64,000 nt of DNA, taken from Argopecten irradians. Its lineage: Eukaryota; Mollusca; Bivalvia; Pectinida; Pectinidae. The position numbers and the translations under genes are program-made. The notes under the pieces were generated by a model. The model saw only the letters and a program-made list of their open reading frames with translations. It did no database searches and was not told the DNA's origin. The stretch covers positions 40,502,996-40,566,995 of the forward strand of contig NC_091143.1 of assembly GCF_041381155.1 (NCBI RefSeq), given 5' to 3'. Of this stretch, positions 1-64,000 are shown piece after piece. Each line of letters starts with the position of its first letter. The first letter of the stretch is position 1.

Positions 1-931
1 TGTTTCAAGTGGAAGACATTATGAGTATATTGCGACCCATCGTGACGTCACGAAAACAATTTTGAGCGAGGACAGTGTTATCTTGAACATTTATCACAAA
101 TAGTTGAGATGGCGTCGTGGAAGGAATATGCAACACACCTTTTATAACACAGCCTTCCCTTAAAAGACGATAACTCAAGCCAACGCTTGCCTCAGAAACC
201 CGAAACTGTCTTCAACACGGAGACCACACTACCGAGAGAAAAAAAAACATGACACCCCCACGCGCGCGTTTTTAGATGACCGTGCTTAGAACTACCTCGT
301 GCTACCCACAGATAAGGAAATGCATATCGTATGTTATCGTACAGAAATGCACGTTGTACATAACGGTACCAACCTACGGTTGTTAGCGCCATATTGTCAC
401 CCAATGCCTTCATATCTGCTCTTTCCGGATTCGATAATTAAAGTCATTGGCTCAAGTTTCAAAGCAAGATGTAAAGTGTTACAGAGCCATTCCCAAGCAG
501 CTCAGTTTGATTTTCAGCTCATTACAATAAACAAATCGTTACGGGTATAATGTGCCGCCCTCTGATTTGACAAATGAGTGGTTCTATTAAATCTCCGATA
601 AATTCTCTCATTGTATCCGGTTCCCTCCTTAAGTAATATAATATCATTTGCGTTTGGTCAATAAAAATTTAAATATTCATTTCTGCAACATGATTCAAAC
701 GTCCTAAAATGTAATAAGCTTAAAGTTGTATTTCTTGTAATTTTCACTATCACAAACTGTCACATGTGTGAATATGGATGCTTATATATGATGGTTCAGA
801 TTCATAAAATCACCAATATACTATTGACATTGTGGTAAATGTCGCATGAAATATCGCACGTTTTGAAAGAACCTCCACAGTCAACGACATGTTTCAAACT
901 TTCGGGTAATTTTGGAAAACAGAGTTGCATC

Positions 932-1017
932 ACGTGACCAATATCGACAATACCCGTTTAGATTGAAACCTTCGAATTTGTATTACGTGACCAATATCGG
1001 CAATACCCATACAGATT
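932..1017. repeat. Direct repeat of ~33 bp, two copies
   Basis: ACGTGACCAATATCG followed by RCAATACCCRT and AGATT occurs at 932-964 and again at 985-1017, 53 bp apart, with a few mismatches. It is a local duplication with no recognised function. Confidence 0.8.
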
Positions 1018-2009
1018 AAAATAGATCGGAACAGACCGGAGATTTCCGAGCTATTTTAACGTGAACATGAGGCAAATCAATTTTAAAATAACTTTGTGAA
1101 TACGAAATGGATAAACATGGGAAGTTTAAAAGAGAGGCGAAAAAAAAAATTGTAGGACACTTTAGATGCTTTTTCTTTGACAAAATGAGAAAACGTTATA
1201 GATCATACAACTTTAAATACAAAGTAAGTATAATCACCATAATAGGCCCGGTTTCATCAACATCACTAAACTTAAATTAATTTCTTGACTTTTCTTTTTT
1301 TTCCTCCGCATGAAAGCATTGCAGAAGTTAAGAAAATTCCCTTAACTTAATAAAGGAAAATTATTAATTATTATTGTTTAGGGTAAAAATCTATTACTCC
1401 TTACTCAATATTATCTTTTTTTTCCATTCTTTTAGTTTTTTTTCTCTTATTTTGTCATCTCCATACAAATATATATATTTTGACTATTATCTTTATCTAA
1501 ATTTTGACATCATCTAATTTTCCGCACCTATGGTCCTTATCATTACTAATGAATCCTTGATTTAATCAGTGGTTTATCACAATTTTATTTAAACCAGTGC
1601 TTCAAACTCTGGAAAATCATACAAACTGTAATTTGTGGAAACATTTCTCAGATCCATCAATATACATCTCAATCACCATGGCTATCTTCGACATAGGTCA
1701 CTATTAACTTCAACTCAAGCAAAGACTTGTGGCAATCAACTACATAAACGAATGTTGAAATCTAAAACGAACCATTTTCCAAGTGTTCTTCTGATTTGTG
1801 TCAGTAAACTTACCAATACAGAGTAGCTTTCTTATTTTCGTCTTGAAAACGGTTAACATATACTCGACAGTAAACATGCGGTTTAAACATTAAAACCACA
1901 CACTCCACAATCTGGTCTACTTTCGTGTTAAAAGTTAAAATTTACTACTTAATAAAGATTCAAAGAAGTTCTTATTCATCTAAACATCGAATTTAAGGCA
2001 GTTAATGAA

Positions 2010-2122
2010 TAATAAATAAACAAACAATAAATAAACAAATAATACAACAATAAATAAACAAACAATAAATAAACAAACAATAAATAAACAAACAATAAAT
2101 AAACAAACAATAAATAAACAAA
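2010..2122. repeat. 15-bp tandem repeat (AATAAATAAACAAAC)n
   Basis: About seven copies of a 15-bp A-rich unit, one of them interrupted by AATACAAC. It is a simple-sequence microsatellite. Confidence 0.9.
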
Positions 2123-3099
2123 TATATTTAATTGAATCTCAGCATTAATGAAAAAAAATATAGCCTTAGTATTTTCTACACAAAGGGTCCTATGCTACGA
2201 TTGCTTCAACTAGAGTTCATTCGGCATCGCCATCCCAAAAGTGCAACAAATTGTGTACTCGTTGTCAGCACTGAATCACACCGGAATGACTTACTTTCAG
2301 TTTTCAACAGTATGCCTGCTCGATTTAGCGCTACAGCAAAACATAAGGGGCAAAACATGAGGAAGTAAAAAGCAATGGGAATCAATATCTTTCCCTAACA
2401 ATGATCACAATGTAGGGTATTCCATAAAAGACCATATTGTTTGACAATGTGACATTTCATAATGTGTGAAACCGAATGACGCTAAGAGGCACAAAATGGT
2501 GTTATATATTTAAGTTTTTATATTGTCTTTGTGTCGTTTACAACCTGCCCTGTAAAAAGGCCGTTAGAGTTAGAGATTTATGTTTTTAATTCTTCTTAAC
2601 TGACTTTTTCCGTTCTAACGTGTTCATTGGTAACACCCCGCTTTTTGCCTTAGCTGACTGTTCGACTGTCTGGAACGCTCTGGGTTCGGACACATCGTAG
2701 TCTTCAAAATATCAGTTTCTGGTCCAGCTTAACGCTCAGCAAATGAAGAAAAAAAGTGGGACGACTAGTTTGCCCTTTGTCATTATAATACGAACAATGG
2801 GATGCTATACAGACTGTTTCAATGAGATAGAATTGTTAAAAAAGGCACAAAGCAAAAATATCACAGACAACTACACCATCCACCCTCAAAAGCCTTACTA
2901 ACCAGAGAACGTCCCTACATGACATTAGATTTCCGTAGGAAATTAACCTAAACCAACCAAACATACATATCGTAATCTTATCTTATGCAATTGAAACTGC
3001 ACTCCGAAACCCAAACTTATGATAATTGCACATGCTTCAGGTAGACAGAAGGTATGCTGCGTAACATTTCTTTCAAATATTTTCCAATACAAAACATAT

Positions 3100-3165
3100 C
3101 TACTTTCTGAACTCTAAATATCTAGCATGTAACAAATATGCTACTTTCTGAACTCTAAATATCTT
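3100..3165. repeat. Tandem duplication, 41-bp period
   Basis: CTACTTTCTGAACTCTAAAT and the next few bases occur identically at 3100 and 3141, separated by a short unique spacer. A third, degenerate copy may lie near 3198. Confidence 0.85.
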
Positions 3166-5122
3166 AGATGATTTGTTCTCAAATCCAGAACAAAATATCT
3201 ACGTTTTGAACTCTTTATCTCGGTGATGCAATAGAAGTTATTGGGATTGACGAGCCAAAACCATTGAAAAAACACATTTATCACAATAACCACATTGATA
3301 TATTGTGTAAATCTATGAAGCATGCATCATTATTAACATGGGATCTTAGCATCACTCCCACACACTGATAAAAACACCCAGCCTCTCTGGATACAGAAGA
3401 AAGACATACTCTGATCTTATCTCAAAGCCTCTATGGGTTAGGGTGTCAGTCGGTCAGGATCCGTAACATAAACTATGTGCAAACTTCAAAGTCGCTGGCG
3501 CAAAAAAACCGGACGATCACTTCAATGGAAATCATCTCATGGGCATTGACGTGGCAGCAAGTTATATTTCAAAATCTTCCCTTTTCATGATTTTAGTTTG
3601 GGTTGTTTCCAAATGTCAGATCAGACCGCGGATATCCCGGATCCGGAATGTCACTGTTAATAACCCTCTATATATTGCGCAATCTATAGTGTGAGGCTTA
3701 ACTGTTTGGCATCGCTTGTCTATTGAGATACGTTATACTGATAACTTGAAATAACGGAGTGACATGACATGCGGAACGATACATGTGCTTCTGAAATCAA
3801 ATACATTGCTTTTAAATGAACAAAAAACATAATTCATTTTATGTCTGCTGTTTTGAGACATTTGGAAGCGGTACTATTGTAGTTTGATTACATTTGTTTC
3901 AATGAAACAAACAGGCTATTCTATAAATTGTGAATCGTTTGAACCAAACAGCAGAATAATTACAGCAAAACAAGTAATAATGTGCTACTCACATGAGAAT
4001 TCAGAAACAATATGGTTCAACTTTTAGCCCCATGTTTGTATAAAAAGGGGTTCTTATTCTGTTTGTAAATCTACATATCAACAGATAACATTGACACATT
4101 TGTACTAAAAGTGAAGTTGAATTTAACGTCGTCATTCATAAATCAAATAAATGATTGTATTCATTTCCAATCATGGTTTCTGTTATATACTCTTTTAACA
4201 AACTGAGCACATCCTTTCTGAGTCATTGATGTATAGCTAAAACAAAATTTGGTCCTTTGAAGTTCACTTTATGAAATGCACTAATGTGGTACCTTAAACA
4301 CGAAACAATCGATATTGTCTTTTACATAAAAACAAAACAAATCAAGGAAAGTCGAACTACCCTGAGAAAAACCACCGACCAGCGGTAAAATGATAGATCC
4401 GCTAATAAAAATATGACTGTCTGTTTCCACAATAAAAAGGAATGGTCCTACCTACAGAAGCTTCATCAAGTAACTTATATTTCAACAGTATTTGATGTAG
4501 TTGATTGTCATAGATTTTTTATTTGAGTTGAATAGGTTTAAAGATACTGAGACTTGAATACTTCCTTTCTGGAGAAGATTCTATATAAACCCATGATGCA
4601 CACAAAAGAATCTCCATCGCCATGTGTGATATGCAATGTCTTAGATGACAAATGCTGAGATGTCTTTTTCCGGTATGTGAAAGACTTCGGGTGTGTTAAA
4701 AGTATTGAATGGTCTGATTCAGTCTTACTCACTCCGGTAGCGGCTCCTGGTGTTTATAATTCCTTCATCACTACACAAACATGCAATGCACGTGGCCGTC
4801 CTTATTGTGTATACACGGGTGTAAAGATCAAATGTTTAGATGAGGAGGTTAACAATATGGCTGAGGAGTTTGTAATCACTAGCTATATAAAGACGGAATG
4901 CTTGGTGAGATAAACAATTAAGCAATTTTTAGATTTTTGCTTCAAGAATGAGGCAACGTTCACCGTATCCTATGAATGCTAATAAAACTTAAGCTGTATG
5001 AGTTAATGCAATATTTTGTATATTTTTTACGCCATACTGTATCAGTTATGTGTGACTGTCTTCTGTAGCCATTGTTCATGCATTCATCTCCTTGATTATT
5101 TAGAAATATATTATGTCAATGT

Positions 5123-5357
5123 ACCTCGGTGGGGGGTGGTTAAGATCTCCCGACATATTGCCAAAAACCCTTAGCCTCTGGGTCTCAAGTTCGAATCTCA
5201 TGTGGGACAGTTGCCATGCAGGTATTGGCTGCTGATCGATGTTTTTTCCGCAGGTACTCCGGCTTTCCTCAACCAACAAATTTAAAACAATTTTAAATTA
5301 CCCTGACTGTTAATAGGACGGTAGACTTATGAAACCAAAGTATTAAACCAATCAGGA
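5123..5357 (+). mobile_element. tRNA-derived SINE, family 1, copy 1
   Basis: A head with a Pol III B-box-like GTTCGAATCTC follows an A-box-like GGTTAAGAT. A central part with CCGCAGGTACTCCGG and a 3' part with CTGTTAATAGGACG follow. It aligns along its length with 23981-24210. It is degenerate and unlikely to be active. The central domain resembles those shared among bivalve SINEs (inference from memory). Confidence 0.75.
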
Positions 5358-5505
5358 AAATAAGAACTTTTTTCAACATTTATTGCAGGTGTAATATGGT
5401 CCTAACAAAGCAAATGTTTCCTATAATCTATAAACTCATGGCATTAAAACGATGTGCTATTTATGAATGGCCGGTTGAATAGCTGTAATATCAAATTAAC
5501 AGAGC

Positions 5506-5691
5506 GGCCCAGTTTTACAAACATTCCTTAACTTTAAGGAACCCTTTAAGTTGAATTTCTCCAGGGAAAGCATTACAGTTTTTAAGGAAGGCTTAACATC
5601 ATATTTTTCCTGACTTTAATTATGCTTTCCTGTTATGATTTTAAAGTTAAAGAATTCCTTAAAGTTAACGAATGTTCGTGAAACTGGGTCC
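5506..5691. mobile_element. Foldback MITE, ~186 bp
   Basis: The left part (GGCCCAGTTTTACAAACATT, then CCTTAACTTTAAGGAA) and the right part (TTCCTTAAAGTTAACGAATG, then TTCGTGAAACTGGGTCC) are inverted copies, so most of the element could fold on itself. Half-copies occur at about 1246-1370 and 29800-29865. Confidence 0.75.
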
Positions 5692-5697
5692 AAATTA

Positions 5698-5890
5698 GGT
5701 TATTTAAGGACGGCCTCTACTGTGCTGCACGTGTGAATGTCTTGGGAGGCTGCTGTATATTCGTGTCCCCTTGTATTGGTGGTATTCCTTCCTTTTTTTA
5801 TTGTATTGTATTTTATTATATCTCAATGAAGCATGTCATCAAAGATACCAAACACCCACTCCACACTATACTGTTAAACGAGCGTGCTAG
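5698..5890 (+). repeat. Dispersed repeat, GGACGGCCTC family, copy 1
   Basis: It begins TTTAAGGACGGCCTCTACTG, then TTCGTGTCCCCTTGTATTG, and aligns with 49400-49600. It is diverged from the second copy. The class is unknown; no coding capacity is visible. Confidence 0.6.
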
Positions 5891-7491
5891 AGTAGAGTAG
5901 AGAAAATAATTGCTATCTTATTTATGAAAACCAGAACATAATTGACATTCCATCTTGTCATATTATACACAAAAGGGAAAATCATATCTCACCCTTCAAA
6001 ATTGCTAAAGTTCCATAAAGGCATTTAGTGAGATAGATCATTAGTTGGTTGGAAAGCATACAGAAAAGTTGTATCAACTCAATTCTACGTCCAAATTAAT
6101 AAACTTAACCCTTTAAATGTTTTTTTTTAAATGTACAATTATAACACACACGTTGCGTATGAGATCTATTTGTAGTGATAGATGAAAACGATTGGCAAAT
6201 AATTTGATCTGTTTTATAAATTGACTTGTTAAATTAGTTTATTTTTATCTTGAACTAGTTTGTATGTTGATATATGGCAGGGATGTTTTTGAAAAATGTT
6301 TAAAAAAACAAGCATTTTAAATCCTAAAGCCACCTGACTCTTTTATTTATATAAAAACACATAATAAATCTAAGACCAACTGCATTTAACGACTCCGCAG
6401 CAATTTAACCGTTTAATTAAAATAATCTACCGACTTTTTTGTGCTAGATTTGCTCACATGTCTAACATTAAAGCACTACACAAGGCTAGAAACGATAATG
6501 TAATTCAGTTTTTTCAATAACTGGAAGTCACAATTAAATGTAATCTGATAAACATTTCTTCTTACCACCTCGTTACTACAACACAAAAGTACAACATTAA
6601 TGACCTAGTGGAGCCACAGGAAGCCATTAAATGTCATTGTTTACATACTTACATGATAATGGCGTTAGGATACATCATCACCTGTATATCCAAGTACTAA
6701 TGAATTACGTAAACTGTTCCTAAATTCTTTTCTTTACGACTTCGCACTATTTTCTCGGTATATGTTTAAGGTCATACAAATAGTTTAATCATTCACTGGA
6801 ATTCGGTTTGCAAACGTCAACAAAATGTATTAATTATTTCTACGGGCAATTAGCAAGACACTGTGGATAGGATTTTAAATGAATTTGTTTAACAAAAGTA
6901 TTTCTAACCTTTAAGCTATGACATAAAATGTATGTGTAGAACATGAGTAGAATATCTTACGAACACTTCAAGTGTTCCGTCAGGTGAGTATGTGAGTGTT
7001 ATGAGAGACTGCTGTGTCTTCACAAAATGTCCCATTAATAAAGTATACCATTTTTCTGATTTATAGTGCTATGTTACTGAAATATACTGTCAAATTCGTC
7101 TAAGCACCAGCTATAACTCTAACAAGGAGCAAATTAATCGTCCATGACGGTTTTATCCAATTCTCTGCACTCCGACTCTAACAATATTAGAATTTGTTTC
7201 AGAAATATATTAGGAGGCTTCCATTCCTTATACACCCGAAAATCCGATTTTGCATATATCATGGAAATTTACGGTATAATAAAACTTGTGTCATTGCAAA
7301 CAAATAGATATACAAAATAACACTTTATTTCCCTAAACTTGCATGCGAAGAAATGTAAACATGTCTCAGTTATGTTGATAAATTGAATCTGTGGTTACTG
7401 TATGTATGTGCTGCGGGCGCAATGATTATGAAATCAACACATGTTTAAAAGATTATTTTTACCAGTGAGATGTGTATATTATAAGTGCCCC

Positions 7492-8064
7492 TTAAAGGCA
7501 TATATCTAAACCAAAACTATATTTATTTTTGAAAGTGGGAAGGTGAAACAAGATTCAATTCAATAATTTTGTAGAGTCGCAAAAGTTATTAGCTTACAAT
7601 TGATATTACGTTTGTCACCATCTTCTGAATAATTTAATTTAAACCAATAGCGTTAATTATCATAACGCGGGTCATCTTATGTTTTTGGCCATCGACCTGT
7701 CCTAATACAGAGGTTTTCATATCCCAAGACGAAGTTAGTAAGTACAATTTATCGTAGATTATTCGCACGTTTTGGTGATTATGACGTCACGAAATTCAAG
7801 TCAAAAGATGACGTCTCATTCACCGAAAGGTGAAACTTATTAACAGGAAATTGCTTTACCAACACAGTTTTGGGATCGTGAAACCGCCGTATTACTCGCG
7901 TTGGTAGACTACGGTTAAACGGCGAATTGAATCTCCATTGCTAACATGGATTTCACAATGAAAATTGCATTTGTTTGGGATTCTTACCTCAACTCAGACC
8001 GTCGATATGTAATTTTATAATATTATTGTATTTAAGAAATTTCTGTTTTGTAGTGGGCCTTTGA
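7492..8064 (+). mobile_element. TTAA-bounded MITE, family T1, copy 1
   Basis: It starts TTAAAGGC and ends TAGTGGGCCTTTGA, with the internal markers TTTTGTAGAGTCGCAAAAGT and TCACCATCTTCTGAA that are shared with the copies at 11946, 13677 and 27192. This copy is the longest uninterrupted one (573 bp) and is diverged at its ends. Confidence 0.65.
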
Positions 8065-11000
8065 CACAGATCAGTGATGACAGATAATTTATATATCCTA
8101 ACCTATTGTGTTTTGTTTCTCACCTCAAAAGAATTCGTATCCTGTGCCTATAATTTGAACTGTCCCAGCTACAAGGTATACGAGGATTAATGTCCCCCGG
8201 TAATGTAATGATACATACACATGCTCATTGTGTATGAGAAAGCATTAGCTAAACTGCAAGTGACTAATGGAGCCTATCTCTGTGGATCTGATAAGGGACC
8301 AAAATGCATTGCACCACCGTTACGATATAACAGGTCGTGATTTCCTCAAAATACCAAACAAAAAGTCACCCAAACATAATTATATACATCATACTCGAAA
8401 TGTCAGCCATTTGGGATTAGGAAATATGCTCGGCTGTATGATTTATTGTATAAATTACCTAAATACCTTTCTACTATTGTTGGGGTATTATGAAATGTTA
8501 TTTTAGATTAATAAAACTTCTGAAGTATTGCAAAAAATATCTTTCTTATAAGACAGGTGTTGGACTGTGTCCAATTACAACAGGCGAAAGCAGATTTCAA
8601 CGTGCCGGATCTAATCTTCATATAAAATTATATGAAATGACATAAAACTTACTCCTCAAACTTTTAAATTCTCTGGGTTTTTCCTAATTATTTGGTTTAC
8701 TGTTTTTTCTTCTTTCTTTTTATTCAAATTCAAAAACGAAATTTACAGATCAGAAATTAAAATTGGACCAGGTGTTTGAAGCGTAAGATCAATGTCGAAT
8801 AATGGAAACAATTCAGAGAGTTATTTTGTTAGTTTCTTTTTAATTTAGTGTGCTTTGTTAGGAGCATTTTCATTGGCGAAAATGTAGTCCCAAAATATGT
8901 CGCCGCTTGTAACGTTGCCTCTGACTGGCTAATAGAACAGTGTAAAGATTTCACAGGAAAAAGCCAACAAAAAAATCTAAATTTGAAAGATTAAGATTAA
9001 TTATACGGACTTACTTGAATAGTTAATCCTTTAAAACACTATGATAACCGAAGATATAGGCTTAAAACTAATACCAAACTGTTAGTACTGTTAGTGAATG
9101 TTTGAGTGAAAACGTTTACGTAGGTAACAATACCGAGTTTTCTAGCTGCAATACCAGTCTTGCTTATTCTGACATAATTATGCATTCAGCATTCCTATGT
9201 GTGTAATACGATGTCATTACGATAACAAATGTTTATTTCCAGCCTGATTGGGTGTAACAAGAATGGTTATTACATAATTTTATAGCATATTAGTGGACTA
9301 TGTATATATTGTATTCGCTGTCACGTTATTGACACACAAAATTAATAGTCGACTGTGTATTATTTGTTCTGGTTATGAATTTACAGTCATAAGTGATGTT
9401 TGTTATGCATATTTTTTTCAGTAGATGTCAATATTAGAAAAGTGTCTGAATAGCAATAACTGTGATTGCATTGCACATTAGATCCTAAAATCACTATTTA
9501 CATGTATTAATCGTGTATTCCACGTGCACAGTTTTTATGTACTAATCGCAGGTAGGTCGGTGGTTTTTTTCCGGTATTATTGCCTCTCTACATCCTAAAT
9601 CTGATACATATTTAAATGGTCCTAACTGTTCATACGTCGTAAATAACAATATAAACATACCTCAAATCAAAATTATGTTTTAAGTATATAATAGTTGTAA
9701 AGTTAAGGAAATTTATCGAATTGGAGATAGGTTGATAAAATATTTAACCTCTCTTTTGGGTGAGACAGGAAAATTGCATCCCGAGGGATAAGATTCTTAA
9801 GTTGTCAAACACAAGGCTTTGCCGGGTGTTTTACAGTAAAACAATATCATTCCGAGAGTTGAGATCTCCTGTCTCACTCCTAAAAGAGTAAATGATTGTT
9901 TTTCTCTTTCCCTGCATGTGCACCACTGTGTGTTAATGACGTGTCACTAATGAAAGCGAGGACTAGGTGATCTCAATTAATTGTGACGTCATTTCATTGT
10001 TATCGTGACGTTATAAGGATACTACCACAATGTCAGATACTGTTGTTGCGATGTAATAGTATTCTTGAGCACGTGCAAAGATTTCGTGTAACTTGTCTTT
10101 ACCCTAGGCTGAGATAGAAAAATCTCACGCCGTTAAAATTGCGGATTTCCCTATCCGGGGGGTAAAATGATCCATTATCCTCCACCACAGATATCTAAAA
10201 AAATGATAAAATATTTTCATATGATACTTGTATAAAGCATATTAAATTGTCACAATCCTTGCAATAATTTGCATATGAAAATATCGTTAAAGCATATTTA
10301 ACAAATATCTAACATATCCTGAACCTAAGCCGCTTTTAAAAGGTGACATATCACAATTTGACAGGTTCAAAACACATCACATCAACCTCAAACTTTCAGA
10401 TGGCATTTCAGTAACGCCTAATTGTCCAATTTGGTATTAATTCTATTGTCAGCCAACAGTTTGATATACAGAGCCGTTAAAATTACTGTTAATGACATAG
10501 GATATTTGAAAATGCCATGATGAAAGGAAATTGAATTGTTGGTGACGCCCACTAATCTTTGTTTCGACTGTGCTCTAGACAAATTGTTGCAAATTATTTC
10601 GAATAATGCAGAACTTACTTCATGATAAACGTAATAGCATTGTCCTCTATCATATGCCCTGATACCATCTATGATATAAGACTTTATCAGATCTCAAGTC
10701 CAAATTATAAGACCCCAAGAATAATGATTTTATGGAATACTTTAACTAAAAAATTGATTCAAAACACATTTTAACTATTTATTGTTATTTTATTTATCTA
10801 TTTATTTATTTTGATTTATTTTTTATCATTTTTCTATTTATTATCAAGTTATTTTACCTTTAAGATTGCCAAAATGGATTTTGCAGAAGTTCTTCACACC
10901 TTATAAGTCTCCTTCATTTTAAATATCATCAATTTTGACTTATCTCTTACAGGGTATGGCTTTTTTCTCGACATTAAATCAAATATCCATTCCAATTGCA

Positions 11001-11945
11001 GAAGAATTTATTCACATAAAAGAGATATATTTAACATCGTTTCACACAAGGAGATAAATAGAGGTCAAAATTATCTATTTATCTGAAAATGTTAAGGAGA
11101 AATACTCATGAAATTCATTTTAATTACAAACAGTAATTGTCCTCTATCTTAATTTGGGTTTTGAATGAGTACATTGTACACATTTTGAGGACTTTTTCTT
11201 TTAATCAAAATAATAATTTGTGTTCAAACTGTTGAATGACTGCGAAGAGAATTGTTGATTTGATGATGACAAACGTTTTAAAGAGTTGCATATATTTAAC
11301 AGCTGTATCAAATAACAACGTAATGGTTATGCATATCCTAATGTAATAAATATCACCATTATCAAATCAAATGTATAATTGCCAACACTCATAAACACTC
11401 CCTTATATGAAGCTGGGGCGTAGCTATATAGAAGCTATCTTTATCGCACGTGTCGTGATCTTGAATTCGTTAAAAATTAAAGATTTCGGTAGAAGTATAA
11501 GTTGATTGAGACAACCTGGCTGGTATGTAGATTATCTATGCTTGACATCCTAGTAACATCATTTAATTCATTTTAAGGACTTTCACGTGTGTTTTTCAAA
11601 AAATTTATGAAACGAGCCTAGGAAGTTTCATAAAATCTCATGATATGAACACAAATCTAAGATACTTTTTATCATATAACTACAAAAACCTACATAACAA
11701 AGAGTTTCACGTCAAAATGTATTCCGAAAATCCAGCGGAGACCGCCATTTTGTCCTGCCGTCCTCGTGATCCTGAAGTTACGTCATTTTCCTGACGTCAT
11801 TTTATTGTTTCTGAATGGCGTCACAATGAATTTCCAGCCAATTAAAATCGCTCCAGGTCATATTACACTAATGACATACACAAGTATATTACACTGGCGA
11901 AATCACTGGATATCAGGCGGATTATGTGATAAATATTTGATTTGG
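8065..11945. other. Gene-free stretch
   Basis: Apart from the inverted repeat at 9749-9889 and a SINE-like scrap near 9550-9580 (GGTCGGTGG followed by TTTTTTTCCGG), I see no gene, RNA or ordered repeat. Confidence 0.55.
9749..9889. mobile_element. Small inverted-repeat element, ~140 bp
   Basis: CTCTTTTGGGTGAGACAGGA at the left is mirrored by TCCTGTCTCACTCCTAAAAG at the right, with three differences. It is a MITE-like structure with no coding capacity. Confidence 0.6.
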
Positions 11946-13118
11946 TTAAAGGCCAACTAGCTATCTGAAACGGCTTTTAATTTTTAAAATGGGAATGTAA
12001 AGCAAGGTTGATAATTTTGTAGAGTCGCAAATGTTACTAGCTCATGGTTAATACAACACCTATATCACCTTCTGAACAATTGAATTAAAATGAAACGTTG
12101 TCTTAACTTCATAACACGTGTCGTTTTATGTTTCACGTTGTCGTCCTAATTAACGCCTTACATTGTAATTGCGCGAACGGACAAGAGCGTAAAGAATCTT
12201 CACTGTAAACACAGAATTACGGGGCGCCAAATGGGACACTTGTGATTTTGTACACGAAATCCAATTTGTGTAGACAAAATTCAATTTCGTCTCGACGGAA
12301 TTCATTTTCGTCAGTTAAGTATGCAAACGAGTCCATGTTTGACCTTTACTTGTAAGCTGCAAACCGATTGGTTGAAACGCGTACAGTTCGCTCAATCTTT
12401 GGCAAAGGATAACCGGACTTAAACGTTGTGATAGTGAACGAATATTTGTTGAATAGGTACGTAATCATTACGATTATGACAATTCATGTGCATTTCCTTG
12501 AAAGACTATTTTCCATAGAGTATCCATTTCTGTATGTATGTAATCGGTCTGTACTTGATATCGTAATTTCCCTCCCCTTCTACTAGGCCTTATAAATGAT
12601 TTTCCAGTGCATGCGCCTTTTCCGTGACATAATAAGCTGATTAAAGTAAATTTATTAAACTTTCACAAGAATGACACGGATGGAGAAAACACAAGTGTTT
12701 TCTCCAAAGCTCTTGCAGCCTATCCATTATGTAATGCCACATTGGTTTAACACCGTTTGCGCGTGCCATATCAACGGTCACTTTTTCCAATGAGAGGCCA
12801 CGTCACAAAAATCGTGGTGAGACATTTCATTTGCATATATCCATATTTGGATTCGGTGACAAAATTGATTTTTATGACACAAAATTAAACTTTGTGTTCA
12901 ATTTTCACTTTTGTCTAACAAAACTCAATTTGGCAGAATTCAATTCTGTGTACACAAAATTGATTTTGATTACAAAAAGATAAAGACCCAATCGGCGCCC
13001 CATACAGAATAGGCATTTGTTTGGTGTTTTAACGTCATCCTAGGACATAAATATTCTTATGTTATTATTGTTTTTAAGAAACTTAAACTTTTATTTCAAA
13101 AAGGTAGTGGGCCTTTAA
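11946..13118 (+). mobile_element. TTAA-bounded MITE, family T1, copy 2, with nested insertion
   Basis: The left end is TTAAAGGCCAACTAGC and the right end AAAGGTAGTGGGCCTTTAA. The internal TTTTGTAGAGTCGCAAATGT and CGTCGTCCTAATTAACGC blocks match the copy at 27192. About 780 bp at 12221-13001 are foreign to the other copies and form a separate nested element. Confidence 0.75.
12221..13001. mobile_element. Nested inverted-repeat element (GGGGCGCC ends)
   Basis: The left end GGGGCGCCAAATGGGAC and right end (reverse complement GGGGCGCCGATTGGGTC) are inverted. Just inside both ends are clusters of a short motif related to ACACAAAATTGAATTTTGT in both orientations (12240-12320 and 12850-12980). ACAGAAT flanks both sides and may be the target duplication; the T1 copy at 27192 has AATAGAATATG at the matching place. 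No transposase frame is visible. Confidence 0.65.
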
Positions 13119-13676
13119 CTGGGTTTTTTCCGTCCTTTTTTAGTATTTTATTTTGCTTCTCTTTATGACACCTCAGCACATGCACACGTTTAATGTCAAC
13201 TGTTTCAGAAATAAAAATTAAAATGCATGACGACTAGGACGTCGCCAGACTACCTACATCAAGTTACATTAACTGTTTTTCTACAACACCTTACAGAGAT
13301 AATTCTTCCAATTTGTTCTGACATTCGTAAATGACATGCGCTGTACAGTCTGAAACATGTATTCGCGGTTGGTACTAAGCTTGTTTTTATCTAATAAATT
13401 ACACATAATAACAGATCCATCTTTATTTATAGGGTGTTATAATTTGACAGCTGAACTTCAGCTTTTATATGTTTACGGTTTAAATTGCACGTCGAACAAA
13501 AGGCATGTGTTATTTAACGGGACGAGTTCCGGATTCCTACTCTAAGCTTGACGCCTTCACACAATTGTAAAAATGTGTTTCATTCTTTAAAACTCGTCAG
13601 TGATGCTATGATTCAAAAGTATCAAAGTTTGGGATGATTCGATATCACTTTTATATCTATGAACAGCTATAACTTG

Positions 13677-14020
13677 TTAAAGGCCCACCGTACCTTTAAG
13701 AAACAAAGTCAAAAGCTCCTTAAAAAATAATACCAGTATCATACGAAGGTCCACGTCGATGTTCTAAAATGAGGGTTATACTTTAACAGTGGAGATTCAT
13801 TTCGCTGTTTTGCTGTCTGGCGTTGTGATAATCATCTATCGCGCTGTATTTAGAACAATGGCGGGAAACATAAGAGGACCTGTGTTATGAAAATTAATGC
13901 TTTATTTATCTTAATCAAATTGTTCTGAAGGTGATAAATTTTGCCACTTTAATTGTCAATCTCGTTTTACTTTCCATTTTATAAATTGAAACCCATTTCG
14001 GAAAGGTAGTGTGCCTTTAA
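13677..14020 (-). mobile_element. TTAA-bounded MITE, family T1, copy 3
   Basis: It starts TTAAAGGCCCACCGTACC and ends CGGAAAGGTAGTGTGCCTTTAA. Its internal block TTGTTCTGAAGGTGATAAAT is the reverse of the other copies' marker, so it lies on the minus strand. Length is 344 bp with TTAA at both ends. Confidence 0.8.
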
Positions 14021-14111
14021 AGCTGACAATGCAAGTTTAAGTTAAGATAAGGAAGTTTGCGAACATTTTACTACACCTAGTTACAGTTTTGGTAACTTGC
14101 ATTGTCAGCTT
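14020..14111. repeat. Perfect 18-bp inverted repeat with 56-bp loop
   Basis: AAGCTGACAATGCAAGTT (14020-14037) and its exact reverse complement (14094-14111) abut the right end of the T1 MITE at 13677-14020. It may be a separate small element inserted next to the MITE. Confidence 0.8.
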
Positions 14112-16721
14112 AAGGACTATGTGCCGCCTGTTATGTCTGCTCGTGTTTCGTTTCACCGGTACGGTATATTCGTATTGTGTGCCACTGCAATAGAGCAACG
14201 TTTGCTCATTTTAAACTAAAGCATATACTACTAAACACACCATACAACGTAACTTGGTGCATACGGACACCTAATAAACATTCACAACATCAATTGGTAG
14301 ATGGCCCATAATTCCAGATTTGTTAGGAAGACTTTCAATTAATCCTGAATGACGATATAGAATTTCCTACAGTACAAATGTATTTGCGCGTTTGTAGATT
14401 ATGGATCGTGGTCTAGAATAAATCGGAGCGTTACTAGCCAGCAATTGTCATTCTATTTTAAATTTTGAAATGTGCGTTTCGAAACCGTCATATATATGAT
14501 TTTTATTAAATTTTACAATAATCAAAGTAATAACATACATGAAAATTAAATTATTGACCTTCATCATCTGTTCTTTTTGGGAAAATCTTGTTAAAGAGAA
14601 CAACCAACTCCACGTGTATGGAAAATAGACCTAAAAGAATTGACTCCGTAGAAGATTGAGTCCCGGGCAACAGGCCATTGAATAGCTGCTTAATTATGAA
14701 TATCAGACGGAAAGTGTTGTAGGTGAATCTAGACTGAGGTTAGAACACGATAACTGAATTTGCTTGAGCAGTTTAAATAGTACATTCTAAAACTTTAGGA
14801 TTGTGGTCCATCGAAAATAATTTAGTTTCAAGTTTTAGTCCACAACTTTTGCCCTTTTTACCACATTATATCGAATTGATATGATTGAATTAAGTTTATA
14901 CTGAAGAGTTTGTTTATCTAAAGACCGATTTTTAACAAATATTATACATCTGGATGATAAAAACTTTTAAGGAAAAACCTATGCTTCGAAATCCGTTGCA
15001 TTTGAATGTGAATGATATTCCGTCACAACAGATTTTTTGTTATTAAATTGGAAAAAATATAATAATGAAATTAGAATTGATTTCATTATACACTATCAAC
15101 TATTGCTTAACAAGGCATATTCAGGACAGATGGAAAATCCAGTCCAATTAATATGAATTGATAGATATGTCTATTCTTTAAGCAACACTAAAATGACCAT
15201 ATTGCTAGGAACAAATTTGAATTTGACACTCAAATTTTACTATGTATCTGAAAACTCCAATATCAATCGAATTTACGTTGTTTTTGTTTTGACAATCAAT
15301 ATAAGTTACAACGCAATCAAGTTAAGTTACATCGTAAACACGTTTACTACATCATTAAGGATCCGGTTCTGAACAAATGTATTTCCGTACACATTCGATA
15401 ATTCAATTTCATTCTAACAATTCAATTGGATTCAACTGGCGTTTTACCATTTTGTAGTTAATTGTATTTATGTTTGGCATAAAGAAAGTAATACATTGTG
15501 TTTATCGTTTCACTTTAATTCTTGATTTAGGTTTAATTACACCCCCTCCATCTTATGGTGTTTTATACGAGTTTGTAATTATAAGAGGATATTTGTAAGT
15601 CATGTAATGATATATATACCTCAATTGAACGATTGTTTGCAATTGGCATTGATTATTAACTTTTTCGACAAAGAAATATTAACTTTTTACGATATGTATT
15701 CCTATGACATACAAAAACAGTTGATAGAGAACCTGTAAATTACAGTGTTATTTACGATAATGGTAAGTTACATGTAGTATATCTATTGATACATATACAA
15801 CAGTGTAAGAGGTCGCACTGGCGGGGGCGGTATATCACTAAAACCTTGATAAACTTATGCATACCTGTAACAATTGTTAAACGATAATCTTATTGAAGCT
15901 CACGTTGTATGGCGCGATGTGACGTTACCAGATAGCGATAGGTCTTGTTTTTGTTGGAGACCGCCGAGATTTATAGGTCGAACTGTTTACGATTTGACCC
16001 CTCGGGTAGTCTATCTGGTGACAACCATCTTTCCTGTGGGCGGATCATTATCTTCTACAGTGGTCATCGGCTAGTTGTTGCGAATGTTTTGATACAATGC
16101 CAGTGATGATATCATCAACAAACAATAAACAAAACAGACCGCATTTACCTGGTATTATCCCAATAACCAATCACAACTCAGCCACCAACTACCTTCCAAA
16201 GATTTGCATAATGTTTTTATAAATTCATTGTCACCACTCTGTATTTTTAAAAGTACGTGGAAAACAGAAATTACCAACAATAATTTTCCTCTGATAACTT
16301 GTAATTGTTCGATTCCCATTTTCCGGAGTCTATCCCATAACGTTGACTTCAGTTCCATCACTATAGTAACAATTTCCCGCCAAAACAGGTAGCAGACGTT
16401 GACTTCTGTTTAAAATTCTGGTGAGGTTGTAGCGGGACGCTGATGGTCCGTAAGTATGGTGAAACTTTCTCGCCCACAATGGCTGCAGACGACCAACTGT
16501 CAGGATTAGTATTTAGTCAAATTGTGGACAATGCATTTTTTATAATAGGATTCAAGTTTAATTTTGGCTGACTTCATTTGGTTAATTAATTACGTTGCCA
16601 TTTAAAGAAATTTAATTAAGTGCTAACGGATTCACGTTTGATAAGTCTCAAGGACCATAATGAATCGAAGAGTTCAAGTATTTTTTATAATTAATATATC
16701 TAATTGTAAATTCACGAATGA
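14112..16721. other. Gene-free stretch
   Basis: A+T-rich with no supportable gene. Small open frames at 15874-16074 and 16155-16392 overlap on opposite strands and lack any recognised motif. Confidence 0.55.
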
Positions 16722-17360
16722 TCCTGGTGGTGTATTGGTTAAACCAATCGCCTTTCATCTGACTGATCAGGATTCCATCCCCATCACGGACATGAAAAGG
16801 TCAGAGTTCACCTGCCTGATCATGTGAGTTTTCTCCGGACATTCCGGTTTCCTACTAGTCTCGCATTTCCCAGACTCTCGCCTCCCTGAACGAGAGTCTG
16901 GTCCGGTTTGTGTTTGAATTTTGCGACCGGTTGAGGACGCGCTGTAACGGTAAACAATTATCGACGACAGCAGACGAAAAGTACAATACATCTTCTTTGT
17001 GCATAACGTTATCGTGAAAAAGGTAATTTGTTTTATTTTTAACTGAAAATATTTTTTTCGTTTTTTAAGTGTGGCAAACAATGGTGGTTTTTTATTATTA
17101 TTTTTGTATCCGTCATATTTGTGGGTGTGATGTTTATCTATCAGCCAATGAAAAGCTTTACCGATTTTTCAGTAAGCCTCGATTTAAAATCACAAAACGG
17201 AAATACGAACCGAACCAGACTCTCGTTCAGGGCGGCGAGAGTCTGGGGAATGCGAGAATAGTTTCATACCACTCTAAGACACCTCGTATGTTTACTTCAT
17301 GGCCATCGAACGTAATTTGTATACATTATATAACTTGTTTCGTAATCGATTTAAAATAAA
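16722..17360 (+). mobile_element. SINE family 2 copy split by a MITE
   Basis: The front half (16722-16855) matches the SINE at 39116 up to GTTTCCT; the back half (17270-17360) continues with ACTCTAAGACACCTCG and ACTTGTTTCGTAATCGAT, matching the remainder of that SINE. The 406 bp between belong to a separate inserted element. This sets the order: the SINE came first. Confidence 0.75.
16856..17261. mobile_element. hAT-like MITE inserted in a SINE
   Basis: The ends are inverted copies: TAGTCTCGCATTTCCC at left, TATTCTCGCATTCCCC read from the right, extending with decay for about 65 bp. Each end contains a hairpin with an 11-bp stem, CCAGACTCTCG...CGAGAGTCTGG (16870-16901 and 17215-17246). Flanking 8-mers TTTCCTAC (16848-16855) and TTTCATAC (17262-17269) look like a target duplication with one mismatch. 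Eight-base duplications are typical of the hAT superfamily. There is no transposase, so it is non-autonomous. Confidence 0.75.
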
Positions 17361-18140
17361 TATGGATTATATATATACGTGTAATTATGAATACAGTCTT
17401 CTGCGAAGTGTAATGGGTTAAATTTGGTAATAAAATTTAAATATTATAAGTATATGTGAAGATGATATATAGTTCAGTGACGCTTTCATTTGCGAAAAAT
17501 CACACACATCCCATTTTTTTCTGTTTAAAACTAACAATGTTAAATTTTTAATTGAGATTAAAAAAAGTATTTGAAGAATCCTTTGTGAGACATTTCCCTT
17601 TCCACACAGTCTACGCATGTACACCATTAAGACTGGTGAATTTCCGAAAGACTTAATATTTACAAGGATTTCCAGTACAACATTAAATTTAGGTTTTTGT
17701 TGAACCTTACTACTCTTTATATCATATTGTATCAGACAAGCTAGTAATAACCTTGAATGTGTTGCGGTTATTTTAGAGAAGTGACACATGCGCAATGCGA
17801 CCTCATAGGGCATCATGATGGGTGGTATCGACTGATGGTATATTTCATTGTGTGTTATGTAACAAGAAAAATCACCATCAGTTCAACACCACTACAGGCA
17901 TATAAACACATGTGTTAGCAGACGAATGTATCTCTATAAGTCTGTGTACCTCCCTGAAGTAAGAATTTTAAATGTTATCGTTATAGTGTATCGATATAAA
18001 ACAAAATAAATGCCATCGTGTTCAATTTCTCCCAGGTTTTATGAAGAAATAAATACCATTATGGTGTTTCTTAAAATCATCGTTTTAATACGTTTGAACA
18101 TATCCACAAAGTAAAAAGTACTATAAAGTGTTTTTGTTTC

Positions 18141-18208
18141 GCGAGGGTTTATATTTAGCGAGAGTTTATATTTAGGGAGGGTTTATATTTCGCGAGGATT
18201 TGTATATA
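18141..18208. repeat. 17-bp tandem repeat, four copies
   Basis: GCGAGGGTTTATATTTA is repeated four times, with increasing substitutions in the last two copies. Confidence 0.8.
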
Positions 18209-20273
18209 GCAATTTGGTTAAAGCCACCAACGAACATTACAACTGCAGATCATTTTCAATATCAATAAACAGTGAGCAATGTAACGCGAATTTTGGACCC
18301 CACGAATAATTTCCATATTCAAAAAGCGAATTTTAGACACCGTAAAATTAAATACTTACTTTACTGTATGATGATATTAACACTTAATTGGGTGTCTTTT
18401 ACATACATATTTGTCATAGTTGCCTATGTTTGTATCAAAGTTTTTACGTGTTCAACTTAATCCTTTTCCCAATAGTTTGGATATATCAGTCGTGTTTGAT
18501 GTTTTTAAAGGAGAAAAATGTTTCAAAATTTGGAGAAAAAACAATAGATGGTACTCAAACATCCTTCTGTAATACACTCTAACCTGTATTTAAAGGTGCT
18601 TCTAAGTTCAAGCGGTCTGATTCCATTGTTTTATAAAATCTTTATGTATGAACTTTGCTGTTACAAATTAAGCGGTCAAGAAAATGACACATGCCGCTTC
18701 AGAAGATAAATTAGTCTCAGTTTTTGACCTTATGTTTTTACACCATGACGCCAGTTTCCGTTGACAAACGACTTCACCTTATAGAGGTGTTAACGACATC
18801 GTGAAACAGCGTTAATTCGGTTACGTTAAAACGTGACTTTCATCACTCATAACTGATGTCTCATCCGGCTATCTTGTCATTATCTTAGTGTGGCCAGTGT
18901 GCGGGAGGTCAAACTCATCCTTCCTTAAGGAAGACCGAGATATAAAGGTCACTATATGGTACCATATCTATTGCGTTGTTTTAGGCTAAGTCATCAAGGA
19001 TGCTAAATTTCATAAACATATCAATTCAAACCAATCACCAGCATCTATTTTAAAAAACTCAATGGCAGAAAATGGTTTCTACAAGTTTGTCTTCAAGCAA
19101 TACACCCAAGACATTTACTACAAGGCCCCCTACGCATAAAGTCATAAAGACTATGTGTAAGGGTCCCATACCTGCTTTTAGAATAACTGCAAATAAATGT
19201 TAGAGGAACCACAAGCTATATAATCGTCAAAATGGTTGAACACGAGAACAATGGTAGAATGATATTTAAGTATGGTGGAATGATATACAAAGGAGATATT
19301 TAAAACCATCAAACGTTACATACAAAAAGCAATAGCATCTAAAACATACCCAGTGGTTTTATAATGTCAGGGTATGACCGTTGCTGACAGAAGGAGGACT
19401 ATTATAAAGTTTTAGGGTCGACATCAATATTAAACAAAAACAATCATTATCGATAAGTACTGTACTATCAAATTTTCGCGAGGGTTTTTGATATTATGAT
19501 ATCGCCAAATGTTTCATTAATTTTGAGTTTGACTTACAGTTTTCCTATAAGATTTGACCATCTACTAATTAACATTCGCAATACCTAATAAATAATGACA
19601 TGGGTATATCAAATTTTAAGAAAATGAACAAAAAAAAGCAATAAAAAAGAGGTGAGACACTTTAATTACGTAGAGTGTAAACTATATCAAACTTATATAT
19701 ATATATCAGTATTGACAAGGAATGCCGTTCAACACAGAATGGATGTTTGTTTCACTTACAAAACTAAGAATGGACGTTTCTAGTCTTCCTTCACCAGGTT
19801 GTCATCACTTATTAGTGTCGGACGGAAGAAGTGCTCGGGGAGCGTTTTGTACTCTCTCTCACACTATATCTGGGGAGCGTTTCTGATTCTGGTGAGTTTC
19901 TCAGAGGTATTTCATTTTTTAAATCAATTGTTATCTTTAACGATAAAAAATGGTGATAATGTTGTATAACAAGTTTAACCGCCCCACTTGAGTTTTATGA
20001 TAATATATGCTTAAACAGCCTGTAATGTATCGTTGTAATGTAGGTGTTTCACAATAACAAAAACAAAGGACGGCATCAGGTGCAGCACCATACAATGACA
20101 ATATAGTTTACATCTCCTGATGTCACTAGGGGCAGACTTTCACACTGTGTTACCCACATATATCATAGGTCGTCCTATATACCGCCAACGACATTCCAAC
20201 CCCTGTTTGGTGCAGGGAACGTTTCGTTAGGGATTATCTAATATTTTGTAAAAAGGAATTTTAATTCCGTACT

Positions 20274-20402
20274 ACAACAAGAAGAGCAAGAAAAACAAGA
20301 ACAAGTATAACAACAAGAACAAGAATAAGAAGAACCAGAACAACAAAAACAAGAGCAAGAAAGAGGAGAGGAGAAGAAGAAAAGGAGCATAAGAAGAAAA
20401 AT
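20274..20402 (+). repeat. Polypurine (A/G-rich) tract
   Basis: About 130 nt of AAGAACAAGAGCAAG-type sequence with very few pyrimidines other than C in AAC. The leucine/phenylalanine-rich minus-strand frame across it is a composition artefact. Confidence 0.8.
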
Positions 20403-22519
20403 AAGAAAACGGACATTGATATCTTAATTTAAGTATAAGAAAGAAAATCAAGAGCAGAAAAAACACAATCTCAAGAAACATTGAAAATTAAAAAGAAAGT
20501 TATATTGATAAGATTATGATTTAAATTACAATGGTTTCTAAACAAAATTCAGTCCGTTATTTTACCAAAGGGAGATGAATGGCAGTTTTATGTTTAAAAG
20601 ATGTTTTGGGAAGCTTATAGAAAAAGCATGCATAAGGCCTTATTTGGGCAAATAAGTGCCACAGATAACTTCTTTAAGTGTTGCACTAACAATGAAGCAT
20701 TTATGGATATTCAAAAAAAGAACTATAATCGTCAAACCAAACGAACTAAAGAGCTCAGGATCAACGAAAGATTATTTAGTGTATTGAGAAAAAAAATTGT
20801 TGACAGTATTTTACTCGTATCACGTCAAAAATGCACTCTTGGGTGTCAATTTATTCAGAAGATTGACGTTTTCCATTCTTCTATTTGCCGTGACAATGAC
20901 AGTCGTCTGTAATTTGAATACCTGTATACCGTACCTATAACTGATAAAATCATATCAAAACAAAATGATGCATTTGATACAATATTAGCAGTGCAATAGC
21001 TTCGACATGACAAATACCAGTTAACTCCCCTTGGTGTGGCTGTGGACGGAAACTTCCGGGGATACTCAAATTTCTGATGGTACACAGACCTGCATTGTGG
21101 ATCTGACGGCAAACACATGTCAAAACATTAACAGAAAATGTGTCAATTTGGAGGTCGAACTTCGGTGCAAGGGTGTGTATTTTACCCAACATTACGTAAT
21201 GATTGGAGTTATAAAACTGCTATCTATATTTTATCGTCTTCCGGTTAAATGTTGAGAGCTTGTATTCATACGCACGTACTTAAAATCTGACGACGTCACA
21301 CTGAACTTGAGACTAGACGTCAACCTCTGTAGATTTGCGTTTCAAATCAACAATGCAAAGACTTTATCTCCAATAGCCAGTGATTTATGAGCTTATTGAT
21401 TGTGGCATTTTCTGAGCAACTGTACTTGGGTTTTTTTTCATTTTACTAATTTATCAGTTGTTCTTTCTCTTTGACGTCGACATTGCATCAATTGAACAAT
21501 TGACTAAAGATCCTTGAACAAAACCTTACGTTAGTTTCGATCCTGTCACCACACTAAACCAATTGCTAATGACGCATTTACAAGATCTGCATTGAGTCAG
21601 ACTATAATGAATTGAATTTGTTTCTGTGATGTGTAATAGTCACTCGGAAATGTAGAACATATTGACAACGCAAGCTATAGTCAAGCATTTGCACAAACAA
21701 TATCATCATAAATTTCAAAAGTGTTCAAACGTTATACGCAGCCTATATAATAAACTTTTTTTAAGATGTCAAGAGTGTTTAATGTAAATATATAGTGATA
21801 TTCTATCGGAAATGTTTGTGTTCTTTATACAGTAATTTGGATCTATTTGTTTTATATTCCATTTCAAAATAACTACAAAGAAGCTGTATAAAGCAATCGA
21901 TGGATATGAAATATAAGATCAAATATTTCTTGTTTCTGTAGTAATGATAAATACGATAGTGTCTCCAGAGAGGATTTAAACGTCGATAGTGTTTTTAATA
22001 TATGGTAATGGTGATAAGACATTAGGATGTTTTGAAAAACGATGGTTTATTATCAGCTTTATCATCACTTTATTATCACTTCATTATTTAAATTTTGCTA
22101 CTTTCACTAGTCAATAATTGATTTGCCTTAATTTTGTTTTCATATAAATGTACTAAATCTTCATAAATCTTCAAACCTCAATACCACGAGAATGGTTCGA
22201 AAACTCTATAAACGCTATGTTGACGTCATAGTAGATACATCGACGTTGCGTATTGATTTGGAAAAAACAATCCATTAGAAAATCAACGGAGTCACACGTT
22301 TAAATGTATTTTATTTCATCAAGTAGTCTGGAAAATGAATTATACGAATTGATGTTATTTTGTAATTTCATCGGGTTATGAGATAGATTTTGTTTCCTAC
22401 CTGCATTCATGCAGGTCTTCGCTAGTTACATGTATGCTTGGAAACCACAGTAATGCCAATATTTATATACATCCTTTGAAATAATAACACATTTCAACAA
22501 CATGTTGGTTCAGTTGGAT

Positions 22520-22645
22520 TAGTTTAATGTTCTATTAACAGCCAGGTTTTGGTGGTGAAAAAAGAGAGAGTACCCGGAGATAAACCACCGAGTGGCGGTC
22601 AGTACATGAAGACTGTCGCACATGGAATTCAAACTTTGGACATTT
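22520..22645 (-). mobile_element. SINE family 1 fragment
   Basis: Read on the minus strand it matches the middle and 3' part of the SINE at 23981-24210: the tgaccgccac...ggtttatctccgggtactc block and the CTGTTAATAGAACATTAA end. The tRNA-like head is partly lost. Confidence 0.65.
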
Positions 22646-22743
22646 AAATGCATTATGCATTTATAAGTTAATGAACCAAACTTTAATTTAGTGAAATTGA
22701 AACGATGATCATGTTAACTCCTATTAAACCATTGCGTATCTTT

Positions 22744-23030
22744 TAAAGTGAACATTCGGGCAAGGATGACTAAAGTCGGTAAACATGGTGTGAATGTATC
22801 CAGTATAATTTCTTATGAAATGGAAAAATAAAATCTCTCGTCAAAATCTGTCTGCGTACGAAGAAATTAATTTAAAGTATAGAAATTCTACTACGTCCTC
22901 CCGGCTCACTATGTCCGTGGTTACATTTCCACGCAACCTCGCTTTCAATGCTTTCAACTTTTCTTTACTTTAATGGTCAGAACTGGGAAACTAAGCATAA
23001 CTTGACCGTCGTATTAATATGCGAGAACTT
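22744..23030 (+). repeat. Long dispersed repeat, copy 1 (partner at 63721)
   Basis: From AAAGTGAACATTCGGGCAAG to TATTAATATGCGAG it aligns base for base with 63721-64000, with roughly one difference per 12-15 bases by eye. Both copies are in the same orientation, 41 kb apart. There is no open frame in common; the identity of the element is unknown. Confidence 0.85.
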
Positions 23031-23980
23031 TTGGAAGGCCAATGAACGCATTTAAACTGGTTTTCTTTGCCCAACTAATCACTTTAATATATACGTCTAA
23101 GCAAAACAATATCTTTATCATTTCTTTTGTGTTAATTGATATCATATTACAGAATTTCTCAAATTGCGCTTTTATTTCAACCTATTTTGATTATACTCCC
23201 TCCCAAACAGGACAGGCATTTTAAACGTTTATTGCTGTGATACTGGTATGTACACAAATATTATCTTCCAGACTATTTCTTCATCATTCGATAGGGACGC
23301 CAAAACAACTTACACGTGTGGGAAGGTAATTGGGATACCACCGACTTAGTCACTACTTTTACTCATAGGTCATATAGTTCACCCCTAATCAGTATCCCCA
23401 ATACTACTACCTAATTCTGGGTTTTCCGTTTTATTTTAAGATGTTTGGGCCTCCTTAAGTTTGCTGTTATCGATATTTGTTTGAAGAAACTTAGTGAATA
23501 CACATTGTGGTCTGCATTATGTATGTACCTAATGTTAAATCAATATTGTCAAATCAGTTTGACCTCACTCATCTAGTGAAATGTGTTACAAGGTCACAAA
23601 CCAAAATACGCAGATACAGAGAGGGCAGCTACCAACGGGGAAAACCATATCGCAATTATTTTCACGGGGAAAATATATTGCACGACATTGAGGTGGGCGT
23701 GAGCAATACAATCATGGGGAAGGTAATACTATGTTATTAAATACTTAACTCCAGATGTCACTTCAGTGATATTTCATATTCTCGTTTTAATACCAAAACA
23801 CAAAATGTACATTTTTAAACAAAAACATTAGATAATTTATTTGTTTTCGTGTAATGCTTTACTAGCAGTCAGGGTTATAGAAACGTCTGTTAAAACATAT
23901 GACGATAAAAAAGGATTATAACCATATGTCTATGGAAGTGATTGTAGTATATACAAAAATTGCCGGGCTTTTTTTTTTGG

Positions 23981-24210
23981 GGGGGCGCGTGGTGACCGAT
24001 GGGTTAAGATGTCTCGACATATTACCACAAGCCTTCCAGCTCTGGGTTGCGAGTTCGAATCCCATGTGGGGCAGTTGCCAGGTACTGACCGCTGACCGGT
24101 GGTTTTTTCTCCGGGTACTCCGTATTTCCTCCACCAACAAACCTGGCACGTCCTTACATGACCATGGCTGTTAATAGGACGTTAAGCGAATAAACCTAAA
24201 CTCAATCAGG
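23981..24210 (+). mobile_element. tRNA-derived SINE, family 1, best copy
   Basis: The A-box-like GGGTTAAGATG and B-box GAGTTCGAATCCC are well preserved, followed by TCTCCGGGTACTCC and CTGTTAATAGGACGTTAAGC. It is the clearest member of this family in the window. Fragments of it recur on the minus strand at 22520-22645 and 28965-29055. Confidence 0.8.
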
Positions 24211-26786
24211 AACGAGAAACTGCCCGGTGTAGTATTCGAATTCGAAACTCAGAATTATAGGCTAGTGTCGGAATAACTTAAACCTTTCGCAACCAGTGCC
24301 CCTATATCAGAAAGCATTAATCTTTTTCTCTGTAGAAGCTGTTAAGATATCGGTCATTGTTTAAAGTGACAATTTAGACCAAGCTGCTTTGATAACACAA
24401 ATCAATACATCATAATTTCGTTCTAGACAGCATGGGTAGAAACTAAAACATGGAAAACTAAATAAGAATATTTAAGCCCTCCGGAAATATTACACCTTCA
24501 GGTAAATAAACCTTCTTATCATACTGCCACCGGGGCCATAAATGCATAATATAACACACTGGATATCAGGTGGATCACATTTATGTGATGAAAATATTAA
24601 CAAGGTGTCCTGAACTGTTTTTAATAATTAGGACCTGATAATGACATAAAAAATTTAGTGTTTCACCTCAATGCGTCTACGTCGTAAATCTAAAACAATG
24701 AAATAATAACAAAATGACATTACTTATTAGCGCTAATTAATTACATGTGTAATAGATTACCGCATATTTTTGAAACAGGGACTATTTAAGTTTAAAGTTG
24801 ATAACTAGAATACACTTTTGAATGTGGCGGAGATTTTCAATGTCAAGTTTAATCCATCCACTAAGTTCAATTCGGTACATAAATATCAAACGAGATGATA
24901 AAAAATATATTTTGCCATCATACAAAGATTTCATTCTCATCGGGAACGTTGACCGAATTAAGGATGGCGGAATAAACTGTAGCATTAATGCAAACCTATA
25001 CAATTTTAACGCATCCGTGCATCAAAATACTTTTCATGTTGCGTGGCAAATAAAATCGAACGTTTTCATTGAAATAGGATCATAAATCTATGTTTAACAT
25101 TGCACCAAAGTTTTCATTGATGATAGTGACATTCTTCAGAGCGAATGTGTGAATATCTCTATGTCATTAGCATATTTTACACGTCTCTGCTATGAGTAGA
25201 ACAAGATGGGTTTTGTGATAACATCTACAAGCATCTAATTACAAAGAGAGTGACACAACAGAATATCGTCAATATATGACTCCCTCAGACGCCCATAGGC
25301 TATAGTAGCGTACATTAAGAAATGTCCTTTTCTATGGCAATGCACTGTGAACAGGTACTTTATGAACTAAGACATCGCTCTGACGATACATACGACATGT
25401 TTGACATTGCTGAAGTTTTGTACTTGAATATAAAATGATGTATTTGATTCGGAACAGGCGCCACATTGACCACAATCCGTTACCCCGGCCACAATTCAAT
25501 TATCTATGAAAGTTCGGGAACAGGTAATGGCGGACGAAATGTCCTGTTGAATGAGTGGTGGGCAATTTCTGAAATATTTCAATTTAATTTTAGCTATCTT
25601 CAAAAGAGTACATGGCTCTATAAAGCAAGTACATGTATATTTACATATTCAGTTTTCTCATTTTACAATTTCAATATTTAATTTTTGATGTACCTTGTAT
25701 TAACATTTTTTTTCAATTGCGATTTCATATGCATGAACATATTCTAAAGTTATCTTTTTTATTTTATGAACATTTCATAGAGTTCGTTAAGTGTAAACTA
25801 GAAATGAAACTTAGTTAAAGGAAAGAATTTTATGAACTGTACCTATTTTTAGATATCATCAAATTTTGTTTCAAAATTGAAAAAGGCTCAAACAACATGC
25901 AGTGTCTATATTAGTTTCCTTCATATAGCGATGAGTATACACATGTGCTTTAGCAAAATTGTTATTTTAGATTTATTAATAACAGATGTCATTAAGTCAA
26001 ATGTCAAGAAATATTGATTCAGCAATTTTGCAGCATTAGAATGTTATTTAGATGACAGAAGCCAGTTTATGCTTTAAACAAAAAAATTCCTCAATGAAAT
26101 ATTTTAACCAAATGCATTATATATCACCTGTCCTGCTTTATCATACTTGAAACATGATCGCCGATATCTTTCATCTTCATCTTAGTTTTGTGCCGGATAA
26201 AATCTTTGACATGACTGCTATCCATTATTAAGAATAAATTCATGAAAATATTTTGACAAAATTGACATACAAATCATTAGGATATAAACCATCTCATGAT
26301 ATAAGAATGTACATTGGTATCCTTAAATGGATGTAAATAAATGTCAAATTTAAATCTTACTTCGTTAATCTATTTTAACTTACTTTACTGACTCACTGAA
26401 ATAGAACTTGTTGCTGTAATGGCTTTTAAAAATATATTTATAATTCAATGAACGTCAAACATTTATTATGTTCAGATACATTAAAATTCAATAAATAATG
26501 GACAGTATTTCAGGTGAATGTTTTTGTTATGTTATCATGATAATCCATTGGCGACGAAAATATTTTAGATAAGAATGATTTCCTGTATGCTTGATTTTTT
26601 ACAATATTTTATGACCTCTTCTTATCGATGTAGCTATATTTAGAAACACTTGGAATGCTTACATCAGAGCCCCTTGTAAAACAGGATTTAGATAAATAAA
26701 TAAATTTAATTTAACGATACAAAAAATATATGTATCTTAGTGATTATGTATGACTCAAGTTCTGCCTGGGGAATTCGTTATGAGAC
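24211..26786. other. Gene-free stretch
   Basis: No gene is seen. A short piece near 24560 (CACTGGATATCAGGTGGAT) resembles 11893-11922, probably an old repeat scrap. Confidence 0.55.
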
Positions 26787-27142
26787 TTAAAGATGCTCCA
26801 CCGCCGACAGAGCATAAATGATATTCATCATTTGAACAATAATTGGTGTTAATCGTGTATATATATATGTCTTATTAAAACAAAAATAATATAAAACAAT
26901 TTATTTTGCCTTCGGTGCATGTGCAATAAGTACTTCATTCCATATAGGATTTAGTGCCACGGAATTATTTCGGAATGCAATTAATTTTTTTTAACTTGAA
27001 GTAAAAATAGAAACTCAAACTTTTCAATGGTGGTAATGGTGTAAAGTAAGTAACTTTTGTAACTGAAGAAAAGTACTAAATCGTCTGCTCCTGTTTTTGA
27101 TAGTGAAAAAAATACCATTTGTCAGCGGTGGAGCATCTTTAA
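26787..27142 (+). mobile_element. TTAA-bounded MITE, family T2, copy 1
   Basis: It starts TTAAAGATGCTCCACCGCC and ends GGTGGAGCATCTTTAA; 356 bp with clean terminal inverted repeats and TTAA at both ends. Internal markers are GGTGTAAAGTAAGTAACTTT and AATAATATAAAACAA. It lies 50 bp from a T1 element. Confidence 0.85.
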
Positions 27143-27191
27143 ACCTAAAATATCTTGATATAAAGACATAAATTCAATATCGAATAAATAG

Positions 27192-27559
27192 TTAAAGGCC
27201 CACTACCTTTCCGAAATGGCTTTTGAATTTTAAAATAAGAATGCAAAACGAGATCGGTAATTTTGTAGAGTCGTAAAAGTAATGTACTTAAATTCAATAT
27301 TTCACTTATCATCAACTTCTGAAAATGAATTAAATGTTTATTTCCATAACACGGTCCTGTTATGGTTTCCGCCGTCGTCCTAATTAACGCACTTTTAGTT
27401 GAATATCACTGCGCCAGACGGCAAACCAACGAAATAAACCTTCACTGTTAACAATAGAATATGCAGAAAATTTTTGGTATTGTAATCTCATTCATCTTAT
27501 GCCATCGCTATAAATCTACTCCTGTACGAGTTTTTTTCGGAAAGGTAGCGCGCATTTAA
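27192..27559 (+). mobile_element. TTAA-bounded MITE, family T1, copy 4
   Basis: It starts TTAAAGGCCCACTACCTTTC and ends CGGAAAGGTAGCGCGCATTTAA: a ~20-bp terminal inverted repeat with TTAA at both ends, 368 bp. TTAA targets are typical of piggyBac-type transposition (family knowledge); the assignment is inference because there is no transposase here. Confidence 0.8.
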
Positions 27560-27733
27560 AGATAAACTTGATAAACCAAGGTAGATTATTCGTTTTTAAC
27601 TATGCAGATGGAATGTCCGTTTTGATTGTTTACTGTTTTATCAATGAAATAAAAGAACTGTTCTTGCACAGTCATTGTAGTTCAGCGGGCCAAAATGAAG
27701 AAGAAATATCCGGCATCCCAGCATTCAAATGAT

Positions 27734-27895
27734 AAAGTGTCAAAATTATACTTTCATTTTCGATTGAAAATTTCCAAAAGTCATAATATTTATATAGTTT
27801 GACCTTGTTATATTAAACATCAAAAACTGTCAAAAATGAACTTTCATTTTCGATGGAAAATTTTCATATTAAGTCATCACATAAACATAGTGTGA
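27734..27895. repeat. 90-bp tandem duplication
   Basis: A unit from AAASTGTCAAAA through CTTTCATTTTCGATKGAAAA to GTGACC/TTGACC occurs at 27734 and again at 27824, moderately diverged. Confidence 0.7.
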
Positions 27896-28964
27896 CCATG
27901 AAACAGATTTAAATTTATTCTGATTCATATTCAGCTGAGGTACTATAGTTACACTCATAGCAAATTAATTTCCTTGTGGTTACTGATCCGAAAATAGAGT
28001 TGTCTTACTGTATTAAAAGTCTTTTTTTAGAAAAGATCTCTAAATAAATTAAATAATTAAAAGCTGATGCAGACAGAAGAGATTTCGCTGACAAATTACA
28101 TGAAGCTGATGTCAGTTTTCGTGACAAATTCACTTCTAAAGCGAAACAAAAGAATTCTTCCACCTCATGTATAAAGATGGTTTGCTTTCATTGGTTTGCA
28201 CATCAATGCATTGAAGCAAAAGAGAGGTAAGTTATTCCTAAAAGCTCAGGTTTTTCCATTCGATTCTCCTTTAAACTTCATTCTGGTGTAATCTAAATGG
28301 TATCAATAATAACTGTCAATGAAGCTGGAAAGCCTTACTCTTCTGAAATTAGTGGATTTATTGTGTTTGCATACGGCTTATATATCAGACATTATATTAT
28401 CATACAATACATTGTAAACGTGCTTATTTTGACACAATCACATTCTAGTTCAAAGGTGGTTTTGAATAAGCTGGCGTTAAGAGGAATTCGTTCATTCACT
28501 GTAATTGTGCTAATGCTAACCGAATAACAATGAACACTATCATATTTTAGCACACAATTTCTTACACGAATGCGCTAACAGCTAAAATAGCCATGCTTAC
28601 CGCTAAAATACAATTACCACCAAAATAGTCACATTTACAGGATCATTTTGCTATATTGATTTCAGCTTTTTTTCAAGACAATAACACTCAGAATAGTATT
28701 TTGTCATTATTATATATTTTTTGGTACACTAGAATCGATATAAATGCTGAATGATGATTATTATTTTTGTTCCTTTTGACCTCTTGTTGCATATGAACAT
28801 ATGTCATGAGTGAATAAAAAAAATCTTGAAATCTTGAAAACTAACAAAACAATTAATCCAAGTATATATCACACACACGAATATGAAATAACATATCATC
28901 TTTAGTTCGGGTTGATAAGTTTAACAGTCAGGGTCATTTAAGGTCGTGTCCATATAGTGAAGGG

Positions 28965-29055
28965 AAGCTCCAGAGTACTCGGTCAGTATTTTGCAACTGC
29001 CCCACATGGGATTCTAACTCGTGACCCAGGTGGATGGCTTGTGATAATATGTTCA
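28965..29055 (-). mobile_element. SINE family 1 fragment (head)
   Basis: Read on the minus strand it carries a B-box-like GAGTTAGAATCCCATGTGGG and CAGTTGC, matching the head of the SINE at 23981-24210. The 3' half is missing. Confidence 0.6.
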
Positions 29056-30644
29056 AGTATATTTTTTATCTTACCACTTGACAATCACAGTAACCAGCCT
29101 GACACATCGATACAATTAATACTCTAAATGATTATGACGCTTACAAATTGGACCACCGTCCAAATATTCGTTTAGAATATGTTACAAAGATCAGTTTCAT
29201 TACCATAACTATAAATGGAGTCCCTTAACATTAAATTTCGAAAGAAAACCATTTCAAAATTTTAAAAGCAATATGAAATATATATACGCCATAAATTTCA
29301 TTCTCACGATTCAATTAGAGTTTTTAATACTTTTAAACTCCATTTACCAACATGTGGGGAATTAGAACATTACAATGCATAAGTTTTAATTTTACAAGTA
29401 CAAATATCAGCTGAAAATGGTTTTGGCGGTGTAACAAAATAAACATTATAATTTACATGTACATTGACAGTGCAGTGCTTACGGTTAGACCATAAAATTG
29501 TTATCCACAAATTCATTTAACATTTTTTAGTGTTATAAGTTATTGTATCTAGTGTTTTCAACTAAATATACGTAAGGTTTTAAAACAATAATTCTATAGT
29601 GCATGAATTCCGTGTTGTAACTAATGTTTATAAGGCATCATACAATGTACAAGTTTGTCTGTCCATTTGAATGATTTCTTCACCTTTATCCAATATTGTT
29701 AGTTTTCAATAGATTATTGAAGAAAAATACTATGTAACATGTTTGTTTTGTCAAATTTATGGCACATCTAACTTTTCAGATTATTTTCTCAACTTCTTTA
29801 ATGCTTTACTACGAATCTTAAAAGGTAAAGAATTCTTTAAATGTTATGTTGATGAAACTTAATCCTGTATCAGAATAATCTGATTTTTTTTCTTTTGATT
29901 ATAATGAAACTAAATTATTAAAAGGGCTTAACAGATAGCGATTTCTAACGAGTTCGTACGTTTTCCGACAATTCTCTTTATCATGAAAGACCATTACAAT
30001 TTCCCACTTAGAGATACGGGCGTGTTTTTTTCTTAAAATCGATCAACCAATCAAATCTCGAGACCTATATCCAGGATGTTTATAACATAGAAACATACCA
30101 TTGGCTGTCCTGGATTACGGTGTTATGCAACTGTTGACATGATTTTATGGCAAAATAATAAAAGATTAGATAAAAGAAACTTATCCGAACAGCTAAGGCA
30201 GACAAGGTTTTCCTTTATCACGTTTATTATTTGATGCAGATAATAGTTTAAGTGGTGTTCAGGACCAACGCACAACTTTGTTGCCAACAAAAGAAAATGT
30301 GTCTTTAATTATCTTAATTAATTTGTATTCGTTATTTGCAAAGTTATCTGTCCTTGTGAAAATATATTGCTTATGGAGGCTTGTACTTAAAAGAGTAACG
30401 CCCTACCTTTTTAGAGAAAACGATGCGAGTTTCGATTATAAAATAATGACGTCACAATGGATACCTACAAAGGGAGGTAACGCAGTACAAAGATGGACTG
30501 ATCTGTTATAACTATAATCTCATCTGATTCTAGATGCTGATTCGGTTTAAGTGTTTGGAAGGACTTATTCGATTTTGTCTGTTTAACGCCCCATAAACAA
30601 CTGAGTAAGTACTCAATTTACACGGTGATTGTCAACCTCTATAT

Positions 30645-30735
30645 TTCAGGGGTTACTATTACTGTAGTCATAGCCACCCCTAGAATAGGTCATAGCAAAA
30701 CTGAAGGTTGTCTGCGACAACAGGGTGCTAATTAT
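30645..30735 (+). mobile_element. Solo end of the intron-3 MITE family
   Basis: AGGGGTTACTATTACTG, then CACCCCTAGAATAGGTCATAG, then CAAAACTGAAGG matches the left end of the element at 33772. No matching right end is found nearby. Confidence 0.5.
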
Positions 30736-31565
30736 AGTAACTCTTGAAGTATCGGGAATGGACAACTTTACATAATTTTAGGAGACTATGGTATTTTTGC
30801 TTTTTAATTTATTTTATATAGTAGAATTCTGGAATTTTGATCATTATTTTACTAAAACTTAATATACTGTGTTCCAACTTATCATGGCGTGCAATTTAGG
30901 TTCGCAGTCAGGGATAATAAATAAAATACTACGTTTACAAAATAATATCATCATATATCTTCATTTACTTGATGAAGTTATAATCATCATATGTTTTGCA
31001 GTAATTAAAAACTCACTAATAATATGATTCAGCTAATCACTTTTTGAACAACCGGGCCCTTTCCAGGTCATTTACACATTCAGATGGACTCAGTGTTGTT
31101 TTTTATGTTAGAAAACTTGTATCTGTGAAAGGGGAAGTAACCGCTTTTAGAAGTTACCCATTTAAATGTCATTGTGCCATCTTTAATTGATTAAGTTATT
31201 TTTCTTTTTAGAACATAGTTAATATTGTACTGTATTGTCTTCTGATAGTGTTGTGACTTTGTTTCATAAAGTTTCAAAGTAAAAAGAATACACATTCGGC
31301 AAGATATACAAACTCTCTCAAACTTTTAGCGATAACAAACAACCATTTTGTTGCACAATTTGTTTTTCTTTCATATTTCTTTCACAATAAATGAAATGAT
31401 GAATATTTTGTGTCAAATTAAAAATAATAATAATAAAAACAGGTTTCAAAATTGGAACATATAATACGAAAGTTGAATAAGTTTGATAAAGCAGCAAAAG
31501 ATAGATGACAAATCACCAATGCAGTTCTACTTGCAACCAGTCTGTGAAAAGGGAGACAACCACGT

Positions 31566-34500
31566 CTAGGCTGGAGGCGGTTTTGGTTCCTCTTCTATCG
31601 CTGAAGGTAGATAATACACATTTTGTCGAATCTTATGTACCTTATCACGAATATTGATAAATTTTCAAATAGTTTTTCATTGACGATTGTCCATGGTTGT
31701 TTTGCATTTCTCTGTTGTTGAATTTTTAAAACAAAATTATAACTAACATTTTCAAATGCTATAGAAAATTATGTTTTTTTTCTGTACTTACTTATAGTTT
31801 GATTAAAATACACGAAAAGAACAGTAAGCATATATATGTATGACTTTATACATTCTCAGATGCTTGATATTATTATGAATCGATTTTAATGAAAAATTGA
31901 TAGGAAATGTATACAATTTTATAAAATGCTTACTTACTTTCACAAAGCATGTCAGAGAAGGAAGCTTGCATGCTGTCCAGATCTACATGACTCGACGCGG
32001 TAACTAAATGTTCCTCCACTGGAGTGTCAAGGACATCGACGAGATCATCAAGTTCAAGGTCGTCACCAATAGCGACGACAAATACTTCTATCTTCTCTGA
32101 CCTTGCCTGGACAATTTCATCAATAACCTTATCGAGATCCGTCGTACTATCGTCGATGAAGATGACAGCTATTTTTCTGGCCTTTTTTCGTCCGCCATAT
32201 GCAGCCGCGTATCCAACGTCCTTCATGTCATTTAAGATGTCTCTCGAAACCTCATTGGCGTTTTTCAGATCGGAAACAAAATCTTCTTTTGATTTAAATT
32301 CATTGAGATATATGTCCTTTTCATTGCAAATTCCACGAAATAGACCAGCTTGCATGGTCCCATCGTCCATGTTTCCAAAGTAACCAGTGACGTTCGCAAT
32401 CATGTTCCGGACATGCGCTGATCGGTATGAACCCATCGCAGCTGAATCAAAACCAAACATGACATCGGTGGGGCGCCTTGCTGCGCAATAAGGAAGAACC
32501 TTTTCCGGAGTTACTGCAACAGAAGAAAGCAATTATTTCAAAGAATCACTAAAAAGTCATAAAAATGCAACTTTATGAACCACTATAAATAATTGGTTTA
32601 TGTCAATAATTGTTCTTGTGTCATTTTGGATATGTTGGTAGGCTTTAGTGATATTTAAGTTTGCCATTGGTAATTTACTTTACGAAATCAGACTAAATGC
32701 ATTTAAAGATATATCAACTTCAGCAAAATGTCGATCCCGTTCACTGCCCTACCAATAGCGGGCTAGAATTGAAAATTGAGCCTGCTATCCCTGTTGTATT
32801 GTCTTTAAAAGGCGACTACATACGGGATCGTATATATTTCGATTCTTCATGAATTTCTAAATTTCCTAACGTCTTCCTGGACATCGCCCCACATTTGGCC
32901 ATGAATGAAGTCATGTCCCGTGCAAAAATGTTCCGAGTTCTGTCCTCTGGCCGAGAAACACCTTAGTCATAAAACTCGTAGTGTCAACTTATAGTTTGTG
33001 TGTTAGTCAGTTTATAATGTTAAAGGATGGATGTACTTCTCGATGTCTTTGACAGTATTCTTCAGTGAAATAACTCTACAAACTTAGTTCCACATACAAA
33101 GTCTAAAGAACATTTCACAGTTCACATTTCACATTTCACAAGCACACAACTTATCACATAAAAGGGAATGTGGCTTTCAATAGCCTTAACAGAGTTAATA
33201 AGCCATTCAGCATGATCGAACAACCAACGATTTTGTTCATGTCATTTAAATTATAATGTTTTAGTCGCAATATCATAGCGGAGAGCTTTAACCTCACTGA
33301 ATCATACTATCAATGGCAAAAGAAAGAGGCCAACCCGGTCAGATTATGCTGCCAACGAGTACTGTATAGTTTTAATATATTCGCGTTTTTTTCATTAATT
33401 TCGATAAATTCGGGAATTAAAATAAATTCTCGAAAATAATTACACATCGCTTTTTGTCACGTGAATGATGGTTTCAATAACTATTAAGTTGTTTGGTGAA
33501 AAGAAACCCCCGAGAATAAGTTCTGAACAGTAAATCGTGAAATTTTACACCGCCAAAAGTAAGCAAATGTACAGGATACTAACCGCTCCTATTAATTAGC
33601 GTTATATTTTAGGCTTACATGTATAAAGATTTGGTCAGGAGACGCATTATGAAACAATAAAAACATGCAATGTACCATCTGTTGAATTTTGTCATCCCTG
33701 ATAATGAAGTAATTAAGGACAGTGATATCAAATCTTATATTTCACCTATACTAGAGGTAAGCCTCGATACGCCAGGGGTTCTGATCTCTTACGATCTCTA
33801 CACCCCTGGACTATCGCATAGTCAAACTGAAGGCAGCTCAGGGGAACAAATCTGAACCAATCACAGGTATGCAAAATTTTTCTTTGAAGACTACAGAGAG
33901 AGCGACGCCCAGCTTCAAAGCCACGCAGTTAACCGCAGTGTACCACTATACGTCAAAGGACTAAAATACATGTTCTGTTCTACTGACTTCAGTTTTACTT
34001 TGAGCTAATCCAGGGGTATAGGGATCGTAAGTGATCGGAACCCCTCGAATATGGAGGATGGAGCGATGTTACCACCTTAGTGTATAGTATGGCACATTAT
34101 ATCGAATTTGATATCTCACACACAGCATAATGTGAAGATTCTTTTATTAGAATTTAATGTCTTTACTCCATTTGATACTATTTTACTTCTGTTCAATTGA
34201 CAATTTCACACATATAATTCTCGTCGACTTTATTTTTTTCTTTAAATATGTGGTTAAAGACTACACAAGATCGTGTATAATGTTTTAAGATTAAATCAAA
34301 GATTATATTAAAGATTCAATGTAACCTAAAGTCAAATTAAACCCCACACTTTGTTGTAACTATCTAATTCTGCTGTCACATCAGTATTCAATTAAAACCT
34401 ATTGATTAATTAAGCTACTGCTGCTGAAGTTGGATTGTTTGCATCCAATCAACAACAGTCGTAATTAAGTAATATTTTGGTTGTGAGAACAAATAGAACA

Positions 34501-36619
34501 AATTATCGGTACTAGGACAAGCCGAGACTGTGGACATATTCTTCACTACTTGTGCCACATTATGATCTATCAGAGTAACTTCTCTTTAAATCACTCCGTC
34601 AGTACTGACGGAGTATCACGTGATTACTCCGCCAGAGTGACGGATTGATGTTAAATTCAGATACTGTGATACGTCCTAACATATCACTGTCGTGTATGTT
34701 ACTCATAGGATATTGTTACGAAACGAAATACACTTACCACGGCATGCTTTATAGGCCAGCGTCCCTCGGATTTCATTCAAAACGTCATATCCGGCGACAG
34801 AGAATACAAATTGGTCTGACGGTTCACTTCCAATATTCCTAAGCTCAGTGATATTGGGATTATCACCTATGCCAACAGCAAAGACGAACACACCAGTCTT
34901 CTTAAGGAGTTCAGCTTGTAATTCTGTTTCTTTCCTATCCGACGATACACCGTCCGTCAAAACCACAGCGATCTTGGTAACGTTCTTCCGCGCTTTCGTG
35001 AATTCCCTTTCCCGGAGTTTCCTTAGTGCGACTCCGGTGTGCGTAGACCCAAGCAAGTGCGGAATGCGTCCGATAGCTTTTTGTAGATCCTTGGTATTGT
35101 TGTATTTGTCGAATTTTATGACCCGATAGTACCGGTTTGAAAACAGGGCCAGACCTACCCTCATTGCAGAAGGGCCAATTGGGAACAGACTGACAACATC
35201 CTGTAAGAATTTGCGTTGAATCCTGAAATTTTTTATCCATATACTAGTGGAACTGTCTACCAAGAAAAAGATGTCGGCTGGATTACCATCGCACCCTAAA
35301 ATGAAACAACTAATTTTTATTTCGGGCATTCCATACCTTAGAATGTCACTACATCATACCGTTTAGCCGGTTATTTGCGCGGACTAAATTTTTCGCTATT
35401 CGATCTAAAAACGAGAAAATCATATGTTAGCGATTTTTAGAATATTTGCAATATGGCTTTTAAAGGTAGATATCATTCAACCATTTCTTATTGTGTCGTG
35501 GATCTAGTTTTCGCGACCATGGCAATATGCCACGAAATCGCGAAAATATCATCTCCGCGAAAATAATCGGCTTTATGGTACATTGTATTTGAATACAAAT
35601 CAGATTATATTAACGTGATTACTGTAAGCCTCTTCATTTTCGCGAGATAAATTTTCGTGTAATTCATCGAGAGTGCTTGAACGCGAATTCAAATGTGACG
35701 CGAACAATTGTATAAACCGTATTATGAATGCATGACCGATATCATGAGACCATTGCTGCGAATACATGTAGATGTATTAGGGAAAATTTCGACAACAACC
35801 AAGATATGAAATATTGTATATATGCGAAAATAAGTATTTTACAATCTTACACCAAACGGAGCTGCCGTTTCGTCAGGAACTGACTTAATGCGAAATTTCA
35901 CACACTGACATTCCAAGTCCCTAAAGATCGCCGAACTAATTAGAAAGTTTCAGAATGATTAACCTGACAGGGAATCTAACTATTTACCCTTCGGTGACTC
36001 ATTGTCATACAGATAGACAATTGAGTCATGACATTTGAAAAAAAAAATCAACATACTTGCAATAACCTTTAAGCATCATACGGCATTTCACAAAGTATCC
36101 AAAATGAAGGGAACACGTTTCAGCATTAATTGTAAAACATGATAAAACAGAGGCAACGACGAAATATACGTCATTAATATCCTGGCCAAAACCAAATTAT
36201 GCAATGCAAACTTGCAATTTATCTAAAATATCCAATTTTCTATAATTTGAATTCAACTTACATACAAAGTCATCCTCATCATTCTCCGGGTTGAATGTGC
36301 TGGCTCCTGCGACCTATTCAACAGTGTGCATTTAAAATATAACATCACTTACGTATTAAATGTTTTTGATAAATATTCATTTTTTATATTTTGCAAGTAT
36401 AAAACAATAAAAAAGAATCTTCTGATCATATTTTTGAAGCCGTTCTTAATATTTAATGAAATATTGGAGTTTTTAAATAGTTTACCAAAATAGAACCATA
36501 TTTTCTTATCTAACAATCATTTTTGATACATAAGAAAAGATAAACAATATATATATATATATATATAGATATATATATATAACAAATACCAAAAGAAGAA
36601 ACACTACACATCCTAGCAT
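31566..36619 (-). CDS. Gene A: secreted two-VWA-domain matrix protein, PTMP1-like (5 exons, 416 aa)
   Basis: Exons (minus): 36619-36590, 36313-36262, 35295-34738, 32513-31938, 31600-31566, all with GT/AG borders; they join in frame to 1251 nt ending in TAG. The start gives a signal peptide (MLGCVVFLLLVAGAS) followed by an acidic NPENDEDD stretch. VWA domain 1 spans about residues 29-213, bracketed by cysteines, with a complete MIDAS: DSSTS (41-45), THTG and LTDG. VWA domain 2 spans about 222-405; its MIDAS is degenerate (FDSAAMG). The tail is short and acidic/proline-rich (TIEEEPKPPPA). N-glycosylation sequons NNT, NVT and NIT lie in domain 1 and NVT in domain 2. Family knowledge: mussel PTMP1 is a secreted two-VWA protein of the byssal thread matrix that binds collagen. 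Naming this gene after it is inference; other molluscan matrix VWA proteins are possible. Exon 1 is the least certain part (donor GTATTT), but it matches the 30-nt, phase-0 first exon of gene C. Confidence 0.82.
33772..34046. mobile_element. MITE with hairpin-bearing terminal inverted repeats in intron 3 of gene A
   Basis: The left arm (33772-33810) and right arm (34010-34046) are inverted copies of one ~38-bp sequence. Each arm itself starts CCAGGGGT and ends ACCCCTGG or similar, so each could fold as a small hairpin around a TTACGATC core. There is no coding capacity. A solo left end of the same family lies at about 30650-30735. The whole element sits within intron 3 of gene A. Confidence 0.75.
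34593..34614. repeat. Perfect 22-bp palindrome in intron 3 of gene A
   Basis: ACTCCGTCAGT is followed directly by its exact reverse complement, with no spacer. Related pieces (ACTCCG, GTGACGGA) follow at once to about 34647, suggesting the tip of a small inverted-repeat element. The function is unknown. Confidence 0.85.
35360..35700. repeat. TTTCGCG-rich dispersed repeat in intron 2 of gene A
   Basis: Clusters of TTTTCGCGA / CGCGAAAAT motifs stand out from the A+T-rich surroundings, with a TTACTGTAAGCC junction at about 35620. The same motif set and the same TTACTGTAA / TTACAGTAA junctions recur at 62290-62515, 62840-62945 and about 37900-37975, which suggests one dispersed family with imprecise borders. 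Confidence 0.5.
36548..36580. repeat. AT microsatellite in intron 1 of gene A
   Basis: An AT/TA dinucleotide run, interrupted once by GA, lies just inside intron 1 of gene A, about 10 nt beyond the proposed donor site. Confidence 0.9.
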
Positions 36620-36677
36620 GTTGTCTCTAGACGCTGAGGAATAGCGTTTAACTGATTCAGGGATATTCATTTGAATA

Positions 36678-36695
36678 CATATAGCAGACGTCTGC
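36678..36695 (-). promoter_or_regulatory. Candidate TATA-like element and 12-bp palindrome upstream of gene A
   Basis: On the minus strand a TATATG run (36683-36678) lies about 60 nt before the gene A start codon, right after a perfect 12-bp palindrome GCAGACGTCTGC (36684-36695) with a GACGTC core. A second TATATAAT-like run lies further upstream near 36810. Either could be the TATA box; neither matches the context seen at genes B and C. Promoter function is inference. Confidence 0.3.
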
Positions 36696-37096
36696 ATGCC
36701 TAATTAACTACCAGTTACTTACTTACAACTTTATCCGTTTGATCAAATCAATGTTTTTTTTCTGTCCATTGTCGTCATAGTGAGCAATCTTTTACGCCTG
36801 TGTCATTATATATGGATGTAAATGTGTTTTGGTCTGTAGACCATGAGTGGAGGTATCCTTCGTTGGTGTTGATTTCTAATTCCTCCAAAGATAAACATCT
36901 AAAAATTAGATAAAATGTAAGTCTGTTTTTCTTTGTCTTCCATAAGTGAAAGAGTGAAAGAGTGAAAGGGTCATGTCAACGATAGTATACTCTCACTACT
37001 CCGAACTTAAACATCTTCAAAGAATTACGATGATGCATATACGTGTGTTGTCCTTAATCCCAAATGCTAATTAATAATCTATATTTTTCGAAATAC

Positions 37097-37448
37097 TTGA
37101 AGATGTTCCACCGTTAACAGAACATAAGCAATACTCATCATTTGAAGAATAGCTGGTGTTTACTCATGTAAATGTTTGTCTAATTAATACAAAAATAATA
37201 TAAAATAACTTGTTTTGCTTTTGGTGGATGCGTAATCAGTACTTCATTTCATATAGGGCATGGACTTTTTCAGGACGCAAGTATTTTTTATGTTTTTTAT
37301 CGTGAAGTACCACATGAAGCTCACACTTTTCAATGGGGGTAATGGTGTAAAGTAAGTAACTTTTGTAACTGTAGAATACTACTTATTCATTTGAACCTGC
37401 TTTTTATATAGAAAAACATACTATTCCCCAACAGTGGAACATCTTTAC
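37097..37448 (+). mobile_element. TTAA-type MITE, family T2, copy 2
   Basis: It is collinear with the copy at 26787 and of almost the same length; the ends are diverged (TTGAAGATGTTCCACCG, GTGGAACATCTTTAC). It lies about 0.5 kb upstream of gene A's start, in the region between genes A and B. Confidence 0.8.
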
Positions 37449-39115
37449 CTTAACGAACGACACACAGAAATATGCTTAAAGTTTTAGCAAATGTCTTTTT
37501 GTAACATTTTGAATATCAACTTATGAATTTTAAATGAAATGTACATTATATATGTTACATAAATATCCAGCGATTTCGCTCGTGTAATATTTTTGCATAT
37601 ATCACTTGTATTATATGACCTGGAGCGAATTCTATTGGCTGAAAATTCATTAAGACAGAAATAATAACATGACGCCAAGAAAAATGACGTGACGTCAGGA
37701 TTTTGAGAACGACGGGGCAAAATGGCGACCTCCGCTTGATTTTCGCATTATATTTTTACGTGGGATACTTTAAAATGTAGGTTGTATGTAGTTATGTATT
37801 GAAAGGTATCTTGAATTTGTGTTCATTTTATATGATTTTCTGAAACTCGTCTCTAAGTTTTGATGTTTGGTCCCATCATATTTATCTGCTTACTTAGCGG
37901 CGACTTTTCACGGTTTCTTATCAAAATACGCGAAAAAATATTGCGCTCGAAAATAGATTGGTTTACAGTAATGATATGTAAGGTGTGACTTACATTGTTT
38001 AAAAATTACGATTGTTTTCGCTAAGGATTATAGTAATTGCATATAACATGTGTCACATGGAATTCATGAATAATTTCTTGCTGATTATAAGGACATTTAT
38101 CGTTAATCGATTGTTGCCTCCAACATTTCACATCTAGACTTACACAGTCACGCCCTAAGTGTGATCGGCCAATTTCAGCTGTTTGGCAGGCGATAAGAGC
38201 ATTTGTTTCTGCAGCGCCACTTTAGTGTTGGTAAGTACCATGATTACATGGTCTAATGATATCTGTATTATTATGATAATTATAATTATGATAATTATCC
38301 CATTAGAGACTTGTTGATCACAGAAATGCTTTTGAGACAGCAAATATACAATGTATATAATCGCTAACGTCACGTTATTGTAGGAAGGCATTGAAAAGAA
38401 ATTTAAAAAAAAAATGTATCTCATGATCTATATTATTCTGTTGCATAATTGCGTAAAATGTTAAAACCTTAAAATATTTCGTCTGAAGACGTAAGACACG
38501 ACAGAAAGGCCTTGCGATGATGTTACGCGTTCTGTTTTTTTATTTGTTTGAAAATAAATATATTCAGATAATATGATTTCTGTTAACCAATGTTAAAGAC
38601 TACACTTAACATCTGTTAAGGAGACAGACAGCGATGTACATATATGTGTCATACGAAGATGTTTCATTAATAAAGTTATCAATGATAGTGAAAATCAACA
38701 TTAGACAATATCATACATAAAAATCGATTCAAAGAAGCAAAGCAACAAAGAAAATAAATTTTGAACAGATCGAGAAAATTGAGAGTTAATCTGATGCATT
38801 ATCTTAAGTGGAAAGAAGAAATTCATTTCAAACATTGTCTATAAGCATGCGCCTTTGCGTAACCTCCTGTATATGAGTGTTGATATCGGTATAAGCCGAT
38901 TTGTTGCTTCATATCATCTCACAAAAGACATGTCGAAAATTTACATAACTGTTAATTTGTGACTCAAAAGAACTTCATCAAAATGTATGAAATTAAACAA
39001 AACAGCATTATAATATCCTATTATCGGTTATTTGCACGGGTCAAAATTTATTTTTATTCAGCATTAAAATAAGATATAGATAAAATCTTACATATACAGT
39101 TCTAATTCTATTTTC

Positions 39116-39345
39116 GGGTGATCGGATGGTATAGTGGTTAATGCACTCGCCATTCACCTAGCCGACCGGTGTTCGATCCCCAGCACGGGCGTGAAAAAGT
39201 CAGGGGTCATCTGCTCGATCACGTGGGTATTCTCCGGGAACTCTTGTTTCCTCCCACTCTTAGACCCCTTGCGCGCTTTCATTCGGGTCATCGAAACTGA
39301 TTTTATCAGTTGCACAACTTGTTTCCCAATCGATGTAAAATTTCA
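39116..39345 (+). mobile_element. tRNA-derived SINE, family 2, intact-looking copy
   Basis: The tRNA-like head has A-box-like TATAGTGGTTAATGC and B-box GGTGTTCGATCCCC, then GGCGTGAAAAAGTCAG, a TCTCCGGGAACTC block like that of SINE family 1, and a tail ending AATCGATGTAAAA. It lies between genes A and B. I do not call it a tRNA gene, because the arms do not close into a cloverleaf and the body continues well past tRNA length. Confidence 0.75.
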
Positions 39346-41469
39346 TTATGTTAAATCTTATATAACCTATTACTCACTTCCATTCATTTAAATAGCATTG
39401 ACTAATAAAACGAGGAAATTATATATTTAAGCGGTTTAAAATATTCGCAATTAGCCTGTCAGGGTATATTTGATTTTTTTTCTCAATTTTTTCAATGGAT
39501 CAAAGCAATGTCATGCGACACAGCGAATCATTCCGTTAAAATAACGGGCTATATATTTTGCATTTTCTTTTTTTCATTTTTAACTCTGCAGGCAAACTCA
39601 CTGAACCCTATCTGTCAATGGTGCGACCGACATGTGTTTCCAATAACATTCATAACTCCATAACCCCAATAACATTCATAACTCCATAACTCCTAAATAT
39701 GCTTCGCCTGACACTCTCCCTTGCGAGTCTTGATCTAGCCCACAGAGTGGGGGTTCCCCTCAATGGTTTAGTCACGATCACAGCGGAAATGTATTCTAGG
39801 CATTCATCATATGTCTATTTATACTTTTATTGTCGGTAAACAAAATAACAAAGGTATTATGCTATCTGATTACTCGTCGTGCAGCATTTCATAATTCCCT
39901 TCTATTTGGTACTTATTCATTTTTATATTTCATTTTTTTATCTTTTTTTTTCTATTTGTGATATTTTTATCGCATATGTATACAGTTCAGAACAAATGAA
40001 AGATCACATTTGCTAATTTGTATAGATATACTCTTTAGCCGACAGATACCTTATCGAATTCTATTCATGTAGTATTCCAAAGACGAACATTAGGATATAA
40101 TTTTCAGCATTTCTATTTTTTGCAGTTCTGCACAATATTTGGAATTATTAGCATGTTAGTATTTTCTTCACATGTGATGCTGTCTATATAGCAAGTAATG
40201 AACAAAATCTATGATATTATTATTTATGAACTATTAACACCGTTTTTTTCATTACTTGCAATGTACAGGAGATTCTTCTATTTCTAATTGCGTTACTGCA
40301 TATCATATTAAATGATTTTTCATGGTTCGATCGACAACCACACGAGATAATTATGCAAAAAAAAAACGAAAATACTAGTTCCTTTAACTCATTTTGGGAT
40401 AATAAATACAGGCAGTATTTTATTTTCGAGACTTTAATTTCGCGTTTTATTGTCTTTGCTTTAAGTGCTTTGGTTTTGAAGAAAGAAGATGTCTAACATT
40501 ATACGGAAGGGATTGAAACAAATTTTCCTATAGAAACTGTATACGTAATGACAATTTCCAGTTATGTTTAATGTCACACACAAATAAAAGACCTGTCAAG
40601 GTATTGAAGTGGATGTGAGCCAGAGTTTCCTGAGAAAATTCTATCGATGCTCGACCGAAACCTAGTCCTGTTATGATTTCACTGAATACCACCATTGAGG
40701 GTATTTCGTTTTTCTAATGGTGTTTGGCAATGTAGTACATTATATGTGTCTGTGGTATTACAAAGGCATCCGAACAAATTTTCACCTGGTTTAATCCATG
40801 TATATTAAATATCTTTTTACCTTTTTCCTTGGTACAAAAGGTTCAATATAAAAATAGACACGTACATCTTTCATGGATTATTAATATGCGATATCATTTA
40901 AAAATGTGTTTTTCTTTTTTTTTTTTTACATTCAGTACTAATTAACACACTACGCGATCTCTCACACCCACGGTATGTCTACAGTCAGAAAATGTGCATA
41001 TTCTACACATATTTGATTAAGTGGTTTTTATTTTTCCCTAAATATACATTTGAGTTCATTCATTCCAAAAGCCTGATGTTACATACAGAGAAACTATGTG
41101 GCCTTTTGCTCCTATCCATCTATCACGTGATAAAACGTAGTACCGTATGGACTTCGCACGTGCCGGAAAGAGGTTGGGGAAATTACATATCAATGAGGAA
41201 TGTCGTCACAGAAAACGTAGTAAACATTCTATAAACACATTGTTGCTATGATCCTTGACATTTTGACCCTTAATATGCCATGTGCACACACAATACGTCG
41301 TAGCCTCGTTCTGAGTCTGCTTCATTCGTTCAGGAAGGAGCGTCACAGCCTTGTTGACCCGGAAGGTCAATCCATATTTGAGCATATCATGAATAAAACC
41401 TGCATAACTTGCAACATAACATACGCCTTTGATTTCCGGGGTGGTTTTAAACGTGAAGTCATCCACAGG

Positions 41470-41477
41470 TATTTAAG
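41470..41477 (+). promoter_or_regulatory. Candidate TATA box of gene B
   Basis: TATTTAAG lies 114 nt before the gene B start codon within ACAGGTATTTAAGT. Gene C has nearly the same string (ACAGGTATATAAGT) before its own start. A transcription start near 41500 would give a 5' leader of about 80 nt. No transcript evidence is available. Confidence 0.55.
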
Positions 41478-41583
41478 TCCCGTTCTCTTTTCAAATGTCA
41501 GCAAACTGCAAACATACCCAAAGACGTAACAAGTAATAATTAGCATTAATCCGGACTCTCATTATCGACTCTTTGCTTCTACA

Positions 41584-44008
41584 ATGACGATGGACGTAAT
41601 TCTTCTTACTATAATGGTAAGCATATTTAGTAAACTATGGCAAGTTTATCCAATCATTTAAGTGAGTACTATGGCGATCCATGATTACATAATTATCCAA
41701 CTAGGTTCATTTGTAATATACATGCTATAGCTAAAAATGAAAATGGTAACAATGTTTTTTTTGTTTTTTTTTTTTGTTTTTTTTGCAAATTTTCTATTTT
41801 AATCTCTCAAAAATAAAGATAAATATAATGTGTTGTGTTCCGTTTCAGATGTTTACAACTGTATTTGCTGCACCAGCTCAGCCACAGACTCAAGAAGACG
41901 TGTTTATATGTAAGTTGATATTATATGTTCGTTATATTAAAACTGTTCTTCACATCGAACTCTTTAATTTTGCAAATGATTCATTTTAATCTTAGAATGT
42001 CTCATTATCTTGCTCACATCATTTCAAAATATGATTTTTCACTTCAATAGGCGAAAATCAGCATTTTATAAGCAATATATTAAGCAGAAAAAGTAAACAA
42101 TAATAGAATAACTATTGATTTTATGTTACAGTATGTGACGGGAATCCGGCAGATATTTTCTTCCTCTTGGATAGTTCCTCTAGTATCTGGGAACGCGACT
42201 ACAACAAACAGCTTAAATTTATCCAGAAAATCGTCGACTTCTTCCCAGTATCATCTACAGCCACAAGATTCGGAGTGGGCATTTTTGCTGACCGCTACAC
42301 GCAAGTGATCGGCTTCGACGACTTTGACAATGCTGATGATCTAAAACTCGCTATTGGTGGTATTGAAAAAGGTCTTGGGGATACTCAGACAGGGCGAGCC
42401 CTACGACAAGTCAGGAGGCAGGCTTTCAGTCAAGCTAGACCTGGCGTTGGACACGTTTTGGTTGTGCTTACTGATGGAGTATCGAGAAATACACAAGAGA
42501 CCAGAAGAGAAGCTGCCCTTCTGAAGGCACAGGGTATCCATGTGTTTGCCATTGGAATAGGAAATGCGTTGGATACGAACGAACTTGAAGCTATTGGCAG
42601 CGACCCCAAGGAGACCCATGTGCATGAAGTTGCGGACTTCAACGTTTTAAATAGGATACGCAACAAACTGGCCTTCCAAGTTTGTAAAGGTAAATTTGAT
42701 CGTATTATCTTTTGTTTGTAATTTGCGTTGTGATATGTAATCTAAGTTATTTATCTTGTTCTGAATGCAATGTTTTTAGACTTCAATAAATTATATAAGT
42801 CTATCATGCTGTTCAATTATGAAGAAAATGAAACTATGAGATCGGTACAATATCGTTTTAATGTCAATTTTTGTTGTTTTCTATTCTAAAGCACCCATTG
42901 TAAAGACCAGAGGTGTTTTTAAATTGACTCTTTCTTTCCATAACCATTGTCTAACTATTCCACGTAGATTGTTAATATCAACATTTTTTTCTTGAAGCTC
43001 AAGGACCTGAACCATACTGCAGCGCTGGAATGAACACAGATGTTATGTTTGCCTATGACGCTTCCAGTATGGGGACGAAAAATTCCAGACATGTACAAGA
43101 GTTCATTGGTGACACAGTTCAGAGCTTCGGCAACATGGATGACGGCACTATTCAGACTGGCGTGATATCTGGACAATGTCACGGGGATAACGTCAACTTG
43201 GATGAATTCAACGACCGAGAGGCCATGGCTGCCTACGTAAGAAACAACGACTTCACGGGGGTCGACGAGATTGTGCGAGACATGCATGAGAACAGTTACC
43301 AGGCAGCAAGAGGAGGACGGGAAACAGCGAGACGCATTTCTGTCGTCATAGTGGATGAAAACGTCGAAAAAATTAGGAATTTGGAGAGAGAGATGAAGAA
43401 GGCGAAGTCAAAGAAAGATATCCAGTTTGTGGTTATTGCTGTTGGTGAAAGTTCTGAGTTTGATGTTCTGAAGCCACTTGTGATGAAACCAACTGAAGCC
43501 TTCTTCTTTGAAGTTCCATCTCATAGCGACATAGGAAATATCAAGGGCCAATTTGTGGACAGCTTGTGTGAAGGTAAGTTATTCAATATCATACATATTA
43601 TTTAACAATATATATTTTATTATTTAGGCCTAAGCCTCAAAGTATCGGTTTAAGGTGTAAATTTGATTATAACGAGAATGAAAATAAACATCTAAAATAT
43701 ATATAATGTTAGCAATATCTGTTATAAATCTGAACGAGTTAAAACATGTTGGTCATTTTGTTTATTTGCACTTCTCAATATAGTTGTGTAAACTAAAAGT
43801 TCATGTAAGGTTATGACGTATTAATTCCTTGGACAATTGAATCAGTTTAATGATAAAAATGATTTTTTTGTAATATTTATGGTGTATTTTCACGAAGATT
43901 ATTTTTACTCTTTCAGGTTTCAAAGTACCCGGCCCTAGAGGACCAAATAAAGTTTATTACGACAACTTCGAGGATATCGTCCCAATCAGCAACCTGATCC
44001 TTGACTGA
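41584..44008 (+). CDS. Gene B: secreted two-VWA-domain matrix protein, PTMP1-like (5 exons, 439 aa)
   Basis: Exons: 41584-41616, 41849-41909, 42132-42689, 42998-43573, 43917-44008, all GT/AG, joining to 1320 nt in one frame ending in TGA. The signal peptide is split between exons 1 and 2, with likely cleavage near VFA-AP (about residue 18). A short Q/T/E-rich linker leads to VWA domain 1 (about 33-216), which has a complete MIDAS: DSSSS (45-49), Thr118 in TQTG and Asp146 in LTDG. VWA domain 2 (about 225-408) has YDASSMG where DxSxS is expected, so its MIDAS is degenerate. The 30-residue tail carries PRGPNKVYYDNFED with paired tyrosines. Cysteines bracket both domains. Known family: mussel byssal PTMP1 has two VWA domains and binds collagen; assignment to that family is inference from architecture and size. 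A TATA-like box and an AATAAA frame the gene. Gene A lies divergently upstream, gene C convergently downstream. Confidence 0.88.
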
Positions 44009-44502
44009 AAAAATAACAGTGCCTCTATTTCGATGGGATGTGACACGACAGTATCTTAATTTGAGAAAACCAAAATGATTGAAATCCTTAGTTTATAAAT
44101 CCAAGAAGCTAAATGATATGAAATTATCTATGTAATGTGACATTTGTTTCCCATTTCTTGATCAGAAAAGAATTTAAGTTGAACACCATGGTGATATCAA
44201 AAGAAAAAAAAACATTTTATAGATTTAGAGAACCAAAGGGAGCGACGAATTGACTAGATTTACAAAATATCAAAACATTAAATCTCGAACAATAATCTGG
44301 AGGTTTGGAAACAGAGAGACAAAAGGAAGGATATTGTTTTGTTACATTAACGCTGATACGTGTCTATATATTATATGCAAAGAATATATTTTATATTTAT
44401 TGTTTGGTTGTACGGCATTTTTGCCTTTATGTCCAATTGTGTTATTTTTACAATGGTTGTCTAAATTTCCGACCAAACGTTGTTATCAAAACGTTGTTAT
44501 CA

Positions 44503-44508
44503 AATAAA
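44503..44508 (+). terminator. Candidate polyadenylation signal of gene B
   Basis: AATAAA lies about 500 nt after the gene B stop codon and is followed by a T-rich stretch. An earlier variant, ATTAAA at about 44278, is an alternative. Confidence 0.4.
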
Positions 44509-44712
44509 ATTAATTTTTATCAAAATTTGTGTTTGTATTTTATGTTGCTTTTTTTTCAAATGAAAAAAAGTCTGCCTGTCTTCGAGTTTTATTTGCACTT
44601 CTCACAGACAAAATTAAGACATAAACGTTGACTATGATAAACTACTCTATTACATTTTTGCAGCGAAATAAAAGGTTTTAATGTAAACATAAAAGCGATA
44701 TACTTCACTCCA

Positions 44713-44740
44713 GTGAAAATATCAATTTTGATATTTTCAC
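44713..44740. repeat. 28-bp hairpin downstream of gene B
   Basis: GTGAAAATATCAA and its exact reverse complement are separated by two bases (TT). It lies about 200 nt beyond the candidate polyadenylation signal of gene B. It could be a remnant of a small inverted-repeat element; no function is evident. Confidence 0.8.
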
Positions 44741-45644
44741 ACGGTTTTGACCAATCGGAATGCAGCATTGACATTGCAGCTAAAATATCATTTTGATTGT
44801 TACGTTATTGGTTTGTGCGCGAAAATGACGATATATTTTTATGCAAAAATACGACGTAATAATCCCAAGGGCAAGTAACTCGGTACAATACAATGGCGGA
44901 ATAACCTTTGGTGGATCTAGTAGTGATGGTCTTCTGTAAATGAAAGCGGAAATATCAAAATATCAAAGTTTCCAACTCACTCGATGAAATATAACTGGTA
45001 TATATATTCATCAAGAAATAAGGAATAATATCTATCTATTTAAGGATTAAAGTCTCTTTCTGGTGGTTCTGTCGAAGGATAAAGTTGAGTAGGGTATCGA
45101 TATTTGGAATGGACCGCGAATCCTTATATATACAGTCTTAACTATTATTTTCATAGCTCAAAATTTATAAGACTAAAATTGGATTATATCGTTTGGTTCC
45201 GACGGGCATTTGGAACAGCCACTCGAAGTGGCGGTAATTCCCGCCAATTTATCAATGAACATACAAATAAAATGAGTTCCGTCTGATGAAGCATATATCT
45301 TGTGTTTTCCCGGTATGAAACTATAAATCGTTATATTTATCTGTTGTAAAAAAACACCATGGTGCAAAGCAGTTTGGTTTTAATCTTACACAATTTATAA
45401 CCTGGCAGGATATTTAACGTAGCTGTGACGCGGCGTCCGATTCAAACCGCCTGTGTCAAGGAGGTGTGACAAACAGACAGTTTCTTCGATTTTGTGATCA
45501 CTTGAGTTCTACTTAATCAGTTCACGTTTGAAATTACTTGAATACATGGATGTTTACATAGTTTCTTGACATTATTTCCGGATTTTGGAGATTTTCAAAT
45601 GTATCGGAACGTCGTTTCGAGGGACATGTACAAACACAGGTAGG

Positions 45645-46726
45645 CCCACAGGGACCTGGCACGAAATTTTTTTAACCAATAGTATACATACATATATTAT
45701 AGTATCAAGGGAATGAACTCGGCGGTCGAGAAAAACGAACCTATTTTTTTTAAACCATGATTATTTTAATAAATGGGTTCTATACAACATTGACGGATAT
45801 CTTACCTTAAAGAGAAATAATTTATCTTTCCATTGAGTGCTTGATGAACAAAATTGGCCAAGTATTGACGAAGTTATGGCTTGATGAATAGGGAAATTTA
45901 CGAAAAATATGCTAGGTAGACATTTCCCTGTCCGGTCGAAATGTCGTCTCGGCTCTAATGGGTACCTCAAAAACCAAGCCAAAATCACAAAATCTACGCT
46001 TGTGGTGGTAAACAGTACCCATAACTGTGTTCATCCACAATCTCCTTTGGAGGTGTCATGACCCGTACTCTGTAGAAACTCCATTTAAACATCGTGTAGC
46101 CTACTTACTTTAACCGTCACCGCCATGTTCATTTTTCTCTCGGACCGCTTCTCGACTTTACATATCGTGACTACATTATGCAAATTATGTTATGTTGTGC
46201 TTGTCGGTAAACTCGAGAAGTGTTCCGAAGAACAAATGAACATGGCGGTGACGGTTCAAGTAAGTGAGCTACACGATGTTTAAATGGAGTTTCAACAAAG
46301 TACGGGCCATGACACCTCCAAAGGAGATTGTGGATGAACACAGTTATGGGTACTGTTTACCACCACAAGCGTAGATTTTGTGATTTTGGCTTGGTTTTTG
46401 AGGTACCCATTAGAGCCGAGACGACATTTCGACCGGACAGGGAAATGTCTACCTAGCATATTTTTCGTAAATTTCCCTATTCATCAAGCCATAACTTCGT
46501 CAATACTTGGCCAATTTTGTTCATCAAGCACTCAATGGAAAGATAAATTATTTCTCTTCAAGGTAAGTTATCCGTCAATGTTGTATAGAACCCATTTATT
46601 AAAATAATCACGGTTTTGAAAAAAATAGGTTCGTTTTTCTCGACCGCCGAGTTCATACCCTTGATACTATAATATATATACATGTATACTGTTAGTTTAA
46701 AAAATGTCGTGCCAGATCCCTGTGGG
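45645..46726. mobile_element. 1.08-kb palindrome: two ~520-bp inverted arms
   Basis: The left arm (45645-46161) and right arm (46207-46726) are highly similar reverse complements around a ~45-bp A+T-rich spacer. The termini read CCCACAGGGACCTGGCACG at left and CCCACAGGGATCTGGCACG from the right. TAGGCCCAC occurs at 45641-45649 and 46727-46735, overlapping the left terminus, and could reflect a target duplication. Each arm holds a 75-codon frame starting MILAWFLRYPLEPRRHF (45988-45761 minus; 46380-46607 plus), with one residue difference between arms; I do not recognise it and do not call it a gene. The spacer-facing ends are more diverged. The element could be a foldback transposon or an inverted duplication. 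Confidence 0.85.
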
Positions 46727-47524
46727 TAGGCCCACTACTATAAACGTTTACCGCTCTCTAAATGTTAGCTTATATGCATATTGTTGTTTCAAACACTTCA
46801 ATAAATATTAGAGATATCTATTACAAGTATTGTAAAGCTACAATTGTAGGATTCCGTTTCATTGATATTTCGAAACACCCAAACGTACATTGTGTAGGTA
46901 TAAGTAAGGAGGGCCTACTATATCGCCGATTCACAGTAGGCCTAGATAACGTACAGGACTTGTCTGTCCCGCGAGGTGTACAACAATGCATTGTCGTGCT
47001 AGGTCGTTTTGGTTAAACTTATCCAACGAAAGACAGATGTTGTACTGATATATCCTATCCATTTGCGTACAACCAAAGATGTTAAAAATACAAATAGGAT
47101 GTAGATCTACATGTTGTAGCGAACTGCACAGACTCACCGACACACACTCACCGACACACAACATGTAAACATTGCGACGTCATCGGAATGTGCAAAACTG
47201 TACATTGTACAACATTGTTTATTTATCATACCCACGGAAGCATTGCTAAAGGAGGTACGGTAGTAACATAAACAATGTAACTTTTCTACATTTGTATTTA
47301 CACACGTACATGTATATATGTGTTGAAACCTATTTTGATACCTACATGTTCATCGAACGTACGTTCGGTCCTGAAAACACCAAAAGTTTCTGATTTTGAC
47401 CATTATAAATTCATTCGCGTGGCTCCAAATTGCGCGTGACATACTCAATCTATCGAGAAATAAAGTTGAGTAGCCTTTGGTAGAAATCAACGGGGTTTAT
47501 ACTATCAATTCACCACTGACTGTA

Positions 47525-47700
47525 AATATTTTCGCGTAAACAAAATTTTCAATACATTCGCAAATACATAAATTCGCGATCAAGGGCTGTTACTAACAAG
47601 CAGGCATTCATGTAATAATTAATGTTTTATACCATTATCTGAGTACTACACGAATTCGCGAAAAATTGTATTTTCCGAATATAAGGTGGTTTATAGCATT
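47525..47700. repeat. TTCGCG-motif dispersed repeat
   Basis: It contains TATTTTCGCG, AATTCGCGATCAAGG and ATTCGCGAAAAATTG, resembling 62290-62515. Borders are uncertain. Confidence 0.45.
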
Positions 47701-49399
47701 GTTCATCATATGTTTCTTACAATTTTAGTTAAATGCCAATAGCCGAGTTGCCGACATTGACTACATATGTTATGATGAAACGTAGCAAAGGGAGTGCGCG
47801 TGTTGTTGATAAATCATGTAACTAATGCGTTTAGGGAGTTGTCGGTTAAAGAAATCTAGTTACAAGTATAATAAGTAGCTACAAAAGTAAATCAATGTAA
47901 ATCAATGTGATATCATCATTAAAGGAAGAGCTTTACACTCTTTATACTTTCTGTGTTTAAAAAAACGACAGGAAAAACATTAAAGTAAGACTGAGCGACA
48001 TCGTACGAAGAAAATTAGGAATTTTAAGATTAAATACATGTATATACTGGTGGTTGGCAAAAACAAATAATTTAATATACTTATTTTTTCATTTCCCTGC
48101 CACATTTAAACTACAGAAGGTTTGTTTAACAACTGCAATTATTATTTTTGTAGAATTTACAGATACACTGTAAGTAACATGTTTATTTAAAAAACCGGAG
48201 TTAGTATGTCGGTCTAGCATCGCACAAAGACCGTAGAGTTCGTAGTAATTTTTATTTCCGTAAAAGGCATAGCCATTATGCTTCACAATAACTGTGTGCG
48301 TGACAGTAAATTTAACGAATAGTCGTGCTTATCCTCATTCCATCACAAAGTATACTATAGCGTTCAAAATAGTTTTGATTTGTCAAACGATTTTCTCTCT
48401 TGGTTGTAATACTTAGGTAAAACAGACAAAGGGAGATAATCAAATATATTCGTGTAGTTTATTATCAGTCAGTATTACGTACACACGCACACATGAAGAG
48501 AAAATAGGGACGGATATAGACAACAAAAATGACTGCCTGGTGACACAAAAAAACCCGCTCTAACCCGAGTTACTACCACTCGCTATATCCACCTCTAGAT
48601 TATCTCATAATAAAATTGAAGGCTCTATTTTGACACGATATGATTGAGTAGTTTGATCACCTGTTTTACATCAAAATAAAGGAATAACGTGATTGGTCAG
48701 TGTTTTTCCTCCGGGTTTACTATGATATAAGCCAGGGTAGTTAAAAACACAGTGACAGTAAACTATGCAGTATCGAAAATGCAGTTGTAGAAATAAAAGT
48801 TGAAGTGGATCAAATAAAAACTACTTTAATTTTACTTAAGTACGAAAGATTTTATGAGATATTAGATTGAGTATCTAAAAATAAACAAATATAATGCCTC
48901 ATAAACATTAGTTACAACATATGATTTATGAACTGTAAAATTATTTTATGTCATATGTATGTTGAGATGGAAACATACCTGAAACATACTTTACTATTAC
49001 TGATATTACTAGCTTCATGGGCTGACCGTGTGTACTCAATTCAGTGCAGTGTAAAAATGTAGATAATTATACTGTTGGTTTTTTGGTGGGTTTTTTTCCT
49101 TAATGTTGATTGGATTTTTTTTTAATTTTGTCGTTGTTGTTGTTCTTGGGTTTTTTGTTGTTTTTTGGTATTATATTATTTGTACTATATTGCGATTTAT
49201 TACAAAAAAAAATTAGCTCTTATTTTTACTTCTTAAGCTCTTATTTTTACTTCTTAATTAAAACGTATGCTTTTTTGAGTATGAAAATTACGGCATATAT
49301 AACTTTTTACACACACGTCGTTACTCATCTCTAAATGACAACTGTTATCCTGTCATTTGACCTAGTCTCATCATGTTTGTTTGATTAAATAAACGTACT

Positions 49400-49760
49400 A
49401 TTAAGGACGGCCTCCAATGTGCGTGGTGTGTTGCGTGTATGAAGTGCGCGGTGTGTGTTTCGGGATAATGCGGTATTCGTGTTGTGTCTTCTTGTATTGT
49501 GGAACTCTTGCTCTTTTTATAGTGCTACAAATGTATATCACCGAAGTGTGTCGCCGAACACACCAGGAAAGGCAACATACCACACAGTAACATTATACTG
49601 ACAACGGGCATACCAGTCGTCCCACTCCCTTTATGCTGAGGGCTATGTATGAGCAGAAATTACCGCTTTTATAGACTATGGTGTGTCTCAGTCAGGAGAC
49701 AGAGCTCACAGGGACGAGTGCTTAATCGAGCTCCAAAAGTGAGTTGGTGTCAATGGAGAC
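49400..49760 (+). repeat. Dispersed repeat, GGACGGCCTC family, copy 2
   Basis: It begins TTAAGGACGGCCTCCAATGT and runs through GTATTGTGGAACTC and CATTATACTGACAACGGGC to about 49760. It is longer and better preserved than the copy at 5698. Similar sequences are, from memory, common in bivalve genomes; a retroelement fragment is possible but unproven. Confidence 0.55.
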
Positions 49761-50769
49761 TTTAGGAAATGAAAAGTAAGTTAGGGAAAAAGAAAAAAGA
49801 AAATCCTAAATCAAGTCCCCTTTAACGATCATGCAATAGAGGAAGGTACATTTCAAATGCCCTACCTGCATGGCAGGCGGTAAGTAGACATACGTATACA
49901 CGATAAAACAATATAATATACAACATTTATATTTCATATAATATAACATTTGATTAAGACATGAAATGCTGATTTATCAAACGTTTCCGTTTTGAGTATA
50001 TCATATCATGGTTTAGGCCTTTAGATTAAGAACACATCTATTGTTCAATACAGTTGTACATTCAGTATGACAATTACTATGATTTACTTCAAAATTGGAA
50101 GTATTCGTGGAGTGGATTTATTTTCTTATTTTGTTTCCATTACTATAAATATCCGCGAATATATCAACACACAAATACATCAACAAATTATGAAATATGA
50201 CTTAATACATTATGGTTGCAAATCGCCGAAATTATCATTCCACGAACAGTTTGAAAACTGACGCAGCGAAAATATCCACATGCAAAACAATCCAATTTTA
50301 CAGTATGTATGTGAACAATTAATTTTGTTCAACCCAAAGTACTTCAAAAGTAATTCCGTTCTCACACTCAAATTTGTATCCTAAGTGGATTAATCATTGT
50401 AAATACCACTCATATTATGTAATATATGTTCGGGCCTTATACTTAAAAATAGTTGTGGTGGATAGACTTATAATGTAGTGAAGCTGTAATTTGTTCGATC
50501 CCCGCTGTCTCTGTTGGACACTCATCCCGTGGCTGCATACAGCGAACTGGTCTTGATGAAAGTCACATCTGTTGAGTTCTTAGGAAAGGTAGGTAGCATC
50601 AACATATTCTTCATTTTTTGCTAATAGGCTGATGTATTAAACTACAATACTATATTTGCTAATATTTCTATGAAGTATATTTTGTAAGTATTTAATTTTT
50701 TTCAACAACATTTTCTATTATGACTCATCATCATAATCCTCCTTCTAATCACTATTATCAATCCAGTGA

Positions 50770-51093
50770 TTAAAAATCCTCCCCCGCCGACGAATGGTAT
50801 ATTTTCTCATTCTAAAACAAGAGCATTAGTTTTAGTATTTTTCTTCAGTTACAAAAGTTACCTACTTTACCTAAATTCAAGATAATAATATTAAAAGTAA
50901 TCAATTGCATCCGAAAAATTTCCATAACACTATGTCCTATATGGAATTAAGTACTCATTGTGTATGCACCATTATTATTATATGCATTTTTTGGGTTAGT
51001 TACTAGTTAGACACATATAAACACGATTATACATAAGTTAATGTTCAAGTGATGAGTATCGTTTATGCTATGTCGGCGGTGGAGCATATTTAA
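50770..51093 (-). mobile_element. TTAA-bounded MITE, family T2, copy 3
   Basis: The reverse-oriented copy ends TCGGCGGTGGAGCATATTTAA at the right and has GTTACAAAAGTTACCTACTT inside, the reverse of the family marker. It is somewhat shorter (324 bp) and diverged at its left end. Confidence 0.75.
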
Positions 51094-54000
51094 GGTACCC
51101 CAATATATCATAGGGTCATCTGGTTCTAATGTTAAAAAAGTCAAAAATGTTCATTATGCTCTCTTACTCTTCGTTCTCATTTTCATCATTCTCGTCATCG
51201 TCATCCTTATTGTCATCAGTCGAAAACCCATTCAGGTCAGTTAAAGATGTACCACTTAGTCATCAATACTCATTTGTCTACGAAGAAATTAGTTTAAATC
51301 TTTTAAAACCTTTATCTGTATTCAGATTGCATAACTGAAACCGCAAGATTTCTGTAGATTGTCTTTATTATGTTTGATGGATGGCATGGAAGAGACTACT
51401 TTAGGCCTACCATGCTGTTCAATCTTCAAGCTAGGCAGCTGACCACCCATATTGTTCGCTGTATGCATTGAAAATGGTCTAAAGATTTTATCTATGTAAG
51501 GATAAATTTCAATTTCGTAGTCTTTATATTCCATTGGGCGAAACCTACCTTTAATATATAATCTACCTACTTGTGTATAAATGAACATAATATTTATGTT
51601 TATTTACAATAAAATGTTTTAAAATGAAATATGTTGGAGAGACACAATATAATGTTGTGTTTACTGTTAATATGTTTTGATGAAAATTGTACTATACCGG
51701 ATTTGAGATTGCTAAAATAGGTTTTGCCTGATGCCAAATTTTTTTAGCAATTTAAAATTTGTTGAATTTTGAATAATTTTTAGCTTTAAGCCTAAATTTA
51801 ACTTTTAAATATTCGATGACGTACCTGAGGCTAACAGTGCTCTGCATGGTTCGCTGACAGAATTTTCTTTAGCGTAAACGTATAATTTTAATAATAGTAA
51901 TGCAACTGAGCAAGTATTGTCCCTACGGTATATCATTAACATCACATGCGATCGTTATTGTGACGTTTTGATGTGCATTTTAAACTTTCCTAATCCTTTT
52001 TCATTGTAGCATGAAGATTCCCAACTGCCCGGACTAGCTTGCCATTGATTACAATTCCAGAACATTATGAGAACATTATGCTAGTTGGAAACCTGACACA
52101 TAAAGCTTAGAAGCATAATCTCAACGATGCCAAATGAAACTACGTAGCTGTCTTAACTAGGAAATATATTTCATAATATTTGAAATAATCAGTGAATTGT
52201 AAATAAGGGGTATACATCACTAGTTTACAAAGTTTACATTTGTGTCCCTTCAGAACAAAACAAAATATTCTGCATGAAAATTCTATGAGATCATCTGTAC
52301 ATTTGTATTTTCCACCCTTGGGTTCAATAATATTGAAAGGGTTAAAGGTCAAAACTTTCAAAAATGTCTCAAGACCTTCTGACATTTGGCTTAAGGCTGC
52401 AACTAGTAAGTTTAATGTCTTGTTATGAATGTAAAAAAAAACTTTTGTAAATGGTATGTGAACCCAGAATATACGTTGTTAATATGAAATAGCGAGAAAT
52501 TAGAAATTATACCAGATAGGCCCTCAATAAAGCAAAAGTAATGATTTCATTTTTCCATTTCCTGTATTTAGTATCTGTGTGTCTTTTATTTGGATTTTCA
52601 CAAAACTAACAAGAATATTACATTCGTCATATAATATTAAAAAATATTGTCTATTTGATGAATTTTCGTTGAATACTTATGTGTTCAAGAACGTTCTCAA
52701 TAAGCATGTATCCCCTTATCTTCTTTCATAAAATATGTTAATAGTTCCTTACTACTCGAAACTATGTTATACAGTAGGTATTTAACGTGGCATCCCTAAA
52801 GCCACTTTTAAACTCTCTTATTTCTTAGACTGGAACAATTCATTATAGGATTTCAGGGATGAAATTTTATATTTTGTACCGAAAAGTAAGGTTTGAATGT
52901 GTTTGTTGACAATTTGCGGCACCTCATATCTATATATGATTATGATGGTAATGAGAAACCCATGTACCTGTCAAGTGACACTGATGTATATATCCGCCTG
53001 TTCACATAATTGCATTGTTATTGTAGCTTCTGCTCTTGAACTGACAAGTAAGTATAACACAATTACAACTTGTACACAACCCTCTTAAAAGTCTAAATTG
53101 ATTTGTTGGTTGTTGCACAGCATCCAAGAGGTATCGAGAAGTTAACATAAATCTTTACATAAACATTCAAAACAAAGGGAGATTACTCGGATGAACATGT
53201 TAACATCAAATTAAAGCTATCGTACATTGATCAAAGGTTTGCTATATAACTTGTGTATATAATGATCTTGATAAGTGCATAACTACTTCTCAACACGGTC
53301 ACCAACTCATTTATCGTAGTTTTATAATACATATAAATAGTAACGAATAAAAACTAAAGTTCAACATAAACCTGCCTTAGAGAATTTAAAGGTTTCCACT
53401 GGAGTGAAGGCGTCAGATCAAGTCTCCACATTTGTTTGCTAAATAAGAGTATATCAAAGTATATCACAACAACAATTCACATATTTTAGTCAGTACTTTT
53501 TTATTTAATATAAAAAAAATAAAAAAAATAACAAATGTAAAGTTCAACATGACAATGTATACAAGTGTAAAACATTTAAATAGTTAAGCGTTGATTTATG
53601 TGTTTGAACCATGTACGGCATTTCATGCCTCATCAATGGTAATGAAAGGAATCAGCAAGGCATGTAATAAATAATACAATTTGTTTTAAATTAATTGTGA
53701 CAAGCAGTTCTGAATACAGACGTATTCTATGAAGAAAATGTTCAATAATTTGTATCATAAACCAATGATAATAACGATGATTATAATGATAAATTAAGAT
53801 TCTGTCCAATTTATAAATCAATAGTTCATGTCAGTCCTGGTGGCGGCGTATTTGCTTTACATATATAAAAGCAAGTTTCATTTCACATCGAGTTAATCAT
53901 CCGGCGTTTAGCTGTTATGTAACCATATGATGCAAGTCGTCAATGGACTCTTTCCAAAACACTGTTTTCATAAAGTTCCAATCTAATGGCACGCTTAATA

Positions 54001-54137
54001 ATAACCTTCCTTTAAGAGACACATCATTTTCAAAGCATCATGTTATATCATCGACTTCATGTTACTCAATTTACTTTTAAAAAGAAGGTCAATGTCGAAG
54101 GTGAGTAAAACCGCATTCCGATGTCAATTTCCACTAT

Positions 54138-54143
54138 TTTATT
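54138..54143 (-). terminator. Candidate polyadenylation signal of gene C
   Basis: AATAAA on the minus strand lies about 115 nt after the proposed gene C stop codon. Another lies at 53505-53500. Confidence 0.35.
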
Positions 54144-54258
54144 CCATCCTGCCGGCCGGATGACCGATATATTTCAGTACTTTCGTTTTTACCACTCAAA
54201 GACGATGTCCAATTCTCTCTGGCACTTCTCATTTCTCCGTCCGTTGTGTCTGATCGTG

Positions 54259-56642
54259 TCATTCGTAGTCAGGTAAAATTGACATTTCTGAAAAGAGAAA
54301 GATGACCATGAATTAATTTTCTACAGGAGAAATACATTTTGTGCAATTTAGCAAATGAAATTTTGATCTTTTTGAGTGTTAAATTGATTGATTTTTTTTT
54401 TCAATGCATCCTTTTAATTTTACTTTTACGGAAGACTTTTTCATTTGTTTTTCTTTATTACTTTCTATGCAAGCAAACATACATATACATATCAAAATAA
54501 TCTGTATTTGAACATTGAACACTGATTGTGACGTCATGTGCTTATTAGTGTAATGTGAATTTTTTCACAAAAGTCGACATGAATTTCGCTCACAAAATGA
54601 ATATATTATTCTGTAACATGCAAAGACGAAATACATCTCAGTTGAATGTTTATCAGCAAATATTAAAGTGCTAACCTTGACAGAACAACTCGGAGTATTC
54701 CTCAGCGACGGAGTCCAGGTCAGTGTATGAAGAAACCATCATCAGATGATCCTCTGGAGGATTGGAACAGATAGCGCCCAATATTTCTTCATCCACCTCA
54801 CCAACACCAACAACATACACCTTAATTCCCATGGCCTTAGCTATTTCGGATTGTACAATAAGCTGGTCGAATTTCTCTACGGTGTCGTCCACAAAAAGAA
54901 CGGTTATTTTCCTTGCGTTTTCGCGTCCTCCCCTTGCGACTGTGTAACTATATCTATGCAGCTCTTCCACGATGTTGTCCAGACCACGAATATTCTTGTT
55001 TCGGACAGCGCTGGACATCTCTTCCTTGTTAGTGTACTGATTAAGATCAATTCTATTGTTTTCACAATGTCCAGATAACATCCCTGCTCTGATCATTCCT
55101 TCGGCCATGTTTCCGAATTTCCCCACGACATCACTTATGAAGTTGTGTGCGTGTCTCACGTTCTTCGTTCCCATTGAAGCTGAGTCATAAGCGAACATCA
55201 CATCGGTCTCCATTTCCGCACTACAGTAAGCTTGGTATTTGGGAACTGACAGTAAAGAAGATGAATTTAAAATACATGCTTATTTCATCTGTCTTAAGTA
55301 TAATTAGAAAATCTTAAACATTCAATTTCATTTAAATAATCAACAATTACATAACTTTGTAACACAATCTGGTATTGACTTAGTCAAAATATAAAATAGT
55401 TTTAAGACTGAAGATATTTTTACCCTAAAGTTTGCGGTCGGGTTCTTTTATGTTATACAGTGTGGACATTATTATAATTAACATTTCCTCACCTCTACAG
55501 ACTTTCATCGCAAGTTTTTCCTTGATAGTCTCCAATAAGGTGAAATTTGCAACTTTAGAAACAAATTCATCACTGGGTTCGCTGCCAATCGCTTGAAGTT
55601 CCTCCATGTTGGGCCCCTTTCCGATCCCAATGGCAAACACGTACACCCCTTGTTCCTTGAGGAGTCTGGCCTGCCTCATGGTCCTCTGTGTGTTTCTGGA
55701 GGCCCCGTCGGTGAGGACCACAGCGACATGGGCAACACCTTGCCTTGCATTATGCTCGAACTCTCTCCTCACGTGTCCTAATGCTCGACCAGTGAAGGTG
55801 GCGCCCAACATATGCGGGATCCTTTTTATTCTGTTTTGTAGGTCTTCAACGTTATCGAAGTCTCCAAATGATATTTGTGACCTGTACAGGTGGGAAAATA
55901 TCCCAACACCGATTCTGGTTCTGGTCTGTGAGATTGGGAAGGTGGCGACGATATCCTGAAGGAATTTGAGCTGTTGTCTGTAATGAACGATCCATATGCT
56001 TGATGAACTGTCTAGCAGAAAGAATATGTCTGCGGGCTTTCCATGACAAACTGAAAAACAAATTGATATAAATGAAATAATATAAATAAGTTAATTCCAT
56101 CAAATTAATTAATATTCTTCAAAAAGCTTTCTGTGTGCTTAATATTTTTTATGTTAATGAGTCTCATAGATTTAAAATAATTTCCAAATTGAGCAAAGAT
56201 AATGATAAAACTGAACATTTGTGTGTTTATGTAGAATTCTTTACTCTAATTAAGTTCCAATCTTACATTTTACAACGTCAAGTGGTTCCTCTGTTGTAGT
56301 AAATGGGGCAGCAAAGGCCACAGAAATCTACAAAATAACAGAAATATTTACAAAATGTGATAAATATATGACAAAAATCAATTAAGTAGAAAATACATTA
56401 TTTTTTGTCGCCACATATTCTTTTCCTAAGATTATGACGTTTATAGAGCAAATAAGAAAGTGATATGCAACAATATACAAAGATATAATTCAGATATCAG
56501 GACGATGCATAGTTTTTTTTCGATCGCTCTAGAATGAATTAAAACATTCTTGAATTAAAGCATTTATACCATTATTAAAATAGAGATTATTTATCCACAA
56601 AATTACACTTACCAGTGATAAAATGAAAGTAGGAATAAACAT
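54259..56642 (-). CDS. Gene C: secreted two-VWA-domain matrix protein, PTMP1-like (5 exons, 415 aa)
   Basis: Exons (minus): 56642-56613, 56327-56267, 56050-55493, 55245-54676, 54287-54259; all have GT/AG borders and join to 1248 nt ending in TGA. Exons 2 and 3 have exactly the lengths of gene B (61 and 558 nt). The signal peptide MFIPTFILSLISVAFA is probably cut before APFTTTEE, matching the FAAP site of gene B. VWA domain 1 (about 32-215) has a full MIDAS: DSSSS (44-48), TFTG and LTDG, plus one sequon (NFT). VWA domain 2 (about 224-405) has YDSASMG and a VDD in place of LTDG, so a degenerate MIDAS, and one extra cysteine (ICSNPPED). The tail is only nine residues, EMSILPDYE. By eye gene C is closer to B than to A. 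The function is taken from the PTMP1 resemblance (byssal collagen-binding matrix) and is inference. The last 29-nt exon is the weakest part: an open frame and a good pyrimidine tract support it, but a different last exon is possible. Confidence 0.85.
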
Positions 56643-56788
56643 TTTCGCTGTGACTTTCGGTATAATGACAATGAAATATAAAGGAATTCCGATGACAGTG
56701 TATGTCAAACTCGGTGTGCAGTGCTAAATGTCAGATATGCTGATAGTTGAGTCTAGCTCTGATGTGAGGAAAATTAGATTCGAGGATA

Positions 56789-56796
56789 CTTATATA
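56789..56796 (-). promoter_or_regulatory. Candidate TATA box of gene C
   Basis: TATATAAG on the minus strand, within ACAGGTATATAAGT, lies about 150 nt before the start codon. The 14-nt context differs from the gene B element by one base, which supports both as core promoters. Confidence 0.6.
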
Positions 56797-59700
56797 CCTG
56801 TAGACCGACAACGAGGTCTAAATGAGTAATATGGGATGGGATATGAATAGATGAACAATATTCCATATCTATAAATACAACAAATATTCGAAAATCGCGA
56901 CCAAAAGATTTATTCTTGCATTCCGGAAGTGAGTGCCAAATAAGGCAATGTCAAAGTTCAAACACGCCTTCTTGTTTACGAAACGCGTGGATACGCATGC
57001 AGTGTTGGGTTTGCGTGGTACGCTTCAGTCCATATTAGGATCGCGTTCGGGTCAGCTATCATGCGTGAACTGTTGATTTACATATGCAAGAAGAATTTTA
57101 CGTCAGAATTAAGTCGGAAATGAGCACGCGATTGCATTTTTACGGTCTCGGTCGGAAACGACAGTACTTGAGATATGAAATGCTCGTGAAGCAGTGACCC
57201 ACTTTTACAACAATGTTTTTCTTCATGTGGTTGATGTCTCGTCTGTCCTACCGCCTCTTTCCCGCACATCAAAGGACATCCAATGTCCAAGGGAAATCAA
57301 AATATGTGAACCATATCTTTATTAAGATTTAAACAATAAAGGTTTGTGTGAAATTTTCGATTAATTAAAAGAGTCATTGTTGTTATATTTAGACGCAGTA
57401 AGTCTATACTGAATAACACACATACATGTACTGTATGATTCGGCCACAGGAATCCCCAACCATCTTGAAACAATTGGCTTTGAGCTGTTGTGTAATTATT
57501 AACTTGCAATGTCACATGCTGTTTCTCCATCTAAACGAGCCAAATCGTGTCTTCTAAACTTGATTAGCTAATTATATAACCAGACAAACAAACATGTCAG
57601 TGTGTTTCTTTTATAATGGAAGGCTATATACCAAGCGTGTAAAAAACACTTCCCATACTTATTATATATATAAGCAGACACATTTTGCTTAATACCAGAC
57701 GAAATTAATCCACAACAGTCATTAGGTAAGGAATTTTGGTCATTACCTTAAATGTTTAAACGATTCTTATTGATGCAATATACTTGTCAAATTCACAAGG
57801 GAACGAAATTGATATTAAACGTCAATATCAAAGTTAACGCATTTAAACAATTACAAATCCATCTCTCCGATGCATTATTTACTATTTACCTGTATGCTAA
57901 TGAGTTTGATCAGGTAAGTCGCCAACTGACATCAATAATGACAATTTGTATTACGTTATTGCATGTTTCATGTATATGTAACCCTTAAAGTATGTTCATA
58001 AATGTGGTTGAACAGATAATAACTTTAATGCTCCTTCAGTTTTTATTTCATTTCATTTTATTTCCATATGTCTGATTACGTTCAAAAGACGGGAAATGTT
58101 CCAATTAATAGAAATGTGAGTTTGTCTAGTATGTGTATATATATATAACAGAGTCAATGAAGACATGTATTTCTTTGTATTTTCATAAGGTTTTCTTTTA
58201 TGTTTTCACATATGAAGCTGTATGTTCAAAAGTAAATTGTGATGTGTTTTATTTTTAATTATGGTTGACATCATTTACAATTATACCTGTGATAAACGGC
58301 CAGACATATTGATGGCATTTGAGTCTTTTTAATTAATACAACACACTAAATGAAATTGCTTACTTGTGTAAATTATTAATGGAAAACCGTCAATCATTAA
58401 TAACGCATAACTCATCTTTATGGAATTTGTGACGACGCCGGAAATACTTATTGCTTTGTCTCATAATACGAATACAAAATTTACATTAAAACAACAGAAG
58501 CAAGATCATAAGTGGAAAACTATATCTATCTTTCTGCTTCATCAGTAGTTAAGGTTTATTTGTATGATAATTATTCATAACATATCGCTTTCTTCCTTTG
58601 CCATGCAGTTAATACGCTTAAACGACCGCTATTTTATGGCTATAAAGGTATAGAAGCAAACCACTTTTAAATGGATGGTACATTATTATTTTTTTTTAAT
58701 TTGTTAAAGTATCTTCAGTATTTTTTCCCTTTTTTCTTCTATTTTGTAGGTTATTTTTACCGTCTCGACAGTGTGAAATGCCAGGCTCGTTAACAGTTAT
58801 TTAGTATGCAATTCCTATTAATTGACTTGCCCTAGATATGTGGGCTGCCAAAACAATGATAACCAAACAAAAACATTCCCATTGTGTCATATACAAATGC
58901 ATATGGCTACCTGCCATTGTTTGCATCTGTAATTTATCATAAGGGTTTAAAGGTCAGAATCAATTCACCTAGTAACATGCCTCCATTTACAATGTACATT
59001 TTCATCGCTGTGGTTTTTCTGGGAACGTAGAAACGGGTCATTTAGGAGCTAATGTTTAAAACACCTTTTCTTGGATCTTCCGGATTCGAAGGGAACCCAT
59101 AAACATTTTAAAATCATGTGTCCGGGTTATGTTCACAATTTACGACGAAAAACTTTAACCTAGTTCAGAAACTATCCCAGTTAAACCTATTAAACATTTT
59201 CACGGAATTTGCCTTTCGAGGAAGAAAATGATGTAGTTCACAATACTACTTTTAAAATAGTTCAATGTACTTGTCTAAAAATAAATTTATATGTCTTCGC
59301 AGCATATTTGCATACAATACATTGAAACTAAGAACTAAATCAGATACACACCATATACACCGTGTAAAACAAAATCCTATATAAGGGAGTTCACTAGGCC
59401 AATAAGATAAATATATTCTTACTATTTGTGTATAACACACATTTCTTCTCCCTTACACCACATTGTTGTTGAATCATAAGGTTATTGATACGGGCGTTAT
59501 AAATAGCTACTTGATACACAAGAACGATATATAAAATTATATAACATGTATTTATTCCCGAATCTATTAATAAGTTATCCAACACAATCGTACATGACGC
59601 CATCAATGACCTGATAAAACAGGAATGTTTTACACATCCACGCCCGAGCACATCCTTTCTGTCGATGTTTGCTGATTTGGTGGATAATTCTGTTTACTAT

Positions 59701-60656
59701 AAGACGTATCATGTTTACTATAGAACCCCTATTTCGCGCGTGAATCACACACCAACAGCGCGGCGTGTGCGGCAAGCTATTTATAGAATTCGCTGTCTAC
59801 ACCCCATTCCAGCCCTTCCCCCATAGACCCGTGACATCAACACTGAAGCTTGTTTTATATCGGCTTCGAGGATGACCACATGTCCAAAATTCCTGGCGAA
59901 GGAGTAATTGAAAACGTCTTTTAATTTGGAAAACCTGTTTATGAAAAAATATATAAGCTACCATTACTAGGCGTGTTGTGTTTCAAAGCTGTCAATGTCC
60001 ATGCATGTCACAGTCAAAAGATTTGTAAAAGATATACTCGGATGTTTAGTGAAGTAAACCAAATGAACTCCATTGCGAAGGAGTGGGCGCATCGGTGGAA
60101 TTCCAGTTCCTAGCTATTCAGGAATGAAATTAAATTGAAAAATGACATTTCATGATAATTTTGTAATTTTTGATTTATTCATTAAATTTGTGAGAGGTTT
60201 GCGGTTTAGCCGATATCCTTTTCTAATATATTAAGAATGCAAGACAATTGTCTAATGGGGAATGTTGACAGTTTTGATATGCCAAATGAAAAAATGCATG
60301 CATGCCACATCGTGATATGTTCTTTTCCAATGATTTCATGAAGGTAAATAAATTTGCTAAATTTATTAAAGGTAACATCAACTTCTTATAAAAAACAAAA
60401 ATGCAAAAAGCATGGTTGTATCTTAATCCGGCCATTGTTAAATCGAACAAAATTTGAAAGCCATTTTAAAGTCTATGACAGTGGTACATAAACGACAAAA
60501 AAAATCGAAGCAAGTCATTTATTCAACAAGTCTTTAGAAGTATGTATCGGGCATTGGCATCAATGGTATAAAATAGATAAGTATAGGAATCATCAAAATT
60601 GATATACAAATCTGTCAATAAAGACCACCCAAGGGACCAGGGGAAAATGGTCTTTA
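56797..60656. other. Gene-free stretch upstream of gene C
   Basis: No gene, RNA or ordered repeat is seen. The short frames are isolated and unrecognised. Confidence 0.55.
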
Positions 60657-61855
60657 TAGCCAAGTGATCAATAAACATATGATTTTGTGTTGAAATCGAC
60701 CATTAGGGACTCAAAGAAAGTTGTCTAATTAAACAGGTCGTTCTTATAGCCAAGTGGTCTTTATACACATGTCATATTGATTTGAAATTGACCATTAGGG
60801 ACTCAAAGAAAGTTGTCTGATTAAACAGATGGTCTTTATATAGAGATGGTCGCTAAGGCAAGTTTAACTTGAACAGTATGCTTAGATTGATAACAAAGTT
60901 CCTAACTCAAGTGGTCTTTATACACATGTCATATTGATTTGAAATTGACCATTAGGGACTCAAAGAAAGTTGTCTAATTAAACAGGTCGTTCTTATAGCC
61001 AAGTGGTCTTTATACACATGTCATATTGATTTGAAATTGACCATTAGGGACTCAAAGAAAGTTGTCTAATTAAACAGGTCGTTCTTATAGCCAAGTGGTC
61101 TTTATACACATGTCATATTGTTTTGAAATTGACCATTAGGGACTCAAAGAAAGTTGTCTAATTAAACAGGTCGTTCTTATAGCCAAGTGGTCTTTATAAA
61201 CATGTCATATTGTTTTGAAATTGACCATTAGGGACTCAAAGAAAGTTGTCTAATTAAACAGGTCGTTCTTATAGCCAAGTGGTCTTTATACACATGTCAT
61301 ATTGATTTGAAATTGACCATTAGGGACTCAAAGAAAGTTGTCTAATTAAACAGGTCGTTCTTATAGCCAAGTGGTCTTTATACACATGTCATATTGATTT
61401 GAAATCGACCATTAGGGACTCAAAGAAAGTTGTCTAATTAAACAGGTCGTTCTTATAGCCAAGTGGTCTTTATACACATGTCATATTGATTTGAAATTGA
61501 CCATTAGGGACTCAAAGAAAGTTGTCTAATTAAACAGGTCGTTCTTATAGCCAAGTGGTCTTTATACACATGTCATATTGATTTGAAATTGACCATTAGG
61601 GACTCAAAGAAAGTTGTCTGATTAAACAGATGGTCTTTATATAGAGATGGTCGCTAAGGCAAGTTTAACTTGAACAGTATGCTTAGATTGATAACAAATT
61701 GTTCAGTTCCTAACTCAAGTGGTCTTTATAAACATATCATATTGTTTTGAAATTGACCATTAGGGACTCAAAGAAAGTTGTCTAATTAAACAGGTCGTTC
61801 TTATAGCCAAGTGGTCTTTAGAAACATGTAATATTTTTGAAATTTGAAAATACAT
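60657..61855 (+). repeat. Minisatellite, 92-bp unit, about 11 copies with higher-order blocks
   Basis: The unit starts AAGTGGTCTTTATACACATG and includes GACCATTAGGGACTCAAAG and GTCTAATTAAACAGGTCG. Starts fall at 60662, 60752, 60909, 61001, 61093, 61185, 61277, 61369, 61461, 61553, 61717 and 61809, mostly 92 bp apart and nearly identical. After the second and tenth units a longer variant follows with TATATAGAGATGGTCGCTAAG and AACTTGAACAGTATGC, so an eight-unit block is flanked by the same spacer. A lone variant of that spacer lies at 62150-62278. Confidence 0.9.
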
Positions 61856-62149
61856 TGATATGGTTATAAGTTATTCTGTTATAGTTGTTAAATTCTAATT
61901 TGTTTATATATCCATTAATCATAAATAGACTATGAAAGATTGAGTGAAAGTAATGTTTTTGTTTTTGTTATAAATGTCTATGTTTATGGTATGAAGGTAA
62001 GAGATGTGGTGAATGAGAGCCCTCCTGTGTGGGGACATTTGTTTATATTTTTGAAGGCTGACACCAAGGCCCCAACCTTGGTAGCCTTCAGATGTATAAC
62101 ATGTCTGGGGTATTAAATGTTTTCGTGTTAAATTTTTTTTTTAATTCAC

Positions 62150-62278
62150 CATTAGGGACACAAAGAAAGTGGTCTAATTAAACAGGTGGTCTTTATATAG
62201 AAGTGGTCGCTAAGGCAGGTTTAGCTTGTACTGTATGCTAAGGTTGATTACCAATTGTTCAGTTCCTAACTCAAGTAC
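62150..62278 (+). repeat. Detached diverged copy of the 92-bp minisatellite variant
   Basis: CACCATTAGGGACACAAAGA, GGTGGTCTTTATATAGAAGT and GTCGCTAAGGCAGGTTTAGC match the long variant within the array at 60.8 and 61.6 kb. About 300 bp of unrelated sequence separates it from the array. Confidence 0.75.
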
Positions 62279-62289
62279 AAATCATTTCT

Positions 62290-62515
62290 GTTAATAAACT
62301 TTCTTTCGCTTGCGATTTATTTTCGCGAATTTCGCGATCAAGGTAAATTCGCGAAAGTTTCTCTCCGCGAAATAATATCTTATACCATTCTTGCATTATA
62401 AGATTCAAAGATACCTCAACTTAATTTTAAATCCGCGAAACTTAATCGCCGCGAAAGTGTTATAAAAGGAAAATAGCGAAAATCAGTAGCCTCAAAAGAA
62501 ACTTGGTTTACAGTA
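62290..62515. repeat. TTTCGCG-rich dispersed repeat ending GGTTTACAGTAA
   Basis: Paired motifs such as TTTTCGCGAATTTCGCG, TCCGCGAAAT and CGCCGCGAAAG end at TTGGTTTACAGTAACT. A similar piece (62840-62945) ends GCTTACAGTAAGC. See also 35360-35700 and 47525-47700. Confidence 0.5.
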
Positions 62516-62549
62516 ACTAATTTTGGCGACAACTTATTTTTGCAATTTC

Positions 62550-62796
62550 GAACCTAGGGAGTTGATTTCGTACCTAGGTACTTATTAGCGTCGATTTCGT
62601 TCCTAGGGAGTTATTCGCCTCGATTTTGTATCTAGGGAGTTATTTGTGTCGACTTCGTACCTACGGGGTTATTCGTGTCGATTTCGTACCTAGGGAGTTA
62701 TTCATGTCGATTTCGTACCTGGGAAGTTATTCGTGTCGATTTCGTACCTGGGAGTTATTCGTGTCGATTTCGTACCTAGGGTATTCGTGTCGATGT
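62550..62796 (+). repeat. Minisatellite, ~29-bp unit, about 8 copies
   Basis: The unit is TTCGTACCTAGGGAGTTATT followed by CGTGTCGAT, repeated with substitutions and small deletions; the last units are shortened. The open frame of 62626-62838 is a by-product of this array. Confidence 0.9.
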
Positions 62797-62945
62797 TATT
62801 ACACGATTTACACTCATATGATACTACTGTACCATTGAGGTTACCAATTTCGCGGTGTTTAATTTTCGCTTTATCTATATATAGGTAATCACACACAAAT
62901 TGTGAAAATAAATCGCACGCTAAAGCAAGTTTGCTTACAGTAAGC

Positions 62946-63720
62946 GGCAATCACGGTGCAATAACTTCCATCTTTTCCGACACTTGTCACAGGATGTGAT
63001 CCTTAGAACCTGTCACAAACGTACTTGTGTAAAACATCGAGCAATATATGTGTTTTGTAAGGTCTATCGGAAAAGACTTTTTCAATCGGCAGCACATCGG
63101 CACAGCACGCCTCAAGTAGGTATTTGTCTACTGTGATTAATGTATCAGGAATGATGTTTACCTCTACACACTGCTTCTTCGTTACGAGAGGAACTTTTTC
63201 TGGCTACCAATTGGTCGTAAAGTTGGAAATGTTCATCTTGTTTTGTTTTTGTGATCTCATAGTGGGTGTTGCTTTGATTTTTTATATCAAATTCATAAAC
63301 AAGAAAAACAAATGTGATGTGTCTTGGTCTTATAAGGATTTGGAAGATCCCAGTTGTGTGCTATGATAAGGCTACTTCGTCTAATAGTACTTCTTTTCAC
63401 GTCTGTATGCCTTGATTTAATTAATTTGAAATAGATCACAGATGTGTGATTCAGGTTCACGTTCTCCAGGAATTTAATTTCAAAAATAAATTATATTGAA
63501 CGCTCTCCAAATTCTAGAAACTGCTGTCTTCCAAATTCTCCATTGAGTGTAAATCAACTTGGTTTTTTTAATTCAAAACAAAATTACCCTTCAATATGGT
63601 TTGGTAAATATTTTATTTTGTTTTATATTAACTTTCACACACAATCAATGAAAATGTAAATGTTTGCGTGTCATACACTTGTTTACACAAGTGTTAATCA
63701 ATCTTGACACGTGACAAATT
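62946..63720. other. Gene-free stretch with one unrecognised 80-codon frame
   Basis: The frame at 63124-63366 has a hydrophobic middle (FILFCFCDLIVGVALIFYI) and a lysine-rich end. It has no family resemblance, and I found no supporting splice or promoter context, so I do not call it a gene. Confidence 0.5.
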
Positions 63721-64000
63721 AAAGTGAACAGTCGGGCAAGGATGGCTAAAGTTGGTGAAATGGTGTGAATGTATCCAGTATTATTTCTTATGAAATAGAA
63801 AAATGAAATCTCTCGTCAAAATCTGTCTGCGTACGAAAAAATTAATTTAAAGTATGGGAATTCTAAAACGTCCTCCCGGCTCACTAACGTCTGTGGTTAC
63901 ATTTCCACGCAGCCTCGATTTCAATGCTTTCAACTTTTCTTTACTTTAATGGTCAGAACTGCGAAACTAAGCAGAACTTGACCGTCCTATTAATATGTGA
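63721..64000 (+). repeat. Long dispersed repeat, copy 2 (runs off the window)
   Basis: The same sequence as 22744-23030, here cut by the window end, so its right boundary cannot be seen. Confidence 0.85.

What the first reader, a model, noticed from the sequence alone, without database searches (positions are those of the whole stretch)
31566..56642. Cluster of three two-VWA secreted proteins with a fixed exon plan, PTMP1-like
Seen: three five-exon genes within 25 kb, intron phases 0,1,1,1 in each, the VWA-1 exon exactly 558 nt in all three and the VWA-2 exon 576/576/570 nt. Known: mussel byssal PTMP1 is a secreted protein of two VWA domains. Inferred: local duplication of a byssal or other extracellular-matrix gene. 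If correct, the byssal thread matrix could be built from several paralogues rather than one protein.
Basis: partly seen in the sequence, partly recalled or inferred. Interest (0 to 1): 0.75.

Follow-up and report, generated by a model that had tools for sequence, protein, structure and literature searches.

The report
Scallop live-dead paired VWA gene cluster
The three neighbouring scallop genes are real and related to each other, but they do not look like mussel byssal-thread genes: they belong to an old family of secreted proteins in which one sticky domain keeps its metal site while its partner has lost it and carries a lone cysteine instead.

Summary
Confirmed: genes A(-), B(+), C(-) each have five coding exons, intron phases 0,1,1,1, VWA-1 exons 558/558/558 nt, VWA-2 exons 576/576/570 nt. 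The genome is Argopecten irradians, bay scallop: C equals a public 415-aa protein; B matches an ORF on a 1,620-nt contig at 436 of 437 residues.

The array is larger than reported: five more VWA loci, about 120 kb in all; D and E look like VWA-Thr/Pro linker-VWA-VWA genes.

PTMP1 kinship is not supported. PTMP1's two domains are each other's sisters (100/99) and both keep MIDAS; 18 places in this genome match PTMP1 better than gene A; Mytilus has its own family member. Against me: Foldseek ranks PTMP1 first, and two of three AU tests do not reject looser groupings.

Family mark: a last VWA without MIDAS but with an extra cysteine, in 50 of 66 multi-VWA proteins and 0 of 140 MIDAS-bearing domains, including gastropods, octopus, an annelid and a brachiopod.

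Best guess, inferred: extracellular matrix or mucus linkers; V1 binds ligand, V2 links chains by disulfide.

The parts
31566..36619 (-). Gene A, 416 aa, coding span
   Evidence: five coding exons, phases 0,1,1,1; orthologue Pecten P0008
36590..36619 (-). A exon 1, start of signal-peptide-like stretch (30 nt); GTATTT donor, the weakest of the set by eye
36262..36313 (-). A exon 2 (52 nt)
34738..35295 (-). A exon 3, VWA-1 with intact MIDAS (558 nt)
31938..32513 (-). A exon 4, VWA-2 without MIDAS (576 nt)
32326..32328 (-). A, codon TGC of the extra VWA-2 cysteine
   Evidence: read; column tested
31566..31600 (-). A exon 5 with stop (35 nt)
41584..44008 (+). Gene B, 439 aa, coding span
   Evidence: spliced product matched by P0006 at 436 of 437 residues
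41584..41616 (+). B exon 1 (33 nt)
41849..41909 (+). B exon 2 (61 nt)
42132..42689 (+). B exon 3, VWA-1 with intact MIDAS (558 nt)
42998..43573 (+). B exon 4, VWA-2 without contiguous MIDAS motif (576 nt)
   Evidence: with a gap allowed its residues could still be lined up
43177..43179 (+). B, codon TGT of the extra VWA-2 cysteine
   Evidence: read; column tested
43917..44008 (+). B exon 5 with stop (92 nt); last residues differ from P0006
54259..56642 (-). Gene C, 415 aa, coding span
   Evidence: 100% identical to P0002 of Argopecten irradians
56613..56642 (-). C exon 1 (30 nt)
56267..56327 (-). C exon 2 (61 nt)
55493..56050 (-). C exon 3, VWA-1 with intact MIDAS (558 nt)
54676..55245 (-). 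C exon 4, VWA-2 without MIDAS (570 nt)
55064..55066 (-). C, codon TGT of the extra VWA-2 cysteine (Cys277)
   Evidence: read; invariant in the 16 rows and the 35 rows
54259..54287 (-). C exon 5 with stop (29 nt)

Best explanation
A, B and C are scallop copies of an old lophotrochozoan family of secreted multi-VWA proteins. Shown: VWA-1 keeps the metal site (MIDAS); VWA-2 has lost it but has stayed conserved and carries one extra cysteine just after strand beta-B, besides the pair at its ends. Inferred: the proteins are extracellular linkers of connective matrix, shell organic matrix or mucus. VWA-1 catches a ligand through a metal ion; VWA-2 is a structural module whose spare thiol makes a disulfide to a second chain or to another matrix protein, so that two catching heads point outward. 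Tandem copying gave variants with different binding faces.
For: MIDAS as contiguous DxSxS: 23 of 24 V1, 0 of 24 V2. The extra Cys: 21 of 24 V2, 0 of 24 V1, 0 of 2 PTMP1, 0 of 73 other VWA domains; 52 of 67 MIDAS-less and 0 of 140 MIDAS-bearing domains in the wider set. V2 of scallop orthologues is as conserved as V1: 81 v 78% (C), 83 v 80% (A), 74 v 79% (B), so it is not decaying. V2 domains are one clade, 100/99 and 100/100. AF2 models give two VWA folds; Cys277 lies in the low-confidence stretch right after beta-B. Precedent: most collagen VI VWA domains lack MIDAS, and cysteines of its C-terminal domains may crosslink chains (PMC3919171, passages). VWA proteins without triple helix are in pearl-oyster nacre and RNAi disturbs it (PMC5597905, passages).
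Against: No biochemistry, expression or proteomics for these genes. Three array V2 domains or relatives lack the Cys in the exact column (Osin_d2, AirG_V2, AirH_V2). C and several relatives have a further Cys in V2, which could pair with it inside the chain. B's V2 still has D, S, S, T and D if a gap is allowed. Gene H has lost MIDAS in V1 too. Secretion is read by eye from the hydrophobic N-termini; no signal-peptide program was at hand.
Confidence: 0.5

Rival explanations
1. Byssal thread matrix proteins like mussel PTMP1.
For: PTMP1 is the best PDB match that covers both domains by sequence after collagen VI alpha 3 (E 2e-29) and ranks 1-5 in Foldseek (E 1e-26 to 5e-25). Two AU tests do not reject looser groupings: V2 with PTMP1 domain 2, p 0.070; V1+V0 with both PTMP1 domains, p 0.073.
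Confidence: 0.07
2. Shell organic matrix proteins secreted by the mantle, binding collagen-like or acidic partners during mineral growth.
For: Ten VWA proteins in P. f. martensii nacre, eight resembling collagen VWA domains, with RNAi effects for six (PMC5597905, passages). In M. yessoensis with shell-boring worms a transcript named collagen alpha-5(VI) is listed as up, 25.04, in edge mantle (PMC6281612, passages); a family member of that species, P0007, bears the same name, but the two were not shown to be one gene.
Against: No chitin-binding domain in A, B or C, unlike Pif/BMSP. Octopus, without outer shell, and an annelid have members. None of the nacre sequences could be compared.
Confidence: 0.2
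3. Humoral defence proteins: tandem copies with diversified binding faces that recognise microbes or help haemocytes stick.
For: PMC3088662 (passages) cites a defence role for a 'matrilin' in zebra mussel haemocytes and a matrilin-like factor in Biomphalaria resistance to a helminth; the Mytilus family member is named matrilin-1-like. The family forms arrays.
Against: Orthologues A, B and C are stable across scallops at 74-83% identity, unlike fast-changing recognition arrays. Whether those 'matrilins' belong to this family was not tested.
Confidence: 0.15

Closest known systems
Unnamed family annotated as cartilage matrix protein-like, vitrin, matrilin-1-like, collagen alpha-n(VI)-like in molluscs (P0002-P0019 and others)
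   Same: Same architecture, extra Cys and MIDAS loss; C itself is one of these records
   Different: Nothing in kind; the public names are mutually inconsistent and describe other families
PTMP1, Mytilus byssus (PDB 4cn8, 4cn9, 4cnb)
   Same: Secreted-type two-VWA protein of similar length
   Different: Both domains with MIDAS, domains sister to each other, insertion after the MIDAS motif, 26% identity
Matrilins
   Same: Extracellular VWA pairs
   Different: No EGF domain found in A, B or C; coiled coil not tested
Vitrin and cochlin
   Same: Two VWA domains at the C-terminus; a lone cysteine in the linker is reported for mouse (PMC3919171, passages)
   Different: No LCCL domain found; lone Cys here is inside V2, not in the linker
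Collagen VI VWA domains
   Different: No collagen triple helix found
Pif / BMSP and nacre VWAPs
   Same: Molluscan secreted VWA proteins
   Different: Pif/BMSP carry chitin-binding domains (PMC7747718, passages), absent here
Slug mucus matrilin-like proteins (Lehmannia)
   Same: Slug relatives of the window family exist (Arion P0068)
   Different: Only a reference title was seen; no sequence compared

Membership tests
Live-dead VWA family described here | MIDAS-bearing VWA followed by a C-terminal VWA without contiguous DxSxS | tested here: met
   A, B and C
Live-dead VWA family described here | Extra Cys after beta-B of the last VWA | tested here: met
   A, B and C; 21 of 24 V2 in the set
Live-dead VWA family described here | V2 falls in the V2 clade | tested here: met
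   100/99 with 24 rows, 100/100 with 18 rows
PTMP1 | Two VWA domains and little else | tested here: met
   Pfam scan
PTMP1 | MIDAS in both domains | tested here: not met
   V2 of A, B and C lack contiguous DxSxS; both PTMP1 domains have it
PTMP1 | Domain-by-domain orthology | tested here: not met
   PTMP1 domains sisters, 100/99; domain 1 with V1+V0 rejected, p 8.9e-5; domain 2 with V2 not rejected, p 0.070
PTMP1 | Nearest relatives of PTMP1 in this genome | tested here: not met
   ranks 19, 37, 79 of 94
PTMP1 | Foot expression and presence in byssus; collagen binding | not testable with these tools
   no tissue RNA, proteome or assay
Matrilin | EGF domain(s) | tested here: not met
   no EGF hit at E 0.01 in A, P0006 (B) or P0002 (C)
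Matrilin | C-terminal coiled coil | not tested
   no coiled-coil program used
Vitrin/cochlin | LCCL domain | tested here: not met
   no LCCL hit
VWA collagens | Collagen triple-helix repeat | tested here: not met
   no collagen hit
Pif/BMSP | Chitin-binding domain | tested here: not met
   no such hit

The most novel reading that the evidence does not exclude
A metal site was traded for a thiol. In the last VWA domain the MIDAS was deleted and, on what should be the same upper face (beta-B to beta-C turn, by recalled VWA topology), a free cysteine was fixed: a reversible metal-dependent catcher (V1) joined to a covalent anchor (V2), inherited since before molluscs, annelids and brachiopods parted, and multiplied in scallops into an array.
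Probability: 0.25. Interest if true: 0.6.

Novelty: new variant of a known kind. Interest (0 to 1): 0.4.

Why it matters
Public databases give members of this family at least six different vertebrate-derived names (cartilage matrix protein, matrilin, vitrin, collagen VI, XXII, XXVIII). A single diagnostic (MIDAS-less last VWA plus the extra cysteine) sorts them out of the very large molluscan VWA crowd: the Pfam search of this genome scored 150 matches, its limit. It also corrects a tempting inference: two VWA domains in a bivalve do not mean PTMP1, and the byssal matrix need not have paralogues here. If the cysteine does link chains, it offers a simple, testable design for metal-dependent but covalently joined extracellular glues.

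Tried and rejected
PTMP1 orthology: rejected as the best reading on four counts, while noting the two AU tests that do not reject looser groupings and the Foldseek rank in its favour.

Matrilin, vitrin, VWA collagen, Pif/BMSP: lacking domains in Pfam.

A further small exon for B to explain LEQ in P0006: none found by a simple pattern; allele, subspecies or unseen splice remain open.

Rfam scan of the window: no match at gathering scores; ARAGORN: no tRNA. Ten of the other open frames in the window against Pfam: nine without a hit, one sub-threshold match to a bile acid symporter model, E 7e-4, below cut-off.

Papers: PMC5700196 (scallop genome) and PMC11291548 (Pif/BMSP) searched for terms and had no occurrence of them. 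A 2014 PTMP1 structure paper asked for by DOI is not held. Searches that showed no paper describing this family in the listings; the library holds open-licence papers only, so this does not show that none exists.

An early note of mine said that all V1 domains keep MIDAS; and 109 corrected this to 23 of 24 (gene H does not). One search, which allows a gap, scores 2 of 24 V2 (B's and Ybal_3_d3) as intact, which asks for the contiguous motif, scores 0 of 24.

Rows dropped: one search left out 2 of 89 domain rows (a duplicate of D's V0 and locus I). One search left out long-branch and bacterial rows, oyster and Mizuhopecten three-VWA rows, the first background set, and loci L030, L038, L046, which are the array itself. 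One search left out domains under 111 residues, and its printout skipped P0033-P0061 and those above P0098; one search counted all 116 proteins, three of them the window's own, of which C is identical to P0002 and B nearly to P0006.
Full report
1. Observation. The three genes are there as described: exact exon coordinates, five coding exons each, phases 0,1,1,1, VWA-1 exons 558/558/558 nt and VWA-2 exons 576/576/570 nt. The introns differ in length: A 276, 966, 2224, 337; B 232, 222, 308, 343; C 285, 216, 247, 388. Blastn between the gene regions shows only short matches of 44-67 bases, so the duplications are old. The equal exon sizes reflect shared ancestry and purifying selection, not chance.

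2. Where it is from. The window is C10:40502996-40566995 of an 846-Mb genome. Gene C is identical over 415 aa to a protein called cartilage matrix protein-like of Argopecten irradians; that record's contig length, 43,336,331, is the length of C10. This also means that an independent annotation built the same splice pattern. For B, P0006 comes from a contig of at most 1,620 nt and agrees at 436 of 437 aligned residues, which supports splicing. That this contig is a transcript is my inference from its length.

3. A larger array. Nine flanking 10-kb stretches were fetched. Around the window lie, in window coordinates: I (+, -30945 to -30355, one weak VWA), H (-, V1 -24658 to -23984, V2 -26857 to -26252), G (-, V0 -7122 to -6394, V1 -9070 to -8402, V2 -10213 to -9626), D (+, V0 72142-72822, Thr/Pro-rich frame 74915-75292, V1 75646-76281, V2 76510-77097) and E (-, V0 89808-89122, Thr/Ser/Pro-rich frame 87572-86124, V1 84929-84294, V2 84221-83637). 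These are open frames, not finished gene models; that V0, V1 and V2 form one gene is inferred from order and strand and from proteins such as P0012, P0013 and P0062 with three VWA domains. One more triplet lies on C9 near 15.41 Mb.

4. Kinship. Tree of 87 domains: the 24 V2 domains are one side of a branch at 100/99; V1 at 92/70, not starred. Second tree of 91 domains with 34 further scallop VWA domains: V2 100/100 (18 rows), V1 99/90 (23 rows, V0 domains inside). In both trees A, B and C V1 with their scallop orthologues form a clade at 100/96. PTMP1's two domains are sisters at 100/95 and 100/99. AU tests: PTMP1 domain 1 placed with V1+V0, p 8.9e-5, rejected; PTMP1 domain 2 with V2, p 0.070, and both PTMP1 domains with V1+V0, p 0.073, not rejected at 0.05. 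So a one-to-one match of the two domains is excluded, but the exact neighbour of PTMP1 is not settled. Among 94 matches to PTMP1 in this genome A, B and C V1 rank 19th, 37th and 79th; of the 18 before A one (G V0) is in this array and the others lie elsewhere.

5. The mark of the family. Contiguous DxSxS is in 23 of 24 V1, 0 of 24 V2, 2 of 2 PTMP1 and 66 of 73 other domains; the exception in V1 is gene H. If a gap is allowed in the motif, 2 of 24 V2 (B and Ybal_3_d3) pass, so B may be less far gone. An extra cysteine follows strand beta-B in 21 of 24 V2 (22 within two columns) and in 0 of 24 V1, 0 of 2 PTMP1, 0 of 73 others. In the wider set from the three protein searches, 50 of 66 proteins with two or more VWA domains end in a MIDAS-less domain with this Cys, 45 of them with a MIDAS-bearing domain before it; 52 of 67 MIDAS-less and 0 of 140 MIDAS-bearing domains have it. 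These are related sequences, found with family members as queries, so the counts describe a family, not independent events. Holders include Solemya (P0062, P0066), Octopus (P0029, P0074), Arion (P0068), the annelid Paralvinella (P0071) and the brachiopod Lingula (P0096, whose first domain also lacks MIDAS). In the 35-row alignment Cys215, 224 and 277 of C are invariant and Cys32 and 405 nearly so: two terminal pairs and one extra. A Trp right after the V1 motif (18 of 24 V1, 5 of 7 V0, 0 of 2 PTMP1, 2 of 66 others) may mark the binding rim.

6. Structure. AF2 models (pLDDT 77.5 and 81.9, pTM 0.54 and 0.53) show two VWA folds with no trusted mutual orientation. In V1 strand beta-B (75-82) is followed by beta-C (86-90); in V2 beta-B (268-274 or 275) is not followed by such a strand, and Cys277 sits there at low confidence. 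Foldseek ranks PTMP1 first, with TM 0.40 and 15 A rmsd over the chain; VIA-align ties it with collagen VI N5 and VWF A3. PTMP1 is thus the nearest solved two-VWA chain in shape, not by descent.

7. Mechanism. Shown: sequence features above, and that V2 is as conserved as V1 between scallop orthologues in A and C (83 v 80%, 81 v 78%) and a little less in B (74 v 79%). Inferred: secretion, metal-dependent binding by V1, and disulfide linkage by V2. The tissue is unknown: shell matrix, mucus, connective tissue and defence are all possible, and the papers seen (passages only) give context, not tests.

8. Verdict. What stands is an old, inconsistently named family with a sharp diagnostic and a testable biochemical idea.

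Noticed in passing
window 60647-61844: Tandem repeat of about 92 bp with a 276-bp higher unit; a 29-bp repeat follows at 62564-62794.
   Followed up: no
C10:40476138-40479011 (L010), gene H: A two-VWA locus in which V1 has lost MIDAS as well (DSSEA, Cys for Thr, FVGN).
   Followed up: partly
L014:915-1292 (+) and L015:2124-3572 (-): Thr/Pro-rich, mucin-like frames between V0 and V1 of D and E; E's open frame is 483 aa.
   Followed up: partly
L050:3053-4915 and L051:575-1225 (C9, 15.41 Mb): A further VWA triplet outside the array; by eye the last domain has the family's Cys and the middle one ITGS instead of TDG.
   Followed up: partly
C16:3.98-4.15 Mb and other contigs: Dense VWA arrays; the Pfam search scored 150 matches, its limit, of 297 candidates.
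   Followed up: no
P0007 (Mizuhopecten): A second B-like gene in Mizuhopecten without a counterpart seen in the stretch examined here.
   Followed up: no
P0001 (Pecten maximus, 717 aa): Looks like two neighbouring C-type genes joined in annotation.
   Followed up: no
P0084 (Patella vulgata): All three VWA domains read as MIDAS-less with the family's Cys.
   Followed up: no
H. rubra P0016, P0018, P0065: Two- and three-VWA members share one contig length, 3,414,598, which suggests linkage also in abalone.
   Followed up: no
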